Shown here: piece after piece, positions 1 to 54,522 of the stretch | Position numbering within the stretch: position 1 is the stretch's first letter | Layout of the letters: each line of letters opens with the position of its first letter | Source of the DNA: an uncultured Cellulomonas sp. | GTDB lineage: Bacteria; Actinomycetota; Actinomycetes; Actinomycetales; Cellulomonadaceae | DNA length: 54,522 bases | NCBI RefSeq assembly: GCF_947494015.1 | Contig: NZ_CANLTL010000020.1 | Coordinates: forward strand, 1 to 54,522 | Direction: 5' to 3' | Position numbers and translations under genes: made by a program | Notes under the pieces: generated by a model | Seen by the model: the letters and a program-made list of their open reading frames with translations, nothing else | Databases searched by the model: none | What the model was told of the DNA's origin: nothing

Positions 1-17
1 CCGGCGCAGCCTCCATC

Positions 18-154
18 GCACGCTGCGCGTGCGGGGCGAAAAGCATGGGCCGCCAGGGCGGCCCAGAGCGCGCAGCTCGGCCCCCGGGCTTGCGCCCGGG
101 ACCCGAGCCGGCCCGCTGCGCGGGCCTGGTGCCCCGGGCTCGGGGCTGCGCCCC
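18..154. repeat. Cluster of five GC-rich hairpins
   Basis: Five perfect inverted repeats lie within 137 bp: arms 18-23/27-32, 47-54/57-64, 83-89/94-100, 110-116/120-126 and 142-146/150-154. Four of the five have a TGC or TTGC loop. They sit directly downstream of the minus-strand Cys-rich gene, so they may act as terminators, but five in a row is more than one gene end needs. A secondary-structure-rich origin or transfer-related site is a possible alternative; nothing here proves it. Confidence 0.6.
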
Positions 155-370
155 TCACTCGCGGCACTCGCGGGCGTGGCACACCTCGCGGTGGCAGTCG
201 GAGTGCATGAGGCCCAGGTCATCACAGCCGAACAGCCCATCGTGGTCCTCGCAGACCCACTTGTCGCAGCCGGGGCACAGGGCCACGGGGCACTCGGTGC
301 AGGTGGCGGCGGGGTCCCCGGCGAACCGGACGGCGGTGGCGTGGAAGTCGAGCGCGGTGAGGACGGACAT
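155..370 (-). CDS. Small Cys-rich putative zinc-binding protein
   Basis: The product is 71 residues long and not assigned to a family. After an N-terminal stretch of about 22 ordinary residues it carries nine cysteines and several histidines in closely spaced pairs (CTEC, CPGC, then WVC, GC, SDC, EVC, EC), which suggests a compact zinc-binding fold similar to B-box or treble-clef fingers. The ATG at 370 is chosen because AGAGG lies about 9 bases upstream; a longer reading frame starting at 427 would overlap the promoter motif. It is read away from the MoxR gene and has its own copy of the repeated promoter motif at 411-445, with a predicted transcript start near 404. A role as a small DNA- or protein-binding factor is inference. 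Confidence 0.65.
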   Translation of the reverse strand: MSVLTALDFHATAVRFAGDPAATCTECPVALCPGCDKWVCEDHDGLFGCDDLGLMHSDCHREVCHARECRE

Positions 371-410
371 CGGGGGGACCTCTTTCGTTCGGTGCTGGGC
401 CGGTGTCCTC

Positions 411-445
411 ACTCTATCGCGTTCCACTTACACCGGCACGACTAT
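411..445 (-). promoter_or_regulatory. Repeated promoter motif, copy A
   Basis: On the minus strand this reads ATAGT, then TGCCGGTGTAAGTGG, then the -10 box TAGAGT. The distance from ATAG to CCGG is 9 bases and from CCGG to the -10 box 20 bases, as in copies C, D and E. It serves the Cys-rich gene, leaving a leader of about 34 bases with a ribosome site. Confidence 0.7.
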
Positions 446-473
446 TAGTCCTTGTCGTTACCGATCTGTGATG

Positions 474-516
474 TTGCGTCTGTCGGTGGCGTCTGATAGT
501 TTTACCGGTATCAGGT
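474..516 (+). promoter_or_regulatory. Repeated promoter motif, copy B (double arrangement)
   Basis: Two overlapping elements precede the MoxR gene. TTGCGT (474-479), 17 bases including TGTCGGTGGCG, then TAGTTT (497-502) make a plausible -35/-10 pair. The conserved ATAGTTTTACCGGTATC (496-512) overlaps that -10 and the predicted transcript start, rather than the -35 as in the other copies. No -10 stands 20 bases after its CCGG. This copy could therefore act as an operator or be a second, weak promoter. Confidence 0.6.
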
Positions 517-535
517 TAACGAGAGGAACCGGCTC

Positions 536-1666
536 ATGTCGAAGTCACTGCCCGCCATCGCCCGCCAGAGCGACCCGCTGCTGACCGTCCTGCGCGCCGC
601 AGGACGCGCCGGGGTGTCCACGCTCCTGTGGGGGCCGCCGGGGGCCGGCAAGTCCTCGCTGTTCGAGTCCCTGGCCCGCAGCGAGGGACTGCCGATGGAG
701 ACGGTCATCGCCTCGCTGCGCGAGCCGAGCGACTTCGCCGGCCTTCCCGTGATCCGCGACCACGGCGTCGAGCTGGCCCCGCCCGCCTGGGCGCAGCGCC
801 TGGCCGAGGCCGAGGACGGCTACCTGTTCCTGGACGAACTGACCACCGCGCCCCCGGCCGTCCAGGCCGCGCTGCTGCGGGTCGTGCTGGACCGCGCCGT
901 AGGCGACCTCGTCCTGCCGCGCGGCATCCGCGTGGTCGCCGCCGCCAACCCGCCCGACCAGGCCGCGGACGGCTGGGACCTGCCCGCCCCCCAGGCCAAC
1001 CGGTTCCTGCACCTGACCTACACCCCGAGCCTGGACGGCTGGCTCGACGGCATGACCACTGGCTTCGGCGTCCCCGTCTCAGGCCGCGTCCTGGACTACT
1101 CCCCCGTGACCCGCGCCGCCACCCGCGCACAGGTCGCATCCTTCATCCGCACCCGCCCCGACCTGCTGCACGCCTTCCCCCGCGACGACGCCTCCGCAGG
1201 CCGCGCCTGGCCCTCCCGGCGCACCTGGACCATGACCGCCGACGTGCTCGCCATGCTCGACCCCGACGACACCCCCGCCACCCTCCTGGCCGCATCCGGC
1301 CTGGTCGGAGAGGGCGCAGCGGTCGAGTTCATCGCCTGGCGCCAGGACAACGACCTGCCCGACCCCGCCGACGTGCTGGCCGACCCCACCACCGTGGCCT
1401 GGGCCGACCTCGAGCCCTCCCGCGCCTGGGCGATCCTCACCGCCGTCACCGCCCACGCCACCGCCGACCGCACCAAGACCGGCTGGGCCGCCGCCTGGAA
1501 GCCCCTCGCGGTCGCCGCCACCGCCGGACTGCAGGACGTGGCCGCAGCCAACGCCCGCGCGCTGCTGCGCTCGCGGCCCAAGGACACCTACCCGCCCGCC
1601 AGCGCCAAGGCCTTCCTGGCCGTCCTGGCCGACGCCGGGCTGATCACCACCGGAGAGCAGGCATGA
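536..1666 (+). CDS. MoxR-type AAA+ ATPase
   Basis: This 376-residue protein is a AAA+ ATPase of the MoxR/RavA type, which act as chaperones that remodel or load partner proteins, usually with a VWA-domain protein encoded next door. Visible motifs are Walker A GPPGAGKS (33-40), Walker B YLFLDE (96-101), a sensor-1 Asn in AAAN (135-138) and the arginine of QANR (153-156). The C-terminal half, about residues 180-376, is alpha-helical and not recognised. The ATG at 536 has GAGAGGA upstream. The stop overlaps the ATG of the next gene (ATGA), which encodes exactly the expected VWA partner, so the two are co-translated. It is cytosolic by sequence. The substrate cannot be told. Confidence 0.9.
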   Translation: MSKSLPAIARQSDPLLTVLRAAGRAGVSTLLWGPPGAGKSSLFESLARSEGLPMETVIASLREPSDFAGLPVIRDHGVELAPPAWAQRLAEAEDGYLFLDELTTAPPAVQAALLRVVLDRAVGDLVLPRGIRVVAAANPPDQAADGWDLPAPQANRFLHLTYTPSLDGWLDGMTTGFGVPVSGRVLDYSPVTRAATRAQVASFIRTRPDLLHAFPRDDASAGRAWPSRRTWTMTADVLAMLDPDDTPATLLAASGLVGEGAAVEFIAWRQDNDLPDPADVLADPTTVAWADLEPSRAWAILTAVTAHATADRTKTGWAAAWKPLAVAATAGLQDVAAANARALLRSRPKDTYPPASAKAFLAVLADAGLITTGEQA

Positions 1667-2865
1667 ACGCCGTCACCATCCGCCCGCTGACCGACGCCGA
1701 GCGCGACCGCCTCGCCACCGCACGGCTGGTCGCCGTCGAGTCCGCCCCCTACCTCGCCCACGCGCTGTTCTCCGCGCGGCCGTTGGCCGCCGTGGGCCTG
1801 GGCACCTTCGCGGTGGACCGTCACTGGCGGCTCTACATCGACCCCGACACCCTGACCGAGTGGGGACCGCAGGTTGCGGGCGGTGTGCTGGTGCACGAGG
1901 CCAACCACCTGATCCGCGACCACGCCGGGCGCGCCGACGCGCTGCCCGGCCCCGTGGACCACGACCGCTGGAACTACGCCACCGACGCCGCGATCAACGA
2001 CGACCTGCTGCGCGCCGGGCTGGCCCTGCCCGACGGGGTGGTCACCCCCGCCGCCCTCGGGCTGCCCGACAGCGGCGTGGAAGAGGCCTACTACGCCGCC
2101 CTGCCCGACCAGCCCCCGCAGACCGAGCCCGGGTGCGGTTCGGGCGCGGGCGACCCCACCCAGCCGTGGGAGCCCGCTCCGGACGCCCCCGGCACACCGG
2201 GACTGGACGACGGCCAGGTCACCATCGCCCGCCGCCGCGTGGCCGAGTCCGTCCGCGAGCACGCCAGCGCCGGGCGCGGCACCGTCCCGGCCGGGCTGCG
2301 CCGCTGGGCCGAGGCCGAGCTGACCGCCCCTGAGGTCCCCTGGCGCAAGGTGCTCGCCGGACTCGTGCGCCGCACCGCCGCCCTGGCCGCAGGCCGCATC
2401 ACCTACACCTACGCCCGCCCCGGACGGCGGCGGCTGCCCGGCATCGTCACCCCCGCCATGCGCGCCCCCAAGGTCACCGCCGCCGTGGTCATCGACACCT
2501 CGGGAAGTGTGACCCCCGACGAACTCGCCGCCGCGCTGCGCGAGGTCAACGGCGTCATCAAGGCCGTGGGCGGGTCCGTGCGCGTCATCACCTGCGACGC
2601 CCAGGCCAGCGCCGCCCACGTCGTGCGCGCCGCCACAGACGTGCGCCTGGACGGCGGTGGCGGAACCGACATGCGCGTCGGCATCACCGCCGCCGAGGCC
2701 CTGCGCCCGGCCCCCGACGTCACGGTGGTCATCACCGACGGCGAGACACCCTGGCCCGCCGCCCCCGGCCGCTCATCGCTCATCGCGGTGCTGACCCGCG
2801 CGCGTCACCTGCCCCACGTCCCGGCATGGGCGCGCGCACTCGCGATCACCGCGCCCAATAGTTAA
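1663..2865 (+). CDS. VWA-domain protein with zinc-metallopeptidase-like N-terminus (DUF2201 type)
   Basis: The 400-residue product has two parts. The N-terminal part carries HEANH (78-82) followed by a conserved NYATDAAIND stretch (104-113), the pattern of the predicted metallopeptidase domain of DUF2201-type proteins. The C-terminal part is a von Willebrand A fold with the MIDAS motif DTSGS (278-282) and a later GGTDM and ITDGE. This pairing with a MoxR ATPase is a known arrangement, in which the ATPase is thought to act on or through the VWA protein. The ATG at 1663 overlaps the MoxR stop by four bases. The last codons run into copy C of the repeated motif. The actual substrate and whether the HExxH site is active are unknown. 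Confidence 0.85.
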   Translation: MNAVTIRPLTDAERDRLATARLVAVESAPYLAHALFSARPLAAVGLGTFAVDRHWRLYIDPDTLTEWGPQVAGGVLVHEANHLIRDHAGRADALPGPVDHDRWNYATDAAINDDLLRAGLALPDGVVTPAALGLPDSGVEEAYYAALPDQPPQTEPGCGSGAGDPTQPWEPAPDAPGTPGLDDGQVTIARRRVAESVREHASAGRGTVPAGLRRWAEAELTAPEVPWRKVLAGLVRRTAALAAGRITYTYARPGRRRLPGIVTPAMRAPKVTAAVVIDTSGSVTPDELAAALREVNGVIKAVGGSVRVITCDAQASAAHVVRAATDVRLDGGGGTDMRVGITAAEALRPAPDVTVVITDGETPWPAAPGRSSLIAVLTRARHLPHVPAWARALAITAPNS

Positions 2866-2892
2866 TCCGGTGTCAGTGGTGTGTGGTATCGT
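2858..2892 (+). promoter_or_regulatory. Repeated promoter motif, copy C
   Basis: ATAGTTAATCCGGTGTCAG, GTGG and the -10 box TATCGT (2887-2892), with the standard 9- and 20-base distances. It begins inside the last codons of the VWA gene and drives the two unknown genes that follow, with a leader of about 30 bases containing GAGAGGA. Confidence 0.7.
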
Positions 2893-2928
2893 GGGGGTAC
2901 ACCGAGAGAGAGGGAGAGGAACCCCGCG

Positions 2929-3174
2929 ATGCACACCACCAACACCGACCACCCGGCCGCCGCGGACGATCTCGACCCCGCCCTGATCGCCCACGCCACC
3001 CCCCTCATCGAGGCCGCCGGCACCGACCTCACCACCGTCCTGCAGCACCTCGCCGCACCAGCCGGCGGCCCGCACGCCACACCCGCATCCCTGCAGGCCG
3101 GGTGGGACCTGCCCGAGCTCGCAGCCCTGACCCCCGACACCCTTCCCATCGACACCGACGGGACCAACCAGTGA
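2929..3174 (+). CDS. Small acidic hypothetical protein
   Basis: This 81-residue protein is not recognised. It is acidic, rich in Ala, Thr, Pro and Asp, has no Cys, no membrane segment and no motif. The ATG at 2929 follows GAGAGGA by about 10 bases; an upstream ATG in frame at 2881 lies within the promoter and before the predicted transcript start. Its stop overlaps the GTG start of the next gene by four bases, so the pair is translationally coupled and probably functions together. The gene is under copy C of the repeated motif. Confidence 0.7.
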   Translation: MHTTNTDHPAAADDLDPALIAHATPLIEAAGTDLTTVLQHLAAPAGGPHATPASLQAGWDLPELAALTPDTLPIDTDGTNQ

Positions 3175-4325
3175 GCCGCCAGCTGCTCGACCTCGGCGCT
3201 CGTCTGCGCGCCGCCACCGACTCCCAGCCCGTCGCCCTCGCCGCCTACGCCCCGGCCCTGCCCCCCACCGCCCCCGTCGCGGTCGCCCTCGACCCCGACG
3301 GACACTCCCTGCGCGCCACCGACGGCACCACCACCACCAGCGGCACCGGACGCCAGGCGCTAATCGCCCTGGACGACCTCGGCATCACCCTGGACGCGCC
3401 CACCTACCGCACCCTGGTCATCACCAGCCCCGCCGCGCTCAGCGCCCTGACCACCCTTGCGCGGACCTACCCCAGCGCCGCCTGCGCCCCGGTCATCGCC
3501 TGGTGGGACCAGCGCGCCGACCACCCGGGCACCGGAGCCGTGCACGCCGTCATCGCCACCGCCCGTCAGCGCTGGGTCCTGGGGGTGGCCCCCGACCGTG
3601 AGCGCGACCTGGACACCTGGCTCACCTGGCTGGGCATCACCAGCACCGGCCCCCAGGCTCTGCTCGACCTCGCCCGCGCCAGCACGGCCGGATCGACCCT
3701 GCCGGGCCTGCTCGACGCCGCCGGGGCCGACACCCGCGCCTGGGAGCGGCACCAGCAGCGCATCGCGGCCGGACGGCCATGGCTGGCCCCGGACAACCGC
3801 GCCGATGCCGCCCTGGGGCTGGCCAGCCGCTCCCACGCCACCGAGCACTACGCCTCCCTGCGCCTGGACGACCCGCTCGTCGCCCATGCCGCCACTACCG
3901 ACGGCACCGTCGTCACCGGCCACCTCACCCACCACGACACCGCGAGCATCACCGTGCGCGCCGCCCGCCCGCTCAGCCGCCTGCGCGTCGGCTCCGAGGT
4001 CACCGGGTGGATCGGTGCCGCGCTCGACGCCCACGCCGGACCGGCCTACGTGACCGGCCGCGTGCTGACGGCCACCGTCGGCACCGACGCCGCGTTGACC
4101 CTGACCGTGGGGGACTTCGCCAAGCGCCCCGCCCAGCACCCCGCCGGGACCATGCTCACCCTGCGCCCGCGCCGGGTGGACCCCTTCATGCAGGCCAACG
4201 GCCGCCGCCTCATGGCGGGCAACTTCCACCGCAGCGGGAACTGGCTCGCCGGGCGCGGCAGGCCGGTCCTCACGCGCTCCGACGTGCCCCTCGACGTCGT
4301 GGTCGCCGCCGCTGACCCGGACTGA
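3171..4325 (+). CDS. Hypothetical protein, 384 aa
   Basis: No family was recognised for this 384-residue protein. It looks soluble: no signal peptide, no long hydrophobic segment. Its N-terminal 110 residues alternate short beta-like segments, followed by a helical middle section and a C-terminal beta-rich section from about residue 235 (a region with VTGHLT, VGSEVTGWIG, VTGRVLTATV) that could be an OB- or SH3-like barrel, which is only an impression. The GTG at 3171 overlaps the stop of the preceding small gene. A 70-base gap and promoter copy D separate it from the helicase. Its place among ATPase, helicase and LPD29-like genes suggests a DNA-related role, but this is inference. Confidence 0.75.
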   Translation: MSRQLLDLGARLRAATDSQPVALAAYAPALPPTAPVAVALDPDGHSLRATDGTTTTSGTGRQALIALDDLGITLDAPTYRTLVITSPAALSALTTLARTYPSAACAPVIAWWDQRADHPGTGAVHAVIATARQRWVLGVAPDRERDLDTWLTWLGITSTGPQALLDLARASTAGSTLPGLLDAAGADTRAWERHQQRIAAGRPWLAPDNRADAALGLASRSHATEHYASLRLDDPLVAHAATTDGTVVTGHLTHHDTASITVRAARPLSRLRVGSEVTGWIGAALDAHAGPAYVTGRVLTATVGTDAALTLTVGDFAKRPAQHPAGTMLTLRPRRVDPFMQANGRRLMAGNFHRSGNWLAGRGRPVLTRSDVPLDVVVAAADPD

Positions 4326-4395
4326 ATCCGCCCGGGCCGGCCCTCGCCGCCGAACTCGGCAGTGGACGCTCCGGAGACACTCCCGCGCAGCCCTC

Positions 4396-4430
4396 ATAGT
4401 TTGCCCGGTATCGGTGGCGCGTGCTATCCT
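4396..4430 (+). promoter_or_regulatory. Repeated promoter motif, copy D
   Basis: ATAGTTTGCCCGGTATCGG, GTGG and the -10 box TATCCT (4425-4430). TTTGCC stands in -35 position. Only six bases (cagagc) separate the -10 box from the ATG of the helicase gene, so the transcript is predicted to start on the A of the start codon. Confidence 0.75.
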
Positions 4431-4436
4431 CAGAGC

Positions 4437-5702
4437 ATGAAGAGGACGACCACCGGGACCCCCGCCGCCGCCACCCAGGCGCCTGCACCGCGGCCCCCCG
4501 CCGAGCACCTGCGCAACCCGGTCCTGGCCCGCGCGCTGCTCGCAGTCTGGTCCGGTGACCCGGCCCTCGTCATCGACTCGCCTCCCGGGGCAGGCAAGAC
4601 CCACCTGAACACCCACCTTGCCCACCAGCTGCGTACCCGAGCCGGCATGACCGTCGCCATCGCCGCCCAGACCCGCGCCCAGGCCGCCGACGTCGCGCAC
4701 CGCACCGCCGCCACCGGCGCCGACACCGCGCTCCTGATCGGCGCGAACAACGACCGCCCCGCTGACACCGACCCCGCGATCCGCACCATGACCCCCCGGG
4801 CAATCGACCCCGGCGCGGGCATCGTCGTCGCCACCACCGCGCGCTGGACCTGGCTGCCTCACAACCGTCCCGTGCGCTTCGACGTGCTCCTGATCGATGA
4901 GGCCTACCAGCTGACCTTTGCCGACCTCGGCACCCTCGGGGCGATCGCGGACCAGTTCGTCCTGGTCGGAGACCCCGGCCAGATCGACCCCGTGATCACC
5001 GGCACCACCCGCCGGTGGGACACCTGGGCCAGCGGCCCGCATGTCCCCGCGCCAACGGCCCTCGCTGCCGCTCACCACGACGACGTGACCACGCTGCGCC
5101 TGCCGCAGACCTGGCGGCTCGGTCCCGCCACCACCGCGCTGCTCGCGCCCCTGTACCCCTCGCTGCCCTTCACCTCCGCCCGGCCCCCCAGCCACCTGAG
5201 CGACCACCGTGACCAGCCGCTGCCCGAGTACCACGCGCGCCCCATCACCATCACCGGCGGCACGCCCGACCCCGTGATCGCGGTCACGGCCGCAGACACC
5301 GCCCGTGACCTGCTCACCCGCACGCTGCACACCACGGCGGGAACCCGCCCGCTCGCACCCGAGGACGTAGCCGTCATCGCCCCCCACGTCGAGCAGGCCG
5401 CGCTCATCGCCGCCGCCCTGGCCGACCTGCCCGGGATCTTCGTCGGCACCATCAACCAGGCCCAGGGCCTCGAACGTCACGCCGTCGTCGCAGTCCACCC
5501 GCTCGCTGGTCACGCCGACGCGCTCGGCGTCGCCGCTGACCTCGGACGGCTGTGCGTAGCCCTGTCCCGCCACCGCTCCCACCTGACGGTGATCACCGAC
5601 AAGCACACACCCGCCGTCCTGGACCGCGCCCATCGCGACCAGCCGGGCACCCAGGCTGTCGTGGTCCACCAGCGCATCCTGGACAGCCTGCTGGCCGCCT
5701 GA
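4437..5702 (+). CDS. SF1-type DNA helicase/ATPase, probably leaderless
   Basis: The 421-residue product has superfamily 1 helicase motifs: Walker A SPPGAGKT (48-55), Walker B IDEAY (153-157), motif III VLVGDPGQIDP (175-185), an NQAQGLE stretch near residue 340 corresponding to motif V, and ALSRHR near 375 corresponding to motif VI. It is shorter than UvrD or RecD, with no large insertion domains or nuclease domain, and is close to the minimal AAA_12/DnaA2-like helicases carried by plasmids and phages. The ATG at 4437 follows the TATCCT -10 box by six bases, so there is no room for a ribosome site and translation should be leaderless. A role in handling incoming or replicating element DNA is inference. 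Confidence 0.85.
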   Translation: MKRTTTGTPAAATQAPAPRPPAEHLRNPVLARALLAVWSGDPALVIDSPPGAGKTHLNTHLAHQLRTRAGMTVAIAAQTRAQAADVAHRTAATGADTALLIGANNDRPADTDPAIRTMTPRAIDPGAGIVVATTARWTWLPHNRPVRFDVLLIDEAYQLTFADLGTLGAIADQFVLVGDPGQIDPVITGTTRRWDTWASGPHVPAPTALAAAHHDDVTTLRLPQTWRLGPATTALLAPLYPSLPFTSARPPSHLSDHRDQPLPEYHARPITITGGTPDPVIAVTAADTARDLLTRTLHTTAGTRPLAPEDVAVIAPHVEQAALIAAALADLPGIFVGTINQAQGLERHAVVAVHPLAGHADALGVAADLGRLCVALSRHRSHLTVITDKHTPAVLDRAHRDQPGTQAVVVHQRILDSLLAA

Positions 5703-5846
5703 ACGACCGCCGTTGCCTCGCGCCGGCGTCAGAGGCCCTGGCACCAGTGCCGCGCGCGCAGGGCCACCATCCGTGCGCCGAGCTGCTCGAACGGATCGAC
5801 CACCACGCACGCACTCGAGCACCTCCGCCCCTCACCCAATGGCCCA

Positions 5847-5881
5847 ATAGATTTGCCGGTGTCGGTGGCGACTGGTACTCT
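5847..5881 (+). promoter_or_regulatory. Repeated promoter motif, copy E
   Basis: ATAGATTTGCCGGTGTCGG, GTGG and the -10 box TACTCT (5876-5881), with TTTGCC as -35. The gap from -10 to the ATG at 5888 is six bases, the same as in copy D, again predicting a leaderless message. The 144 bases between the helicase stop and this motif hold nothing else I can recognise. Confidence 0.75.
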
Positions 5882-5887
5882 GTAAGC

Positions 5888-6157
5888 ATGACGAGGAACA
5901 CCGCGCCCAGCGCCCCCGACGAGTTCACCGAGGCCTTGCCGCCTGAGTCGTGCCTCACCGCCGGGCCGGACTGCCAGGGACCGGTGGAGTACCGGACGCC
6001 GCTGTCCGGTACCGGTACCCCGTTCCCGCGGTGCGACCACCACTGGGAGGGCCGGCTCGACCTCGAGCACCAGCTGCGCGAGCGCTACCCCAGCACCGCA
6101 CCCGCGGACTTCGACCCGGCCTACGCCGGCGAGACCTGGGACGGAGACGACTGGTGA
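5888..6157 (+). CDS. Small Cys/His protein, probably leaderless
   Basis: This 89-residue protein is not assigned. Around residues 21-47 it has the pattern ESC, PDC, PRCDHHW, which could bind one zinc ion. The rest is acidic and hydrophilic and ends in DGDDW. The start is fixed by its position six bases after the -10 box of copy E; there is no Shine-Dalgarno sequence. Its stop overlaps the GTG start of the LPD29-like gene (GTGA), so the two are one unit. Similar small zinc-ribbon-like proteins are common in actinobacterial phages and plasmids, usually without known function. Confidence 0.75.
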   Translation: MTRNTAPSAPDEFTEALPPESCLTAGPDCQGPVEYRTPLSGTGTPFPRCDHHWEGRLDLEHQLRERYPSTAPADFDPAYAGETWDGDDW

Positions 6158-6540
6158 CCACCCCCGGCCCCACCGCACTTGAGCCGGCGCAGGTGCCCGC
6201 CGCCATCAAGCGCGACCTGCGGGCCGCGTTCCCCGGCGTCCGGTTCTCGGTGAGCCGCTCACGGGGCACAGGGTGGGCGTACATCAACGCGGCCTGGACC
6301 GATGGGCCTACCGAGGCGGCCGTCCGGCAGTCCGTGAGCGCATGGGCAGGCAGCCAGTGGTGCCAGGCCGTCCTCACCCACCGCAGCTACAGCCCGCAGG
6401 CTCACGCGTGGGCCCAGGCCGAGGTCGCCGCCCACCCCGGACGCTTCCAGGACGACAGCGACCCCTACGCCCGCGACAACGCACCCCACCGGCTCCTCGC
6501 CACAACCGACCTGCGCGACACCGCCCTTCCCTCGACCTGA
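6154..6540 (+). CDS. LPD29-like domain protein
   Basis: The 128-residue product resembles the LPD29 family (large polyvalent protein-associated domain 29). The signature is visible in residues 10-65: an IKRDLRAAFPGVRFSV segment, then INAAWTDGPTEAAV and an aromatic GSQWC. LPD domains occur in long polyvalent proteins of phages and conjugative elements that are thought to enter the new host along with the DNA; here the domain is stand-alone. The GTG at 6154 overlaps the stop of the upstream small gene. Being in a repeated-promoter unit next to a helicase suggests a role at entry or establishment, which is inference from family context. Confidence 0.7.
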   Translation: MTTPGPTALEPAQVPAAIKRDLRAAFPGVRFSVSRSRGTGWAYINAAWTDGPTEAAVRQSVSAWAGSQWCQAVLTHRSYSPQAHAWAQAEVAAHPGRFQDDSDPYARDNAPHRLLATTDLRDTALPST

Positions 6541-6756
6541 GCAGCGGCCAGATCGGCCGGGACAATGAATGCAGGTCTGGACCACCCTCGCGGACGCGTG
6601 GACGCCTTCGTTCGCTGCCACAGGGCCTCCAAGTCGATTCGCGCTGGCAGTCGCGCCGTACCTGGTACGCCGACACAGCGCCCCGGTTAGCCTCTTTCGG
6701 CCCACGTCACAGTAGCAACCTTAGCCAAATGACGGCCCAGTTCTCGACCGTTTCAT
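6541..6756. other. Intergenic, no feature recognised
   Basis: These 216 bases between the LPD29-like gene and the lsr2 promoter contain no convincing open frame, tRNA or long inverted repeat. Base composition is slightly less GC-rich toward the right end, where the lsr2 promoter begins. Confidence 0.5.
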
Positions 6757-6785
6757 TTGACGGGTAGTGCGCGGCGGCATAACAC
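6757..6785 (+). promoter_or_regulatory. lsr2 promoter
   Basis: TTGACG (6757-6762), a 17-base spacer and TAACAC (6780-6785) form a good sigma-70-type promoter. The predicted leader of about 30 bases ends in TAGGAG placed seven bases before the GTG start. Confidence 0.65.
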
Positions 6786-6822
6786 TAGACTCGTAAGCTC
6801 GACCTCAATCTAGGAGTATCAC

Positions 6823-7158
6823 GTGGCCCAGAAAGTTCAGGTTCTGCTCATCGACGACGTGCATGGTGAGCCGGCGGACGAGACCGTCACCTTCGCGCTC
6901 GATGGGGTGTCCTACGAGATCGACCTGACAAGCGACAACGCCGCGGCGCTGCGAGAGGGCCTGACGACGTGGATCAGCAACGCTCGCCGAGTGGGGAGGC
7001 AGTCGAAGTCCACAACGTCACAGGCACCACGGCGCAGCAGCGGTGGGTCGAATGACGCTCAGGCCATCCGTGAATGGGCTCAGAGCCAGGGCATGACGGT
7101 CTCCGCTCGTGGGCGGATCTCCGCCGAGGTGAGGACCGCCTACGAGGCGGCTCACTAG
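6823..7158 (+). CDS. lsr2: Lsr2 family nucleoid-associated protein
   Basis: This 111-residue protein is an Lsr2 homologue, the actinobacterial xenogeneic silencer that binds AT-rich DNA and bridges it, functionally like H-NS. The N-terminal dimerisation half starts MAQKVQVLLIDD and includes the conserved FALDGVSYEIDL region. The C-terminal DNA-binding half contains a NDAQAIREWA helix and the SARGRIS minor-groove hook (about 94-100). Length and layout are typical. The GTG start has AGGAG seven bases upstream. On a mobile element such a copy may silence element genes or support the host protein. It is followed by a 22-bp perfect palindrome, then by the convergent NACHT gene. Confidence 0.93.
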   Translation: MAQKVQVLLIDDVHGEPADETVTFALDGVSYEIDLTSDNAAALREGLTTWISNARRVGRQSKSTTSQAPRRSSGGSNDAQAIREWAQSQGMTVSARGRISAEVRTAYEAAH

Positions 7159-7170
7159 AGTCACCTAACG

Positions 7171-7222
7171 ACATGCTGGTGGGCGCCGGATCGAGTCATT
7201 GATCCGGCGCCCACCAGCATGT
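7171..7222. terminator. 22-bp perfect inverted repeat between convergent genes
   Basis: Arms 7171-7192 and 7201-7222 are perfectly complementary over 22 bases, with the 8-base loop gagtcatt. It lies 12 bases after the lsr2 stop, in a convergent gap, so it is most simply a bidirectional terminator. There is no T-tract on either side, and the stem is unusually long and perfect. The following 210 bases up to the NACHT stop hold no gene I can support. Confidence 0.6.
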
Positions 7223-7432
7223 CGGGATAAGAAGGAAAGGGTGCAATCCCAATCCCCTCACTGCGAGTGAATGACGACAGGCGGTGCGGTGGTGGCTTCG
7301 GAGCTCGGCGGTGGTGTGAGCGGCGCTCGTCGACTCCGTAGCCGGCGCGACGCTGCTGGACTACCTGCGCGAGGTGCGCCGGCTGGCGGGGCGATGAGTC
7401 AGGTCGACCTCGCACACGAGCTCGGGCGGTAC

Positions 7433-10228
7433 TCACGGGGTGAGGCGGTGAGCGACAGGTACCCGCTCTCGTGCTCGCCACAGGAACGCCACGATGGCTG
7501 TACGGGCAGACCAGTTGTAGGGCTCGATCGCGTCGATGGCTTCGGCCACCCGGCCGAGAGCATCGTCGTATGTGAGCAGGGCGGCCGCGGCCTGGCCGGG
7601 TGTGATCCCCTCCGGGACGAGGAACTCCCCACGCGGACCCACGACCGTCCTGACGTGCCGTATCTCATCGACGAATCGGCCTTCGACGGACGTCCGGGGC
7701 CAATTGCGGACGTCGTCGGGAAGTGCGTCGGACAACCGAACCGTCGCGCCGGGCGTCCCTGGGCCAGTTGGCGGTGCCGTCGTTGGCTTGGTTGCCCGCA
7801 TCTGTCGTGCGCGCGCCGGTAGAACGCCCTGCTGGTCTGGTGCGGTCAGCCTCTCGAGCACAAGCGCGGCTGCCTCGTGTGCGCTCGGTGATCCGTCCCA
7901 GGCCCGCTGGAGGGCGGCGATGATCTTGAGACGTGCCGATTCATCGTCGCCGACCTCAGCGAGCACGTCGCCGAGACGGCCGGCTCCAAGGTTGGGTCCG
8001 GTCAGAATCTGCAGGGCGAGGTCGACCAGCAGCCGCAGGTGCTTCGGGCTCTTAGATGCCATGCCGTCGTCGAGGATGTCGATCGCCAGCCGGGGTGCCG
8101 TCTCGATGATGAGGCTGAACGTGTCGCTCGCGTCGAGCTCGCGCATCATGTGCAGCACCGGGTCGAAAAGCGGAGCACGATCTCGGTAGACGGCACCGAC
8201 GGCCAGTAGCCAGGTGTTGCGCCAGTGAGCCGAGGGCGCGATCACGCGCAGCCGCCCGATCACCTCATTGTCGAGCCCGTCGACCAGCGCGCAGGCGGCC
8301 ATGAACTCTTGGATGCTGCGCAGCTCGAAGCCGACCTGGTCCTTGCCCTTGGCTGTGACGAGGACGAGCCGATCGCGTGCTGCCCGCAGCAGGTCGCCCG
8401 CGAGCCTCTCCAGTGCGGCGCCCTTGTGGCCCTCTTTGGTGAGCCGGTCACGGATGACCATCTCGAAGTCCTGCGAGCTCAGGAGCGCCTCAGCCTCGCC
8501 GGCGCTCTCGCTCGCGACCTGCAGCCGCAGGCCGGTCGCCCGGTGGATCGCGTCGACGTCGGCCCGGCGCTCGGAGAGGACTGTCGCGAGGTAGTTCTTC
8601 TTCTGAACCTCGCGGTCATAGATCACGTCGTAGTAGTCCGCGAAGAGCGCAGCGCGGTCCTGCGGCGGCTTGGCGCGCCGCTCCAAGAGCAGCGACATGA
8701 TCATGACCTGCAGCGGGGAGCGCATCAGGCGTCGGGTGAGCTCGTTCGCTGCGGCGTCGGTGATGCGCTGCAGGACGGCCGACTTCTCGGCGTCCTCACC
8801 CATGCGCAACTCCGTCAGGCGCGATGCGTAGTCGACTGCCTGCTGGGCCGACAGAGGCACCAGCTCGAGCTTCCGGAATGAGGTCGGCAGCTCGTCGCTA
8901 TACCCCTGAGGGCGTGTGGTCGCGACGACGAGCAGATCGGCGTCCTCGGTGTGGGCCTGCTCAAGGAGTTGGTTGACCGCCGCAGCCACCGTCTCCCGCG
9001 CGGGCTTCGCGGCGACCTCGTCGTAGCCATCGAGCACGAGCAGCCACGGCCATGCCCGCAGCCATCCGCGCATGTCTCGCGCGTGGAAGGTTTCCCCGGT
9101 GCTCGCGCTGATGCGCTCGGCGAGGTAGCGGACAAGAGGGAGGTCTGCACCGCCACCGGCCAGATCCGCGTACTCGGCCAGATCGACTCTGACGGGCCAA
9201 CGCCGAGCACGAGGGCGAGGGATGCCAATCTCTTCAGCGCGACGGAGCGTGTCAGCGACCGCTGCTTGGACAGGCGGAGACTGTCCGTCGCGCTCGGCCA
9301 GCATGGTGGCCCTGTACAGCTGAGCGAGGAGGCGCCCCAGGGTGGTCTTGCCCTGCCCCGGGCCGCCAGTGACGAGGAAGTGGGGCTGGAGGTCGGCGCC
9401 CGCCAGCACGCTCGGGCGCAGCACTCGCTCACCCGCCGTCACGATGTGCGCGAGAGCGGCGAAGCTGTGGGCGAGCGGGTCGGGGTCGTCCGGGTGGCGC
9501 GCCGGCAGGTCTACTGCGACGTGCGCGAGATCGAGTTTCTGGTTGGCGACCTGGCCGGCTTCACCCAGGTTGATCTGCCCGCGGGTGATCAGCTCGGTGC
9601 GGGCGTGCTCCTCTAGGGCCCGTCGGATGTCCTCAACGCGCTGACCTAGGCCGGTCATCCGGCCGAGGTTGATCGCGGCCAGCACGTCACCGGGGGTGAT
9701 GAGCGCGTTGAACTGCTGCCGAACGTCGGCGAACCCATCGAGCAGGCGCTCGACTTTGGCGCGGTCCCAGACGGCGCAGTCCTTCAAGGGCCAATCGTGG
9801 GTCCGAGCTGCAGACCTGATCGTTCTGGTCGCCTCGTTCAGGCCACCGTCGACGGCGCCGCCCAGCCCGACGTTGGTGACGAACACGATGAACTCGGGCT
9901 TCGGCCCCTTCCGCTTCGTGCCCGGGTGGGCCCACTTGTCGAGCTCACGCCGGATCTGCGTGAGCAGCCACGTCTTGTTCGCGGCAGTCGACTGCAGCTG
10001 CTCGCGAAACTTGACCTGGAAGACGTGGTACCCGTCCCACGGAGCTGCGTGGTGGTGCTCGCCGTCTGCGGGCACCGCGCGACCCTCGAAGACCGCGTCG
10101 CGACCGCTGTCCGGGCCCGTCCCGAATACCTGGACCGTCGGCCCGTAAACCTTCAGCAGCAGCGCCTGCACGAGGTGCTCGAACTCGTGCGGTCCGAGAT
10201 CCTCGAGCCGGTAGGTCATGTCCACCAT
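7433..10228 (-). CDS. Nuclease-NACHT NTPase, probable NLR-like antiphage protein
   Basis: The protein is about 931 residues from the ATG at 10228 (another ATG is at 10219; the longer frame to 10465 reads through low-complexity Arg/Ala sequence and is unlikely). Residues 11-75 look like an Mrr-type PD-(D/E)xK nuclease: DSGRDAVFEG (40-49) followed by FQVKF (70-74), with the QxK variant. A NACHT-type STAND ATPase follows: Walker A GGPGQGKTT (288-296), Walker B LVLDGYDE (397-404) and TRPQGY after it. The last 500 residues are helical without obvious repeats and probably sense the trigger. This nuclease-plus-NACHT layout is that of bacterial NLR/Avs-like defence proteins, which cut DNA after detecting a phage protein. 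It appears to be a single-gene unit. Defence function is inferred from architecture. Confidence 0.85.
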   Translation of the reverse strand: MVDMTYRLEDLGPHEFEHLVQALLLKVYGPTVQVFGTGPDSGRDAVFEGRAVPADGEHHHAAPWDGYHVFQVKFREQLQSTAANKTWLLTQIRRELDKWAHPGTKRKGPKPEFIVFVTNVGLGGAVDGGLNEATRTIRSAARTHDWPLKDCAVWDRAKVERLLDGFADVRQQFNALITPGDVLAAINLGRMTGLGQRVEDIRRALEEHARTELITRGQINLGEAGQVANQKLDLAHVAVDLPARHPDDPDPLAHSFAALAHIVTAGERVLRPSVLAGADLQPHFLVTGGPGQGKTTLGRLLAQLYRATMLAERDGQSPPVQAAVADTLRRAEEIGIPRPRARRWPVRVDLAEYADLAGGGADLPLVRYLAERISASTGETFHARDMRGWLRAWPWLLVLDGYDEVAAKPARETVAAAVNQLLEQAHTEDADLLVVATTRPQGYSDELPTSFRKLELVPLSAQQAVDYASRLTELRMGEDAEKSAVLQRITDAAANELTRRLMRSPLQVMIMSLLLERRAKPPQDRAALFADYYDVIYDREVQKKNYLATVLSERRADVDAIHRATGLRLQVASESAGEAEALLSSQDFEMVIRDRLTKEGHKGAALERLAGDLLRAARDRLVLVTAKGKDQVGFELRSIQEFMAACALVDGLDNEVIGRLRVIAPSAHWRNTWLLAVGAVYRDRAPLFDPVLHMMRELDASDTFSLIIETAPRLAIDILDDGMASKSPKHLRLLVDLALQILTGPNLGAGRLGDVLAEVGDDESARLKIIAALQRAWDGSPSAHEAAALVLERLTAPDQQGVLPARARQMRATKPTTAPPTGPGTPGATVRLSDALPDDVRNWPRTSVEGRFVDEIRHVRTVVGPRGEFLVPEGITPGQAAAALLTYDDALGRVAEAIDAIEPYNWSARTAIVAFLWRARERVPVAHRLTP

Positions 10229-10246
10229 CTTGCCGTCCGGCTCAAT

Positions 10247-10276
10247 CGGGTACGTGTCCGACGCACGCGTCGTCAA
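10247..10276 (-). promoter_or_regulatory. Possible promoter of the NACHT gene
   Basis: On the minus strand TTGACG (10276-10271), an 18-base spacer and TACCCG (10252-10247) precede the ATG at 10228. The -35 box is good and the -10 box weak. The rest of 10277-10483 holds no gene I can support. Confidence 0.35.
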
Positions 10277-10483
10277 CTCTTGACCTGCGGTTGGGCGCGC
10301 GCTGCGGGCACGGCCGGGCCTCGCGAGCCGGTGCACCCGACCGTCGGCACCGGGCGAGGAAAGAGCAGCCGGTGCGTAGGCGACGGACCGAGTACGACTG
10401 GCGCTCGGGCTATGGAGAGCTGGACGCGAGACGGTCGCACGCGCGCTCGATGAGTAGCCGAGCACGTTCGCCTTGTGCTGCTG

Positions 10484-10732
10484 CTAGCGCCTGGTCACAG
10501 CCGAGGCCCACACCCACACGAATCCTTCGCGGCCGGCGTCGTCGAAGTACCGCACGTGCACCGCTCGCGCGGTCCAGGCGACGGCCTCGGCTTCGACCTC
10601 GACGTCGGACCCGTCACGCGCAACCGTCCAGGCGCGGACGGGCAGCAGTGTGGCTGGCCTGGTGACCGGGTGACCACGGCCCGCCACCGGGACGTTGCGG
10701 GCCATGTCCCGCAGCGGCACTTGATCGACCAT
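10484..10732 (-). CDS. Small hypothetical protein with basic C-terminus
   Basis: An 82-residue protein of unknown function. Residues 35-82 look like a genuine small beta-rich domain: alternating hydrophobics in VEVEAEAVAW and VHVRYFDDAGREG, ending WVWASAVTRR. No Cys, signal or membrane segment. Two ATG codons are possible (10732 and 10705) and neither has a strong ribosome site, so the N-terminus is uncertain. It lies between the NACHT gene and the HA-domain gene on the same strand, with gaps of about 255 and 71 bases. Confidence 0.6.
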   Translation of the reverse strand: MVDQVPLRDMARNVPVAGRGHPVTRPATLLPVRAWTVARDGSDVEVEAEAVAWTARAVHVRYFDDAGREGFVWVWASAVTRR

Positions 10733-10803
10733 CAGTCGGGCAGCCCGCCGGTGTCAGCCGGCCGAACGGTGCTAGACATCGTGCCCGCCGCGGACCGCCC
10801 GGC

Positions 10804-11697
10804 TCACTGCGCAGCTGCGACTGGTGCGCCGTCTTGCCCCTGGCCGGGCACGGCCCGGGCGACAGCCGCCTCGGCCCGGATGTTGGGGTGGACGCGGGGT
10901 CCTGGGGACTCTGCCTCTTGAGCCGCTGCGGCACGGGCAGCCGCGGCCTTGGCTCGCGCGGCCGCACGAGTCTTCGCCGGCGTCCAGTCCCACCCGGGCA
11001 GCGCCGCGATCGCGTCGACCGTCTCGGAGGGCAGCCGGCCAGCTGCGTACCGCCCGCGCACGTACTCCGCTCGCTTGCCGATGGGTACCTGGACGTCGTC
11101 GATCTGCGCCACGGTGCTCAGACGCACCTGACTGGCATCGCGGGACGGGTCCTGCGCGATCCACGCCTGCATGGCGCTGATGAACTCCTCAAGGCGCGTC
11201 TTGCGCTGCTCGAGCGCACCCGGGATCGCCGCGAGCTCGCGGCGCTGGGCAGTGCTCAGCTCGGCCGAGGTTGCGCGCTGCTGGCGCAGCCATCGCGCAG
11301 CCACAGGGTGCGCGGTCTCCAGGCCGTCCAGAGTGCCGTGCTCATCGGCGTATGCGCGCACGGTCTGCAGCTGGGTTGTCCAGGTCTGCTCGCTACGGGG
11401 CGCGAAGCCCGACCACGACCAGCCCGGGCGGCCCTCGAGCTCACGCGCCCGGTCGGCACTGAGCTTGCCGGTGCGGTGCTCGTGCCGTCGCGTGGTCAGC
11501 CGCAGCCCCAGTGGGTACGGCTTACCGTCCACGAGCCGACTGGTGGCCTGCTGCGGCACGTAGGCGCTGCCGTGCTGCTCGACCCACCAGTCGAGCTCAG
11601 CCAGCAGCTGCGCCCACGCATCGCGCTTGCCTGCGGGCGCCGGCTCGACGACGTCAGCGGGCGTGCCCTGGTCGGCAGTGAACGCGTCGATGCTCAT
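10804..11697 (-). CDS. Helicase-associated (HA) domain protein
   Basis: This 297-residue protein carries tandem helicase-associated-type repeats of about 65 residues: WAQLLAELDWWVEQHG...YPLGLRLTTRR...W around 28-98, and a second and third set ending in PGWDW near 240. HA repeats are three-helix modules with aromatic anchors that probably bind nucleic acid and are common in actinobacterial plasmid and phage proteins. No helicase motif is present. The C-terminal 50 residues are Ala-rich. The ATG at 11697 is preferred: it follows AGAGAGG, and the in-frame GTG at 11733 would lie in the promoter motif F. Function beyond nucleic-acid binding is unknown. Confidence 0.75.
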   Translation of the reverse strand: MSIDAFTADQGTPADVVEPAPAGKRDAWAQLLAELDWWVEQHGSAYVPQQATSRLVDGKPYPLGLRLTTRRHEHRTGKLSADRARELEGRPGWSWSGFAPRSEQTWTTQLQTVRAYADEHGTLDGLETAHPVAARWLRQQRATSAELSTAQRRELAAIPGALEQRKTRLEEFISAMQAWIAQDPSRDASQVRLSTVAQIDDVQVPIGKRAEYVRGRYAAGRLPSETVDAIAALPGWDWTPAKTRAAARAKAAAARAAAAQEAESPGPRVHPNIRAEAAVARAVPGQGQDGAPVAAAQ

Positions 11698-11723
11698 CAG
11701 TCCCACCACCTCTCTGGTCCCCT

Positions 11724-11758
11724 TCATCCTCACCTACCTCATACACCGGCGCAACTAT
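11724..11758 (-). promoter_or_regulatory. Repeated promoter motif, copy F
   Basis: On the minus strand ATAGTTGCGCCGGTGTATG with the standard 9-base ATAG-to-CCGG distance. The hexamer 20 bases downstream, GGATGA, is a poor -10 box, so this copy is less certain as a promoter, but its place just upstream of the HA-domain gene fits the pattern of the other copies. Confidence 0.55.
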
Positions 11759-11782
11759 CACAGCGCCTGGCGCGTGTAACCC

Positions 11783-11811
11783 TTGCGGTCCGTCAACCGT
11801 TATGGTATGGT
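11783..11811 (+). promoter_or_regulatory. Promoter of the HicA-like gene
   Basis: TTGCGG (11783-11788), a 17-base spacer and TATGGT (11806-11811). It leaves a leader of about 26 bases with GAGGGG before the GTG start at 11844. Confidence 0.6.
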
Positions 11812-11843
11812 TTCTCTTGTCGGCAACGAGAGGGGCGGGTACG

Positions 11844-12050
11844 GTGCACAAGGACTGGAAGCGGCTTGAGGCGGCAGCCGTGGAGCAGGGTTTCACCAGC
11901 AAGGAGACGAAGAAGGGCCGCTTCTGGCTATCGCCGGACGGGGTGCACCTGGTGCTTGTTCACCACACCCCGAGTGACCGAAGGGCGATGGAGAACACCA
12001 TCCGCGAGTTCCGCCACGCAGGACTCATCTGGCCCCCGCCGAAGAGATAG
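11844..12050 (+). CDS. HicA-like (YcfA) small protein, possible toxin
   Basis: This 68-residue basic protein has the size and order of HicA-type mRNA interferases: an N-terminal helix (KDWKRLEAAAVEQGF), a beta pair with FWLSPDGVHLVLVHH containing the Gly-His pair typical of the double-stranded-RNA-binding fold, then a C-terminal helix. Catalytic His candidates are in GVHL and HHTPS. The GTG at 11844 is used because the ATG at 11802 overlaps the -10 box. No HicB with a usual partial RNase H fold is adjacent; the next plus-strand gene, after a hairpin, encodes a helix-turn-helix protein that could serve as a non-standard partner. The HicA assignment is tentative. Confidence 0.6.
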   Translation: MHKDWKRLEAAAVEQGFTSKETKKGRFWLSPDGVHLVLVHHTPSDRRAMENTIREFRHAGLIWPPPKR

Positions 12051-12058
12051 CAGCCACA

Positions 12059-12085
12059 CCGCCCCGGCCTCACCGGCCGGGGCGG
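12059..12085 (+). terminator. GC-rich hairpin after the HicA-like gene
   Basis: A perfect 11-bp stem (12059-12069 with 12075-12085) and a 5-base loop lie nine bases after the stop of the HicA-like gene. There is no T-run, as is usual in GC-rich actinobacteria. Confidence 0.6.
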
Positions 12086-12114
12086 GATCAGCACCGACAG
12101 ATCGGACACCGCAC

Positions 12115-12669
12115 ATGACCGTCTTCACCGCGCGGGTCGAGTGGAGACTCGCACCGGGCCACGACATCACCGACACCCTCCCGGACATCGTCAACGCCAT
12201 CGCCGACTACCACGCGGTTGGCGCGGTCGACCTTGCAGCGAACACCGCCGCCATCACCTTGACCGTGGACGGGGCCACCCTCGAGCTCGGCGCCCAGGAG
12301 GCGCTGCGCACGGTTGCCGTGGCCGTCGTCTCCCACGGTGGCCAGCAGTTCGTCCCCGCTGCGCTCAGCCTCACCGAGGAGACGCTGGCCACCCAGCGCA
12401 GCGACCCGCCCACCTGGAACCTGCCGGCGCTGATCACGCTCACCGAGACGGCCGAGCTCGGGGGCGTCTCCCGCCAGCGCGCCAGCCAGTGGGCCGCACG
12501 GGCTGACTTCCCTCAGCCGGCAGCCCGGACAGCGCACGGGGCGCTCTACATCCGCCCCCAGGTCGAGACGTGGCTCGCGCGCTTATCTCGCACCCCGGGC
12601 AGACCCAGGAACAGCAGCACCGCCGCTACGCCGGTCGGCGCTCGAAATACTCCTGCAGAGCTTCGGTGA
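12115..12669 (+). CDS. Helix-turn-helix DNA-binding protein
   Basis: The 184-residue product has an N-terminal beta-rich domain (1-90), beginning TVFTARVEWRLAPGHD, of unknown type and a C-terminal helix-turn-helix at about 103-150: ITLTETAELGGVSRQRASQW followed by FPQPAA and a GALYIRPQVETW wing. This is the excisionase/MerR-like layout used by many plasmid and phage regulators. The ATG at 12115 is 30 bases after the hairpin; no strong ribosome site is seen. The last 44 bases overlap the convergent RHH gene. It could be a regulator of its neighbours or the partner of the HicA-like protein; both are inference. Confidence 0.7.
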   Translation: MTVFTARVEWRLAPGHDITDTLPDIVNAIADYHAVGAVDLAANTAAITLTVDGATLELGAQEALRTVAVAVVSHGGQQFVPAALSLTEETLATQRSDPPTWNLPALITLTETAELGGVSRQRASQWAARADFPQPAARTAHGALYIRPQVETWLARLSRTPGRPRNSSTAATPVGARNTPAELR

Positions 12670-12847
12670 CGATGTCCTGCTTGTTGCGGGACTTGGTCTG
12701 CCCGGCGCCATTGGCTGCTCGCGCGACCAAAGCGCTGAGCTCACCGGGAATGCGCACGTTGAGCTGCACCAGCGGCTCCGGCTTCGGGTCAGGGCCTCGC
12801 CAGACCACCGGACCAGTGCGCACCCGCACCCGCTCGACATCCGGCAT
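12626..12847 (-). CDS. Ribbon-helix-helix DNA-binding protein
   Basis: This 73-residue protein has a CopG/Arc-type ribbon-helix-helix in its C-terminal half: the strand VQLNVRIPGEL, then helix A (SALVARAANGAG) and helix B (NKQDIVTEALQEYF). Such dimers repress promoters on plasmids or serve as antitoxins or centromere-binding factors. The ATG at 12847 has AAGGGG upstream; the longer start at 12877 has none. Its 3' end overlaps the convergent helix-turn-helix gene by 44 bases. The 110-base gap to the divergent gene at 12958 should contain promoters for both. No toxin gene is beside it on the same strand. Confidence 0.75.
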   Translation of the reverse strand: MPDVERVRVRTGPVVWRGPDPKPEPLVQLNVRIPGELSALVARAANGAGQTKSRNKQDIVTEALQEYFERRPA

Positions 12848-12957
12848 CGCCAACCCCTTCCGACGAGCACACAGCACGATCCGCTGAGCCCCGATGCTAA
12901 CGGGCTGGTCCCGACGCTTCCACGAGCAGCACCACGACGACCGAAAGGATCACGATC

Positions 12958-13434
12958 ATGGTCAACGACGTCGACGAGCTGCTCGCGTTCCTGCAGACGG
13001 GCATGCGGCACCCCGGTTCCCTGACCGACCTCGACACCGCCCACCTGCTGCACTCCTTCACCTTCTCCACCCTGCGCGACGCCGCCCTCGCTGCCCTCAC
13101 CGGCTACCCCCAGGATGCGGCCGCGCTGGCCGCCAGCCGGCCACCGGCGACGTCCTGGTTCACCCACGGCCCGCTGGACCAGGACACGATCGCCGCGGCC
13201 TTGCCGCTCCTGCAGCACCTGGCCTCCCAGGCCACCGGAACACCCGCCGCAACACCGCTTGCCGCGGTCCTGGCGTACCTGGACTGGGCTCTGGGCCACC
13301 CCGTGCGGGCGACCCAGCGACTGGCCACCGCAGACCACCGCGACCCGCTCGTGCGCCTGCTGCGCCGTGCCCTGGCCGCTGGCGTGCCGGCGCCGCGAGT
13401 CACGTCTCAGCCCAGCGCCAAGGGCTCGCGATGA
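12958..13434 (+). CDS. Hypothetical protein, 158 aa
   Basis: This 158-residue soluble protein is not firmly assigned. It is largely helical, with the stretch TPLAAVLAYLDWALGHPVRA followed by helices of the pattern RLATADHRDPLVRLLRRAL, reminiscent of the C-terminal part of actinobacterial DUF4192 proteins, but the resemblance is weak. The ATG at 12958 has GAAAGGA upstream. The stop overlaps the ATG of the next gene by four bases, so the two form one operon read away from the RHH gene, which may repress it. Confidence 0.7.
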   Translation: MVNDVDELLAFLQTGMRHPGSLTDLDTAHLLHSFTFSTLRDAALAALTGYPQDAAALAASRPPATSWFTHGPLDQDTIAAALPLLQHLASQATGTPAATPLAAVLAYLDWALGHPVRATQRLATADHRDPLVRLLRRALAAGVPAPRVTSQPSAKGSR

Positions 13435-14084
13435 GCCCGCGCGTGGACGTCACACAGTGGGACGGACAGCTGGTCCGGGAGCTGCTCGTCGTCCTGTACG
13501 GCGGCCACCACTCCCGCACTGGCGGCTGGGTGCCCGAGGCCGGCGCCGTCGGCCGCTACCGCAAGGTCTCCGCGAGGACCGTCCGCCGCTGGACCCGTCC
13601 CGGCTCGCCGGCGGCCATCCCTGCCCGGGTACTCGAGGCCATGCTGGCGCGCCGGCAACCACGCGCAGCGACGCTGCGCCGCGAGCAGCTGCAGGCGGAC
13701 CGCACCGAGCAGATGCGGGTCCGTGCCGGGCTGGGTCGTGGCCGCGGCAACCTCCAGGAGTACGCCGCCCGCGGCTGGCTCGAGCAGCATCGAGTGCTCG
13801 TCCTGGAAGAGGCTGCTCTCCCCCTTCGCCGGATCACGGTCGTGCGAGACGACCCCACGCTCGTGCGGCGGGCCGTGAGCGGATCTCGCGTCGTCGACCT
13901 AGCCATCGCCGACACCAAGTTCGCTGGCGACGCGCTGCGCTACCGGACGCTGAACGAGGTCAGGCCCTGGCGCCTGGAGCTCTCCACGCGCCAGGTGGCT
14001 GGCACCCGCGGCCGCACCCAGGTCTGGCTGGCCAGTGCACCCCTGTCCCAGCTGCCGCTGCAGGCGAACCTCGTCGGGCCCTGA
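13431..14084 (+). CDS. Hypothetical basic protein with possible N-terminal HTH
   Basis: The 217-residue product is basic and not recognised. Residues 10-65 contain LVRELLVVLYGG and GRYRKVSARTVRRWTRPGS, which looks like a helix-turn-helix (recognition helix around SARTVRRW). A second domain from about 105 (EQHRVLVLEEAALPLRRITVV) is alpha/beta. The ATG at 13431 overlaps the previous stop. Proteins of this shape are often found on actinobacterial mobile elements beside partition and transfer genes. A DNA-binding role is inference from the HTH-like segment. Confidence 0.7.
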   Translation: MSPRVDVTQWDGQLVRELLVVLYGGHHSRTGGWVPEAGAVGRYRKVSARTVRRWTRPGSPAAIPARVLEAMLARRQPRAATLRREQLQADRTEQMRVRAGLGRGRGNLQEYAARGWLEQHRVLVLEEAALPLRRITVVRDDPTLVRRAVSGSRVVDLAIADTKFAGDALRYRTLNEVRPWRLELSTRQVAGTRGRTQVWLASAPLSQLPLQANLVGP

Positions 14085-14313
14085 GCCTGGCGCCTGTAGG
14101 GACTCGTCCGACTTGTCCGTTGCCCGGTCAGGTTGCGGCGCAATGCGAGTACCGATGGCCACTATTGCTTGCAGATGTCGACAGCACGCCGGCGACCAAG
14201 TCTGCGCCGCCGCCGTGACGCGCGGCTACTTATCCACCGAACGGGCCTGGCCGTACTTCGCAGCGTGCCCGGCGACAAAGTAACGACAGAGAAGCTAAAC
14301 CTGGGGGTACGTC
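14085..14313. other. Intergenic, no feature recognised
   Basis: This 229-base gap shows no convincing ORF, RNA gene or long repeat. It ends with the leader of the membrane-protein gene, including GGGGGT just before its ATG. Confidence 0.5.
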
Positions 14314-15225
14314 ATGTGGATCATCTACGCAGCGTCGGTCGACGGCGCAACCACGGGAGCCGCGGAACCGATCGTCTGGAGCGCCGCCGCCTGTGGCGTC
14401 GTCGCCACCGCCATCCCCGTGCTGCTCGCGGCTGGACTGCTCGGAGCGAAGGCGCTCGACGCAACAGCACGCTTTCCACTCGGGTCGCGGCTCGGCTACC
14501 TCTTCCTCATCGTGGTCGCCCTGCTTGCCGAGCTGGTCGCGCTAGCGGGGGCTGTTAGTTCCACCTGCACACTTCTCCCCGGCCTCAAGATTTCCGACCT
14601 CGACGATGCCGCGCTGTTGCTGCCAGCAAGCCCCGTCGTGACCGCCGCCGCCGACGCCAACTCGCAGGCTCTCGCCGACGCGGCATGCAGTATGGCCGCG
14701 ACGAACGGTGCCGCGACCATCGGAGGGCTCACCGCCGACCAAGCGAACTTCGTCACGTGGTGCGGTGTGCTCGTAGCTGTGATCTACGTGGTGATCGCAG
14801 CCTTGGGACACCTATTCCGAGCCTTCGCCGGCGGACTCCAGGAGCGCCGGACCGGCCTGGCCCTTCAGATGATCAGCGGCGGCGCCACCGACCCCGAAGC
14901 CATCACCAAAGCAACGGATCTTCCCCTCAGCGCGGTGGAGGTTTTGACCCGCACCGACCTCTCGCCGGTCGACACCGCCCACGCGCTCATCGCGCTCAAA
15001 GACCCCCCCCTCAACAACGAATCCATCGCAATCGCCGCTAGCCTCGATCAGCGCATCATCAAGCATCTGCGCCAACACCCCGCCCCCGAATCGGACGACC
15101 GCCACCGCCTCGACCCGCCCCCCGGGCGGCTGCGCTGGCGCATTGCAGTGACCCTGGGAGCCTTCGTCTGCGCCGTCGTCGTACGCGAGCACGACGTCGA
15201 GTTGGTGAAAGGAAAGCGAGAATAG
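14314..15225 (+). CDS. Hypothetical membrane protein, 303 aa
   Basis: No family was recognised. Four hydrophobic segments are visible: about 24-46, 58-80, 148-170 and 282-297. The segment between the second and third (80-147) contains two cysteines and an Ala-rich stretch and is probably outside, and the cytosolic loop 171-280 contains EAITKATDLPLSAVEVL, a helix-turn-helix-like sequence that may be a short protein-interaction motif. The ATG at 14314 follows GGGGGT. It is convergent with the 15240 gene, 14 bases apart, and appears to be a single-gene unit. Confidence 0.7.
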   Translation: MWIIYAASVDGATTGAAEPIVWSAAACGVVATAIPVLLAAGLLGAKALDATARFPLGSRLGYLFLIVVALLAELVALAGAVSSTCTLLPGLKISDLDDAALLLPASPVVTAAADANSQALADAACSMAATNGAATIGGLTADQANFVTWCGVLVAVIYVVIAALGHLFRAFAGGLQERRTGLALQMISGGATDPEAITKATDLPLSAVEVLTRTDLSPVDTAHALIALKDPPLNNESIAIAASLDQRIIKHLRQHPAPESDDRHRLDPPPGRLRWRIAVTLGAFVCAVVVREHDVELVKGKRE

Positions 15226-15239
15226 GGACCTACGCACCG

Positions 15240-15569
15240 CTACCTCGCTGCGTTCACGGCACGGCGGCGACGCGAGCGCACCGTCCCAACCACACCGGCG
15301 ACGACGGCGAGCAGCACCCCGGCAGCGAGGATGATCCGGCCGGTGTCCAGGCCGGCCTCTCCCGCGTACGGCACCGACACGATGACGGCCTCGGTGACCA
15401 GGACGTGGTGGCCGGTGAGCCACGCGACCGCTGACTGCAGCGCCCTGCGGCCCATCTGGGTGCCGCCGGCCAGGATCGGGCCAGCGAACAGCACGAGGAC
15501 CACCACCAGGACCATCAGGTCGTTGGGGTCCATGCCGCCGCCGCGTGGTGCTTGGCGTGTGTTCGACAC
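15240..15569 (-). CDS. Small membrane protein at the end of the transfer operon
   Basis: This 109-residue protein has two membrane segments, about 17-35 (LMVLVVVLVLFAGPILAGG) and 79-95, with a soluble amphipathic stretch between, and a very basic C-terminus (RSRRRRAVNAAR). Family unknown. The GTG at 15569 lies three bases after the stop of the upstream gene and has GGGGGTGG before it, so it is coupled to that gene; an internal ATG at 15533 lacks a ribosome site. As the last gene of a minus-strand run that contains the coupling ATPase it is probably a transfer-associated membrane protein. Confidence 0.65.
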   Translation of the reverse strand: MSNTRQAPRGGGMDPNDLMVLVVVLVLFAGPILAGGTQMGRRALQSAVAWLTGHHVLVTEAVIVSVPYAGEAGLDTGRIILAAGVLLAVVAGVVGTVRSRRRRAVNAAR

Positions 15570-15572
15570 GGC

Positions 15573-16019
15573 TCAGCCACCCCCGGGGGTGAGGAGCTGC
15601 GCGAGCACGCGGGCGCTGCCCGGTGGTGCGTGCAGGACCAGCATCGGGAACCGGAACGCGTCGACGTCCCCCACGTCCGTGGCCAGCTCAGCGACCTGGC
15701 CGTCGATGGACTCCAAAACGTCGACCCGAGCTGGCGGACGAGCTAGGTAGCTGTTCTCGCCGGTACCGCGGTACCCGACCCATACCTGACCCAGCTGGTC
15801 TCGCAGCACGACCTGGTGGCCGGGCGCCCAGCACACGGTCTGCAGGACGTCCTGGAGCTGGCGGCAGGTTCGGATCTCCACCAGGCCTCCGATGCCGGCG
15901 ACGTCGTCCAGGACCGCCACCAGCTCACCGAGCACCTGCGCCACCGCCGTGTCCGACGTCGACGCAGTCGCGCTCCTGCCCCGCTGCGCCAGAGCCAGCA
16001 CGTCAGCCAACGAGCTCAC
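15573..16019 (-). CDS. Hypothetical protein overlapping the redoxin gene
   Basis: The frame gives a 148-residue soluble protein from the GTG at 16019. The first 60 codons of the longer frame (to 16199) lie entirely inside the NrdH-like redoxin gene and are Arg/Pro/Ser-rich, so the internal start is preferred. The protein is acidic with a CRQLQDVLQTVCW stretch and a beta-rich VVLRDQLGQVWVGYRG. No family recognised. It overlaps the redoxin gene by 17 bases and is followed after three bases by the small membrane protein, so the three are one translational group. Two cysteines spaced 10 apart could be redoxin clients, which is speculation. Confidence 0.6.
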   Translation of the reverse strand: MSSLADVLALAQRGRSATASTSDTAVAQVLGELVAVLDDVAGIGGLVEIRTCRQLQDVLQTVCWAPGHQVVLRDQLGQVWVGYRGTGENSYLARPPARVDVLESIDGQVAELATDVGDVDAFRFPMLVLHAPPGSARVLAQLLTPGGG

Positions 16020-16275
16020 CCGCCAGAGCCTCGATCCGGTCTGGTCGGTATCCCGACCAGACCACCGAGCCGGCCTGGACGACCGGCGCCTGCAGGAAGC
16101 CCATCCCTGCGACCAGGTCCCGTGCGGCGGCGTCCGTGGAGACATCGACCTCCCGGAACTCCACGCCCAGCCGCCGCAGCGCCCGGGTGGTCGCATCACA
16201 CTGCACGCAGCCCGGCTTACTCCAGACCGTGACGCTCACCGCGTCCGAGGCCTGGTCGATCGTGGCTGTCGTCAT
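16003..16275 (-). CDS. NrdH-like glutaredoxin
   Basis: This 90-residue protein is a thioredoxin-fold redoxin of the NrdH/glutaredoxin type. The active site is CVQC (23-26) after VTVWSKPG; the cis-proline loop is QAPVV, and WSGYRPD near the C-terminus matches the NrdH signature WSGFRPD. NrdH proteins pass electrons to ribonucleotide reductase or reduce other thiol partners. The ATG at 16275 has GGAGAGGAG at the right distance. No ribonucleotide reductase gene is near. Instead it sits between the FtsK-type coupling ATPase and two unknown genes, so it may act on transfer proteins or supply reducing power after entry. The 66-base gap upstream holds a dyad shared with the transfer operon start. 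Confidence 0.85.
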   Translation of the reverse strand: MTTATIDQASDAVSVTVWSKPGCVQCDATTRALRRLGVEFREVDVSTDAAARDLVAGMGFLQAPVVQAGSVVWSGYRPDRIEALAGELVG

Positions 16276-16307
16276 CGCACGTCTCCTCTCCATCGGGTAT
16301 CTCACCT

Positions 16308-16320
16308 GCAGTAACTGCGC
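16308..16320. promoter_or_regulatory. Dyad GCAGTAACTGCGC upstream of the redoxin gene
   Basis: The 13-mer contains a near-perfect dyad (GCAGT-A-ACTGC). The identical 13-mer occurs at 27143-27155 upstream of the first gene of the transfer operon. It lies 33 bases before the redoxin ATG and could be an operator. Confidence 0.45.
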
Positions 16321-16341
16321 AGCGCCACGCCTTCGGGACAT

Positions 16342-18441
16342 CTAGTCCTCGTCGGGCTCGCCCAGTGGGCGCCGGACGCTCAGGACGTGGCTGTCGTCGA
16401 TCACGAGATCACCGGCCTCACCGTCGTCGCTGCGCCAGGCCAGGCACATGCTGTCCTCGCCGTCGTCGAGGTCGGCCGCCTCGAGGACGGCCCAGTGGTC
16501 GACCTGCTCGTCGACGAGGACAAGGTCCCCGACCTGCACCCGTCCGGCCGCGACGGACCGCGCCGGGCTGTACCCCTCGAACAGGTCATCAGCGCCGTCG
16601 CCCTGGACGTAGTCACTCGAGCCGACGTCGTCGACGTCGACGTCGGCCGGCTCGGCGGTCTCGACCGCCGGGTGAGCACCGGTGCGGCCGCGCAGCAACG
16701 CAGCCAGCGGCGGCCCGCCCGCCGGCCGGCTCGTGGTGCCGGTGGGCACCAGGCGTGAGTCCAGCACCTGCTGCCACTCCCCGAGCGTGCCTCCATCCAG
16801 ATCCTGGTCGTCACCGAGCTGAACCTCCAGCGCCGGGTGGATCGCAGCGGTCGGACGCAGCCGCTCGAGCAGCGCGAGGTCGGCGGCGTTCTCGTCGCGC
16901 GCGGCGCGGCGCGGATCGGGAGTCCACAGCACCTGCATCTCGGTGACCCGCTCGTCCTCGGTGATGCCGGTGCCGCGGCCGCGGATGCTGCGCGGGACCG
17001 AGACCCCCAGGTACGGCGACTCCCACATCATCTGCGCACCCTGCGGAGAGAGCCGCCCCAAAGACAGCCGTGAATCGAAGTTGTCACGCATCGACCCGGT
17101 CATGAACTCCGCATCTGGGCGCTGCGTTCCCAGCACCAGGTGGACGCGCCCAGAGCGCCCCTTCTCCGCGATCGCCGCGACCCAGTCGAATACCGGGCAC
17201 TTCGTGGGCATCCCCTTGACCTTGACCCCCGTGTACCAGGCGGTCACCAGGCGGTGGAAGTTGCGGAACTCGTCGAGCACCAGCACCACGGGCTCGAAGT
17301 CGGACTCGTCGGCGGTGCCGTCCTCGATCTCCGCGTACCGCTGCTCCATCAGCTCGTGCGCGGCGTAGATGACCGCGACCTGGTCGACGACGTCGGTGGC
17401 CACAATCTGCACGTTGGGCCACTGGCGCAGACCCATGAACTCGATCCGCTTGGGGTCGCAGACCCACACCCGCCAGTCCCGCCTGGCCGTCTCCATCACC
17501 ACACCGTTGATGGCCACGGTCTTGCCGGTACCCGTCTTCCCGCACACGATCAGATGCGGGCCAGATCCCGACATGTTCCAGAAGATCTCGTTGCCGTCCT
17601 CGTCGACCCCCAACGGGATGCGCATCAGGTTGGCCGGGGTGATCTTCGCCGGCACGCGCGGGACGGCCGTGGGCATGGTCGGCCGCAGCTCGAACCGGAC
17701 CGTGTCCTCGGTCAGCGACCACCGCGCGCGCCACCGACCGGGCAGCAGCGCAGTGATCGAGTTCTCGATGAAGCTGCGGGCGTGCTGGCGGGCGACCTTC
17801 GGGCCCAGGGCGTGCCGGATGGCGATCGCGACGACCTCTTCCTCGGCGGGGTCCAGCTCGAGGTTGACGCTCGCGCCCTCCCCGAAGATCCCGCGCACCA
17901 CCCGGTCAGCTCGCTCGACGACGGGGTGCGCGCTCGGCGGCGCCGGCGCGACCCTCAGCTCCAGGCGGCACCGCTGCTGATCGAAGCTCGCAACCTCGTA
18001 CCGGCCACCCAACCTCCGGGTGGCGATGTCGGCGATCCGGGTCGTCCAGTCGACGGTGTCCACCGCCCCCGAGCCGTACCGGATCTGCACCACGACCGGG
18101 TGCCCACCGTCGCCGCGCCGCGCCCACCGCCGAACTCGCACCGTGTCCGGCGCCGGCGCCCGCAGACCCAGGTGCGGCAGCACCGCGGCGAGGAACTGCG
18201 CCACGAGCTGCTGACGACGCACCTCACGCATCCCACTGGCCACCACGAGCGTCACCACCACCACGCCCACCACGCCGGCCACCATCGCCTCGGTCCGCCG
18301 GCCGGTCACCTCCGCGGCACCGACTGCTACCGCGGCCGCCGCCAGGCACCACAGAGCATGACCGGGCCACGCCCGCTCCACCGGGGGCACGGGCGCGAAC
18401 CCAGAGGGCGCACCAACCGGTGCTGCTGCCTTCGTGAACAT
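16342..18441 (-). CDS. FtsK/SpoIIIE-type coupling ATPase (TcpA-like)
   Basis: The 699-residue protein has two membrane segments (29-44, 52-69), a cytosolic middle domain, then an FtsK/HerA motor: Walker A GKTGTGKT (301-308), a WVCDPKRIEF stretch, Walker B VVLVLDE (385-391) and the GTQRPD element after it. Such ATPases are the coupling proteins of Gram-positive conjugation systems (TcpA, TraB), docking DNA to the transfer channel. The last 120 residues are acidic and end in a small beta domain (VQVGDLVLVDEQVDHW) of unknown use, not typical of TcpA. The ATG at 18441 has AGAGGAG. It is separated from the upstream transfer genes by 227 bases, so it may have its own promoter. Confidence 0.88.
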   Translation of the reverse strand: MFTKAAAPVGAPSGFAPVPPVERAWPGHALWCLAAAAVAVGAAEVTGRRTEAMVAGVVGVVVVTLVVASGMREVRRQQLVAQFLAAVLPHLGLRAPAPDTVRVRRWARRGDGGHPVVVQIRYGSGAVDTVDWTTRIADIATRRLGGRYEVASFDQQRCRLELRVAPAPPSAHPVVERADRVVRGIFGEGASVNLELDPAEEEVVAIAIRHALGPKVARQHARSFIENSITALLPGRWRARWSLTEDTVRFELRPTMPTAVPRVPAKITPANLMRIPLGVDEDGNEIFWNMSGSGPHLIVCGKTGTGKTVAINGVVMETARRDWRVWVCDPKRIEFMGLRQWPNVQIVATDVVDQVAVIYAAHELMEQRYAEIEDGTADESDFEPVVLVLDEFRNFHRLVTAWYTGVKVKGMPTKCPVFDWVAAIAEKGRSGRVHLVLGTQRPDAEFMTGSMRDNFDSRLSLGRLSPQGAQMMWESPYLGVSVPRSIRGRGTGITEDERVTEMQVLWTPDPRRAARDENAADLALLERLRPTAAIHPALEVQLGDDQDLDGGTLGEWQQVLDSRLVPTGTTSRPAGGPPLAALLRGRTGAHPAVETAEPADVDVDDVGSSDYVQGDGADDLFEGYSPARSVAAGRVQVGDLVLVDEQVDHWAVLEAADLDDGEDSMCLAWRSDDGEAGDLVIDDSHVLSVRRPLGEPDED

Positions 18442-18637
18442 CGACGTTCTCCTCTAGTCGCGTGTGATCTGAGCTGTACTGCTGGCCGCTCGGTAGGCCT
18501 CACCGGCCTCGTTGTGCGGTTATCCCTGCGTTGTTGCCGGTTGCCCGCCACTTGACACCAGGGTTACGCTCGCGCAGCCGACGAAGGAGTGCAGGAGCGA
18601 GCGAGACCCAGGCGCCAACCGACTCACCCTTTTATCA

Positions 18638-18672
18638 ATAGTTTTTCCGGTGTCGGATACGGGTGTTGTCAT
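18638..18672 (+). promoter_or_regulatory. Repeated promoter motif, copy G (no gene downstream on its strand)
   Basis: ATAGTTTTTCCGGTGTCGG with the 9-base ATAG-to-CCGG distance and TGTCAT (18667-18672) in -10 position. It points into the 3' end of the minus-strand hydrolase gene, with no plus-strand ORF behind it. It may produce an antisense transcript, act as a protein-binding site, or be a leftover of rearrangement. The rest of 18442-18637 has no recognised feature. Confidence 0.55.
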
Positions 18673-19832
18673 TGGTCGGTCACCACCGCTTGTCCCGGCT
18701 GGACGCCTCGAGCGGTGAAGAACGGCAGCGGGTCGATCGCCTCGCCGTTGACGCGGACCTCGAGGTGCAGGTGACACCCCGAGCTCGCGCCGGCACCGGC
18801 CGGGTCTGTCGACCGGTCCCCACCACGGGAAGCCACCTGCTGGCCTGCCTCGACCTGGTCCCCCACCGCCACCAGCAGGGTCCCGCTCTGCAGGTGCTTG
18901 TAGAGGGTCGCCACCCCCTCGCCATGGTCGACCTTGATGACGTTCCCGCCGGCTCCGCCCGTCCCTCCAGCGGAGACCACCACCCCGGCCGCAGCGCTGT
19001 AGACGGGGTCACCGCACCGGCCGTTAGCGATGTCGATGCCCAGGTGATAGGTCGAGGCCCCCGAGATCCCGGTGTTGCGCGGCCCGAATCGGGACGTCAC
19101 GCGACCGACCGAAGGGTTCGCCCACCCGGTCAAGCTCAACCCGGTCCCCACCCCGTCAACGGACGCCCCGCCGCCGCACGGCGCGGTGGCCGTGCTGATC
19201 TCCAGCAGGTCCGCGGCACCGACCTGGCCCGAGATGGCGGCGACCAGCTGGGCCGCCGGCTCCCACCACCGCGTGTAGTGCCACGGGTCGGCGTTGCGCT
19301 GCACCGCGTGCGCCGCCAGCGACGGCTGCATCGAGGCCCACCCGGGCACGGCCACGAGACCGTCGTAGAACTTGCCCGCCGCGTACGCGGGGTCCAGCCG
19401 CTGCTCGCGCGTGCCCCACCACATCTGCTGCTGGAACAGCCCCAGCGAGCTCGTCAGCGACCCGTCGGGGTTGCGCACCCCGTGGATGTCATCGCCGTAG
19501 GTGATGTTGCGCAGCGACGACTCGCCCATCGCCGTCATGACGGCGATCACCTGTCCTTGCAGGGGGACACCGCGCTGGGCGCCGACGGCCACGATCGTGG
19601 CGGCGTTGGTGACCTGCTCGCCCTTCCAGGTCCCGACCCTGCCGGGCAAGCCGTCGACGACGGGGACTGTGACCGACGTGCCGACACCGGTGCAGGCCCC
19701 GGTCATCACCGCACCACCGCCTGTCTCGAGCAGGATCGACAGGAGCACCGACCCGACGGCCAGCAGCGGACCACCGACCACCACCGCGATGGCCACGACC
19801 ACCGCGACCACGACTCCGACGCCCTTGCCCAC
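18669..19832 (-). CDS. Bifunctional peptidoglycan hydrolase (transglycosylase-like plus M23 peptidase)
   Basis: This 387-residue protein has an N-terminal membrane anchor (about 5-35), a lysozyme-like domain (about 70-210) with the ESS glutamate in VMTAMGESSL and SLGLFQQ, and a C-terminal M23 endopeptidase with HLGID and HLHLEV zinc ligands. Proteins of this type (TcpG, CwlT, VirB1-like) open the cell wall for the conjugation apparatus. The GTG at 19832 is two bases after the upstream stop, so it is coupled to the transfer operon. Orientation and the anchor imply that the catalytic domains lie outside the membrane. Confidence 0.9.
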   Translation of the reverse strand: MGKGVGVVVAVVVAIAVVVGGPLLAVGSVLLSILLETGGGAVMTGACTGVGTSVTVPVVDGLPGRVGTWKGEQVTNAATIVAVGAQRGVPLQGQVIAVMTAMGESSLRNITYGDDIHGVRNPDGSLTSSLGLFQQQMWWGTREQRLDPAYAAGKFYDGLVAVPGWASMQPSLAAHAVQRNADPWHYTRWWEPAAQLVAAISGQVGAADLLEISTATAPCGGGASVDGVGTGLSLTGWANPSVGRVTSRFGPRNTGISGASTYHLGIDIANGRCGDPVYSAAAGVVVSAGGTGGAGGNVIKVDHGEGVATLYKHLQSGTLLVAVGDQVEAGQQVASRGGDRSTDPAGAGASSGCHLHLEVRVNGEAIDPLPFFTARGVQPGQAVVTDQ

Positions 19833-19834
19833 CG

Positions 19835-20446
19835 TCAGGCCTGCGGTGTGAGTCGCTCGACGAGCCAGCCGCTGGACCCGTCCATCCGGGACAGCAGGAC
19901 CTCGTACGTGCCGGCGTCGGTCACGATCGGCACCACAGCGAGCAGGTCGCTGCCGGCACGTTGCGCAGGACCGGCCGACTGCACCAGCCGACAGGGCACG
20001 AGCCGGGGGTCGACGTTGACGTAGGCCCCTTGCGCGGGTGCGCTCAGGTGGCCATGCAGCTGCTCCCACCACTGCTCGGCGGGCAGGTCCGGGCGAGCGA
20101 ACGCCACCATCGCGGCCCTGGCCGCCTCCTGCGCGGCCGCGGCCGCGGCCGGGTCCCACTGAGCTGGTGCTGCCGGTGCCGGCGAGGGACCCAGCTCGAG
20201 GTCCTCACCGTGCGCGTCCAGCTGCGCCGACGCCGAAGGGCTGGGCGCCGGCTGCGCCGACCCGACCGGCCCCCAGGGCTGCGCTGCCGGCTGGGTCACG
20301 TCACCGGCTGAGGGCGACAGCACTTGGGCGACGGCGGCGGGCTGGACGGGGGCGTCCCCGTCCTCGGGTGAGCTGTGCGCCACTGCGGACCCGACCACCA
20401 CCACGACAACCCCGACGGCCAGCGCTGCACGTGCCCGGCGCCTCAT
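19835..20446 (-). CDS. Membrane-anchored conjugation-associated protein
   Basis: The 203-residue product has one N-terminal membrane segment (MRRRARAALAVGVVVVVVGS), a Pro/Ala/Ser-rich linker (about 20-85) and a C-terminal domain (90-203) with a single conserved-looking core: WWEQLHGHLSAPAQGAY, LVPCRLV and a SGWLVERL end. The family is not recognised; shape and place suit an extracytoplasmic accessory factor. Its ATG overlaps the VirB6-like stop (ATGA), and the hydrolase start follows two bases after its stop, so it is firmly within the transfer operon between VirB6-like and hydrolase genes. Confidence 0.7.
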   Translation of the reverse strand: MRRRARAALAVGVVVVVVGSAVAHSSPEDGDAPVQPAAVAQVLSPSAGDVTQPAAQPWGPVGSAQPAPSPSASAQLDAHGEDLELGPSPAPAAPAQWDPAAAAAAQEAARAAMVAFARPDLPAEQWWEQLHGHLSAPAQGAYVNVDPRLVPCRLVQSAGPAQRAGSDLLAVVPIVTDAGTYEVLLSRMDGSSGWLVERLTPQA

Positions 20447-22452
20447 CGCTTGCCGCCCGCTCGACGCTTGTCGGTCATGGTCGTCGGCGACAGGATCTGC
20501 ACCCCGGCGCCTGGCCCCGGGCGGACCGCGTAGGCAGTGCCGGTGTCCTGATCGACGAGGCGGTCCCCGACAGCCCGCATCTGGACCTGGCGCAGACGAT
20601 CGCGCACGGCCTGGTTCCGCACCGACCGAGCCGCGTCCTCCACCACCGACCGCCCGCCGCCCATACCGGCGGCCGTTGTCGCGTGCTGCACAGCGGCCCT
20701 CGCGGCGACCTTGGCTCCGGTGACCGCAGCGGCCTTCGCCGCGACCCCTGCTGCGGTGTTCACCAAGGACGCGCCGCCGGTAGCGGCGGCGGCCCCGGCC
20801 TGGACGGCCACGCTCGATGCGCGCCGTACTGCGACGACCTTGCTCGTGGCCTGGGTCAGCTGCGGTGCACGCGACCCGCCAGCGGCGGCCAGGGCGTACC
20901 GCACCGCGCCTGCGCGTCCCGCCGGGCCGCTGGTCAGCGTCCGTGACGAGGAGGACCCGGGTACCGGTCCTGGGCGTGGGCGTGGGCTGGGGTTCGGGGG
21001 TCCCGGTGACGGTGGGGGCGTAGGCGGCAGCGGGCCAGGCGGTGGGAGCGCAGGGTCTGCCTTGGGCTGCGGGGCGAGCGACGGCCGTGGCGCAGGCAGC
21101 GTGGGGGGCCGGCGGCTGGGCGGGTTCAGGCTCAGCGGGAGGTGCGGCATCGTCGTCGGGCGTGAGGCCGAGCCACCGGTGACCTTGGCCAGCTGCTCCG
21201 CGATCTGCCCCAGGGTGGTCTTCATCTTGTGCCGCACGACCCACACCCCGACCGCACCCACCACCAGCAGAGCGTTCACGAGCCAGATCCGCGCCATCCA
21301 GGGCACGCCTGCCGAGGACGAGAAGAAGCCGGCGATGAACCTCATCCAGACCACGACGAACAAGATCGCGACGGCCAGCATCAGTTCGGCGAACACCACC
21401 ATGGCCAGCGCCCGGTACAGGGCGCTGCGTGAGCGGCCGGGGATCACGCCCAGGACCAGCTGGGGGATGAGGCGGATCGCCGTCAACCCGGCACCCAGGA
21501 CGGTCAGCATGGTGAGCACGACCAGGGAGAGCGCGAAGATGCTCAGGGAGAACGCCGCGGGCAGGGTGGTCATCACCGCCATGGCCTTCAGTGCGTCCGG
21601 GGAGTCGGAGTAGGTCTTGGCGGCTGCTGAGCAGTCCCCGACCTGCTCGCGGGCGTTCTCCCCCGCCACGACGTCGTCGTAGGTGCTCTCACACGCGGTC
21701 CCGTCCAGGACCGTGCCGTAGTTCAGCAGCTGGTGTGGCGTGCGGATCATCGTGTCGACCATCGAGCCGGTCAGGCCGGCCCGGTAGGCGTCCAGGTCGG
21801 TGCTGTGGCTGGCGCCGTCCGTGGCGACCACCGAGGCGAGCTCGACCCCGGCGTCCCGGCCCGTCATCAGCATCCCGTTGGGTCCGGCCACGACGCCCAT
21901 CGGGTCGATCAGTGCGCCCGTGGCCAGGGACGCCACCACGCATCCGACGAGCAGCTCGACCACTCCGCCGGCGAAGCGGCCGCGGATGACCCAGATGGTC
22001 ACGACGGTGCCCAGCACGATGAGCATCAGCGGCATCAGCCCGAGCTGGCCCATCAGGCTCTGGGTCAGGTCGGCCAAGCCGCGCAGCGGCTCCAGCACCC
22101 AGTCCATCCACTCCAGACCCAGGACCCAGTCCAGCGTCCAGATCTGCGTGGCGGTCACCAGGCGATAGGCCGCCCACCCCCCGTCCATCGCAGCGGCCCA
22201 CATGCGCTTGCCCAGGTCGCCGGGGTTCAGGGCGTTGCCCTCGTACAGCGACATGTTCATGTCCCACACCGAGACACCACGCGTGTCCTGCAGCCCGAAC
22301 CCGAACGCTGCGCCGGCACCACCGTCCTCGTCAGGTGCTTGCCCCACCAGCGGTGCCGCGTGCGCCGACGACGCAGCCAGCAGACCCATCACGACCACGA
22401 CAAGCCCCATGGCCAGCGCCCGGGCCGCCATCCGCGGGCCGCGGCTAGACAT
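20443..22452 (-). CDS. VirB6/TrbL/TcpH-like polytopic membrane protein
   Basis: The 669-residue protein begins with a signal-like segment (LAMGLVVVVMGLLAASSAHAA), followed by a large extracytoplasmic region, about six membrane segments between 125 and 395 and a long basic, Pro- and Ala-rich C-terminus (410-669) expected in the cytosol. This is the layout of VirB6/TrbL channel proteins of conjugation systems (TcpH in pCW3-like elements). The ATG at 22452 overlaps the VirB4 stop; a GTG at 22458 is also possible. Assignment rests on topology and operon position as well as the ITxRLIPQLVLGVIPGR-like region; primary sequence in this family is poorly conserved. Confidence 0.8.
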   Translation of the reverse strand: MSSRGPRMAARALAMGLVVVVMGLLAASSAHAAPLVGQAPDEDGGAGAAFGFGLQDTRGVSVWDMNMSLYEGNALNPGDLGKRMWAAAMDGGWAAYRLVTATQIWTLDWVLGLEWMDWVLEPLRGLADLTQSLMGQLGLMPLMLIVLGTVVTIWVIRGRFAGGVVELLVGCVVASLATGALIDPMGVVAGPNGMLMTGRDAGVELASVVATDGASHSTDLDAYRAGLTGSMVDTMIRTPHQLLNYGTVLDGTACESTYDDVVAGENAREQVGDCSAAAKTYSDSPDALKAMAVMTTLPAAFSLSIFALSLVVLTMLTVLGAGLTAIRLIPQLVLGVIPGRSRSALYRALAMVVFAELMLAVAILFVVVWMRFIAGFFSSSAGVPWMARIWLVNALLVVGAVGVWVVRHKMKTTLGQIAEQLAKVTGGSASRPTTMPHLPLSLNPPSRRPPTLPAPRPSLAPQPKADPALPPPGPLPPTPPPSPGPPNPSPRPRPGPVPGSSSSRTLTSGPAGRAGAVRYALAAAGGSRAPQLTQATSKVVAVRRASSVAVQAGAAAATGGASLVNTAAGVAAKAAAVTGAKVAARAAVQHATTAAGMGGGRSVVEDAARSVRNQAVRDRLRQVQMRAVGDRLVDQDTGTAYAVRPGPGAGVQILSPTTMTDKRRAGGKR

Positions 22453-24955
22453 GGCCACCCGTGGGTGTGGTCTGCACCGACGCGGCGCGCTGCTCCACGC
22501 GCGGCAGCAGGACCTTCGCCCGGCCGATGCGGGCCCGGAAGTCGCGGATCAGGCACTCGCCGCGGCGACCGGTCTCGACACCTCGAGCGGAATCGACCGG
22601 TGAGGTGTCCTCGGTGATGAGCCGGATCAGGTCCTCGGGCGCGTGCTCCTCGGGCTTGAGCCCCATCACCCAGTGCAGACCTCGCGCGGCCAGGCCGCGG
22701 TCCCGGTGCCTCATCAGCACCCTGAACGGGATCAGCCGGCGCAGGACCTCGTCCGGCAGGTCCTCGTAGGGGTCGTGCGTGCCGATGATGAGCGAGGCCT
22801 TGTGCTTGCGGCCGTCGCGCAGGAACGCGGTGAGCTCGGCCATGCTCTCCGGGGAGCAGGTGACCGAGTGGGCCTCGTCGACGGCGAACAGGTCCAGCTG
22901 TGCGGGGTCCCGGAAGCACCGCTCGCGCGCGACGCCGGCCAGCAGCGCGTACACCGCCCGGCCGAAGACTTTCTCCACCGACATCTGGGCGAAGCGGTGG
23001 GCGATGTTCAGCTCGTCGGCCTTCGGCAGCTGCAGCAGGTGCGTCCAGAACACCAGCACCGGGGCGTGGAGGTCGATGGGAGGCAGCGACTCGTCGAACA
23101 GCGCACGCCCGAGGTCCTTGCGGGAGAACACGTGCAGGGTGCGGGCCAGCTTGTCCGCGCCGGCGGTCGGGTTGCCCTCGAGGTGCCGCACCAGGGCACC
23201 CAGGCTGGTGATGCCGTGCTCGCGCATGTACCCCGGGTCGAGGACCTCGTTGAGCAAGATGCCCACGTCCGACGTGGGCGCCATGTTGAGCAGGGCGGTC
23301 AGGAACGACTGGGCGATGCGCCCGGCGGAGGCGGGGGGGAACACGCGCAGCGGGTCCAGGGAGTGCTGGGCGCGCTCGGAGACATCGACGACCACCGCGC
23401 CAGGTACTCCAGCCACCGCGGCCCCCCACTCACCCACCGGGGTGCGGTCGATCGCGACCAGGGACGCTCCCCGGTCGACCTCGGCCAAGGCCAGTGCCTT
23501 CATGAACACGGACTTGCCGGCGCCGAGCTCCCCCACGCAGGCCACAGCCATGGCCACGTCCAAGCTGGTGCCTGACCCGGCCAGGTCGACCAGGACTGGT
23601 TGGGGCCGGCCGGTCGACAGGCCGAGCGCCACCAGCGCCCCTCGGTCGTCGCCCAGGTCGTTGGTCACCACCGGGACAGAGGCGGCGAAGTGGTGCGCGG
23701 GAGCGATCTGAGACAGCTCGTGCACGATCCGTGAGGTCGGGCCGGGCAGCCCCGCCCACCACAGCGCCTCCTGACCGGTGGCGTCGATCGACAGCTTGAA
23801 GCCGGCCTCGGCGTAGAACTCCGCGACGCGACGGGCGCTGGCCTCGCACGCCGCCGGGGTGGGACCTCCGACGGTGAAGATGGCCGTGGCCTCCACCTCC
23901 ACCTCCATGCTGTCCGCGGCGAGCAGTTCCCGGTAGGAGCTGAGCTCGGCGTTCGCCAGGCCCAGCTCCGTGGGCACCGCGGCCGCGTTCCCGCTGCGCT
24001 GGTACACCTGGTCGTTGAGGTTGCGGGCGGCCTTGATGTTGCGCTGGGTGACCTCTGCGCGGGAGCGGATGTTGAGCCGCAGCGCCCAGTCCACGTCCTC
24101 CCCGCACCTGTCGAGGCTGCCGAGCCACTCACCACCCGGGAACTGGACGCCACCGGCCGGGGTCCCGGTCATGACCAGCGACGACTGGTAGGACGCAACT
24201 TCCGTGTCGGTGCTGATGACCTTCAGGTACCGCCGGCTCAGCAGACCGAGGCCCGTCAGCGCACCGTTGCCCTTGGTCGGGGTGTCGGTCTGCCCGGCCG
24301 GGTCCAGGACCGGGGAGGCGATCGCCGCCGGCGAGCTCAGCAGAGCCTCCTCGGTCTGGCCCGGCGCCGGGACCGTCAGGTCCAGCCCCAGTCCGCGCTG
24401 CTGAGCGTGCAGGTGCAGCCACACCACCTCGGCCACCGTGGCCGGACGCGGCTCGAACACCGCCGGCAACGCCGACCGGATCGCCTCGGCCTGCGCGAGG
24501 CGAGCGGTGACCTGCTGCGGCGATGGGCCGGTGCGGGGCATGGCCAGGCTGTCGCGCAGACCGCTCATGGCCGAGCGCATCGGCTCGGTGACCCGCGACG
24601 ACCCCGGGTTGGGCAGAGGTACCGCGAGCCAGTGGGTCCGAGAGCCCAGTGCGATGCCCTCGAGCATGTCCAGGGTCGCCTCGCACTCCTGTGCCCACTC
24701 AGGGTGCTGCTCGAGGTCGACCCCACGCATCATCGCCTCCACGACGGCGGCTGGGTCCGTCGTCGAGCACACCCCGAGCATCAGCGCCTCTCCCGAGAGC
24801 ACCCGGAACAGCGCGGTGTGCATGGCGCGGACCTCGATCTTCTTCTCGTCCGGGCGGTACCCGTAGGGCTGAGGGGTCATCCGCCACACCGCCCACACCG
24901 TCCCCGAACGCGTCCACATCAGGTTGCGGGTCAGGTCCGTGATCTGGCTGCGCAT
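22445..24955 (-). CDS. virB4: VirB4/TcpF-type conjugation ATPase
   Basis: This 836-residue protein is the VirB4-like motor ATPase that energises assembly of the transfer channel. Walker A is GELGAGKS (about 474-481), Walker B LFAVDEAH (about 688-695), followed by SVTCSPESMAEL and IIGTHDPYED. The first 400 residues form the membrane-associated N-terminal half usual in this family. Its ATG shares one base with the stop of the TcpE/PrgI-like gene (TGATG), and the next gene overlaps its end. It is expected on the inner face of the membrane, in complex with the TcpE- and VirB6-like proteins. Confidence 0.92.
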   Translation of the reverse strand: MRSQITDLTRNLMWTRSGTVWAVWRMTPQPYGYRPDEKKIEVRAMHTALFRVLSGEALMLGVCSTTDPAAVVEAMMRGVDLEQHPEWAQECEATLDMLEGIALGSRTHWLAVPLPNPGSSRVTEPMRSAMSGLRDSLAMPRTGPSPQQVTARLAQAEAIRSALPAVFEPRPATVAEVVWLHLHAQQRGLGLDLTVPAPGQTEEALLSSPAAIASPVLDPAGQTDTPTKGNGALTGLGLLSRRYLKVISTDTEVASYQSSLVMTGTPAGGVQFPGGEWLGSLDRCGEDVDWALRLNIRSRAEVTQRNIKAARNLNDQVYQRSGNAAAVPTELGLANAELSSYRELLAADSMEVEVEATAIFTVGGPTPAACEASARRVAEFYAEAGFKLSIDATGQEALWWAGLPGPTSRIVHELSQIAPAHHFAASVPVVTNDLGDDRGALVALGLSTGRPQPVLVDLAGSGTSLDVAMAVACVGELGAGKSVFMKALALAEVDRGASLVAIDRTPVGEWGAAVAGVPGAVVVDVSERAQHSLDPLRVFPPASAGRIAQSFLTALLNMAPTSDVGILLNEVLDPGYMREHGITSLGALVRHLEGNPTAGADKLARTLHVFSRKDLGRALFDESLPPIDLHAPVLVFWTHLLQLPKADELNIAHRFAQMSVEKVFGRAVYALLAGVARERCFRDPAQLDLFAVDEAHSVTCSPESMAELTAFLRDGRKHKASLIIGTHDPYEDLPDEVLRRLIPFRVLMRHRDRGLAARGLHWVMGLKPEEHAPEDLIRLITEDTSPVDSARGVETGRRGECLIRDFRARIGRAKVLLPRVEQRAASVQTTPTGGHV

Positions 24956-25560
24956 CAGGCATCCCTCCTAGTGATCGTCGACGCCAAGAGCTGGGACACA
25001 CCCGTGGCGACCAGCGGTCGATGCGACACCGTGCCGACTGCAGCCCCTGCAGGCTCAGCAACCGGCTCAGCAACCGGTTCGACGACCGGCTTGGTGAGCG
25101 GCTCAGCTGCCGCCTCGGTCGCCACGGACCGCACCGGCGCAGGGTCCACAGCGGACGACGAGCTCGAGGGTGGCGGCGAGGACACCACCATCACGTGCCT
25201 CACCAGGTGCGGGCGGGCGACCCGCATCGGCCGGTCGCGCAGCAGACCAGACCGCGGACGGCCGTACAAGGAGACGGCGTCTCCCAGCCACGAGATGGGG
25301 TTGCGGCCGCTGGTGGGCAGCCGGCCGCTGAACCACACCACGGCCGCGACGACTCCCGCCCCGACGAGCAGGTTGGTCAGCCCCCCGAAGTGGGCCCACA
25401 GCGCGGTCGTCTTGGCCAGGACCAGAACGGAACCCGCACCCAGGAGCACCTGGGTCAGGGTGTACGGCCCACCAGGCAGCGCCGCGCCGTCCGGGAGCCG
25501 GCCCACCAGCACCGGAATCCGCCGGGCCCGGGTGAAGAACTGGGCGACGTCCTGCCCCAT
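24955..25560 (-). CDS. TcpE/PrgI-like conjugation membrane protein
   Basis: The 201-residue product starts with a short cytosolic segment (RARRIPVLVGRLPDG), then two membrane segments (about 34-53 and 62-78), and a cytosolic tail rich in Pro, Glu and Ala, with near-repeats of VAEPVAEP at about 165-173. This is the layout of TcpE and of PrgI-family proteins (VirB3-like), which partner the VirB4 ATPase. The ATG at 25560 has AAAGGGGG. The extended tail is not part of the family and might act as a flexible tether. Its position directly before virB4 strongly supports the role. Confidence 0.8.
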   Translation of the reverse strand: MGQDVAQFFTRARRIPVLVGRLPDGAALPGGPYTLTQVLLGAGSVLVLAKTTALWAHFGGLTNLLVGAGVVAAVVWFSGRLPTSGRNPISWLGDAVSLYGRPRSGLLRDRPMRVARPHLVRHVMVVSSPPPSSSSSAVDPAPVRSVATEAAAEPLTKPVVEPVAEPVAEPAGAAVGTVSHRPLVATGVSQLLASTITRRDA

Positions 25561-25592
25561 GCCACACCCCCTTTCCGCGATCGGTCCTCAGC

Positions 25593-25871
25593 TCAGACGT
25601 GCCGGCTCACCGACACGGGAACGGCCGCAGCCAGGTCGTTGCCGACCTGCTGCTGCACCGTGGTGATGCCGTTGCCCACCACCAGCCACATCAGCAGTCC
25701 CCCGACCAGCGCTCCCATCGCCAGCTTCGCCAGCGAGAAGCCGCCCTTGAACACGTAGATGGCGACGAACACGAGGATCGCCAGGGTCACCCCCGTCTTG
25801 AACAGGGTCGTCAGGTCGACGGCCTGCGTCGTCAGGTTGTCGATCAGACCTGCGGGCATGTGGACGTTCAT
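25593..25871 (-). CDS. Small two-segment membrane protein (TcpD-like or pilin-like)
   Basis: This 92-residue protein has two membrane segments (about 28-47 and 52-72) joined by a KGGFSLAKL turn, with short polar ends. No signal peptide is evident. In pCW3-like systems the gene between tcpC and tcpE encodes the small membrane protein TcpD, so this is the positional counterpart; a VirB2-like pilin is the alternative. The ATG at 25871 has GCAGGAGG and overlaps the TcpC-like stop (ATGA). A longer frame to 25949 lies inside the TcpC-like gene and is not used. Confidence 0.7.
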   Translation of the reverse strand: MNVHMPAGLIDNLTTQAVDLTTLFKTGVTLAILVFVAIYVFKGGFSLAKLAMGALVGGLLMWLVVGNGITTVQQQVGNDLAAAVPVSVSRHV

Positions 25872-26857
25872 GAGGTGCCTCCTGCGGGTTGGGTGACGGC
25901 ACGAGCGCCGCCGAGAACTGGGGTCCCTTGCATGCGGGTGACCTCCCACCGCCCCGCGCGGGCGGTGAAGGCCAGCCGGTACTGCGCCGTCACGGCACCG
26001 TCACCGGTGCCGCAGACGACCTCGACGAGCACCTGCGCGGTGCGCCCATCAGCCGGCGCGCCGACGTCTTCGACCTGCTCCGAGCTCATGACCGTGCGAA
26101 CGACGACCTCGTCGAACGCGGCCGGCGTGACCGCGCTGATCGACGTCCCCGGGCTCGTGTACCGGGTGATGTCTCCCTGCCCAGCCAGCAGCGCCCGCAG
26201 GAAGTCACCCGACGCCGACCCCAACGGGCCCGTCGACGACTGCGCCACCGGGTACGCCACCGCCGCGCCGGTCTCATCACCGGGAGCCGGCACGATCGCC
26301 GGCAAGGTCAGCGGCTGCGCCATCGACCCCTGCGCGGTGGTGACCGCGGCCACCGGCACCTCGTAGTAGCGGCGAACCCATGCATCTGCCTCGCTGGTGC
26401 GCACGTCGACACCGACCGTGACCGACCACACCCCCTGCCCAACGTCGACGACGTCAGCGACAGCACCAGCCCGAAGCTCGGGAGCGACCTCGGGCAGCGT
26501 CGACCACTGCGCAGCGGGGTAGATGGCCTGCAGGGCGGCGCCGTCAGACCGGGTCGCCGTCAGCCACGTCGAGACCGTCGTCACCGCCGAGTCCCCCACA
26601 GCCATGACCTGACCAGGCGCGACCGGAGCCGCCACCGCGACCGGAGCACCCTCACCGCCAGCCACCGCCGTCGCAGCCACACCCAACGCGACCGGGCCGC
26701 ACAGCAAGCACCCCCACAGCGCGACCGACGCCGCCTTCGTCATCAGCGACGGCCCGTTCGTCCACGTCTGCGCCGACGCCACCGCAGGCGACTCCGCGGC
26801 GGCCTCCGGCTCCTGCGACGCCGGCGACCTGCGCCGAGCCTTCAGTGAGACGCTCAC
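25868..26857 (-). CDS. TcpC/VirB8-like conjugation protein
   Basis: The 329-residue protein has a cytosolic N-terminus of about 37 residues, one membrane segment (about 42-66) and a large extracytoplasmic part with two similar alpha/beta domains (about 85-195 and 210-320), each with the helix-then-curved-sheet order of NTF2-like folds. This is the structure of TcpC, the VirB8-like scaffold of Gram-positive conjugation systems. Recognisable pieces are WLTATRSDGAALQAIYP and, in the second domain, FLRALLAGQGDITRYTSPG. The ATG at 26857 overlaps the stop of the upstream 79-residue gene. Confidence 0.82.
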   Translation of the reverse strand: MSVSLKARRRSPASQEPEAAAESPAVASAQTWTNGPSLMTKAASVALWGCLLCGPVALGVAATAVAGGEGAPVAVAAPVAPGQVMAVGDSAVTTVSTWLTATRSDGAALQAIYPAAQWSTLPEVAPELRAGAVADVVDVGQGVWSVTVGVDVRTSEADAWVRRYYEVPVAAVTTAQGSMAQPLTLPAIVPAPGDETGAAVAYPVAQSSTGPLGSASGDFLRALLAGQGDITRYTSPGTSISAVTPAAFDEVVVRTVMSSEQVEDVGAPADGRTAQVLVEVVCGTGDGAVTAQYRLAFTARAGRWEVTRMQGTPVLGGARAVTQPAGGTS

Positions 26858-27093
26858 GCGCCCGCCTCTCCCCCGTCAGCCAACTCAGCGGCCAACCTCG
26901 ATCGCGCGGCTCGGCCCTCGACCGCCCGGGCGCCGGACAGAACCTCCCCCAGGGCGATCACCGCCGCGCAGGTCTCGTCGTCTCCCAGCGGGTCCACGCG
27001 CAGGCGCTCAAGAACCGGGGTCAGGCACGTGGCCACCTCGCGGCGCGCCGCTCGCACCACCGCGCTGTCACGCAGCGTCTGGACATCGCACAT
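26854..27093 (-). CDS. Small hypothetical protein, first gene of the transfer operon
   Basis: This 79-residue soluble, helical and mildly acidic protein (start MCDVQTLRDSAVV) is not recognised. It has three cysteines and no membrane segment. Its ATG at 27093 is the first start on the minus strand after the divergent promoter region, and its stop overlaps the TcpC-like start (ATGA). It could be a regulator or a cytosolic accessory to the transfer machine; there is no direct sign of either. Confidence 0.65.
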   Translation of the reverse strand: MCDVQTLRDSAVVRAARREVATCLTPVLERLRVDPLGDDETCAAVIALGEVLSGARAVEGRAARSRLAAELADGGEAGA

Positions 27094-27142
27094 GACCGAT
27101 CACCCGGGCTCTCTCGTCGCTCTTGGTCTTCTGGCGCTGACA

Positions 27143-27155
27143 GCAGTAACTGCGC
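27143..27155. promoter_or_regulatory. Dyad GCAGTAACTGCGC upstream of the transfer operon
   Basis: Identical 13-mer to 16308-16320, placed 50 bases before the first gene of the transfer operon. The gap 27094-27345 between the divergent transfer and sigma-like genes must hold the promoters for both, but no clear -35/-10 pair was found for either. Confidence 0.45.
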
Positions 27156-27345
27156 GACCCAGCCCCCGCGGGACACACCAACCACGACTTTCTCCGCCAA
27201 CCCGAGGACCAAGACGCGCGTGACCAGCGCCTTTACCCGGGCACACGGTCACTGTGACGCACATCACACCGCGCGGGAGGGTGTGGGCAAGGGGTTCGGG
27301 CAAGGGGTCGTGAGGACGGTCAGGGGCGGGGAAAGGAGGCCCGCC

Positions 27346-28158
27346 ATGACGAACCCCCGCACCACCACACGCCGGCCGCACAGTCCGGCTCGCGACGACG
27401 CCACGTCCCAGCCGGTCCCGGTGATCCAGACCCTCAACCGCGAGTGGGTCGACCTCGTCGCGACCGGCGCCTTCGCCGAGGAATCGGACACCTGGCTGCA
27501 GCGCTGGCCGGCCCTGCGGCCGTACTTCCAGCCCGCCACGGGCCCCAGCACCCGCCTGGACCGCACCAGCGCCGACGAGGTCCTCGGTGCACTTCTGGCC
27601 GAGCACGCAGCCGGCAGCTACGCGGCCGGCCGTACGGTGCTGCAGTGCATGCTCGGCTCGACGATCACCATCGCCCAGCGGTGCCGCGCGCGGCACGCGA
27701 CCCTCGACGAGGCCTTCGCCGAGACGGTCGCGGCCATGTGGACCGCGATCTCCACTTACCCCCTCGAGCGGTCCGGGCCCGTCGCCACGCGACTGCACTT
27801 CGCCACCCTCGACGCCGTCGCCGGCCGCCAGGTACGCAAGACCCACGAGCACGAGGTACCACTGCCCGACGAGATCCTCACCGCCCAGATGGCACGCAGC
27901 CACGTCGACCCGTGCGAGCACACCCTCGGCTCGATCGGCGAGGCACTGGAGGTCGTGGCGTGGGGCGTGGACGTCCAGGCGATCACCCCGGCCGAGGCGT
28001 CCCTGATCACCCGCCTGTACATCAGCGACGCAGACTCCCCCACCGACGCCCGCAGCCTCGCAGTCGAGCTCGACATCACCCACGCCGCCCTGCGCAAGCG
28101 CGCTCACCGCGCCGTGCGCCGCCTCGCCCAGGCAGTGCACGACGACCAGGCGGCCTAA
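27346..28158 (+). CDS. Sigma-factor-like regulatory protein
   Basis: The 270-residue product is soluble and ends in a sigma-70 region 4-like helix-turn-helix (about 225-265): TPAEASLITRLYISDADS, then SLAVELDITHAALRKRAHRA. The middle part (80-170), with RTVLQCMLGSTITIAQRC and an ETVAAMWTAIS helix, resembles the helical region 2 of divergent sigma factors but lacks a clear -10-binding signature. Similar proteins are frequent on actinobacterial conjugative elements. The ATG at 27346 has a perfect GAAAGGAGG. It is divergent from the transfer operon and lies just upstream of the partition region, so it is a good candidate to control transfer or Tad genes. Confidence 0.7.
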   Translation: MTNPRTTTRRPHSPARDDATSQPVPVIQTLNREWVDLVATGAFAEESDTWLQRWPALRPYFQPATGPSTRLDRTSADEVLGALLAEHAAGSYAAGRTVLQCMLGSTITIAQRCRARHATLDEAFAETVAAMWTAISTYPLERSGPVATRLHFATLDAVAGRQVRKTHEHEVPLPDEILTAQMARSHVDPCEHTLGSIGEALEVVAWGVDVQAITPAEASLITRLYISDADSPTDARSLAVELDITHAALRKRAHRAVRRLAQAVHDDQAA

Positions 28159-28377
28159 CACTAGTAGCGCGCACCATCACTACCGGTAGGCCCTATCTAC
28201 CCGTCATAAAGCCCATCGGTATAACGCTAGTAGTGCCTTGATAGCGGCTTGCATGCCACTCACGGTCGGACACCATGCAACCTGCGTTAACCGCGTCAGT
28301 ACGTTGCAGTCCGCTCGTCTGCCGCTATCAGTGCACTTGCAGTAGCGCGGCGGGTCATCTGCATGCGGGTCGCATGC
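28157..28377. repeat. Repeat-bearing region upstream of parA (candidate centromere or origin)
   Basis: The 310 bases between the sigma-like gene and parA are less GC-rich and hold no gene. Two direct copies of AAC(A/G)CTAGTAG(C/T)G stand at 28157-28169 and 28223-28235. GCATGC occurs at 28251-28256, 28361-28366 and 28372-28377. Several CAGTRC- and TTGCAG-like words lie between. This is the usual place for a parS centromere in ParA operons; an iteron-type origin is an alternative. Confidence 0.45.
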
Positions 28378-28384
28378 CTCCATG

Positions 28385-28414
28385 TTGGCGCTTGCTAGCA
28401 ACTGTCGTTACTGT
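28385..28414 (+). promoter_or_regulatory. parA promoter
   Basis: TTGGCG (28385-28390), an 18-base spacer and TACTGT (28409-28414). The spacer contains the perfect 10-base palindrome TTGCTAGCAA (28392-28401), a plausible autoregulation operator for the ParA or its partner. Confidence 0.5.
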
Positions 28415-28468
28415 CGCGATCACGCCGGGCTACTACAGAGGCCTGAGCGCTTCCAGCGAGAGGTTCAC

Positions 28469-29392
28469 ATGCTGACGACAGAGCAACGCCGCGGCCTGTC
28501 ACGTGTCATCGCTGTGGCGACTGGCAAGGGAGGCGTCGGCAAGACGTCCATCACCGCGAATGTCGCAGGACTACTCGCGGCTGCCGAGATGCGCGTGCTG
28601 GCCGTGGACCTGGACTCGCAGTCCAACCTGGGCGAGGACCTGGGGTACACCGCCACAGGCCGTGGAGACCACGGCGAAGCGGCGTTCCAGGCCATCACCA
28701 CCGGCGCAGCGTTGACCCCGATACGCGATGTCCGGGCGAACCTCGACGTCATCCCGGCGGGGGAGTACACCGAGGACCTCGCCGGCGTTCTGGACGCCCG
28801 GCGCGGACGCCGCGGCGAGGAGGCCGTGATGGAGTCCCTCGCAGTGAGCCTGGCGCCCATCGCTGGCGACTACGACGTGGTGCTCTTGGACTGCCCGCCC
28901 AAGGGACGCGTGATCCAGGAGATCGCCCTGGCCGCCGCCCGCTGGCTGCTGATCCCCACCAAGTCCGACGTCAGTAGCCGCAAGGCTATCTCTCACATCG
29001 CCGACCGCTTCACCGCAGCCCGCACGGTCAACCCCGAGGTCGACCTGCTGGGCGTCGTGCTGTTCGGCTCAGGCACCTCCACGACGCGACTTCGCCAGGA
29101 CACGCTGCGCGAGATCGCCGCAGACCTCCAAGCCGAGGACCCGCTGTTCCACGCCGTGATCCGGCACGCCGAGGTCTCAGCGGTGCAGGCCCGCAACAGC
29201 GGGCGTCTGGTGCATGAGCTCGAGGAGGTCGCTCGCACGCAGGAGCCCTGGTACACCCGCCTGCGGACCCGCACCACCGACCAACCCGTGGTCGCCAGCT
29301 CGGTCACCGGGCTCGCAGGGGACTACCAGCAGCTGGCGGAGGAGATCGTCGCCCGCCTGGAGAAGCACGAGACGGGGGAGACCGACCGATGA
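28469..29392 (+). CDS. parA: ParA-type partition ATPase
   Basis: The 307-residue protein is a ParA/MinD ATPase: deviant Walker A KGGVGKTS (about 19-26), the switch I DLDSQSNLGEDLG, and Walker B VVLLDCPPKG (about 133-142). It has no N-terminal DNA-binding extension, so it is of the short (type Ib) form, slightly longer than usual at its C-terminus. It would position and segregate the element, or, because it heads the Tad operon, help localise the pilus. The ATG at 28469 has GAGAGG. The next gene overlaps its stop and encodes an RHH protein, the usual partner of short ParA proteins. Confidence 0.9.
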   Translation: MLTTEQRRGLSRVIAVATGKGGVGKTSITANVAGLLAAAEMRVLAVDLDSQSNLGEDLGYTATGRGDHGEAAFQAITTGAALTPIRDVRANLDVIPAGEYTEDLAGVLDARRGRRGEEAVMESLAVSLAPIAGDYDVVLLDCPPKGRVIQEIALAAARWLLIPTKSDVSSRKAISHIADRFTAARTVNPEVDLLGVVLFGSGTSTTRLRQDTLREIAADLQAEDPLFHAVIRHAEVSAVQARNSGRLVHELEEVARTQEPWYTRLRTRTTDQPVVASSVTGLAGDYQQLAEEIVARLEKHETGETDR

Positions 29393-29985
29393 ACTCCGAC
29401 AGCAGTCTGGGGCGCCAGGACCTCGGCTCAGCCTTCGGCCGCTCCGCCGGCCTCAAGGGCCGGCTCGGGTCCAGACCGGCGGCGGCGGACAAGGACGACG
29501 ACACGACCGATCTGCCTGACCAGGCCACTGCGCAGCCACCAAGCCGCGCCGAGCAGGTACGCCCGCGGCCACGCCCGGCTACAGCGGGGCGAGCGACGAA
29601 CACGAACTACCCGGTGCACGTGCCCAGCGAGCTCGTCGAGCCGTTCAACAAGCGCCGCGACACCGAGGGGACGTCGAACACGCTCCTAGTGTTCGACGCG
29701 ATCGACGCCCTCGTCGACGCCGACCAGCCTGACCCGTACGAGCGGCTGCGCCGGGCGGTCACGACCGACCTCGTCGGCGCCGCCCCGACCAGCCTGTTCC
29801 AGCGCGCGCCACGTCGGGTCCGACCAGGCGCAGGCGTCCCGCGCACCCAGGTCATGCTGCGGATGTCCACCGAGAACCGCGCCGTGATCGAGGACCTCGT
29901 CGAGCAGACCGGGGCAGTGGACCGCAGCCACCTCATCACGGTGGCGCTCACCGCCTACCTCAAGACCCCCCAGGACGAGCGATGA
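29389..29985 (+). CDS. Ribbon-helix-helix partner of ParA (putative centromere-binding protein)
   Basis: The 198-residue protein has a disordered, charged N-terminus (1-65, with Pro- and Arg-rich stretches), a central segment VHVPSELVEPFNKRR that looks like one RHH strand-helix, and a C-terminal copy at about 148-192: TQVMLRMSTENRAVIEDL followed by SHLITVALTAYL. Tandem RHH-like units suit a centromere-binding ParB analogue. The ATG at 29389 overlaps the parA stop, and its own stop overlaps the CpaB-like start, so partition and pilus genes are in one transcript. Full ParB/Spo0J motifs are absent. Confidence 0.75.
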   Translation: MNSDSSLGRQDLGSAFGRSAGLKGRLGSRPAAADKDDDTTDLPDQATAQPPSRAEQVRPRPRPATAGRATNTNYPVHVPSELVEPFNKRRDTEGTSNTLLVFDAIDALVDADQPDPYERLRRAVTTDLVGAAPTSLFQRAPRRVRPGAGVPRTQVMLRMSTENRAVIEDLVEQTGAVDRSHLITVALTAYLKTPQDER

Positions 29986-30659
29986 CGACCACGACCACGA
30001 CCACCACCCCGCAGCAGGCACCGGCCCGCGTCACACCGGCGGCCCCCATCCGCCCCAAGCCGCTGCGGCCTCGCCGCCGCTGGGGGATGGTCGGCCTCGG
30101 CGTGGCCCTGATCGCGCTGGGGTCCCTGGCGGCGGTCCTGGTCGTAGGCCGGCTGTCCAACTCGGTCGACGCCGTTGCGCTGACCCGTGAGGTGCCCCGC
30201 GGCACGGTCATCACTGCCCAGGACCTGACCATCGTCGACCTGCCGAGCACCGCCAGCGCCCTGCAGCCAGTACCCGCCGCCCAGATCGACGAAGTCATCG
30301 GCCAGTACGCCGCCACCGACCTGTTCCCGGGCGCACTCCTGACCCCACAGGCCACCACCACCGCCCTGACCCCGCCCAGCGGTCAGTCTGTGGTGGGCGT
30401 CGCCCTGACCGCAGCCCAGCGGCCCACCATCGACCTGCGAGCCGGTGACCGAGTTCGGATCGTGGAGACCCCCATCACCCAAGGCGACCCGCCGGCCCAG
30501 ACGCCACCGACCCTGCCCGCGACCGTCGTGGCGGTCAGCCCCACCGACGCAGACACCGTGATCGTCAACGTCGCCGTCGGCACCCAGGACGCCGCTGACC
30601 TGGCCGCCCGGGCCGCCACCGGGCGGGTCGCGCTGATCCTGGACTCGCTGGAGGACTGA
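29982..30659 (+). CDS. cpaB: CpaB/RcpC-like SAF-domain protein of the Tad system
   Basis: This 225-residue protein has a Thr-rich N-terminus (nine Thr in a row region coded by ACGACC repeats), a basic stretch, one membrane segment (about 35-58) and a SAF domain (about 65-130: VPRGTVITAQDLTIVDLP), followed by a beta-rich domain. CpaB/RcpC proteins are Tad pilus assembly factors; in Gram-positive cells they lie outside the membrane. The ATG overlaps the stop of the RHH gene. It is shorter than typical RcpC, as expected without an outer membrane secretin. Confidence 0.85.
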   Translation: MTTTTTTTTPQQAPARVTPAAPIRPKPLRPRRRWGMVGLGVALIALGSLAAVLVVGRLSNSVDAVALTREVPRGTVITAQDLTIVDLPSTASALQPVPAAQIDEVIGQYAATDLFPGALLTPQATTTALTPPSGQSVVGVALTAAQRPTIDLRAGDRVRIVETPITQGDPPAQTPPTLPATVVAVSPTDADTVIVNVAVGTQDAADLAARAATGRVALILDSLED

Positions 30660-30660
30660 C

Positions 30661-31443
30661 GTGGCACTCATCGCACTCGCCTCAGCCAAGGGCGCCCCCG
30701 GGGTCACCACCGCGGCCCTGGCCTTGGCCATGGTCTGGCCACGATCAGTGCTGCTCGTCGAAGCCGACCTCGCCGGCACATCGGTGATGCCCGGCTACTA
30801 CCGCGCTCTCGTACCTCACGACCGGGGACTGCACCAGCTCGCCATCGCACACAGCCACGGCGACCTCACCGACCGCGAGCTGTGGGACCAGACCATGGCC
30901 CTGGACCAGACCGACACGCAGCGCGCGTTCCTGCCCGGCATCCTCAAGCCACGCTCCGCGGCGTCCCTGCGGGACCTGTGGGGCCCCCTGGCCAGCCACC
31001 TGGCAGCGCTCGAAGCCGGGGGAGTGGACGTCATCGTCGACCTGGGACGCATCCAGGCGCGCGAGGACCGCGAGCCGCTCCTGACAGTGGCCGACCTCGT
31101 GCTGCTGACCACCAGCTCACGACTGCCAGACGTGGTGATGACCCAGGCCATCGCCGCCGACCGGGTGTCCTCCTCCACCCGGGCGGTGACCAACCTCGCG
31201 CTGCTCGTGGTCGGCCCCGGCCGGCCCTACACCGAGCAGCAGATCGCTAAGCACGTCGGCCTGACCTCCGTCGGGACCCTGGCGTGGGACCAGGTCTCGG
31301 CGCAGGTCCTGAGCGTCGGCACCCGCCCGACCGGCCAGTTCACCAAGTCACCACTGATGCGCACCGCGACAACCGTTGCTGACCAGATCGGCCAGCACAT
31401 CACCCAGCGACGCGACCAGCTCGACACCAAGGAACCCCGATGA
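30661..31443 (+). CDS. TadZ/CpaE-like MinD-family protein
   Basis: The 260-residue protein is a divergent MinD/ParA-fold protein with KGAPGVTT (10-17) in place of a Walker A, where the second Lys is lost (GV-T-T), and VDVIVDLGRI (about 121-130) as Walker B. TadZ/CpaE proteins at this place in Tad clusters direct the pilus assembly site; many have degenerate ATP sites. The GTG at 30661 is two bases after the CpaB stop, and its end overlaps the start of the TadA ATPase gene. Function is inferred from fold and position. Confidence 0.75.
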   Translation: MALIALASAKGAPGVTTAALALAMVWPRSVLLVEADLAGTSVMPGYYRALVPHDRGLHQLAIAHSHGDLTDRELWDQTMALDQTDTQRAFLPGILKPRSAASLRDLWGPLASHLAALEAGGVDVIVDLGRIQAREDREPLLTVADLVLLTTSSRLPDVVMTQAIAADRVSSSTRAVTNLALLVVGPGRPYTEQQIAKHVGLTSVGTLAWDQVSAQVLSVGTRPTGQFTKSPLMRTATTVADQIGQHITQRRDQLDTKEPR

Positions 31444-32948
31444 GCACCGACGCCGACGACATCACCCCCCTGGACGACCTCCCGCTGTTCGCGGCCCCAC
31501 CGAGCTCTGCCCCCGCCGGCCGCTCCCCGCGCACACCGGCACCCACCGACACCCCAGTCCCCAGGACCATCCCCACGCCCGCTCGGACCCAGGCCGCCGA
31601 CGTCCTCACGGGCGCCGCCGACCGGGACTTCTGGCGCACCGTCACCGCACTGCGCAGCAGGGTCGCCGATCTCCAGGCCGCCGCCCTGACCTTCCAGAGC
31701 ACCCTGGACGCCTCCAGCCGAGAGGAGCTCGGCCGCGCCCACATCGTTCAGGTGGTGCGCGACCACTCCGACGCCCTCCTGCGCAACGGGCAGCCCCCGC
31801 TGACCACCGAGCTCGAGACACGGCTGGTCAAGGCGCTGTTCGACGCGATGTACCGCCTGGGTCGGCTGCAGCCCCTCGTCGAGCTCGACGGGGTCGTCAA
31901 CATCGAGATCGACGGCCACGACCGGGTCCTCGTCATCTACGCCGACGGACGACACGAGTACGCCCCGCCGGTAGCAGACTCCAACGCCGACCTGATCGCC
32001 GACCTGGCGTTCCTGGCCTCCCGTGATCCGGACATCGAACGCAGTTTCACGCGCTCCAACCCGTTCCTGGAGATGCCCCTGCCCGGGCACGCACGTCTGG
32101 CCGCATTGTCCTGGGTCACCCCGTGGCCCCGCGTGACCATCCGGATGCAGCACCTCAAGCACGTCGAGCTGAGCAAGCTGCGCGAGAACAACACCATCGA
32201 CGGAGTGCTCGAGTCGTTCCTGACCGCGGCAGTGCGTGCCAAGAAGTCGCTCATCATCTCCGGCGAGGGCCAAGGCAGCGGGAAGACCACCCTGCTGCGA
32301 GCCCTCGCCGCCGCCATACCCACGTGGACGTCCGTCGCGACCATCGAGACCGACTACGAGCTCTACCTCCACGAGGAGCCCGCCCGGCGCAACCGGGTCC
32401 TGCCGCTGCAGGCACGAGTGGGCAGCGGCGAGCAGACCGCCTCCGGCGGCCGGGCCGGGGAGATCACCACCATGGAGCTCGTCTACCGGGCCCTGCGCCA
32501 CAACATCGACCGGATCATCGTCGGGGAGGTCCGCGGCCCCGAGATCGTCGCGATGTTCGAGGCCATGCAGGGCGGCAACGGGTCCATGTCCACCGTGCAC
32601 GCCGACTCCGCCCGCGACGTCATCGAGCGGCTCGTCGGACTGGCCGTCAAGGACTCCCGCCTTTCAGAGACCTACGCCTACCGGCAGATCGCGCAGTCCA
32701 TCGACCTGATCGTGCACCTGTCCGTCGACGAGCGCCCCGACGGCTCCCGGTACCGCTACGTCAGCCAGGTCATCGAGGTCACCCCCGGTGAGCAGCACCA
32801 GCCCGTCGCCGTCAGCGACCTGTTCATCCCCGGCCCTGACGGGCGCGCCGTGCCGGCTTCCAACCCGACCTTCCTCAACGCCCTCGTGCGCGCCGGGTTC
32901 GACCAGAGCCTGCTGACCTACACCGAGGGCACCTGGGGGCCCCGATGA
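31440..32948 (+). CDS. tadA: TadA/CpaF secretion ATPase
   Basis: This 502-residue protein is the motor ATPase of the Tad pilus. A variable Pro-rich N-terminus (1-60) is followed by the NTD (DGVVNIEIDG, RITIRMQ-type region near 235) and the motor domain with Walker A GEGQGSGKT (275-283), an Asp box ETDYEL, Walker B IIVGEVRGPE (359-368) and the His box STVHAD (about 384-389). All key residues are present, so it is likely active. The ATG overlaps the previous stop and the tadB-like start overlaps its end. It acts at the inner face of the membrane with TadB and TadC. Confidence 0.95.
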   Translation: MSTDADDITPLDDLPLFAAPPSSAPAGRSPRTPAPTDTPVPRTIPTPARTQAADVLTGAADRDFWRTVTALRSRVADLQAAALTFQSTLDASSREELGRAHIVQVVRDHSDALLRNGQPPLTTELETRLVKALFDAMYRLGRLQPLVELDGVVNIEIDGHDRVLVIYADGRHEYAPPVADSNADLIADLAFLASRDPDIERSFTRSNPFLEMPLPGHARLAALSWVTPWPRVTIRMQHLKHVELSKLRENNTIDGVLESFLTAAVRAKKSLIISGEGQGSGKTTLLRALAAAIPTWTSVATIETDYELYLHEEPARRNRVLPLQARVGSGEQTASGGRAGEITTMELVYRALRHNIDRIIVGEVRGPEIVAMFEAMQGGNGSMSTVHADSARDVIERLVGLAVKDSRLSETYAYRQIAQSIDLIVHLSVDERPDGSRYRYVSQVIEVTPGEQHQPVAVSDLFIPGPDGRAVPASNPTFLNALVRAGFDQSLLTYTEGTWGPR

Positions 32949-33793
32949 CCCCCCTGGCAGCCGGCCTCGCCGTCCTGCTGGGCGGCGCCGGCCTGCTCAC
33001 CATCGCAGTGGGGCTCTCCACCACCGCGCCCCCCACCCGGCCCCGGCGCACCTCCACCGCCGCCGGGCGCCTGAGACCAACCCAGCGGCGCACCCTGCTC
33101 ATCTCCGCGGCCCTCGCGGTCCTGCTCGCCGCGTTCACCGGGTGGTGGCTCACAGTCCTGGTGCTGCCCGCTGCAGCCCTCGGCCTGCCCAGCCTGCTAC
33201 GACCAGCCAAGAGCGTCGAGGTGCAGCAGCTGGCCGACCTCGAGACGTGGCTGCGCGGACTGTCCGGAACTCTCGTCGGAGGCGGCACCGGCCTCGAGCA
33301 AGCCATCCGCGCGTCCCTGGGGTCAGCACCTCCCACCCTGCAGCCGTCGCTGGCCGGCCTAGTCGCGCGGCTCAACGCCCAGCAGCCGATCGAGGGGGCA
33401 CTACGGCGGTGGGCTGACGAGGTGAACCACTACACCTGCGACCTGGTCGTGGCCTGCCTCATCCTGGAATCCCAGCGGCGCGGGGGAGCGGTCAGCAGGG
33501 CCCTGGACGAGCTCGCCGACACCGTCGCCGAGCTGACCACCGCCGAGCGGCAGATCGAGGCAGACCGGTCCGGTCCGCGCACCACCGCCCGTGTGGTCAC
33601 GATCATCAGCGTCCTGGGCCTGGCAGCGCTGAGCCTGACGACGACCTACATCAGCTGGTACGGCACCCCCCTGGGGCAGGTCATCGCACTGGTGCTCCTC
33701 GCCGCCTACGGCGGGTGCCTGCTGTGGATGCAGCACATCGCCGCCGGCAAGCCCGTCCCACGGTTCCTGCCCGCCACGACCGTGGGGACGTGA
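32945..33793 (+). CDS. tadB: TadB-like inner membrane platform protein
   Basis: The 282-residue product has membrane segments at about 4-24, 39-75, 215-234 and 242-262 and between them the cytosolic T2SSF domain (about 90-200), with LETWLRGLSGTLVGGGTGLE and the conserved ESQRRGGAVSRALDELA. It forms the membrane platform of the Tad machine together with the TadC-like protein. The ATG overlaps the tadA stop (ATGA). Length and order are typical. Confidence 0.88.
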   Translation: MTPLAAGLAVLLGGAGLLTIAVGLSTTAPPTRPRRTSTAAGRLRPTQRRTLLISAALAVLLAAFTGWWLTVLVLPAAALGLPSLLRPAKSVEVQQLADLETWLRGLSGTLVGGGTGLEQAIRASLGSAPPTLQPSLAGLVARLNAQQPIEGALRRWADEVNHYTCDLVVACLILESQRRGGAVSRALDELADTVAELTTAERQIEADRSGPRTTARVVTIISVLGLAALSLTTTYISWYGTPLGQVIALVLLAAYGGCLLWMQHIAAGKPVPRFLPATTVGT

Positions 33794-33800
33794 GCACACC

Positions 33801-34706
33801 ATGACGTGGCTGATCCCTCTGCTGTGCGGGGCGACCATCGGGGCCGGCGTGTGGCTCCTGGTCCGCGAGGCCGTACCCGCCGACCCCCACCTCAAGAGCG
33901 CGCTGGACCGCCTGGCCGGCACCAGCCGGCCCACCCCTGTGACCCTCGACCCCGCGGCCAGCCTCACCGACCGCGTCGGTGCGGCCGCAGTCCGGTACAT
34001 CACCGCACCCGTCATCCCTCAGCTCACGCCGTCGCGGGCTGACCTCGACCTGATCGAGAAAGCCCCCCACACCCACCTGGGCGAGAAGGTCCTCGCGGCG
34101 GCGGCTGCCGCGCTGGCCGCTCCGATCCTCAGCGTGCTGGCCGTCGTGGCTGGACTGTCCGTCTCGGTCACCGTGCCCCTGGGCGCCGCGATCCTGTTCG
34201 GCGTTGCTGGGTGGGTCCTGCCCGACGTCGAGGCGACCAGCAAGGCGCGTGCCGCCCGCGCCGACTTCACCCGGGCCGTCGGCGCCTACCTCGAACTCCT
34301 CGCGATCGAGCGGATGAGCGGCGCCGGCGCCACTCAGGCCACCGAAGGCGCGGCCGAGGTCGCCCAGTCGTGGCCGTTTCGGCGCATCGCCCAGACCCTG
34401 CAGCGGGCGCGCTGGGCCGGCAAGACGCCCTGGGCCGCCCTCCACGAGCTCAGCGACGAACTGGCCGTGCCCGCGCTGCACGACGTCGCCGACATCATGC
34501 GCCTGGCCGGCGCCGAGGGGACGGCCGTCGTGGAGCAGCTTCGCGGGCGCGCCCGCAGCATGCGCGGCACCCAGATGTCCCTCGAGCGAGCCGCCGCCAA
34601 CGACGCCTCCACCCGCATGAACATCCCCATGGCGGCGACCGTCATCGTCTTCACGTTCGCGCTGGTCGTCCCCATCGGGATGCAGGCCCTGGGCATGGCC
34701 CCGTGA
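33801..34706 (+). CDS. tadC: TadC-like inner membrane platform protein
   Basis: This 301-residue protein is the second T2SSF-domain platform protein. Membrane segments are at about 3-17, 93-145 (two helices) and 275-297; the cytosolic domain (150-265) contains LELLAIERMSGAGATQA and LRGRARSMRGTQMSLERA, as in other TadC proteins. The ATG at 33801 is seven bases after the tadB stop. A 120-base gap before the pilin gene follows, possibly with its own promoter or a processing site for raising pilin amounts. Confidence 0.87.
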   Translation: MTWLIPLLCGATIGAGVWLLVREAVPADPHLKSALDRLAGTSRPTPVTLDPAASLTDRVGAAAVRYITAPVIPQLTPSRADLDLIEKAPHTHLGEKVLAAAAAALAAPILSVLAVVAGLSVSVTVPLGAAILFGVAGWVLPDVEATSKARAARADFTRAVGAYLELLAIERMSGAGATQATEGAAEVAQSWPFRRIAQTLQRARWAGKTPWAALHELSDELAVPALHDVADIMRLAGAEGTAVVEQLRGRARSMRGTQMSLERAAANDASTRMNIPMAATVIVFTFALVVPIGMQALGMAP

Positions 34707-34825
34707 TGGGTCCCTCGAACGGGCCCGGAGCATCCGATTCGTCATGGCCTGTCACATCCGTGTCTCAGAATGCATCTACTGCTGTTACAGGCCGTGCCCG
34801 CCACCGCACCCAAGGGAAACCCCAG

Positions 34826-35014
34826 ATGATCCAGACCCTGGTCACCATGTACACCATCGTCCTCGGCCGCTTCGAGGAGGCCAGGACCGACTCGAACCGC
34901 GAGGCCGGATCGGCCATCGAGTACGTCGTCATCGCCGCCGGGGTCCTCGCCCTGGCGATCGGCGTCGTCGCAGCCGTCGTGGCCCTGGTCGGCCGCTACA
35001 CCGCGCAGCTCTAG
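34826..35014 (+). CDS. flp: Flp-type pilin
   Basis: The 62-residue protein has the Flp pilin layout: a charged leader of about 30 residues, the processing region EAGSAIEYVV with Glu and Tyr adjacent as in Flp pilins, and a hydrophobic helix of about 25 residues ending VGRYTAQL. Cleavage is expected within AGS, leaving a mature pilin of about 30 residues. The ATG at 34826 has AAGGGAAA. The leader is longer than usual. A longer frame reaching back to 34211 lies inside the tadC gene and is not used. Confidence 0.85.
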   Translation: MIQTLVTMYTIVLGRFEEARTDSNREAGSAIEYVVIAAGVLALAIGVVAAVVALVGRYTAQL

Positions 35015-35021
35015 GCCCACC

Positions 35022-35453
35022 ATGACCACGACACAGGCGCGGCGGCCCAGGGTGCCCCGACCCCCCTGGGCCGCTCGCCTGTGCCCCGAGCGCGGCTCGG
35101 CGAGCGTCGAGGCGGTGATCCTGTACCCGGCCGTCCTGCTGCTGCTGTTCGCGATCGTCCAGGGCGGGGTGTACGCCCACGCCCGCAACGTCGCCCGCGA
35201 CGTCGCCAACGGGGCCGTGATCGCGGCCCGCTCACAGGACGCCACCGCCGCCGACGGGATCAGCGAGGGCACCGCCCGCCTCGAGCGCGCCGGCGGCGCG
35301 AGCCTGATCACCGGCGCCACGGTCCAGGTCGAGCGGGGACCGGCCACCGTCACGGTGACCGTCACCGGCTCGGCACTGTCAATCCTGCCCGGCGTCAGCG
35401 GGCTGCCGATCACCCAGACCGCCAGCGGCGCCGTCGAGCGGTTCGTGCCATGA
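35022..35453 (+). CDS. tadE: TadE-like pseudopilin
   Basis: This 143-residue protein has a basic leader (1-25), the ERGSASVEAVI processing region typical of TadE proteins, a membrane helix (about 32-52) and a beta-rich ectodomain with VERGPATVTVTVTG. TadE/TadF-type pseudopilins are processed like pilins and help pilus assembly. The ATG is seven bases after the pilin stop, and its stop overlaps the next TadE-like gene (ATGA). Confidence 0.87.
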   Translation: MTTTQARRPRVPRPPWAARLCPERGSASVEAVILYPAVLLLLFAIVQGGVYAHARNVARDVANGAVIAARSQDATAADGISEGTARLERAGGASLITGATVQVERGPATVTVTVTGSALSILPGVSGLPITQTASGAVERFVP

Positions 35454-35875
35454 GCCGCTCCCGTGAAACCGGATCGACCACTCTGGGCACTGTCATCGCA
35501 GTCCCGGCCCTGCTCCTGGTCGGGATGCTGCTGCTCATGGCCGGACGGGTGACCATCGCCGGCGGCACCGTCCAGTCCGCGGCCCACGAAGCGGCCCGGG
35601 CGGCGTCGATCTCCCGCACCGCCAGCGCCGCGCGCACCGCGGCCAACGATGTCGTGGCCACCACTCTGGACAACTCCGAGCTGGAATGCGTGACCACGTC
35701 CGTGGCGGTCGATACGGCGGCATTCGCCCGCCCCGTGGGGCAGAGCGGGCAGGTCACCGTGACCGTTGCCTGCACCGTCCCCCTGGACGACCTCGCGCTG
35801 CCCGGCGTCAGCGCCACCCGGACCCTGACCGCCACCAGCACCAGCGTGCTGGATACCTACCGGAGCAGGTCATGA
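35450..35875 (+). CDS. TadE/TadF-like pseudopilin
   Basis: The 141-residue product repeats the TadE design: a very short leader (SRSRETGSTTLGTVI), a membrane helix at about 15-34 and an ectodomain starting AAHEAARAASISRTASAAR. It lacks the Glu right at the +5 position seen in the preceding TadE, so it may be a TadF-like protein or stay uncleaved. Its ATG overlaps the preceding stop, and the next gene overlaps its end. Two cysteines (in ECVT and ACTV) could form a disulfide in the ectodomain. Confidence 0.82.
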   Translation: MSRSRETGSTTLGTVIAVPALLLVGMLLLMAGRVTIAGGTVQSAAHEAARAASISRTASAARTAANDVVATTLDNSELECVTTSVAVDTAAFARPVGQSGQVTVTVACTVPLDDLALPGVSATRTLTATSTSVLDTYRSRS

Positions 35876-36297
35876 CACCAGTGCGCCGCCGCGACGACAC
35901 CGAGCGGGGAGACGTCTCGATCCTGCTCGTCGTGGTCGTGGCGGCCCTCATCGTGATGCTCGGGCTCGTCGTCGACGCCGGCGGGCGCCTGCGCGCCGGC
36001 GACAACGCCGCCCACGTCGCCCAAGCCGCGGCCCGCGCCGCCGGGCAGCAGCTCACGACCAGCACCACCCAGCTCACCGGGACCCGCCCACCCATCAGCG
36101 CCAGCACAGCCACAGCCGCCGCGAACGACATCCTGGCCGCAGCCGGGATGGCCGGGAGCGTCACCGTCACCGGTGACCTGGTCACCGTCACCACGAGCAC
36201 GACCTACGTCCCGCAGATCCTGACCATCGGCGGACCATGGACCGTCACCGGCACCGCGACCGCCCGCGTCGCCCGCGGCATCACAGGAGAGAGCTGA
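35872..36297 (+). CDS. TadG/TadE-like (Rv3655c-type) membrane protein
   Basis: This 141-residue protein starts RRRDDTERGDVSILLVVVVAA, one membrane helix (about 14-34) preceded by the ERG(D)VS motif, then HVAQAAARAAGQQL, which is common to TadE-like proteins of actinobacterial Tad clusters (helicase/secretion neighbourhood type), and a beta-rich tail ending in a GPWTVTGTATARV repeat-like stretch. It is the third pseudopilin-like gene. Its ATG overlaps the previous stop and the LysM-SARP gene begins three bases after its end. Confidence 0.82.
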   Translation: MTPVRRRDDTERGDVSILLVVVVAALIVMLGLVVDAGGRLRAGDNAAHVAQAAARAAGQQLTTSTTQLTGTRPPISASTATAAANDILAAAGMAGSVTVTGDLVTVTTSTTYVPQILTIGGPWTVTGTATARVARGITGES

Positions 36298-36300
36298 CCC

Positions 36301-39300
36301 ATGCGCGCACGCATCACAGGACTGCTCGCCTGCCTGCTGCTCATCGTCCTGCTCGTCGGTGTCCCCGTGGCGCTGTGGCTGGTCGCCGGCAGCCCCATCC
36401 CCACCGCGCTGCCCTCCCTCGAACAGATCACCACGACCCTGACCAGGCCCGACTACACCGGCAGCCTCGTCCTCGGACTCCTCGAGGTCATCGCCTGGGT
36501 CGGATGGGCGACGTTCGCGGTCGCAACCCTCACCGAGGCCGCAGCCCAGCTCCGCGGAGTCTCAGCCCCCCGCCTGCCCGGGATGGGCATGCAGCAGCGC
36601 GCCGCAGCCAGCCTGATCGCCGCGGCCGTCGCCGGACTGACCTTCGGGCCCCTGAGCCCCGCCACCGCCACCGAGCACCACATCCCGGCCGCCATCAGCG
36701 CCGCCGTCGAAGCCACCACGCCCGCCACCAGCTCCACGGCCGGGGCCGTCGCCGACCAGAGCCTCACGGCCACGGCACCCGCAGCGGCCCCCGAGGTCGA
36801 GCTGGCGACGTACACCGTGCGCAAGGGCGACTCGCTGTGGGCAATCGCCGCGACACACCTCGGCGACGGACAGCGCTGGCGGGAGATCGCCGACCTCAAC
36901 TACGACGCGCCGCAGCCTGCAGGCGCCACCCTGACCACCAACCACTGGATCGAGCCGGGCTGGACCCTAACCCTGCCCATCCCCGCCACCACCGACCCCA
37001 CCGCCCCCAGCACCCCGACCACGCACACCGTCGCACCGGGGGAGAGCCTGTGGTCCATCGCCCAGGACACGCTCGGCGACGGCGACCGATGGCAGGAGAT
37101 CTACGACGCCTCCCACGGCATCGACCAGGGCAACGGCCAGCACCTCGAGGACCCCGACCTGCTGCGCACCGGGTGGACCCTTGCCCTGCCGACTACAGCA
37201 GCACCCCAGACACCTGCCCCCATCACCCCACCGGCTTCCACTCAGGCCGCCGCCACTGAGAAGGCCGCCGCTGAGCAGGCCGCCGCCGCTGAAGCTGCTG
37301 CCGCCCAAGTTGCCGCGGACGAGGCCGCCGCTGAGGAGGCGGCTGCCGCAGCGCCCATCACTGCGGCACCGCAGCCGGCCCCCGCCCTGACGGCGCCCAG
37401 CAACTCCCTCGACCAGGCGCAGGACACCTCGAGCGCGGACGTCGTCGAGGCGGACGACGACCAGGGCGGCGTCGACGTGCGCACACCCACCGGTGTCGGC
37501 GGACTGCTCGCGGTCAGCCTCCTGGGCCTCCTCGCGGCCAAGCGCGCCGCAGCCCGCCGCCACCGGCGCCCGGGGGAGCGCATCGCGCTGCCCGAGCCCG
37601 ACAGCGGCGAGTCCGTGCTCGAGGCCGAGCTGCGCGCGGTAGCCGACCCCCTGGGTCTGGACACCGTCAACCGCGCCCTGCGCTCCATGGCCGCCTGGCA
37701 CCGCACCAACGACCTGCCCCTGCCGGACGTGCGCGCCGCACGCCTGACCGAGCAGCTGTTCGAGGTCTACCTCGACCAGCCCGCCGACCTGCCCGCCCCG
37801 TGGAACGGCACCGACGACCGGTGCGTGTGGCAGATCACCGCGACCGACACCGCCGCCATCGACGACGAAGCCATCGACACCCCCTCGCCCTACCCCGCCC
37901 TGGTCACCCTCGGACACGACGAGGAGTCCGCCCACGTCCTGCTCGACCTCGAGCAAGTCGACTGCCTGTCCATCCGCGGCGACCAGACCACCACCCACGC
38001 CACTCTCGCCGCACTCGCAGTGGAGCTGGCCACCAGCCCGTGGGCCGACGACATGCAAGTGACCCTCGTATCGACGATGCCCGACCTCGCCGAGCACGTA
38101 GACACCGGGCGCATCCGCCACGTCCACGGCCTGGCCAACATCATCACCGAGCTCGAGGCGCGAGCCGCCGCCGTCGAGCAGGCCCTGCACGACGCCGGCG
38201 CCAGCTCACTGACCGAAGCTCGCGGCCGCGGCCTGGCCGCGGACGCCTGGACTCCCGAGATCCTCCTGATCGGCGAGCAGCTCGACCCCGCCGTCCGCGC
38301 CGCCCTCGAGGCCCTCGTCGCGCGGGTTCCGCGCGTCGGGATCGCCGCAGTGACCTCCGACGACCAGACCGGGCAGTGGGTCCTGGACCTCGACGTCGAC
38401 GACCCCACCCGCGGTGTCCTGCAGCCCGCCGGACTCACCATTCATCCCCAGCAGCTGCGACCCGAGACCTACGACCTGGCCCTGAGTCTCCTGCGCGACC
38501 GCGCCCCCCAGCCCGGACCGCACTGGGCCGCCAACCTCGACGCCACCGAGCCGGCCCTGCACGAGCTGCCCCTCCAGCCCGAGCCGGTCGTCGTCGACAA
38601 GCCGGTCGTCGTCGACAAGCCGGTCGTGGTCGCCGAGCCCAAGGACTGGGCCGAGCTGACACATCTGCAGAGGCCCTGCGTACGGGTCCTGGGACCCGTG
38701 GACGTCGAGGTCACCTCCGGGATTGACATGCCCACCGGGCATCGCCGCCAGCAGACCGAGCTGATCGCCTACCTCGCCCTGCACCCCGGAGCCACCAGCG
38801 CCGACATCTCCGCCGCCCTGTGGCCCGGACGCCCACCCAAGGAAGCCACGCGGGTCTCTGCGGTGTCGCGCGCACGCCGGTGGCTCGGGACCGACGACCA
38901 GGCCCGTGAGCACCTGCCCCGGTACCTCGACGTGAACAGCGACACCGAGAGCGGGTACCGCCTGCAGGGCGTGACCGTCGACTGGCAGGTCTTCCTCGAT
39001 CTCGTCGGCCCCGACGCCACCACCACGCCCCTGACCGACCTCAAGGCCGCCCTCGGCCTCGTACGCGGGCGGCCGTTCGCCGAGGCCCGCAGCACCCGAT
39101 ACGTCTGGGCTGAGCCGCTCATGCAGGAGATTCTCGCCGCCGTCGTCGACGTCGCCCACGAAGTCGCCCGCCGCGCCCTGCAGACCGGCGACACAGCCAC
39201 CGCTCGCCACGCCGCCGCGATCGGCCGACTCGTCGACCCCGCCGACGAGCGCGTGTGGCGCGACGGCATCCGCGCTGAATGGGCCGCCGGCCGTGCCGAG

Positions 39301-39438
39301 GACGTCACCCGCCTCGTCGACCAGCTCCAGGCACTCCTCGGAGACCTCGACACCGACGCCGAACCCGAGACCGAGAACCTCCTCACTGAGGTCGACGCCC
39401 TCACCACACGCCGCACCACCACGGGAGGCACCAGATGA
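36301..39438 (+). CDS. Membrane LysM-SARP/BTAD fusion protein
   Basis: This 1045-residue protein has three N-terminal membrane segments (6-28, 55-76, 101-117), two LysM domains (about 171-228 and 241-298: YTVRKGDSLWAIA and HTVAPGESLWSIA), an Ala/Glu-rich linker (310-350), a fourth membrane segment (398-415), a 350-residue region of unknown fold and, from about 790 to 1030, a SARP-like winged helix plus BTAD domain (VRVLGPVDVEV, then LIAYLALHPGATSADIS and ALWPG). Topology predicts the LysM part outside, bound to cell wall, and the SARP part in the cytosol. BTAD domains normally belong to soluble transcription activators, so this could be a membrane-bound regulator or a cytosolic assembly platform for the Tad pilus. 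Its ATG is three bases after the TadG-like gene. Confidence 0.85.
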   Translation: MRARITGLLACLLLIVLLVGVPVALWLVAGSPIPTALPSLEQITTTLTRPDYTGSLVLGLLEVIAWVGWATFAVATLTEAAAQLRGVSAPRLPGMGMQQRAAASLIAAAVAGLTFGPLSPATATEHHIPAAISAAVEATTPATSSTAGAVADQSLTATAPAAAPEVELATYTVRKGDSLWAIAATHLGDGQRWREIADLNYDAPQPAGATLTTNHWIEPGWTLTLPIPATTDPTAPSTPTTHTVAPGESLWSIAQDTLGDGDRWQEIYDASHGIDQGNGQHLEDPDLLRTGWTLALPTTAAPQTPAPITPPASTQAAATEKAAAEQAAAAEAAAAQVAADEAAAEEAAAAAPITAAPQPAPALTAPSNSLDQAQDTSSADVVEADDDQGGVDVRTPTGVGGLLAVSLLGLLAAKRAAARRHRRPGERIALPEPDSGESVLEAELRAVADPLGLDTVNRALRSMAAWHRTNDLPLPDVRAARLTEQLFEVYLDQPADLPAPWNGTDDRCVWQITATDTAAIDDEAIDTPSPYPALVTLGHDEESAHVLLDLEQVDCLSIRGDQTTTHATLAALAVELATSPWADDMQVTLVSTMPDLAEHVDTGRIRHVHGLANIITELEARAAAVEQALHDAGASSLTEARGRGLAADAWTPEILLIGEQLDPAVRAALEALVARVPRVGIAAVTSDDQTGQWVLDLDVDDPTRGVLQPAGLTIHPQQLRPETYDLALSLLRDRAPQPGPHWAANLDATEPALHELPLQPEPVVVDKPVVVDKPVVVAEPKDWAELTHLQRPCVRVLGPVDVEVTSGIDMPTGHRRQQTELIAYLALHPGATSADISAALWPGRPPKEATRVSAVSRARRWLGTDDQAREHLPRYLDVNSDTESGYRLQGVTVDWQVFLDLVGPDATTTPLTDLKAALGLVRGRPFAEARSTRYVWAEPLMQEILAAVVDVAHEVARRALQTGDTATARHAAAIGRLVDPADERVWRDGIRAEWAAGRAEDVTRLVDQLQALLGDLDTDAEPETENLLTEVDALTTRRTTTGGTR
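38584..38637 (+). repeat. Three 18-bp tandem units within the LysM-SARP gene
   Basis: Two identical units (38584-38601 and 38602-38619) and one diverged unit (38620-38637) encode a repeated PVVVDK hexapeptide just before the SARP domain. It is probably a flexible linker whose copy number could vary without a frameshift. Confidence 0.75.
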
Positions 39439-40037
39439 TCCGCCACCGCACCACCGCGGCCCTAGTGGCACTCCTGACCGCTGGCGCGCTCACGGCGTGC
39501 ACCCCGGACACCACGCCACCCACCACCACGCCCACCAGCACAACCACCCCCAGCCAGACACCCACACCTAGCCCCACACCGACGGTCGACCCAGCCGAAG
39601 CGGCCAAGCAGGCGAACATCGACGCCGCGATTGCTGCGTACGAGGCTCACATCGACGCCGTGAACCGGGTCGGCCAGGCGGGCATGGTCGGCTGGGAAAC
39701 CGACGTCCTGCCGGCCATCGGCTCCTCCGACCTCCGCGAGGAGATCGTGTCCCTGTACACGCAGCTGTCCGAACAGGGCGTACGACAGACCGGGGAACGT
39801 GAAATCGCGTCGCTCACGGTCACCGACTACGTCGAAGACCCCACCGGCGCTGGCCACGAGCAGGTGCGACTCGACGTCTGCCTGGACAACTCGGGCGTCG
39901 ACGAGGTCGATGCACAGGGCAAGTCGATCCTGCTTGCTGGCTACCCGCCTCGCCTGATCACCTCCGTGCTCATGCAGCGGCAGGTCGACTTCTGGACGAT
40001 CAGCGAGATGGTGACCCAAGAGGGACAGCAGTGCTGA
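39435..40037 (+). CDS. Lipoprotein of the Tad operon
   Basis: The 200-residue product has a lipoprotein signal with lipobox LTAC (Cys22), a Thr/Pro-rich linker (24-52) and a soluble domain (about 55-200) with IDAAIAAYEAHIDAVNRVGQ helix then a beta-rich part, typical of small actinobacterial lipoproteins of unknown function. It should be anchored to the outer face of the membrane. Its ATG overlaps the stop of the LysM-SARP gene, and the following secreted-protein gene starts on its stop codon, so it belongs to the Tad operon. Confidence 0.8.
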   Translation: MIRHRTTAALVALLTAGALTACTPDTTPPTTTPTSTTTPSQTPTPSPTPTVDPAEAAKQANIDAAIAAYEAHIDAVNRVGQAGMVGWETDVLPAIGSSDLREEIVSLYTQLSEQGVRQTGEREIASLTVTDYVEDPTGAGHEQVRLDVCLDNSGVDEVDAQGKSILLAGYPPRLITSVLMQRQVDFWTISEMVTQEGQQC

Positions 40038-40990
40038 TGCGCGCGGCAGTTGTGATCACGACCGTGGTGCTCCTGCTGTTCGGCGCCACCACGGCCGCGG
40101 CCGCGCCAATCACGTGCCCCCCCGGTACCTCATACAGCTACGGGTCCTGTCGCATCAGCGTCACCCATCCAGGAGGTGACGGGCCGACAACGCCCGTCTC
40201 GAACCCCGGCGGCGGGGGCGGAGGCGGGGGCGGCGAGCCGGCGACGTGCTCACTCCGAGGAGCAACGATCCCGTGCACTACCGAGTTCGGGTACTGGGAC
40301 AGTGGTCGCAGCTGCTACATGAAGGTGTCCGATCCGCAGCCGCCTGCCACCGACCCGTTGTGGGACGGCCGAGACGGCGGTGTCATCGTCACGTGCACAG
40401 TCCCTGCCGCCGACGGCTTCTTCGACAGCCCCGGCCTGGTCGTGAACTTCTGGGCGGCCAGTCCGCCCGGGGGGGGACCTACACCCCGCGAGGTGGCAGA
40501 CATGGCAGTCGCAGAGATGGGCTTCGAGGCAGGACAGATCGGCATCACCCCGCCGCCTGGCCCGGACTCCATGGGCATCCTCGGTCTACCCACGTGGCTG
40601 TGGGTCGCCAACCCGGACGAGAACACCACCGGACCGATCACCCGATCGGCATCCGCCGGCGGGGTAACGGTGACCGCCACGGGCACGCTGGACAGCATCG
40701 TCTGGGCCATGGGTGACGGTCACTCGGTGACGTGCAGCGGGGCGCGGGCCGTCGGCACGCCGTACGAGGTTCGGTACGCCGACCAGCCCTCCCCGACCTG
40801 CGGGCACCGGTACACCCGCACCTCCGCCGGGCAGCCGCGGGAGGCCTACACGGTCACCGCGACGTCGTACTGGACTGTCGAGTGGGCCGGTGGCGGGCAG
40901 ACCGGAACGATCGACTTGAACTTCTCCCGGTCCATCCAGCACCGCGTCGGTGAACTCCAGGTGATCATCACCGACGCGACCGGCAGCTGA
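40037..40990 (+). CDS. Secreted Cys-containing protein of the Tad operon
   Basis: This protein of 317 residues has a Sec signal peptide (about 1-23, ending TTAAAA), several cysteines, a Gly-rich segment near residue 55-65 and a long beta-rich ectodomain with an MGDGHSVTCSGA and CGHRYTRTSAG region near 235-260, of the type found in actinobacterial secreted proteins near Tad clusters. ATG at 40037 shares one base with the previous stop; a GTG at 40031 is also possible. It may be displayed or secreted through the pilus system. A 50-base degenerate copy of part of this gene is found at about 42213. Confidence 0.78.
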   Translation: MRAAVVITTVVLLLFGATTAAAAPITCPPGTSYSYGSCRISVTHPGGDGPTTPVSNPGGGGGGGGGEPATCSLRGATIPCTTEFGYWDSGRSCYMKVSDPQPPATDPLWDGRDGGVIVTCTVPAADGFFDSPGLVVNFWAASPPGGGPTPREVADMAVAEMGFEAGQIGITPPPGPDSMGILGLPTWLWVANPDENTTGPITRSASAGGVTVTATGTLDSIVWAMGDGHSVTCSGARAVGTPYEVRYADQPSPTCGHRYTRTSAGQPREAYTVTATSYWTVEWAGGGQTGTIDLNFSRSIQHRVGELQVIITDATGS

Positions 40991-41112
40991 TGAGCGAGTC
41001 CGCGCTCGAGCGTGAGCTCACTGCTCACCTCGAGCTGCACGAAGCCGTCTGCCGCGTTGAGGAAGAGGACGCCCCACCGCCCGAAGGCACAGATGGCGAG
41101 AAGGAGGACTGA
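40990..41112 (+). CDS. Very small acidic protein, 40 aa
   Basis: An open frame of 40 codons starts with ATG at 40990, overlapping the stop of the secreted-protein gene by one base (TGATG), and ends at TGA 41112. The peptide is highly acidic and helical (SESALERELTAHLELHEAV, then EEEDAPPPEG) with no membrane segment. The tight coupling and consistent codon use in third-position GC support a real gene; its size makes this provisional. No family known. Confidence 0.5.
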   Translation: MSESALERELTAHLELHEAVCRVEEEDAPPPEGTDGEKED

Positions 41113-41272
41113 CGTCCCGACGCTGGGCGTGCCGATCTGGGGGGCAGAGGTCGGGATCAACTCCGGGCGAGATGGTGAGGTTTCCACCGCCGTGTCGGCA
41201 TGCTGCGCCCCCGCTGGGGGTCGCTGTGCACAGCTTCGCGCTCCTGATGTCGGCGCCTGTCACCATCAGGAC

Positions 41273-41461
41273 ATGACAGTCGACACGGAGCGTGGATCAC
41301 CCTTCGACGCCTATGGCTTCGACTACAGCGGAAACCGCTACGACCTCGGGGTGAACTTGTTCTCTACGCCTGCCGATGTCTCTTGGGCACAGGAGGACGA
41401 TGCCCCCAGGACCGCAGCCGATGCGTCACCTCCCGCAAGGCGCTCACGAGACCTCTCGTGA
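41273..41461 (+). CDS. Small hypothetical protein, 62 aa
   Basis: A 62-residue acidic protein begins at ATG 41273 with AGGA just upstream and ends with a stop that overlaps the GTG start of the following gene by four bases. It has aromatic-rich segments FDAYGFDYSGNRYDLGVNL and no membrane part. The overlap with the next gene is the main support. Function unknown. The 160 bases before it (41113-41272) hold nothing recognised and may contain its promoter. Confidence 0.5.
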   Translation: MTVDTERGSPFDAYGFDYSGNRYDLGVNLFSTPADVSWAQEDDAPRTAADASPPARRSRDLS

Positions 41462-42192
41462 GCGCGACACCGCCGCCTCATCCGCCCGCCGTTCTTGGAC
41501 CGTCTGCGCCTGTCTACCGGCTGGTAAGCGAGACATCCGTCCTCGACTGGATCACGCTCGTTACGAACGTCGTCATCGCGCTCGCAACGGTGGGGGCGCT
41601 CGTATGGGCGGTTGCGTCGGCGCTTCGAGCGTGGCGCGACGCCTCCCGTGAGCGCGAGGAGAGACTCGCCTTCGATCAGCGCCAGCAGGCGTCCCGGATC
41701 ACCGCCTGGGAGCGTCAGTGGGTGCAGGGGCCAGGAGGCGAGCCTGTCAGTCTGCTGGCGGCTCCGTTCATGAACGAGGACGACGCCGTGGTCGAGCGCC
41801 GCTTCGTCTTCGTGCACAACGCGAGCGATGCCCCCGTCTACGACATGGCGGTCTACTACGTGGACCCCGGTCGACCGTACGAGCGGCTGGAGACCACCTG
41901 GCGGCACGCGGTACTGCCCCCCTCCGTCGAACCCAGGAGATATGAGGTGCCGCTCGTGCCCAACTGCGGGGCGCTCTCGGAGGACGTGGTGCTGCGTGTC
42001 GTGTTCCGAGACAGCGACTCGCGCTACTGGGAACGGGACGACTTGGGAGTCCTGCACCGCCGCGAGGATCTCGAACGGCTCACACCAGAGCAGCACCAGC
42101 GACGGCGCATGATGGAGGACGAGGAGACGGACGGGGTGACATGGGACCCGGTACCGGGCGACCCTGACTACGACCCCACCTTGACGAGCTGA
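41458..42192 (+). CDS. Membrane-anchored hypothetical protein
   Basis: The 244-residue protein has one membrane segment near the N-terminus (about 28-50: VTNVVIALATVGALVWAV), then a basic coiled-coil-like region (50-75) and a beta-rich soluble domain (80-200) with FVFVHNASDAPVYDMAVYY, resembling small Ig-like domains seen in actinobacterial stress- or defence-linked proteins. The GTG at 41458 overlaps the preceding small gene; the longer frame to 41383 has no ribosome site. No family recognised; the small upstream gene is likely its partner. Confidence 0.7.
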   Translation: MSATPPPHPPAVLGPSAPVYRLVSETSVLDWITLVTNVVIALATVGALVWAVASALRAWRDASREREERLAFDQRQQASRITAWERQWVQGPGGEPVSLLAAPFMNEDDAVVERRFVFVHNASDAPVYDMAVYYVDPGRPYERLETTWRHAVLPPSVEPRRYEVPLVPNCGALSEDVVLRVVFRDSDSRYWERDDLGVLHRREDLERLTPEQHQRRRMMEDEETDGVTWDPVPGDPDYDPTLTS

Positions 42193-42212
42193 CGCGGCCG
42201 GCTTCGATGGCT

Positions 42213-42280
42213 CACTGCCATCGCACGCACGCTGTACCAGGTCCGGCACGCCGATCAGCCCTGCTCGACCTGGGCCGCAG
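42213..42280 (+). pseudogene. Degenerate fragment of the secreted-protein gene
   Basis: About 50 bases here resemble 40757-40800 of the secreted Tad-operon gene, with the same order (cag/gag, GTYCGG, ACGCCGA, CAGCCCT, CGACCTG). It no longer reads as an ORF. It suggests a duplication followed by decay. The rest of 42193-42350 holds nothing recognised. Confidence 0.45.
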
Positions 42281-42350
42281 TGGACGAGCATGAGGACGAT
42301 GTCCGAACCACGTCCTGAACTGCACGACCGCCGCCGCCACTCGACGACAC

Positions 42351-42911
42351 CTACGGCGCTGGCTGCGGTGCCCACGCGGTAAGCGGCCTGTCGGCAGGAA
42401 CGTACAAGGGGTGCAGGGGCTCACCGGTACGCGTGGTGCCCAGGCACATGGGCTCCTTGAGCAGGGGAGCGACCTGGGTTGACCGGGCGTTGAGCCGACC
42501 GTGGGAACCCCACGCTGCGATCGTCTTGCCGCCGGCCGTGGTCACGGCTCTGAGAACCTCGTCGTTGACGGGGCCGGTCGGGTTGTCGGCGGTACGCAGA
42601 GCTCTTGGGTCTGTGTGCCGGAACGCGAAGAGGTTGACGATGGTGAGCCCGACGAAGCCTGATCGCTTGGACCAGGCGATGCATCGGTCCAGGGTGGGCC
42701 GGCGGCGTTGCTCGGTGTCACCGGTGGCCGGGTTGAGCAGCACCCACACGGCCGTAGTCGAGGCATCCGGGTGTGCCCACCAGCGCGTGAACGCGTACCG
42801 GTAGACCATGTCGGGGGAGTACAGATACGCCTGCCAGGAGCCGTCGAAGTGCTTCCCGGTCTCCAGCAGCAGCTCGTGGCGTGCGGCGAGCGAGTCGAGC
42901 AGCTCGATCAT
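42351..42911 (-). CDS. DUF1643 family protein
   Basis: The 186-residue protein matches DUF1643: residues 25-60 carry YRYAFTRWW and VWVLLNPATGDTE, followed by RPTLDRCIAWSKRSGFVGL, VNLFAFRHTDPRAL and, near the end, the GTTRTGEPLHPLY segment. The family is of unknown function, soluble, and often encoded on plasmids, phages and islands next to restriction or nuclease genes. The ATG at 42911 overlaps the stop of the nuclease-like gene upstream on the same strand, so the two are coupled. A longer frame lies within that neighbour and is not used. Confidence 0.87.
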   Translation of the reverse strand: MIELLDSLAARHELLLETGKHFDGSWQAYLYSPDMVYRYAFTRWWAHPDASTTAVWVLLNPATGDTEQRRRPTLDRCIAWSKRSGFVGLTIVNLFAFRHTDPRALRTADNPTGPVNDEVLRAVTTAGGKTIAAWGSHGRLNARSTQVAPLLKEPMCLGTTRTGEPLHPLYVPADRPLTAWAPQPAP

Positions 42912-43267
42912 GTGGTGATGACCGCGTCGACGGTTCCGTCTTGCGCCACGACGTACACGTCGATGCGCAGGGATGCACGGACTGCTGCGGGCACCCGAAG
43001 TGCGTGGCTGCGGGCCTCGGTCGGCACGACGACGGCGTACCGAGCGCTGGGGTCGGATGTCATCGGCATCCTGCGCAGGAGCTGGCCGTACATCGTGTCG
43101 ACGTCCAGGCCGATCGCCGCGGTGCGGCCCTTGGCCTCGGCGTACAGGGTCTCCTCGGCGCGTCGCGCGACGACGTCGCAGAAGTCGACCTCCGTGCTGA
43201 CGTCCCAGCCATGGTCGGTCAGCCATGCACAGAACGACTGGACGACGCGTGCCTCGTCGCCTCTCAT
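42908..43267 (-). CDS. PD-(D/E)xK nuclease-like protein
   Basis: This 119-residue protein looks like a small nuclease-fold protein: an N-terminal helix (RVVQSFCAWLTDHGWDV), then EVDFCDVVARR with Asp, and LYAEAKGR, an ExK pair, about 13 residues later, followed by YGQLLRRM and a VVVPTE strand. This is the order of PD-(D/E)xK enzymes. The ATG at 43267 has GAGG six bases upstream; the longer frame to 43381 lacks support. It is coupled with the DUF1643 gene. A role in defence or DNA processing is inference. Confidence 0.65.
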   Translation of the reverse strand: MRGDEARVVQSFCAWLTDHGWDVSTEVDFCDVVARRAEETLYAEAKGRTAAIGLDVDTMYGQLLRRMPMTSDPSARYAVVVPTEARSHALRVPAAVRASLRIDVYVVAQDGTVDAVITT

Positions 43268-43510
43268 GCCAACCTCGGGGCGCTGATCCGCGACGCACTC
43301 ATGGACTGATGCTGCCAGGTGGCGGGACACTGCGACCCGCTGGGCGTGACGGTGATCTACCCAGCCGCATGAGTACATCACCGAGACCTGGGTCGCAGCA
43401 CTGGGTGGCCCATAACCCGTAACCGTCGTCGATCTTGAATCCCGGCAACCACAGTGCCGCGGCCCGCACGAAAATCAACGCCCTGGCGACATGGCAGCCG
43501 TGAGGGGTAG

Positions 43511-46219
43511 TCAGCTCAGAGTTGTGAGGTGGTCCTTGAGGTCGTTGGCGTCGTAGGCGATGTGGTGACTCCAGCTGCCAAGTCCGCCCCATGTATTCAC
43601 GGCGGCGACCCACCGTCGGGCAGCAGTGGCCTTGGCGTCGTCCTTCTCGTCCGCCTCACCCTTGCCCTCGAGGAGCAGGTGGGTCCCGTCGGTGAGCCGG
43701 ACGACGAAGTCGGGCCGGTAGCGGTGGCTGACGCCGAAGTAGAGGTAGGGGATCTCCAGGAACAGGCGGTGGTTCTTGACCCACCCCTGGACTGCTGCGT
43801 GCTCGTCGAGCACGGCGCAGATCTTGCGCTCGAGCCCGGAGTCGACCACGGCGTGCGAGAGGTGGCTCTTGGTCGTGGGGACGCACTTGTCGGTGGGGGA
43901 GTTGAAGTTGACCGCGTCGGTGGAGCCGATGGGCTGGTACTCGTCCAGGGCGGGAAGGAACCGCTCGGGGCCCTGGCCGGCGCGCAGCGCGGCGCCGATG
44001 CGCTCACGCAGGACGGTCAGGTAGCGCAGGTTGCAGATCTCCCGGGGATCGACGTTCCCGACGTAGTCGACCTTCCCGCCCTCGGCGATCGGGCGGATCA
44101 CCTGCTCAGCCACCTGCAGCGCCTGGGGGAACAGCCAGGGGCGGTTGTAGGGGGCGACCAGGCCGGCCGCGACGCGGTACCGCAGCCGCTGCAGGCGGAA
44201 GTTGCGGTAGGCGCGTTCGCGGTCCTGGACGGCACCGCCCATGCCTCCGCGGGGGTTGCCGAGGTCGAACTCGACCCAGGTGTCTGTGGGGTCGACGCGC
44301 GCGGTGACCCGTACGGGTTCGATCGCGTCGAGGTCGACGTCGAGGGTGTCCTGGATGTCGGGGACGATCTGAACCAGCCGCGGGAACTTGATGCGCAGGT
44401 CGTTGCGCTCGGCGACCGTGTGCACATTGGTGTAGGCGGGGGGCGGGCTGGGCTTGCCGGTCCCGCCCTTGGCGATGGGCAGCAGTTGGAACGGCACGCC
44501 GTAGACGTCGACGTACTCCGGCTGGGATAGGTCGGAGTAGTCCGAGCGGCGCAGCCCGCGGCCCACCACCTGCTCACAGAGCAGCTGGGACTGGAAGGCA
44601 CGCAGGCCGAGGATCTGGGTGACGTTTCGGGCGTCCCAGCCCTCGGAGAGCATCGCGACGGAGACGAGGCAGCGGATCTGTTCGCCGGCCTTGCCAGGCT
44701 TGCCGACGGTGGCCACGAGCTCGCGCAGCTGCTGCGCCTCACCGCTGGTGCCGGCCTCAGCGGTCGCCAGCGCGTCGGAGTCGATGCGGATGGTCACCGG
44801 GGGCCGCGCGGGGAGGTTGACGAGCTCGTCGGAGGCCTCGCCGAGGTCGGCGATGTGCCGCTCGAGCAGGCGGGCGGTGTTCGTGTCGTGGCAGATGATC
44901 ACCATCGCCGGCGGGATGGTGCGCCCGTTCTCCCGCCAGGTCTCGTGAGTGGCCTCCCAGGCGCCGGCCAGTTGCTTGAGCGGGCCGTCGGCCTCGGCGA
45001 GGTAGTCGGTGAGCGGGTGAGAGTCGCGGTCGGTCTCGGTGCGCCTGGGCAGGGACTTCTTGATGTGTGCCCACAGGTTGCGGTACTTCGGGATCGCCTC
45101 GCCGGTGTTGTCCTCGGTCGGTGTGCGGGGGATCTTCACCAAGCCGGCCTCGATGGCGTCGACGAGCCCGAAGTCAGACACGACCCACTCGAAGGGCGCG
45201 AACGCACGGTCCTTGAACATGCCTGGGTACATCGGGGTCGCTGACGCGTCGACGCACACGGTGATGCCGCGGGCGTTGTCGATCCGCTCGAGTCCGTCGA
45301 TCCACACGGTGGCCTCACGGGCCTCGTCGGCGTCGACCTTGGACAGCTCAACGCCGGCGGGGAAGCGGTAGGCGTGGTGGGCCTCGTCGTTGAGGACCAT
45401 GACCTTGCCGGTCGTGCGCAGCCCGGTGAGCACGCGCCGGCAGAAGGCGGTGTCGGACTCGCGGCCGCGGCGCACGACGGAGCGCTTGGGGTCTTCCTTC
45501 GGGGCAAGTTGGTGCCAGTTGGCGACCTGCACGTGGAGTTGACCCAGGAGCGTGGAGAACTTCGGCGGGACGAGGTGGAAGTCCGCGTAGAGGGACTCCG
45601 GGTGCTTGGGGTCCAGACCGCCGGCGCCGGAGAGGCGGTCCTTGACGGTCAGGTTCGGTGCGACGACGAGGAACTGGTCGGTGAAGCGCTCGTCGCGGCG
45701 GCGCAGCAGCCGGTTGAACCCGCACCAGGCGATGAGCATCGACATCACCAGGGTCTTGCCGCCGCCGGTGGCGATCTTCACCGCCCAGCGCCGGTATGCC
45801 TCCCCGGATGCGGGCACGTCGATGCCCACGGTGAGCTCGGCGGGTGCTTCGGCGAGGAACGCGACGGTCTCGACCGCTTCCTGCTGGCAGAAGAACGGCC
45901 GACGGCCGATCGCCTGACGTTCGGGATCGAACCAGAACGCGAACAGGTCGCGGGTCACGCTCGTCGCGCCGGAGTAGCCGCCTTGGCGCCACGTGCGGAC
46001 GCGGCCGCGCAGATCGTTGACGAGGTCCAGGGAGATGAGGTCGTCAGTGATGCGCAGCTGCCCGTCAGGGGACGCCGCCAGGTAGCCGGCGGTGCGCCGG
46101 CCCTCGCGCTTTTGCGGGGTGAGGTCGCCGAAGTGCCAGTAGTGGGTGGGCTCGGCGAACGGGTCGTTGATGATCGGGTTGGCGTCGATCACGATGCCTG
46201 GGGTGACGGTCGTGCTCAT
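43511..46219 (-). CDS. res: Type III restriction-modification helicase/nuclease subunit (Res)
   Basis: The 902-residue protein has a DEAD-like SF2 helicase core: Walker A ATGGGKT (about 150-156), DEAH box NDEAHHAY (about 275-282), SATP (about 325) and QVVGRGLRR (about 549-557), and a C-terminal PD-(D/E)xK nuclease: RPDFVV (about 833-838) and LEGKGE (about 847-852). This is the Res subunit of type III R-M systems, which move on DNA and cut at a distance from unmethylated sites. The ATG at 46219 overlaps the Mod stop (ATGA). A longer frame to 46393 runs inside the mod gene and is not used. All key motifs are intact. The 240 bases between this gene and 43267 hold no feature I recognise. Confidence 0.9.
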   Translation of the reverse strand: MSTTVTPGIVIDANPIINDPFAEPTHYWHFGDLTPQKREGRRTAGYLAASPDGQLRITDDLISLDLVNDLRGRVRTWRQGGYSGATSVTRDLFAFWFDPERQAIGRRPFFCQQEAVETVAFLAEAPAELTVGIDVPASGEAYRRWAVKIATGGGKTLVMSMLIAWCGFNRLLRRRDERFTDQFLVVAPNLTVKDRLSGAGGLDPKHPESLYADFHLVPPKFSTLLGQLHVQVANWHQLAPKEDPKRSVVRRGRESDTAFCRRVLTGLRTTGKVMVLNDEAHHAYRFPAGVELSKVDADEAREATVWIDGLERIDNARGITVCVDASATPMYPGMFKDRAFAPFEWVVSDFGLVDAIEAGLVKIPRTPTEDNTGEAIPKYRNLWAHIKKSLPRRTETDRDSHPLTDYLAEADGPLKQLAGAWEATHETWRENGRTIPPAMVIICHDTNTARLLERHIADLGEASDELVNLPARPPVTIRIDSDALATAEAGTSGEAQQLRELVATVGKPGKAGEQIRCLVSVAMLSEGWDARNVTQILGLRAFQSQLLCEQVVGRGLRRSDYSDLSQPEYVDVYGVPFQLLPIAKGGTGKPSPPPAYTNVHTVAERNDLRIKFPRLVQIVPDIQDTLDVDLDAIEPVRVTARVDPTDTWVEFDLGNPRGGMGGAVQDRERAYRNFRLQRLRYRVAAGLVAPYNRPWLFPQALQVAEQVIRPIAEGGKVDYVGNVDPREICNLRYLTVLRERIGAALRAGQGPERFLPALDEYQPIGSTDAVNFNSPTDKCVPTTKSHLSHAVVDSGLERKICAVLDEHAAVQGWVKNHRLFLEIPYLYFGVSHRYRPDFVVRLTDGTHLLLEGKGEADEKDDAKATAARRWVAAVNTWGGLGSWSHHIAYDANDLKDHLTTLS

Positions 46220-48711
46220 GCCCGCGCCGCGACGTCGCTGACGAACTCGGCGGCGTTGCCGTCTTGAGCGATCACCCGCACCGCGATGCGGGCGTGCTCG
46301 CCGACATCGAAGGGCAGGGAGTCCCAGCCGTGGAGCTGGTCGATGAGCTCGAAGTCGACGGTTCCGCGCAGGGTCTGCTGGATCTTCTTCCACCCGTCGC
46401 TGACGGGGAAGAACGCCTGGCTGACGCGGAAAACCATGCCGTCGTAGTCCTCGTCGAGGAACCAGGCCTGCACGCCGGCCTTGCCGTAGGAGGTCACCTC
46501 GCCGGTCGCGGCGTCGAACGCGTCGACGCCGTTGACGGTCACCCGCACGGCGTCGTCGTCGTGGACCACGTCGACGTCGGGGGAGGCGTACAGCCGAAAC
46601 GTCTGGGACGAGGTGGTGTTCTTCAGCAGGTCGCCCACGAGGAGGTCCGGATTGGCCAGGAGCAGGGCGACGTCGGTGCCGCCGACCTTGCCGGTGCCCA
46701 GCCGGTCCTGAGCGTCGGCGGCGACTGCGAACCCGGCGAACACCACAAGGTCGTAGCCGATCGCCTCGCGGAGCGCGTCGGAGACCTGGGCCATCGTGAC
46801 TGCGCCGAATTTCGGGCCTAGGGAGATGCCGACGCGGCCCTTGCGGCCGTCGAAGTCGGCCAGCGCCGAGGCTTGGATTGCGCCGGCGGACTCCAGGCGC
46901 TCGAGTTGCTCGAGCTTGAGGGGCTTCGCGCCCGGCCGCGGCACGCCCTGCGATTGCAGGGCGCTCAGCAGGACGTCGACGTGGTCGGCGGTGGCGTCAT
47001 GCTCGACCCGCTCGGGGAGCGACGGCGCTGGGTCGACCGGGTTGACGGCGTACCGCGAGAGCGCCTCGACGGTGAATGGGCCGGAGACGCGCACCGTCTT
47101 CGGGACAATGATTGGCGCGTCCCAGAGGGTGACCTTCTCGGGCTCCTCGCCACGTGCGATCGAACGGAGCGTGACGCGCGAGAGCGTGCGGTGTTCAAGG
47201 CCTCCGTCGATCCCGCGCTGCAAATCGCGGAGCTTGTAGTAGTCGAACTTCGCGGTCAGCAGCCGCTCGCGCGCGATCGCCAGGGCAACCCGAGAGGTGT
47301 CGATCGTGATCCAGCGGCGCCCGAGCCGTTCGGCCACGTACGCCGTCGTGCCCGATCCGCATGTGGGATCGACAACCAGGTCCCCTGGGTCGGTCGTCAT
47401 GGCGATACAGCGTTCGATCACTGTGGGATTGGTCTGGACGACGTATCGCTTCTCCGCCCCGAAGCCACTCTGGATGGTGTCGTCCCAGACGTTGCTAACT
47501 GGCAGCGCGTCGAAGTCGTCGTAGTACCGGACGTAGGAGAGCGTGCGACCGGTCGCCACCAGGCGCCCTGCCGCGCGCAGGCGCTCCATGCCGGCCTCGT
47601 TCGTCTTCCAGTAGCCGCGGCCCGGCAGGAACTGCTGGCCATCGACTGTGACCGGGAATCGCGCAGTACCGGAGCTCTGGGAAGTCAGGTTGTCGACGCG
47701 CCACCGCCGAGCGCCTTCAGGGATCGGCTCGGCCCCTCGCCGCTCCCCCTGGGTCATCGGCCGTCGCGTACCGTCCGCGAGTTCGAGGAAGCGGTAGTTA
47801 AGGTCGGCCGACTTACCCTCGGCCTTCGCTAGGTAGAGCGGTCGGAACTTGTAGGACGCGCGGTCCTTGGCGTACCACGCGATGTAGTTGGCCGTTGCCG
47901 GCAGGGTCGTGAGCTCGCCCGGAGATCCGGCGCCACTGGTGGTCTTGAAGGTGATTTGGCTGACGAAGTTCTCGGCGCCGAAGATCTCATCAAGCAGGAC
48001 CCGGACGCGGTGGATGTTCTCCTCGCCGATCTGGACGAAGATCGACCCGCTATCGGTGAGGAGCTCGTGCGCGACCTGGAACCGGTCGCGCAAGTAGGTC
48101 AGGTAAGAATGGGTGCCGAGTTCCCAGGTGTCCCGGTAGGCCTGGATCATCTCCGGCTCACGGGTGAGGGACTCGTCCTTGCCGTCACGGACGTTGCGGT
48201 CGCTGATGTTGGGCTGAAAGTTCGACTGGTACTTGATGCCGTAGGGCGGGTCGATGAAAACGCACTGGACCTTGCCGGCGAGACGCTCACGCTCGAGCAG
48301 GCTGGTCATGACGATGAGGGAGTCGCCGAGAACCATGCGGTTCGACCAGTCCAGGTCGTGCTGGTAGAACTCCACGGCCGCCGCAGGGTCGAGGACGTCG
48401 AGGTCGAACAGCGGCTGCTGCAGGCGCTGGCGCCTGACCGAACCGATGATCTTCTGCGCCGAGAGCTCCTCATGGACGTGCACCGACGGGGCGGGCACGT
48501 CGACCGTGCTGCGCTCAACCTTGCCGGCCCAGTGCAGCTGCGGGTCCAAGTGGGGGTCGTAGGCAAGGGTCTTCACGGGGGTGGGCTCACGGTCGAGGTG
48601 CGCAAGACCGCTGGGCGGATTGTTGCTGCGCTTGGCCAGCGAGTGCTCGTAGTCCGCAACGGGAACCTCTCGGTTCGCTGCTGCCCCGCCCCTTGCGCTC
48701 TGTGATGCCAC
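46216..48711 (-). CDS. mod: Type III DNA-methyltransferase (Mod)
   Basis: The 831-residue protein is a beta-class N6-adenine/N4-cytosine methyltransferase: DPPYGIKYQS (about 153-162) precedes the AdoMet motif DPTCGSGTT (about 448-456). The long central insert between them would read the DNA target. As the Mod subunit it modifies host DNA and gives the Res subunit its specificity. The true start is uncertain. The GTG at 48711 gives the first sensible start; there is no ribosome site, but TACAGT ends seven bases upstream (48724-48719) and could be the -10 box of a leaderless transcript. The frame is open further upstream to 48846, with basic low-complexity sequence that is probably not coding. 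Confidence 0.85.
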   Translation of the reverse strand: MASQSARGGAAANREVPVADYEHSLAKRSNNPPSGLAHLDREPTPVKTLAYDPHLDPQLHWAGKVERSTVDVPAPSVHVHEELSAQKIIGSVRRQRLQQPLFDLDVLDPAAAVEFYQHDLDWSNRMVLGDSLIVMTSLLERERLAGKVQCVFIDPPYGIKYQSNFQPNISDRNVRDGKDESLTREPEMIQAYRDTWELGTHSYLTYLRDRFQVAHELLTDSGSIFVQIGEENIHRVRVLLDEIFGAENFVSQITFKTTSGAGSPGELTTLPATANYIAWYAKDRASYKFRPLYLAKAEGKSADLNYRFLELADGTRRPMTQGERRGAEPIPEGARRWRVDNLTSQSSGTARFPVTVDGQQFLPGRGYWKTNEAGMERLRAAGRLVATGRTLSYVRYYDDFDALPVSNVWDDTIQSGFGAEKRYVVQTNPTVIERCIAMTTDPGDLVVDPTCGSGTTAYVAERLGRRWITIDTSRVALAIARERLLTAKFDYYKLRDLQRGIDGGLEHRTLSRVTLRSIARGEEPEKVTLWDAPIIVPKTVRVSGPFTVEALSRYAVNPVDPAPSLPERVEHDATADHVDVLLSALQSQGVPRPGAKPLKLEQLERLESAGAIQASALADFDGRKGRVGISLGPKFGAVTMAQVSDALREAIGYDLVVFAGFAVAADAQDRLGTGKVGGTDVALLLANPDLLVGDLLKNTTSSQTFRLYASPDVDVVHDDDAVRVTVNGVDAFDAATGEVTSYGKAGVQAWFLDEDYDGMVFRVSQAFFPVSDGWKKIQQTLRGTVDFELIDQLHGWDSLPFDVGEHARIAVRVIAQDGNAAEFVSDVAARA

Positions 48712-48863
48712 GGTCGCGACTGTAAGGCCAAAGCAGTGACGGTCGGCGGGGCGGGAGGTTCTTCGACGTGGGCTTGCCGATGTCTGTCGTGGTTCAAGAC
48801 CCCGCCGGTCACCCGTCCCTGACCCGCGGCGCACCTTCTCCTCCATGACGGAGGGACTGGTGG

Positions 48864-49451
48864 GTGCCGAGCGTTACCGTCGCCCGCATGGTGAGCGCGA
48901 CAACCCGATGCCGGACCTCCAGCGCCTACCGCCGGCCGATCCGGCTTCTGCAGAGGTGGTGGGTGCGCCGGTGGGCGCGAACTCGACTGCGCCGCGATGA
49001 CGCCGTGATCCTGGACACCGAGACCACGGACCTGTTCGGGCACGTGGTGCAGATCGGCATCGTCGACCTGCAGGGGCGGACCCTGATGAACACGCTCGTG
49101 CGGCCCCCTGCTGCCATCACCGACGAGGCAACCGCGATTCACGGCCTGGACGACGCCGCAGTCGCCGCGGCGCCCTCCCTGTCTGCTCTGGCGCCGGTTC
49201 TGCTCGAGTTGACCGCCGGGCGTCAGGTGCTGGCTTACAACGCGTCGTACGACCGGCAGGTGCTCGTCGACGGCCTCATCGCCGCTGGTGTCGACCCCGG
49301 ACATCTGCACGAGCGCCGGCGCTGGTCGTGCCTGATGCGGGCACGCGCGCGCCACGACGGGCTCGGGTGGGTCAAGCTAGACGGTCCTCATGACGCTCTG
49401 GGGGACTGCCGGGCCGCCCTGCAGGTGCTTCGGACGCTGGCCGCATCATGA
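48864..49451 (+). CDS. DnaQ-like 3'-5' exonuclease
   Basis: This 195-residue protein has a basic N-terminal extension of about 45 residues and a DEDDh exonuclease domain: DTETT (51-55), YNASYDRQV (about 130-138) and GPHDALGDC (about 173-181) with the His-Asp pair. It has the length of stand-alone DnaQ-like (epsilon or RNase T) proteins, which trim single-stranded ends of DNA or RNA. The GTG at 48864 follows GGAGGG; an ATG at 48888 is an alternative. It is divergent from the mod gene with about 150 bases between. Its stop overlaps ATG codons of the YdjM-like gene. Confidence 0.85.
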   Translation: MPSVTVARMVSATTRCRTSSAYRRPIRLLQRWWVRRWARTRLRRDDAVILDTETTDLFGHVVQIGIVDLQGRTLMNTLVRPPAAITDEATAIHGLDDAAVAAAPSLSALAPVLLELTAGRQVLAYNASYDRQVLVDGLIAAGVDPGHLHERRRWSCLMRARARHDGLGWVKLDGPHDALGDCRAALQVLRTLAAS

Positions 49452-49467
49452 TGGGGGCTACAACCAC

Positions 49468-50160
49468 GTGTCCTCCGGCCTGGTGGCTGGCCTGGCGACC
49501 TTCCCGCTCGCACCCGTGCAGGGGTGGGCGCCCAGCACCGCGTGGGTCCTGGTGTTCGGCGGTACCGCTCTGCTGCCCGACCTGGACAGCGCGAGTGCGA
49601 CGGCCTCGCGGACGTGGGGCTCGCTGACGGGGGCGCTCAGAACCGTGGTCGCCCTCGTGAGCCGCGGGCACCGGCAGGGCACCCACGACGCCGTGCTCGC
49701 CCCCGTCGCCGCTGCCGCCGTCGTCGCGCTGGCCAGCGCCCACCCGCTGGCGTCCGGTGTCGTCCTGGCCTTGATCATCGGCCTGACCCTGCGTGGGTTG
49801 TCCCTGACCGGGGCAGGTGCGCTCGGCGTCCTCGTGAACCTCGCGCTGTCGGCCGGCGGAGCGTGGTGGCTCATCAGCAACGGGGCCGCGCACACCGCAG
49901 GCCTGCCACTGGTCGTCGCGGGTGGCGTCCTCGTGCACATCGCCGGTGACTTCCTCACCGAAGGAGGTGTCCCAGTCCCGGTCGCGTGGCTCTTCGGTGT
50001 CGACCGCCGACTGGCACTGGGTCTGTTCCGGACCGGTCACACCGTTGAGCGAATGATCGTAGCGCCAGCGCTGACGTGTGTGGGGCTGTGGCTCGTGATT
50101 CAATGCGTACCTATTTTCGATGTGCTGGATTGGTCTAATTCTCTTATCACCACGAGTTAG
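49468..50160 (+). CDS. YdjM-like membrane-bound metal-dependent hydrolase, probable 5' frameshift
   Basis: The protein has about six membrane segments and the LLPDLDS Asp pair (near residue 33) and RGHRQGTHD (about 70-78), signatures of YdjM-type (DUF457) membrane hydrolases. In the present frame the first usable start is GTG 49468 (230 residues) with no ribosome site. The ATGATG at 49448-49453, which overlaps the exonuclease stop, is out of frame by one. Adding one G to the GGGGG run at 49453-49457 would give MMGGYNHVSSG, close to the family's usual MMGxxH start. Either a real frameshift or a homopolymer sequencing error is likely. Its role in the membrane is not known. Confidence 0.75.
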   Translation: MSSGLVAGLATFPLAPVQGWAPSTAWVLVFGGTALLPDLDSASATASRTWGSLTGALRTVVALVSRGHRQGTHDAVLAPVAAAAVVALASAHPLASGVVLALIIGLTLRGLSLTGAGALGVLVNLALSAGGAWWLISNGAAHTAGLPLVVAGGVLVHIAGDFLTEGGVPVPVAWLFGVDRRLALGLFRTGHTVERMIVAPALTCVGLWLVIQCVPIFDVLDWSNSLITTS

Positions 50161-50202
50161 CGCCACTCTAGTACGTGACTATTCCGAAAGGCACCAAAAC
50201 TG

Positions 50203-51126
50203 ATGGCGTACGGTCACTCAGCCGACGGCTACCTCGACGCCATTCGACGACTGCACTTGGCAAGGATGCAGGTCCAGCTGAGAGAGCAGGACATCGAGCA
50301 CCTTCGCCCGTGGAACTTGCTTCAGCTAGTGGGTTTTCGTTCCGAGCTGCGAGCCGCGCGCAGGGATGCCGTCGACACGGCCCTCGCGGTCGAGCGCACA
50401 TTGAGCGACAGCACGCTCACGAGAAGGGTGGCCGCCGAGGCGATCCACACCACGATAAGAGCTCACCGCGCCCACTCCCACCGACACAAGTACCACCGCG
50501 AAATCTTGGCTGAGTTGGACCATCTGGTCCGGGCCATAGCCGCTGACCTTCGCGCTCCCGGCGGGCTGCCCCTGGCATATGAGCACGTGACGCTCGACGA
50601 GATGCCGCCGGCACTCCAGGCCGAGTTGACGCTGGATCAGATTCGTCGTCACATCACCACCGCCGTCGCCCATTACGAGCAGGTGGCGGACGATCCCGTG
50701 TTGCTCACCCAGTGGCGCCGCCCCGGGCGTGATCTTGTGGTCCAGCACCAGGCCAGTGGTCTTCGCGCGCAATTCCTGCAAGTGGACTCAGGTCCCGCAG
50801 ATGTTGGCGCCATGGGCACGATCCTGTCGAAGCCTTACCGAGTGGGCTCGGTCGACCCGCAAGGTGGCCCCGATCCCAGCGGTGACAACTGGCAAAGATA
50901 CGCGGGGTTGGGAATCGGTCGACGGATCTATCTTGAGGGTGCACGGCTGATGCCCGCGATCCGGTGGCAGGCATCGGCGGCCAGCCCCCACGCCCGCGGC
51001 GTACGCGCGCACCTACACCGCCAGGACCCCTACACCTGGGCCCATTCAGGATGCGAATGGTGCTCGTCACGTCACCTTGATTGGGGGCGAACACCTCGCC
51101 AATCGTTCTCAGGCCATCCGTACTGA
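50203..51126 (+). CDS. Hypothetical protein, 307 aa, C-terminus possibly changed by IS
   Basis: No family recognised. The protein is soluble and helical in the first 180 residues, with basic pieces (RAHRAHSHRHKYHR) and a long amphipathic stretch, then a mixed region. The ATG at 50203 has GAAAGG. The last 30 residues (SGCEWCSSRHLDWGRTPRQ) run directly toward the ISL3-type fragment that starts 18 bases after the stop, so the natural C-terminus may have been lost or altered. Base composition is a little lower in GC than its neighbours. Confidence 0.65.
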   Translation: MAYGHSADGYLDAIRRLHLARMQVQLREQDIEHLRPWNLLQLVGFRSELRAARRDAVDTALAVERTLSDSTLTRRVAAEAIHTTIRAHRAHSHRHKYHREILAELDHLVRAIAADLRAPGGLPLAYEHVTLDEMPPALQAELTLDQIRRHITTAVAHYEQVADDPVLLTQWRRPGRDLVVQHQASGLRAQFLQVDSGPADVGAMGTILSKPYRVGSVDPQGGPDPSGDNWQRYAGLGIGRRIYLEGARLMPAIRWQASAASPHARGVRAHLHRQDPYTWAHSGCEWCSSRHLDWGRTPRQSFSGHPY

Positions 51127-51144
51127 CATCTGCCGAAAACGGGC

Positions 51145-51540
51145 TCATCGCGATCGAGGGTGTAGTCGGGGTCGGAAGCCGCCGGTCTCGAGCAGGCTGC
51201 GGGCGATGTAGTGAGTGAGGTTGCGGAAGCCGAGGGCGGAGCCGCGTAGGTGTTCCAGACGCCCGTTGATGGCCTCGGTGGGTCCGTTGCTCGTGCCGGG
51301 CCGGTCGAAGTAGGCCAGCACGTCGGCGGCGCGCTTCTTCAGCGTCCGCCCGAGGGTGATGACCTCGCTCAGGGCACCGGGCACGCCGGAGCTGACGCTT
51401 GCGATGAGGCGCTCCATCCGTGCTCGGCCCTTGACTCGGTCCGGGTCGCGGTAGGCGGCGATCATGCGCTGGTAGGTCGCCCAGGTGGCTTCGACCTCGA
51501 CGTGCTGGTCCTCGGCGAACAGCCATGACCTCGATGCCGC
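51145..51540 (-). pseudogene. ISL3-type transposase, C-terminal fragment
   Basis: On the minus strand about 130 codons read as the C-terminal end of an ISL3-family transposase: LFAEDQHVEVEATW, YQRMIAAYRDPDRVKGR, YFDRPGTSNGPTEAINGRLEHL, ALGFRNLTHYIARSLLETGGF. The Asn-Gly-Pro-Thr-Glu-Ala segment includes the last catalytic Glu. Upstream of about 51525 the homology stops, with unrelated codons up to 51585. The N-terminal two thirds are missing, so it cannot be active. IS end positions could not be set. Confidence 0.85.
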
Positions 51541-51752
51541 CGTGAGTCCGGTGACGCGTTGGGGTACACCCGAACGCGACACCACGCCACGGCGGCGGTG
51601 TGCCCTCTAGCGGTGAGTGGCGTGGTTCTGACGGTGTTCTGCAGCGGGTGATCCGCGCAGGGACGGCCGCATGATCATGTTGTTCGTTGGCACGGCCTGT
51701 GCGTGCACTGTCGGGTGGTTCTGGTCCTTGTGCTGGATTTCGGGGGCGGAGT

Positions 51753-52886
51753 TCAACGGTCGAGGAGCGTCACGCCGGCGTAGGCGACGGAGGCAACGAG
51801 GATCCAGGAGGCCAGCCCGAGGAGCAGGGCGCGCCCACCCGTTCGGCGCAGCGCCGGCAGGTGGATCCCGGTGCCGAGCCCGACCAGGGCTGCGACGAGC
51901 AGGACCTGCTGGAGGACCTTGACGTCGGCCAGGGCGCGGGTGGGCAGCAGGCCGGTGCTGCTCACTACGATGGCGGCCAGGAAGCCCGCGACGAAGAGCG
52001 GCAGGACGGGCGGTCGCTGTGCCTGGGCGCCGGGTGCGCCGTCGAGGACGGGCCCCGCAGCAGCGGCGCGGCGCAGGCGCCGGCTCCGTACGAGCGCCAC
52101 GCCGGTGACCAGGGGAGCGAGCAGGACCACGCGGCTGAGCTTGACGACCACTGCCGCAGTGAGGGCTCCCGGGACGCGGTCGGCCGTGGCGACGGTCTGT
52201 CCCACGTCGTGCACGCTGGCGCCGACCCAGCTGCCGAACGCGGCCGGGTCCAGGTGCAGCGGTCCCCGCAGCACCGGCAGGAGGAAGATCGCGAGGCTGC
52301 CGCAGAGCGTGACCAGCGCGATGGCGACGCTGGTGTCCTCCTCGTCGCCGTCGGCGACGGGTTCCATCGCTGCGACCGCCGAGGCTCCGCAGATGGAGAA
52401 GCCGGTGGCGATCAGCAGCGACCGGGCCCGCCCCACGCCCAGCGCACGGCCGAGCAGCTGGGTCCCGGTGAAGGTGACCGCGACCGTGACCACGACGACG
52501 GCCAACCCGCCCAGGCCCAGGGAGGCCAGCTGCGCCAGGGACAGCTGCAGACCGAGCAGGACGACGGCGATGCGCAGCAGGCGCTTGGACGCGGTCCGCG
52601 TGCCCGGGCGCAGGACGGGGCGGTGCAAGCCGCAGTTGACCAGCAGCACACCGAGCACGACCCCGGCCGTGGTGGCGTTGACGGCGGGCACGAGGGAGGC
52701 GATGCCGTAGGCCGCGGCGGTGGCCGCAGCCACGACGAGCAGCCCGGGCCACGGGGACGCACGCTCGGGGCGCGGGGCGGGACCCGTCGAGGCCGATGGA
52801 GAAGACGGCGTCACGGCGGTGCGGGGTGTGCCGGTCACGGGGGTCGAGACGTTCTCTTCGCTCACGCCGTCACTGTGGGCCGGCAT
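51753..52886 (-). CDS. yeiH: YeiH/UPF0324 family membrane protein (putative sulfate exporter)
   Basis: The 377-residue protein has a polar N-terminus of about 45 residues and around ten membrane segments. The family signature is clear: NATTAGVVLGVLLVN, LRIAVVLLGLQLSL, GFSICGASAVAA and SWVGASVHDVGQTVA. YeiH proteins are predicted anion or sulfate/sulfite exporters. The divergent LysR gene 71 bases away is the usual neighbour and regulator. The ATG at 52886 has no strong ribosome site; a GTG at 52865 is an alternative. The 210 bases between the ISL3 fragment and this gene hold no feature I recognise. Confidence 0.88.
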   Translation of the reverse strand: MPAHSDGVSEENVSTPVTGTPRTAVTPSSPSASTGPAPRPERASPWPGLLVVAAATAAAYGIASLVPAVNATTAGVVLGVLLVNCGLHRPVLRPGTRTASKRLLRIAVVLLGLQLSLAQLASLGLGGLAVVVVTVAVTFTGTQLLGRALGVGRARSLLIATGFSICGASAVAAMEPVADGDEEDTSVAIALVTLCGSLAIFLLPVLRGPLHLDPAAFGSWVGASVHDVGQTVATADRVPGALTAAVVVKLSRVVLLAPLVTGVALVRSRRLRRAAAAGPVLDGAPGAQAQRPPVLPLFVAGFLAAIVVSSTGLLPTRALADVKVLQQVLLVAALVGLGTGIHLPALRRTGGRALLLGLASWILVASVAYAGVTLLDR

Positions 52887-52957
52887 CGCCCCGAGCGGTA
52901 GCGGTGTCCTGATGATGTAGCCATCGAAGGTCTCGATGACTGCCGTAGCGTGCGGGG

Positions 52958-53920
52958 ATGGACGTCGACCTTCGTCGGGTACCGGACCTGGATTCCCTGC
53001 AGCTGCTGGTGCGGGTGGCCGAGCTGGGCAGCCTCAGCCGTGCCGGGCGTGCGCACGGCATCAGCCAGCCCGCCGCCAGTGCCCGTGTGCTCGGCCTGGA
53101 GCGCCGGGTGGGGACCGCCCTGGTGCAGCGCTCGGCCCGCGGCTCGACCCTGACCCCGGCCGGGGCGCTGGTCGTCGGCTGGGCCCGCGATGTCCTCGCG
53201 GCCGCCGCTGGACTGGGTGCGGGCATCGCGTCCCTGAACGCCGACCGCGCCAGCCGGCTGCGGGTCGCGGCGAGCATGACGGTCGCCGAGCACCTGTTGC
53301 CGGGCTGGTTGGTGCGCCTGGCCGCGGCCAGCCCGGGCACCGCTGTCAGCCTGCAGGCGATGAACTCCACCGAGGTCGCCGCCGCGGTCCTGACGGGCGA
53401 CGCCGACATCGGGTTCGTCGAGGGCCCGGACGTTCCTGCCGAGATGGAGACCAGGAGCATCGGCAGCGACCGCCTGGTCGTCGTCGTCTCTCGAGGCCAC
53501 CCGTGGACCCGGCGCCGGCACGGGATCGACGCCGCCGAGCTGGCCGGAACCCGTCTGGTGGCTCGCGAGGCGACGTCAGGCACCCGTGCCGTAGCGGAGG
53601 CGGCCCTGCGGGCCAACCTGCGGGCGGAGCGGTCCGACGGCGCACCGGGCGAGGTGGTGCTGGCCCGGCCGGTGCTGGAGCTCTCCACCACCACCGCGGT
53701 GCGCACGGCAGTCATGGAGGGCGCGGGCCCGGCAGTGCTCAGCCACCTCGCCGTCGAACAGGACGTCGCCACAGGGCGTCTGGTGGTCGTGCAGGTCGAG
53801 GGGGTGGATCTGCGGCGCACGCTGCGCGCGGTATGGCCGAGTGGCCAGCGCCCCCGGGGCCCCGCCCAGGACCTGCTCGCCATCGTAGACACGACCCCCC
53901 GGCGGGCACGAGCTCGTTGA
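52958..53920 (+). CDS. LysR family transcriptional regulator
   Basis: The 320-residue protein has the LysR winged helix (about 5-65): LQLLVRVAELGSLSRAGRAHG, ISQPAASARVLGLERRVGTALVQRSARGSTLT, and a substrate-binding domain from about 90 (LRVAASMTVAEHLLPGWLV). It is divergent from yeiH, with the promoters and its binding site in the 71-base gap, so it probably controls the exporter gene in answer to its ligand. The ATG at 52958 is the only sensible start. Length is typical. Confidence 0.9.
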   Translation: MDVDLRRVPDLDSLQLLVRVAELGSLSRAGRAHGISQPAASARVLGLERRVGTALVQRSARGSTLTPAGALVVGWARDVLAAAAGLGAGIASLNADRASRLRVAASMTVAEHLLPGWLVRLAAASPGTAVSLQAMNSTEVAAAVLTGDADIGFVEGPDVPAEMETRSIGSDRLVVVVSRGHPWTRRRHGIDAAELAGTRLVAREATSGTRAVAEAALRANLRAERSDGAPGEVVLARPVLELSTTTAVRTAVMEGAGPAVLSHLAVEQDVATGRLVVVQVEGVDLRRTLRAVWPSGQRPRGPAQDLLAIVDTTPRRARAR

Positions 53921-54137
53921 CCGCGTTCTGATCCCCGGCCACCGGGCCACCAGCCGAAGGCGCAGTCACCGCCGGTGGTGCGAGGCATGTGATGTCTCGG
54001 GGCGCCTGACCCCACCGCCCGATCACCAGCGACGTCGTCGAGGCCGCCCGCAGCACCCTCGTCATCGGCGCCGCGTAACTCCGGTAGAACCACGCCATCT
54101 ACCGCTGAAGGTCACATGTCGCCGCCGCGAGGCGGCG
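53921..54137. other. Intergenic between LysR and resolvase genes, no gene recognised
   Basis: This stretch contains no ORF that can be supported. A short plus-strand reading around 54018-54075 (ITSDVVEAARS) looks protein-like but has stops at both ends and could be transposase debris. Confidence 0.4.
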
Positions 54138-54174
54138 CCGTCGCGGTATGTCTAGTTCGACGGTTCCGCGACGG
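54138..54174. repeat. Inverted repeat upstream of the resolvase (candidate recombination site)
   Basis: CCGTCGCGG (54138-54146) and its complement CCGCGACGG (54166-54174) frame a 19-base spacer, 20 bases before the resolvase start. Serine resolvases often bind paired sites just upstream of their own gene. Size and spacing fit part of a res site, but this is not proven. Confidence 0.45.
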
Positions 54175-54194
54175 TTGTGTGCAAGGGTCTAGGG

Positions 54195-54450
54195 ATGACG
54201 CGACACATTGGGAAGCGGCTCGGGTATGCGCGGGTGTCGAGCACCGATCAGAACCTCGACCGCCAGCGCACGGCGCTGGGGGAGGTGGATCGGCTGTTCC
54301 AGGAGAAGCAGTCCGGCGCCGGGCGCGGGGCCCGGACCGCGCTGGCGGAGCTCATCGACTACGCCCGCGACGGTGACACCGTCGTGGTGTCCTCGATGGA
54401 CCGCCTCGCCCGGTCTGTCGTCGACCTCAACGCGATCGTGGCGGAGCACG
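54195..54450 (+). pseudogene. Serine resolvase, truncated by ISL3 sequence
   Basis: Translation from ATG 54195 gives the catalytic domain of a small serine recombinase: LGYARVSSTDQNLDRQ with the nucleophile Ser15, GAGRGARTALAEL and VVVSSMDRLARSVVDL. After DLNAIVAE (codon 85) the similarity ends; the frame then reads into unrelated sequence and stops at 54513-54515 (106 codons in total). The helix-turn-helix part is missing, so the protein should be inactive as a recombinase. The break coincides with the start of the ISL3-like codons at 54451. Confidence 0.8.
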
Positions 54451-54522
54451 CTGCACACCGGCTCGGACCTGCTCACCGACAAGCAGAGCGACAGGCTACG
54501 CGCGCTGTTCGTTGATGACGCT
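54451..54522 (+). pseudogene. ISL3-type transposase fragment, running off the window
   Basis: The last 24 codons in this frame read LHTGSDLLTDKQSDRLRALF and continue VDDA, the middle segment of ISL3-family transposases just before the HVEVEATW part found in the 51145-51540 fragment. It cuts the resolvase gene. It is in the opposite orientation to the first fragment. Whether a complete IS copy continues beyond the window cannot be seen. Confidence 0.7.

Follow-up and report, generated by a model that had tools for sequence, protein, structure and literature searches.

Predicted PafBC promoters overlap a plasmid-specific repeat upstream of a conserved Cellulomonas plasmid gene block

A 35-bp promoter-like repeat on contig C20 of an uncultured Cellulomonas sp. 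raises the question of which factors read it and what the genes behind it have in common. The window, that is the whole stretch of 54,522 nt analyzed here, belongs to a T4SS-bearing plasmid, of which contig C28 of the same genome is probably another part.

The repeat and its two parts

A sequence-only reading had listed seven copies (A to G), and a search with ATAGTTTTGCCGGTGTC allowing up to three mismatches returned exactly these seven in the window, against a shuffle expectation of 0.02. The reported nine-base distance from ATAG to CCGG is constant in all seven, and the pattern [ACT]TAG-N5-CCGGT[GA]T picks the same seven copies (mean 0.03 and maximum 1 in 100 shuffles). In copies A, C, D, and E the GTGG and the TAnnnT twenty bases past CCGG are also present as claimed. 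The seven copies are genuine and beyond chance. Across the 4.28-Mb genome, 10 sites match the 17-mer when as many as three mismatches are allowed, seven on the window contig and an eighth, with two mismatches, on C28; the remaining two (contigs C4 and C7) have three mismatches, begin ATGG and ATGT, and are chance-like, and the reversed 17-mer has no match. Apart from these two, the 17-mer is confined to C20 and C28 and not scattered over the host chromosome, in keeping with the earlier view that the motif is built into the element.

From its sequence, the 35-bp motif comprises two overlapping predicted signals, a 5' element, termed O (ATAG-N5-CCGGTRT), and a 3' PafBC promoter, arranged as follows:

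411..432, minus strand: copy A, PafBC-type core (TGTAAGTG-N8-TAGAGT) with a single mismatch, located 40 nt upstream of the ATG of a small minus-strand ORF (155-370)
429..445, minus strand: O element of copy A
481..502, plus strand: copy B, predicted PafBC promoter (TGTCGGTG-N8-TAGTTT), an exact match located 33 nt upstream of the AAA/MoxR gene
496..512, plus strand: O element of copy B; its ATAGTTT contains the -10 of the promoter at 481-502
2858..2874, plus strand: O element of copy C
2871..2892, plus strand: predicted PafBC promoter of copy C, exact
4396..4412, plus strand: O element of copy D
4409..4430, plus strand: copy D, PafBC-type core (TATCGGTG) with a single mismatch, located 6 nt upstream of the ATG of the helicase gene
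5847..5863, plus strand: O element of copy E
5860..5881, plus strand: copy E, predicted PafBC promoter, an exact match located 6 nt upstream of the ATG at 5888
11742..11758, minus strand: O element of copy F, with no PafBC core; upstream of the HA-domain gene
18638..18654, plus strand: O element of copy G, with no PafBC core; flanked by M23-peptidase and FtsK-like genes (Pfam)

Cores A and D each have one mismatch, unlike the exact cores of B, C, and E, and the 6-nt spacing at copy D would make the helicase transcript near-leaderless. The PafBC-type promoter at 481-502, just upstream of copy B, had been overlooked earlier.

The 3' part, TGTCRGTG-N8-TAnnnT (within the GTGTCRGTGG...TAnnnT portion of the repeat), fits the PafBC motif TGTCRG-N10-TA-N3-T as given in the excerpts consulted (PMC8151990), and for the 3' half the earlier reading, which knew of no described motif with this sequence, is not supported. 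According to the portions consulted of the relevant papers, PafBC is a host activator that works with the housekeeping sigma factor and is activated by single-stranded DNA (ssDNA), PafB contacting the -26 motif (PMC11804915); recA and uvrA are given as genes under PafBC control, and the motif is said to extend to other Actinobacteria (PMC8223512); in Streptomyces venezuelae a first search did not find it conserved (PMC9380542). In our genome, TGTCRGTGN8TANNNT has 25 exact matches (reversed control, 0), three of which fall in the window, which is 1.3% of the DNA (binomial P = 0.004). Nineteen distinct sites among the 25 matches were read: the three in the window, those upstream of recA, uvrA, radA, and dnaE, and 12 other chromosomal sites that were not identified by family. 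The published form of the motif matches exactly at three places in the window. Two further cores have one mismatch within their 8 bases, and the five together lie upstream of five of the eight window units checked. The LexA SOS box GAAC-N4-GTTC does not occur in the window or on C28.

Three WYL matches occur in the host genome. Two are neighbors, and the member of this pair that was tested matches a PDB chain named PafBC (6sj9) at 2.2e-53. The host encodes PafBC, and the 3' half of the repeat is, by its sequence, the described PafBC (RecA-NDp) DNA-damage promoter, for which induction by damage or ssDNA is predicted. The earlier proposal that the copies are promoter-associated and define a set of co-controlled units is supported; the predicted regulon appears real and is most likely activated by host PafBC, which responds to ssDNA, and not by a dedicated factor. 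The claim that almost all transcription units in the first 12 kb are preceded by a copy was too strong, as neither the Lsr2 gene (6823) nor the NACHT-type gene (7433-10465) has one.

The gene block and its counterparts on other plasmids

The principal genes associated with the copies are:

536..1666, plus strand: MoxR-like AAA ATPase gene (Pfam)
1663..2865, plus strand: VWA-like/DUF2201 protein gene (Pfam)
2929..3174, plus strand: small protein gene, first after copy C, with no Pfam match
3171..4325, plus strand: conserved module protein with no assigned function; orthologs in genomes G187 and G246 and on pXCEL01 and pCPRO01
4437..5702, plus strand: SF1-type helicase/ATPase gene (Pfam); relatives on 46 plasmid records
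5888..6157, plus strand: gene that opens the unit downstream of copy E
6154..6540, plus strand: LPD29-domain protein gene (Pfam)
10804..11697, minus strand: HA-domain protein gene (Pfam)

We know of no function for this MoxR-AAA, VWA, and helicase block. The 220 nt upstream of the unit starting near 11844 contain no PafBC core.

A Cellulomonas marina plasmid retains most of the arrangement. It holds five of the 26 PafBC-motif matches of its genome on about 1.5% of the DNA, with exact cores upstream of its AAA, small, and helicase genes, and its counterpart of the copy D core is exact. An exact scan for the composite form in a genome collection described as covering 84,980 species, from which the window's own genome is possibly absent, returned the C. 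marina contig only. PafBC cores also lie around the orthologous AAA-VWA-helicase module on four mycobacterial plasmids, and in G246 a variant, TGTGGGTG (one mismatch), is located upstream of the VWA and small genes. Predicted PafBC promoters precede units of this conserved block on six plasmids from two distant actinobacterial groups.

No PafBC core precedes the module in the 16 units on pXCEL01, pCPRO01, and four rhodococcal plasmids, a set of six drawn from rhodococci, Xylanimonas, or Cellulosimicrobium, and PafBC control is therefore not essential to the module. The pXCEL01 and pCPRO01 leaders had been considered as a parallel case, which was dropped for this lack of a core. The published form matched once on pCPRO01, away from the module, and its letter-reversed control once, on pXCEL01. 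CGAAC-N4-GTTCG boxes occur at two places on pXCEL01 and, in the stretches examined, at one on pCPRO01, none preceding the module.

The O element and competing explanations

In copies A, C, D, and E the PafBC core is overlapped by O. At B, O extends over the -10 of the PafBC promoter, and at F, G, and the C28 copy it occurs with no overlapping core; the C28 copy lies upstream of a replication-type gene. Copies lacking the composite form still retain O. Conversely, every window core overlaps an O (3/3 exact; 5/5 with up to one mismatch), and none of 200 dinucleotide shuffles reached three. Taking the T of TAnnnT as -12, O occupies about -41 to -25 in A, C, D, and E and about -13 to +4 in B, across the -10 and the start; in the C. 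marina ortholog of B it likewise covers both, and the two distinct registers are present on both plasmids. O is missing from the stretch in front of the C. marina replication gene. A 12-copy O profile showed no clear symmetry, its best symmetric alignment being only 0.12 per pair above chance pairing. Among 149 genomes searched with the 17-mer (up to two mismatches; C. marina is outside that set), 26 had matches, this one included, and those elsewhere look scattered; the reversed 17-mer matched in 8 of the 149, and a scan of viral contigs gave no match. O is a separate, plasmid-specific, non-palindromic predicted protein site.

Because O occupies both promoter positions, a repressor operator fits it better than an activator site, and we consider it likely that the repeat is a composite control region in which a host PafBC promoter is joined to a plasmid O site with a probable repressor. 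An unlikely alternative is that a plasmid activator binds O, acting with PafBC or replacing the -35 contact. The register of A, C, D, and E is the usual place for an activator, but that of B and its C. marina ortholog is one where activators seldom act, and the solitary O copies at F, G, and C28 have no overlapping PafBC core. O might instead be a centromere-like or structural site for a partition or condensation protein, its promoter overlap being secondary; several copies are mostly intergenic, in both orientations and mostly clustered near one end, with one upstream of the C28 replication-type gene. We regard this as improbable, since the overlap of all five cores in two registers is more orderly than scattered sites would be and the O copy nearest to the ParA-like gene (28382) is about 10 kb from it.

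The dedicated plasmid sigma factor or activator proposed earlier, reading the whole 35-bp motif, now seems very improbable. The whole motif, which resembles a promoter, occurs on no contigs other than C20 and C28, save the two chance-like matches, but its 3' half matches the motif of a host protein that, in the excerpts consulted, uses the housekeeping sigma factor (PMC11804915), and the two halves separate at B, F, G, and C28. A Pfam scan of 40 selected window reading frames returned neither a sigma factor nor an activator family, save a PF00158 Sigma-54-activator match on the MoxR-like AAA domain. We give least credence, close to none, to leading-region promoters active on entering ssDNA as Frpo-like hairpins. 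Several units do lie on one strand near one contig end, and one strand of region F folds at z -1.9 (8/200 shuffles as good), but for A/B, C, D, and E neither strand beats shuffles (8 folds, z -0.5 to +0.6). A strong hairpin of the Frpo type was ruled out over all 10 folds (z -1.9 to +0.6, the lowest being the F strand). Co-activation by WhiA/WhiB, whose site has an invariant GTGTC/GACAC, was considered with GACAC reversed and dropped, as GTGTC is present in only three of the seven window copies; the WhiB family was absent from the same 40 frames.

Possible control on plasmid entry

In the composite control region that we favor, host PafBC with ssDNA would direct RNA polymerase carrying the housekeeping sigma factor to start at TGTCRGTG-N8-TAnnnT on the plasmid. 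Most likely, a plasmid protein bound at O would silence these promoters in an established host. They would be activated by ssDNA or DNA damage, and a plasmid that has just entered would carry no repressor. As the repeat combines a host DNA-damage switch with a plasmid-only signal, the plasmid genes are probably damage-induced, the block being activated once the cell detects broken or single-stranded DNA. The two motifs and their overlap, the PafBC genes of the host, the likely regulon, and its conservation come from the sequence and the ssDNA activation of PafBC from papers; repression via O, its binder, and expression on entry are what we infer. Early expression on plasmid entry is plausible and fits the activation of PafBC by ssDNA. 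Entry as ssDNA is hypothetical for this plasmid, as neither of the two relaxase families searched, PF03432 and PF08751, was found on C20 or C28. In this genome these relaxases sit on contigs C16 and C5; G246 has none.

More tentatively, and with rather less than even confidence, large actinobacterial plasmids may use host PafBC as an arrival sensor. Entering ssDNA would induce the AAA-VWA-helicase block before an O-binding repressor accumulates, which would then shut the block off; the O lock would be lineage-specific and the PafBC promoters would recur from Cellulomonadaceae to mycobacteria.

The mycobacterial PafBC/RecA-NDp promoter has the same motif, which here too precedes recA and uvrA (and also radA and dnaE) in a host with PafBC; unlike it, the predicted promoters in the window would drive plasmid genes and are overlapped by a second, plasmid-specific site. 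KorA and KorB of RK2 are global plasmid regulators. Like their operators, O is a short site repeated over the plasmid (7 + 1 copies), overlapping several promoters (five PafBC cores) and found before replication-type and transfer genes, but it has no clear symmetry, no Kor homolog was identified, and the underlying promoters are predicted host damage promoters. As in enterobacterial leading-region expression and the conjugation SOS response (PMC11541004, PMC2958807; excerpts consulted), the block is possibly expressed on DNA entry; in contrast to that case, it would use an ssDNA-sensing activator and not LexA or hairpin promoters. In the portions of the open-licence literature consulted, PafBC is a regulator of chromosomal repair genes and its control of plasmid genes is not described. 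Predicted PafBC promoters on the block suggest that plasmids exploit the second, LexA-independent damage pathway, and this link allows the timing of gene expression by newly arrived actinobacterial plasmids to be studied directly. The way the block is controlled suggests that it acts under DNA stress or in establishment.

The leading candidate for the O-binding regulator is the HA-domain protein, as O lies upstream of its gene in the window and before its C. marina ortholog. G246 also encodes an HA protein, with no O in its stretches examined. The protein had no PDB sequence match, its structure model (pLDDT 71, pTM 0.40) gave no significant match in a fold search (best E 0.24), and the term "helicase associated domain" was not found in the open-licence literature searched. 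The product of ORF 12626-12847 (minus strand) is also a candidate O repressor.

Motif copies and the host PafBC promoter

The search form of the 5' motif part (the 17-mer) matched the window exactly seven times with up to three mismatches, versus 0.02 matches expected, which bears out the seven motif copies (A to G, in window order) of the sequence-only reading. The stricter pattern [ACT]TAG-N5-CCGGT[GA]T found the same seven sites and no others in the window (shuffle mean, 0.03). Elsewhere in the genome, the 17-mer turned up just a single further copy (on contig C28) plus two matches that resemble chance hits, so that the equal frequency on the host chromosome which that reading had named as telling against it was not found. 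The continuation into RGTGG and then TAnnnT is present in four of the seven copies, as had been described.

On sequence grounds, the 3' half of the motif is the host's own damage promoter, predicted to be inducible, based on its match to a published motif, the presence of its core before repair genes and the PafBC-like WYL protein of the host. The PafBC motif is given in PMC8151990 as TGTCGG-N10-TA-N3-T, with a TGTCAG variant. The corresponding core, TGTCRGTG-N8-TAnnnT, occurs in the window at:

432 (-), core with one mismatch
481, exact core
2871, exact core
4409, core with one mismatch
5860, exact core

The whole genome holds 25 exact cores, while the reversed control gave none; 20 of these loci gave rows, one repeating its neighbor's site, leaving 19 distinct sites that were read (three in the window). 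Chromosomal exact cores lie upstream of recA, radA, dnaE, and uvrA, the four genes covered by our gene family checks. The genome also encodes two adjacent WYL-domain proteins, and the one tested matches a PDB chain named PafBC (6sj9, E 2.2e-53). The copies thus do define a real regulon, as had been proposed, with a host PafBC promoter and an overlaid plasmid site, but the suggested dedicated activator or sigma factor most likely gives way to the described host promoter as its engine. Likewise, the remark that no described motif of this sequence was known still holds for the 5' half and fails for the 3' half.

Four identical PafBC promoters, TGTCAGTGGCTCCTCGTAGACT, are found on genome contigs C2, C3, C14, and C26. 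The two of these that were read (L069 and L081) precede near-identical proteins, and at a further locus (L077) a protein of that type follows a variant promoter; these proteins look to be of the DUF222/HNH type.

The overlaid site O and candidate binding proteins

The 5' motif part, O (ATAG-N5-CCGGTRT), is judged from its distribution to be a site separate from the PafBC promoter. Copies F, G, and that on C28, along with the orthologue of F in Cellulomonas marina, show O with no PafBC core overlapping it. Copy B has its PafBC promoter further upstream, and the -10 of that promoter is the ATAG of O. The six aligned rows of non-composite copies all share TAG, CCGGT, and a later T. With -12 assigned to the T of TAnnnT, O spans about -41 to -25 in copies A, C, D, and E, where the TRTC bases are common to both sites, and about -13 to +4 in copy B. 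Since a protein bound at O in either register would block the promoter beneath, O is most simply read as the operator of a repressor. We know of no description of this overlaid plasmid site.

The range of O across species appears narrow, as the composite form, looked for by exact match across the species collection, turned up only on the C. marina plasmid contig G187:C26. This is the closest plasmid found, with collinear segments matching the first 41 kb of the window. It keeps O at B, at D, and upstream of the HA gene; its O at C has one altered base in CCGG.

Two candidate O-binding proteins are encoded in the window:

10804-11697 (-), HA-domain protein (Pfam HA)
12626-12847 (-), small ORF

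The presence of O upstream of the HA gene in both plasmids suggests that the HA-domain protein controls itself through O, and its repeats could recognize an extended site that lacks symmetry. A structure model of the HA-domain protein gave no significant fold match, and in genome G246, which has an HA protein, no O was seen in the stretches read. The small ORF had no family match, and its only relative among the plasmids compared is in C. marina.

PafBC cores on related plasmids

The helicase of the module at the start of the window (AAA, VWA, small protein, and helicase genes) has relatives on 46 plasmid records, and stretches from ten named plasmids were compared. The C. marina plasmid carries five of its genome's 26 exact cores on 1.5% of the DNA; exact cores precede the AAA, small protein, and helicase genes and the gene divergent from the HA gene (four of five listed units). 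In G246, three of the seven exact cores of the genome are on plasmid contig C4, none before module genes, with a one-mismatch variant at two module units.

PafBC cores on plasmids carrying the module. Columns: exact cores per whole record; published-form matches around the module (about 15-17 kb); units with a core (at most one mismatch) within 220 nt of their author-listed starts.
Window: –; –; 5/8
C. marina: –; –; 4/5
M. alvei pJCM12272: 10; 4; 4/5
M. avium p1-JPH1: 9; 6; 3/7
M. vanbaalenii plasmid: 9; 7; 6/6
M. intracellulare plasmid: 2; 5 (one on the opposite strand); 2/4
pRHL2: 1; –; –
pFiD188: 2; –; –
pBD2, pREL1, pXCEL01, pCPRO01: none in each; –; –

The reversed control of the exact core gave 0 in all ten plasmids, and each of the four module counts was reached in 0 of 200 shuffles. 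Units with a core are present in the four mycobacterial and two Cellulomonas plasmids versus 0/16 units in six rhodococcal, Xylanimonas, and Cellulosimicrobium plasmids, and predicted PafBC control of the module is therefore recurrent, not universal. This predicted control is also wider in range than O.

In mycobacterial plasmids (L093, L099, and L100), leaders of 55-97 nt separate the PafBC promoters from module genes and contain inverted repeats, seen by eye, ahead of the ribosome site. The M. alvei leader has a TGTAGCAG loop between CCGG-type arms; loop and stem vary between plasmids. pXCEL01 (L010, L011) has another plasmid-specific repeat, GGGC[GA]GC[AG]TGGGGT, in nine copies, and three copies of a shared leader, several of them preceding transcription units.

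Putative transfer genes and contig C28

The window encodes VirB4-like, TcpC-like, FtsK-like, and M23 proteins, VirB4 and T4SS being our reading of AAA_10 and TcpC matches. Relaxases of PF03432 and PF08751 were found neither on the window's contig or C28 nor in the G246 genome. If transfer is not as single-stranded DNA, the PafBC promoters would act solely as damage-response promoters. Among the open-licence papers listed, no title tied PafBC to plasmid transfer. Three other genes probably have restriction or defense roles:

6823-7158, Lsr2 protein
7433-10465, NACHT/Mrr-like protein
43511-48846, ResIII-type protein adjoining an N4/N6 methylase

The mostly intergenic stretch at 18534-18618, adjoining copy G, has 85% identity to C. 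marina 21670-21756, above that of its surroundings, and is a possible transfer origin.

Contig C28 (15.4 kb) is probably a second piece of the window's plasmid, based on its replication-type protein of 1761 aa, whose homologue in G246 is on C4, the contig that also bears the collinear T4SS/Tad/module region. The C. marina homologue is divided between the termini of C7 and C23, two contigs other than C26. All eight O copies would then sit on one plasmid, which may be linear.

C28 has a weak match to the Tpg telomere protein (22 bits versus a cut-off of 90). Short palindromes, several with GCTGCGC-type loops, were seen by eye at the starts of the window (1-64), G187:C26 (1-63), and G246:C4 (1-120), and the same homologous base starts two of these contigs, which are from different genera.
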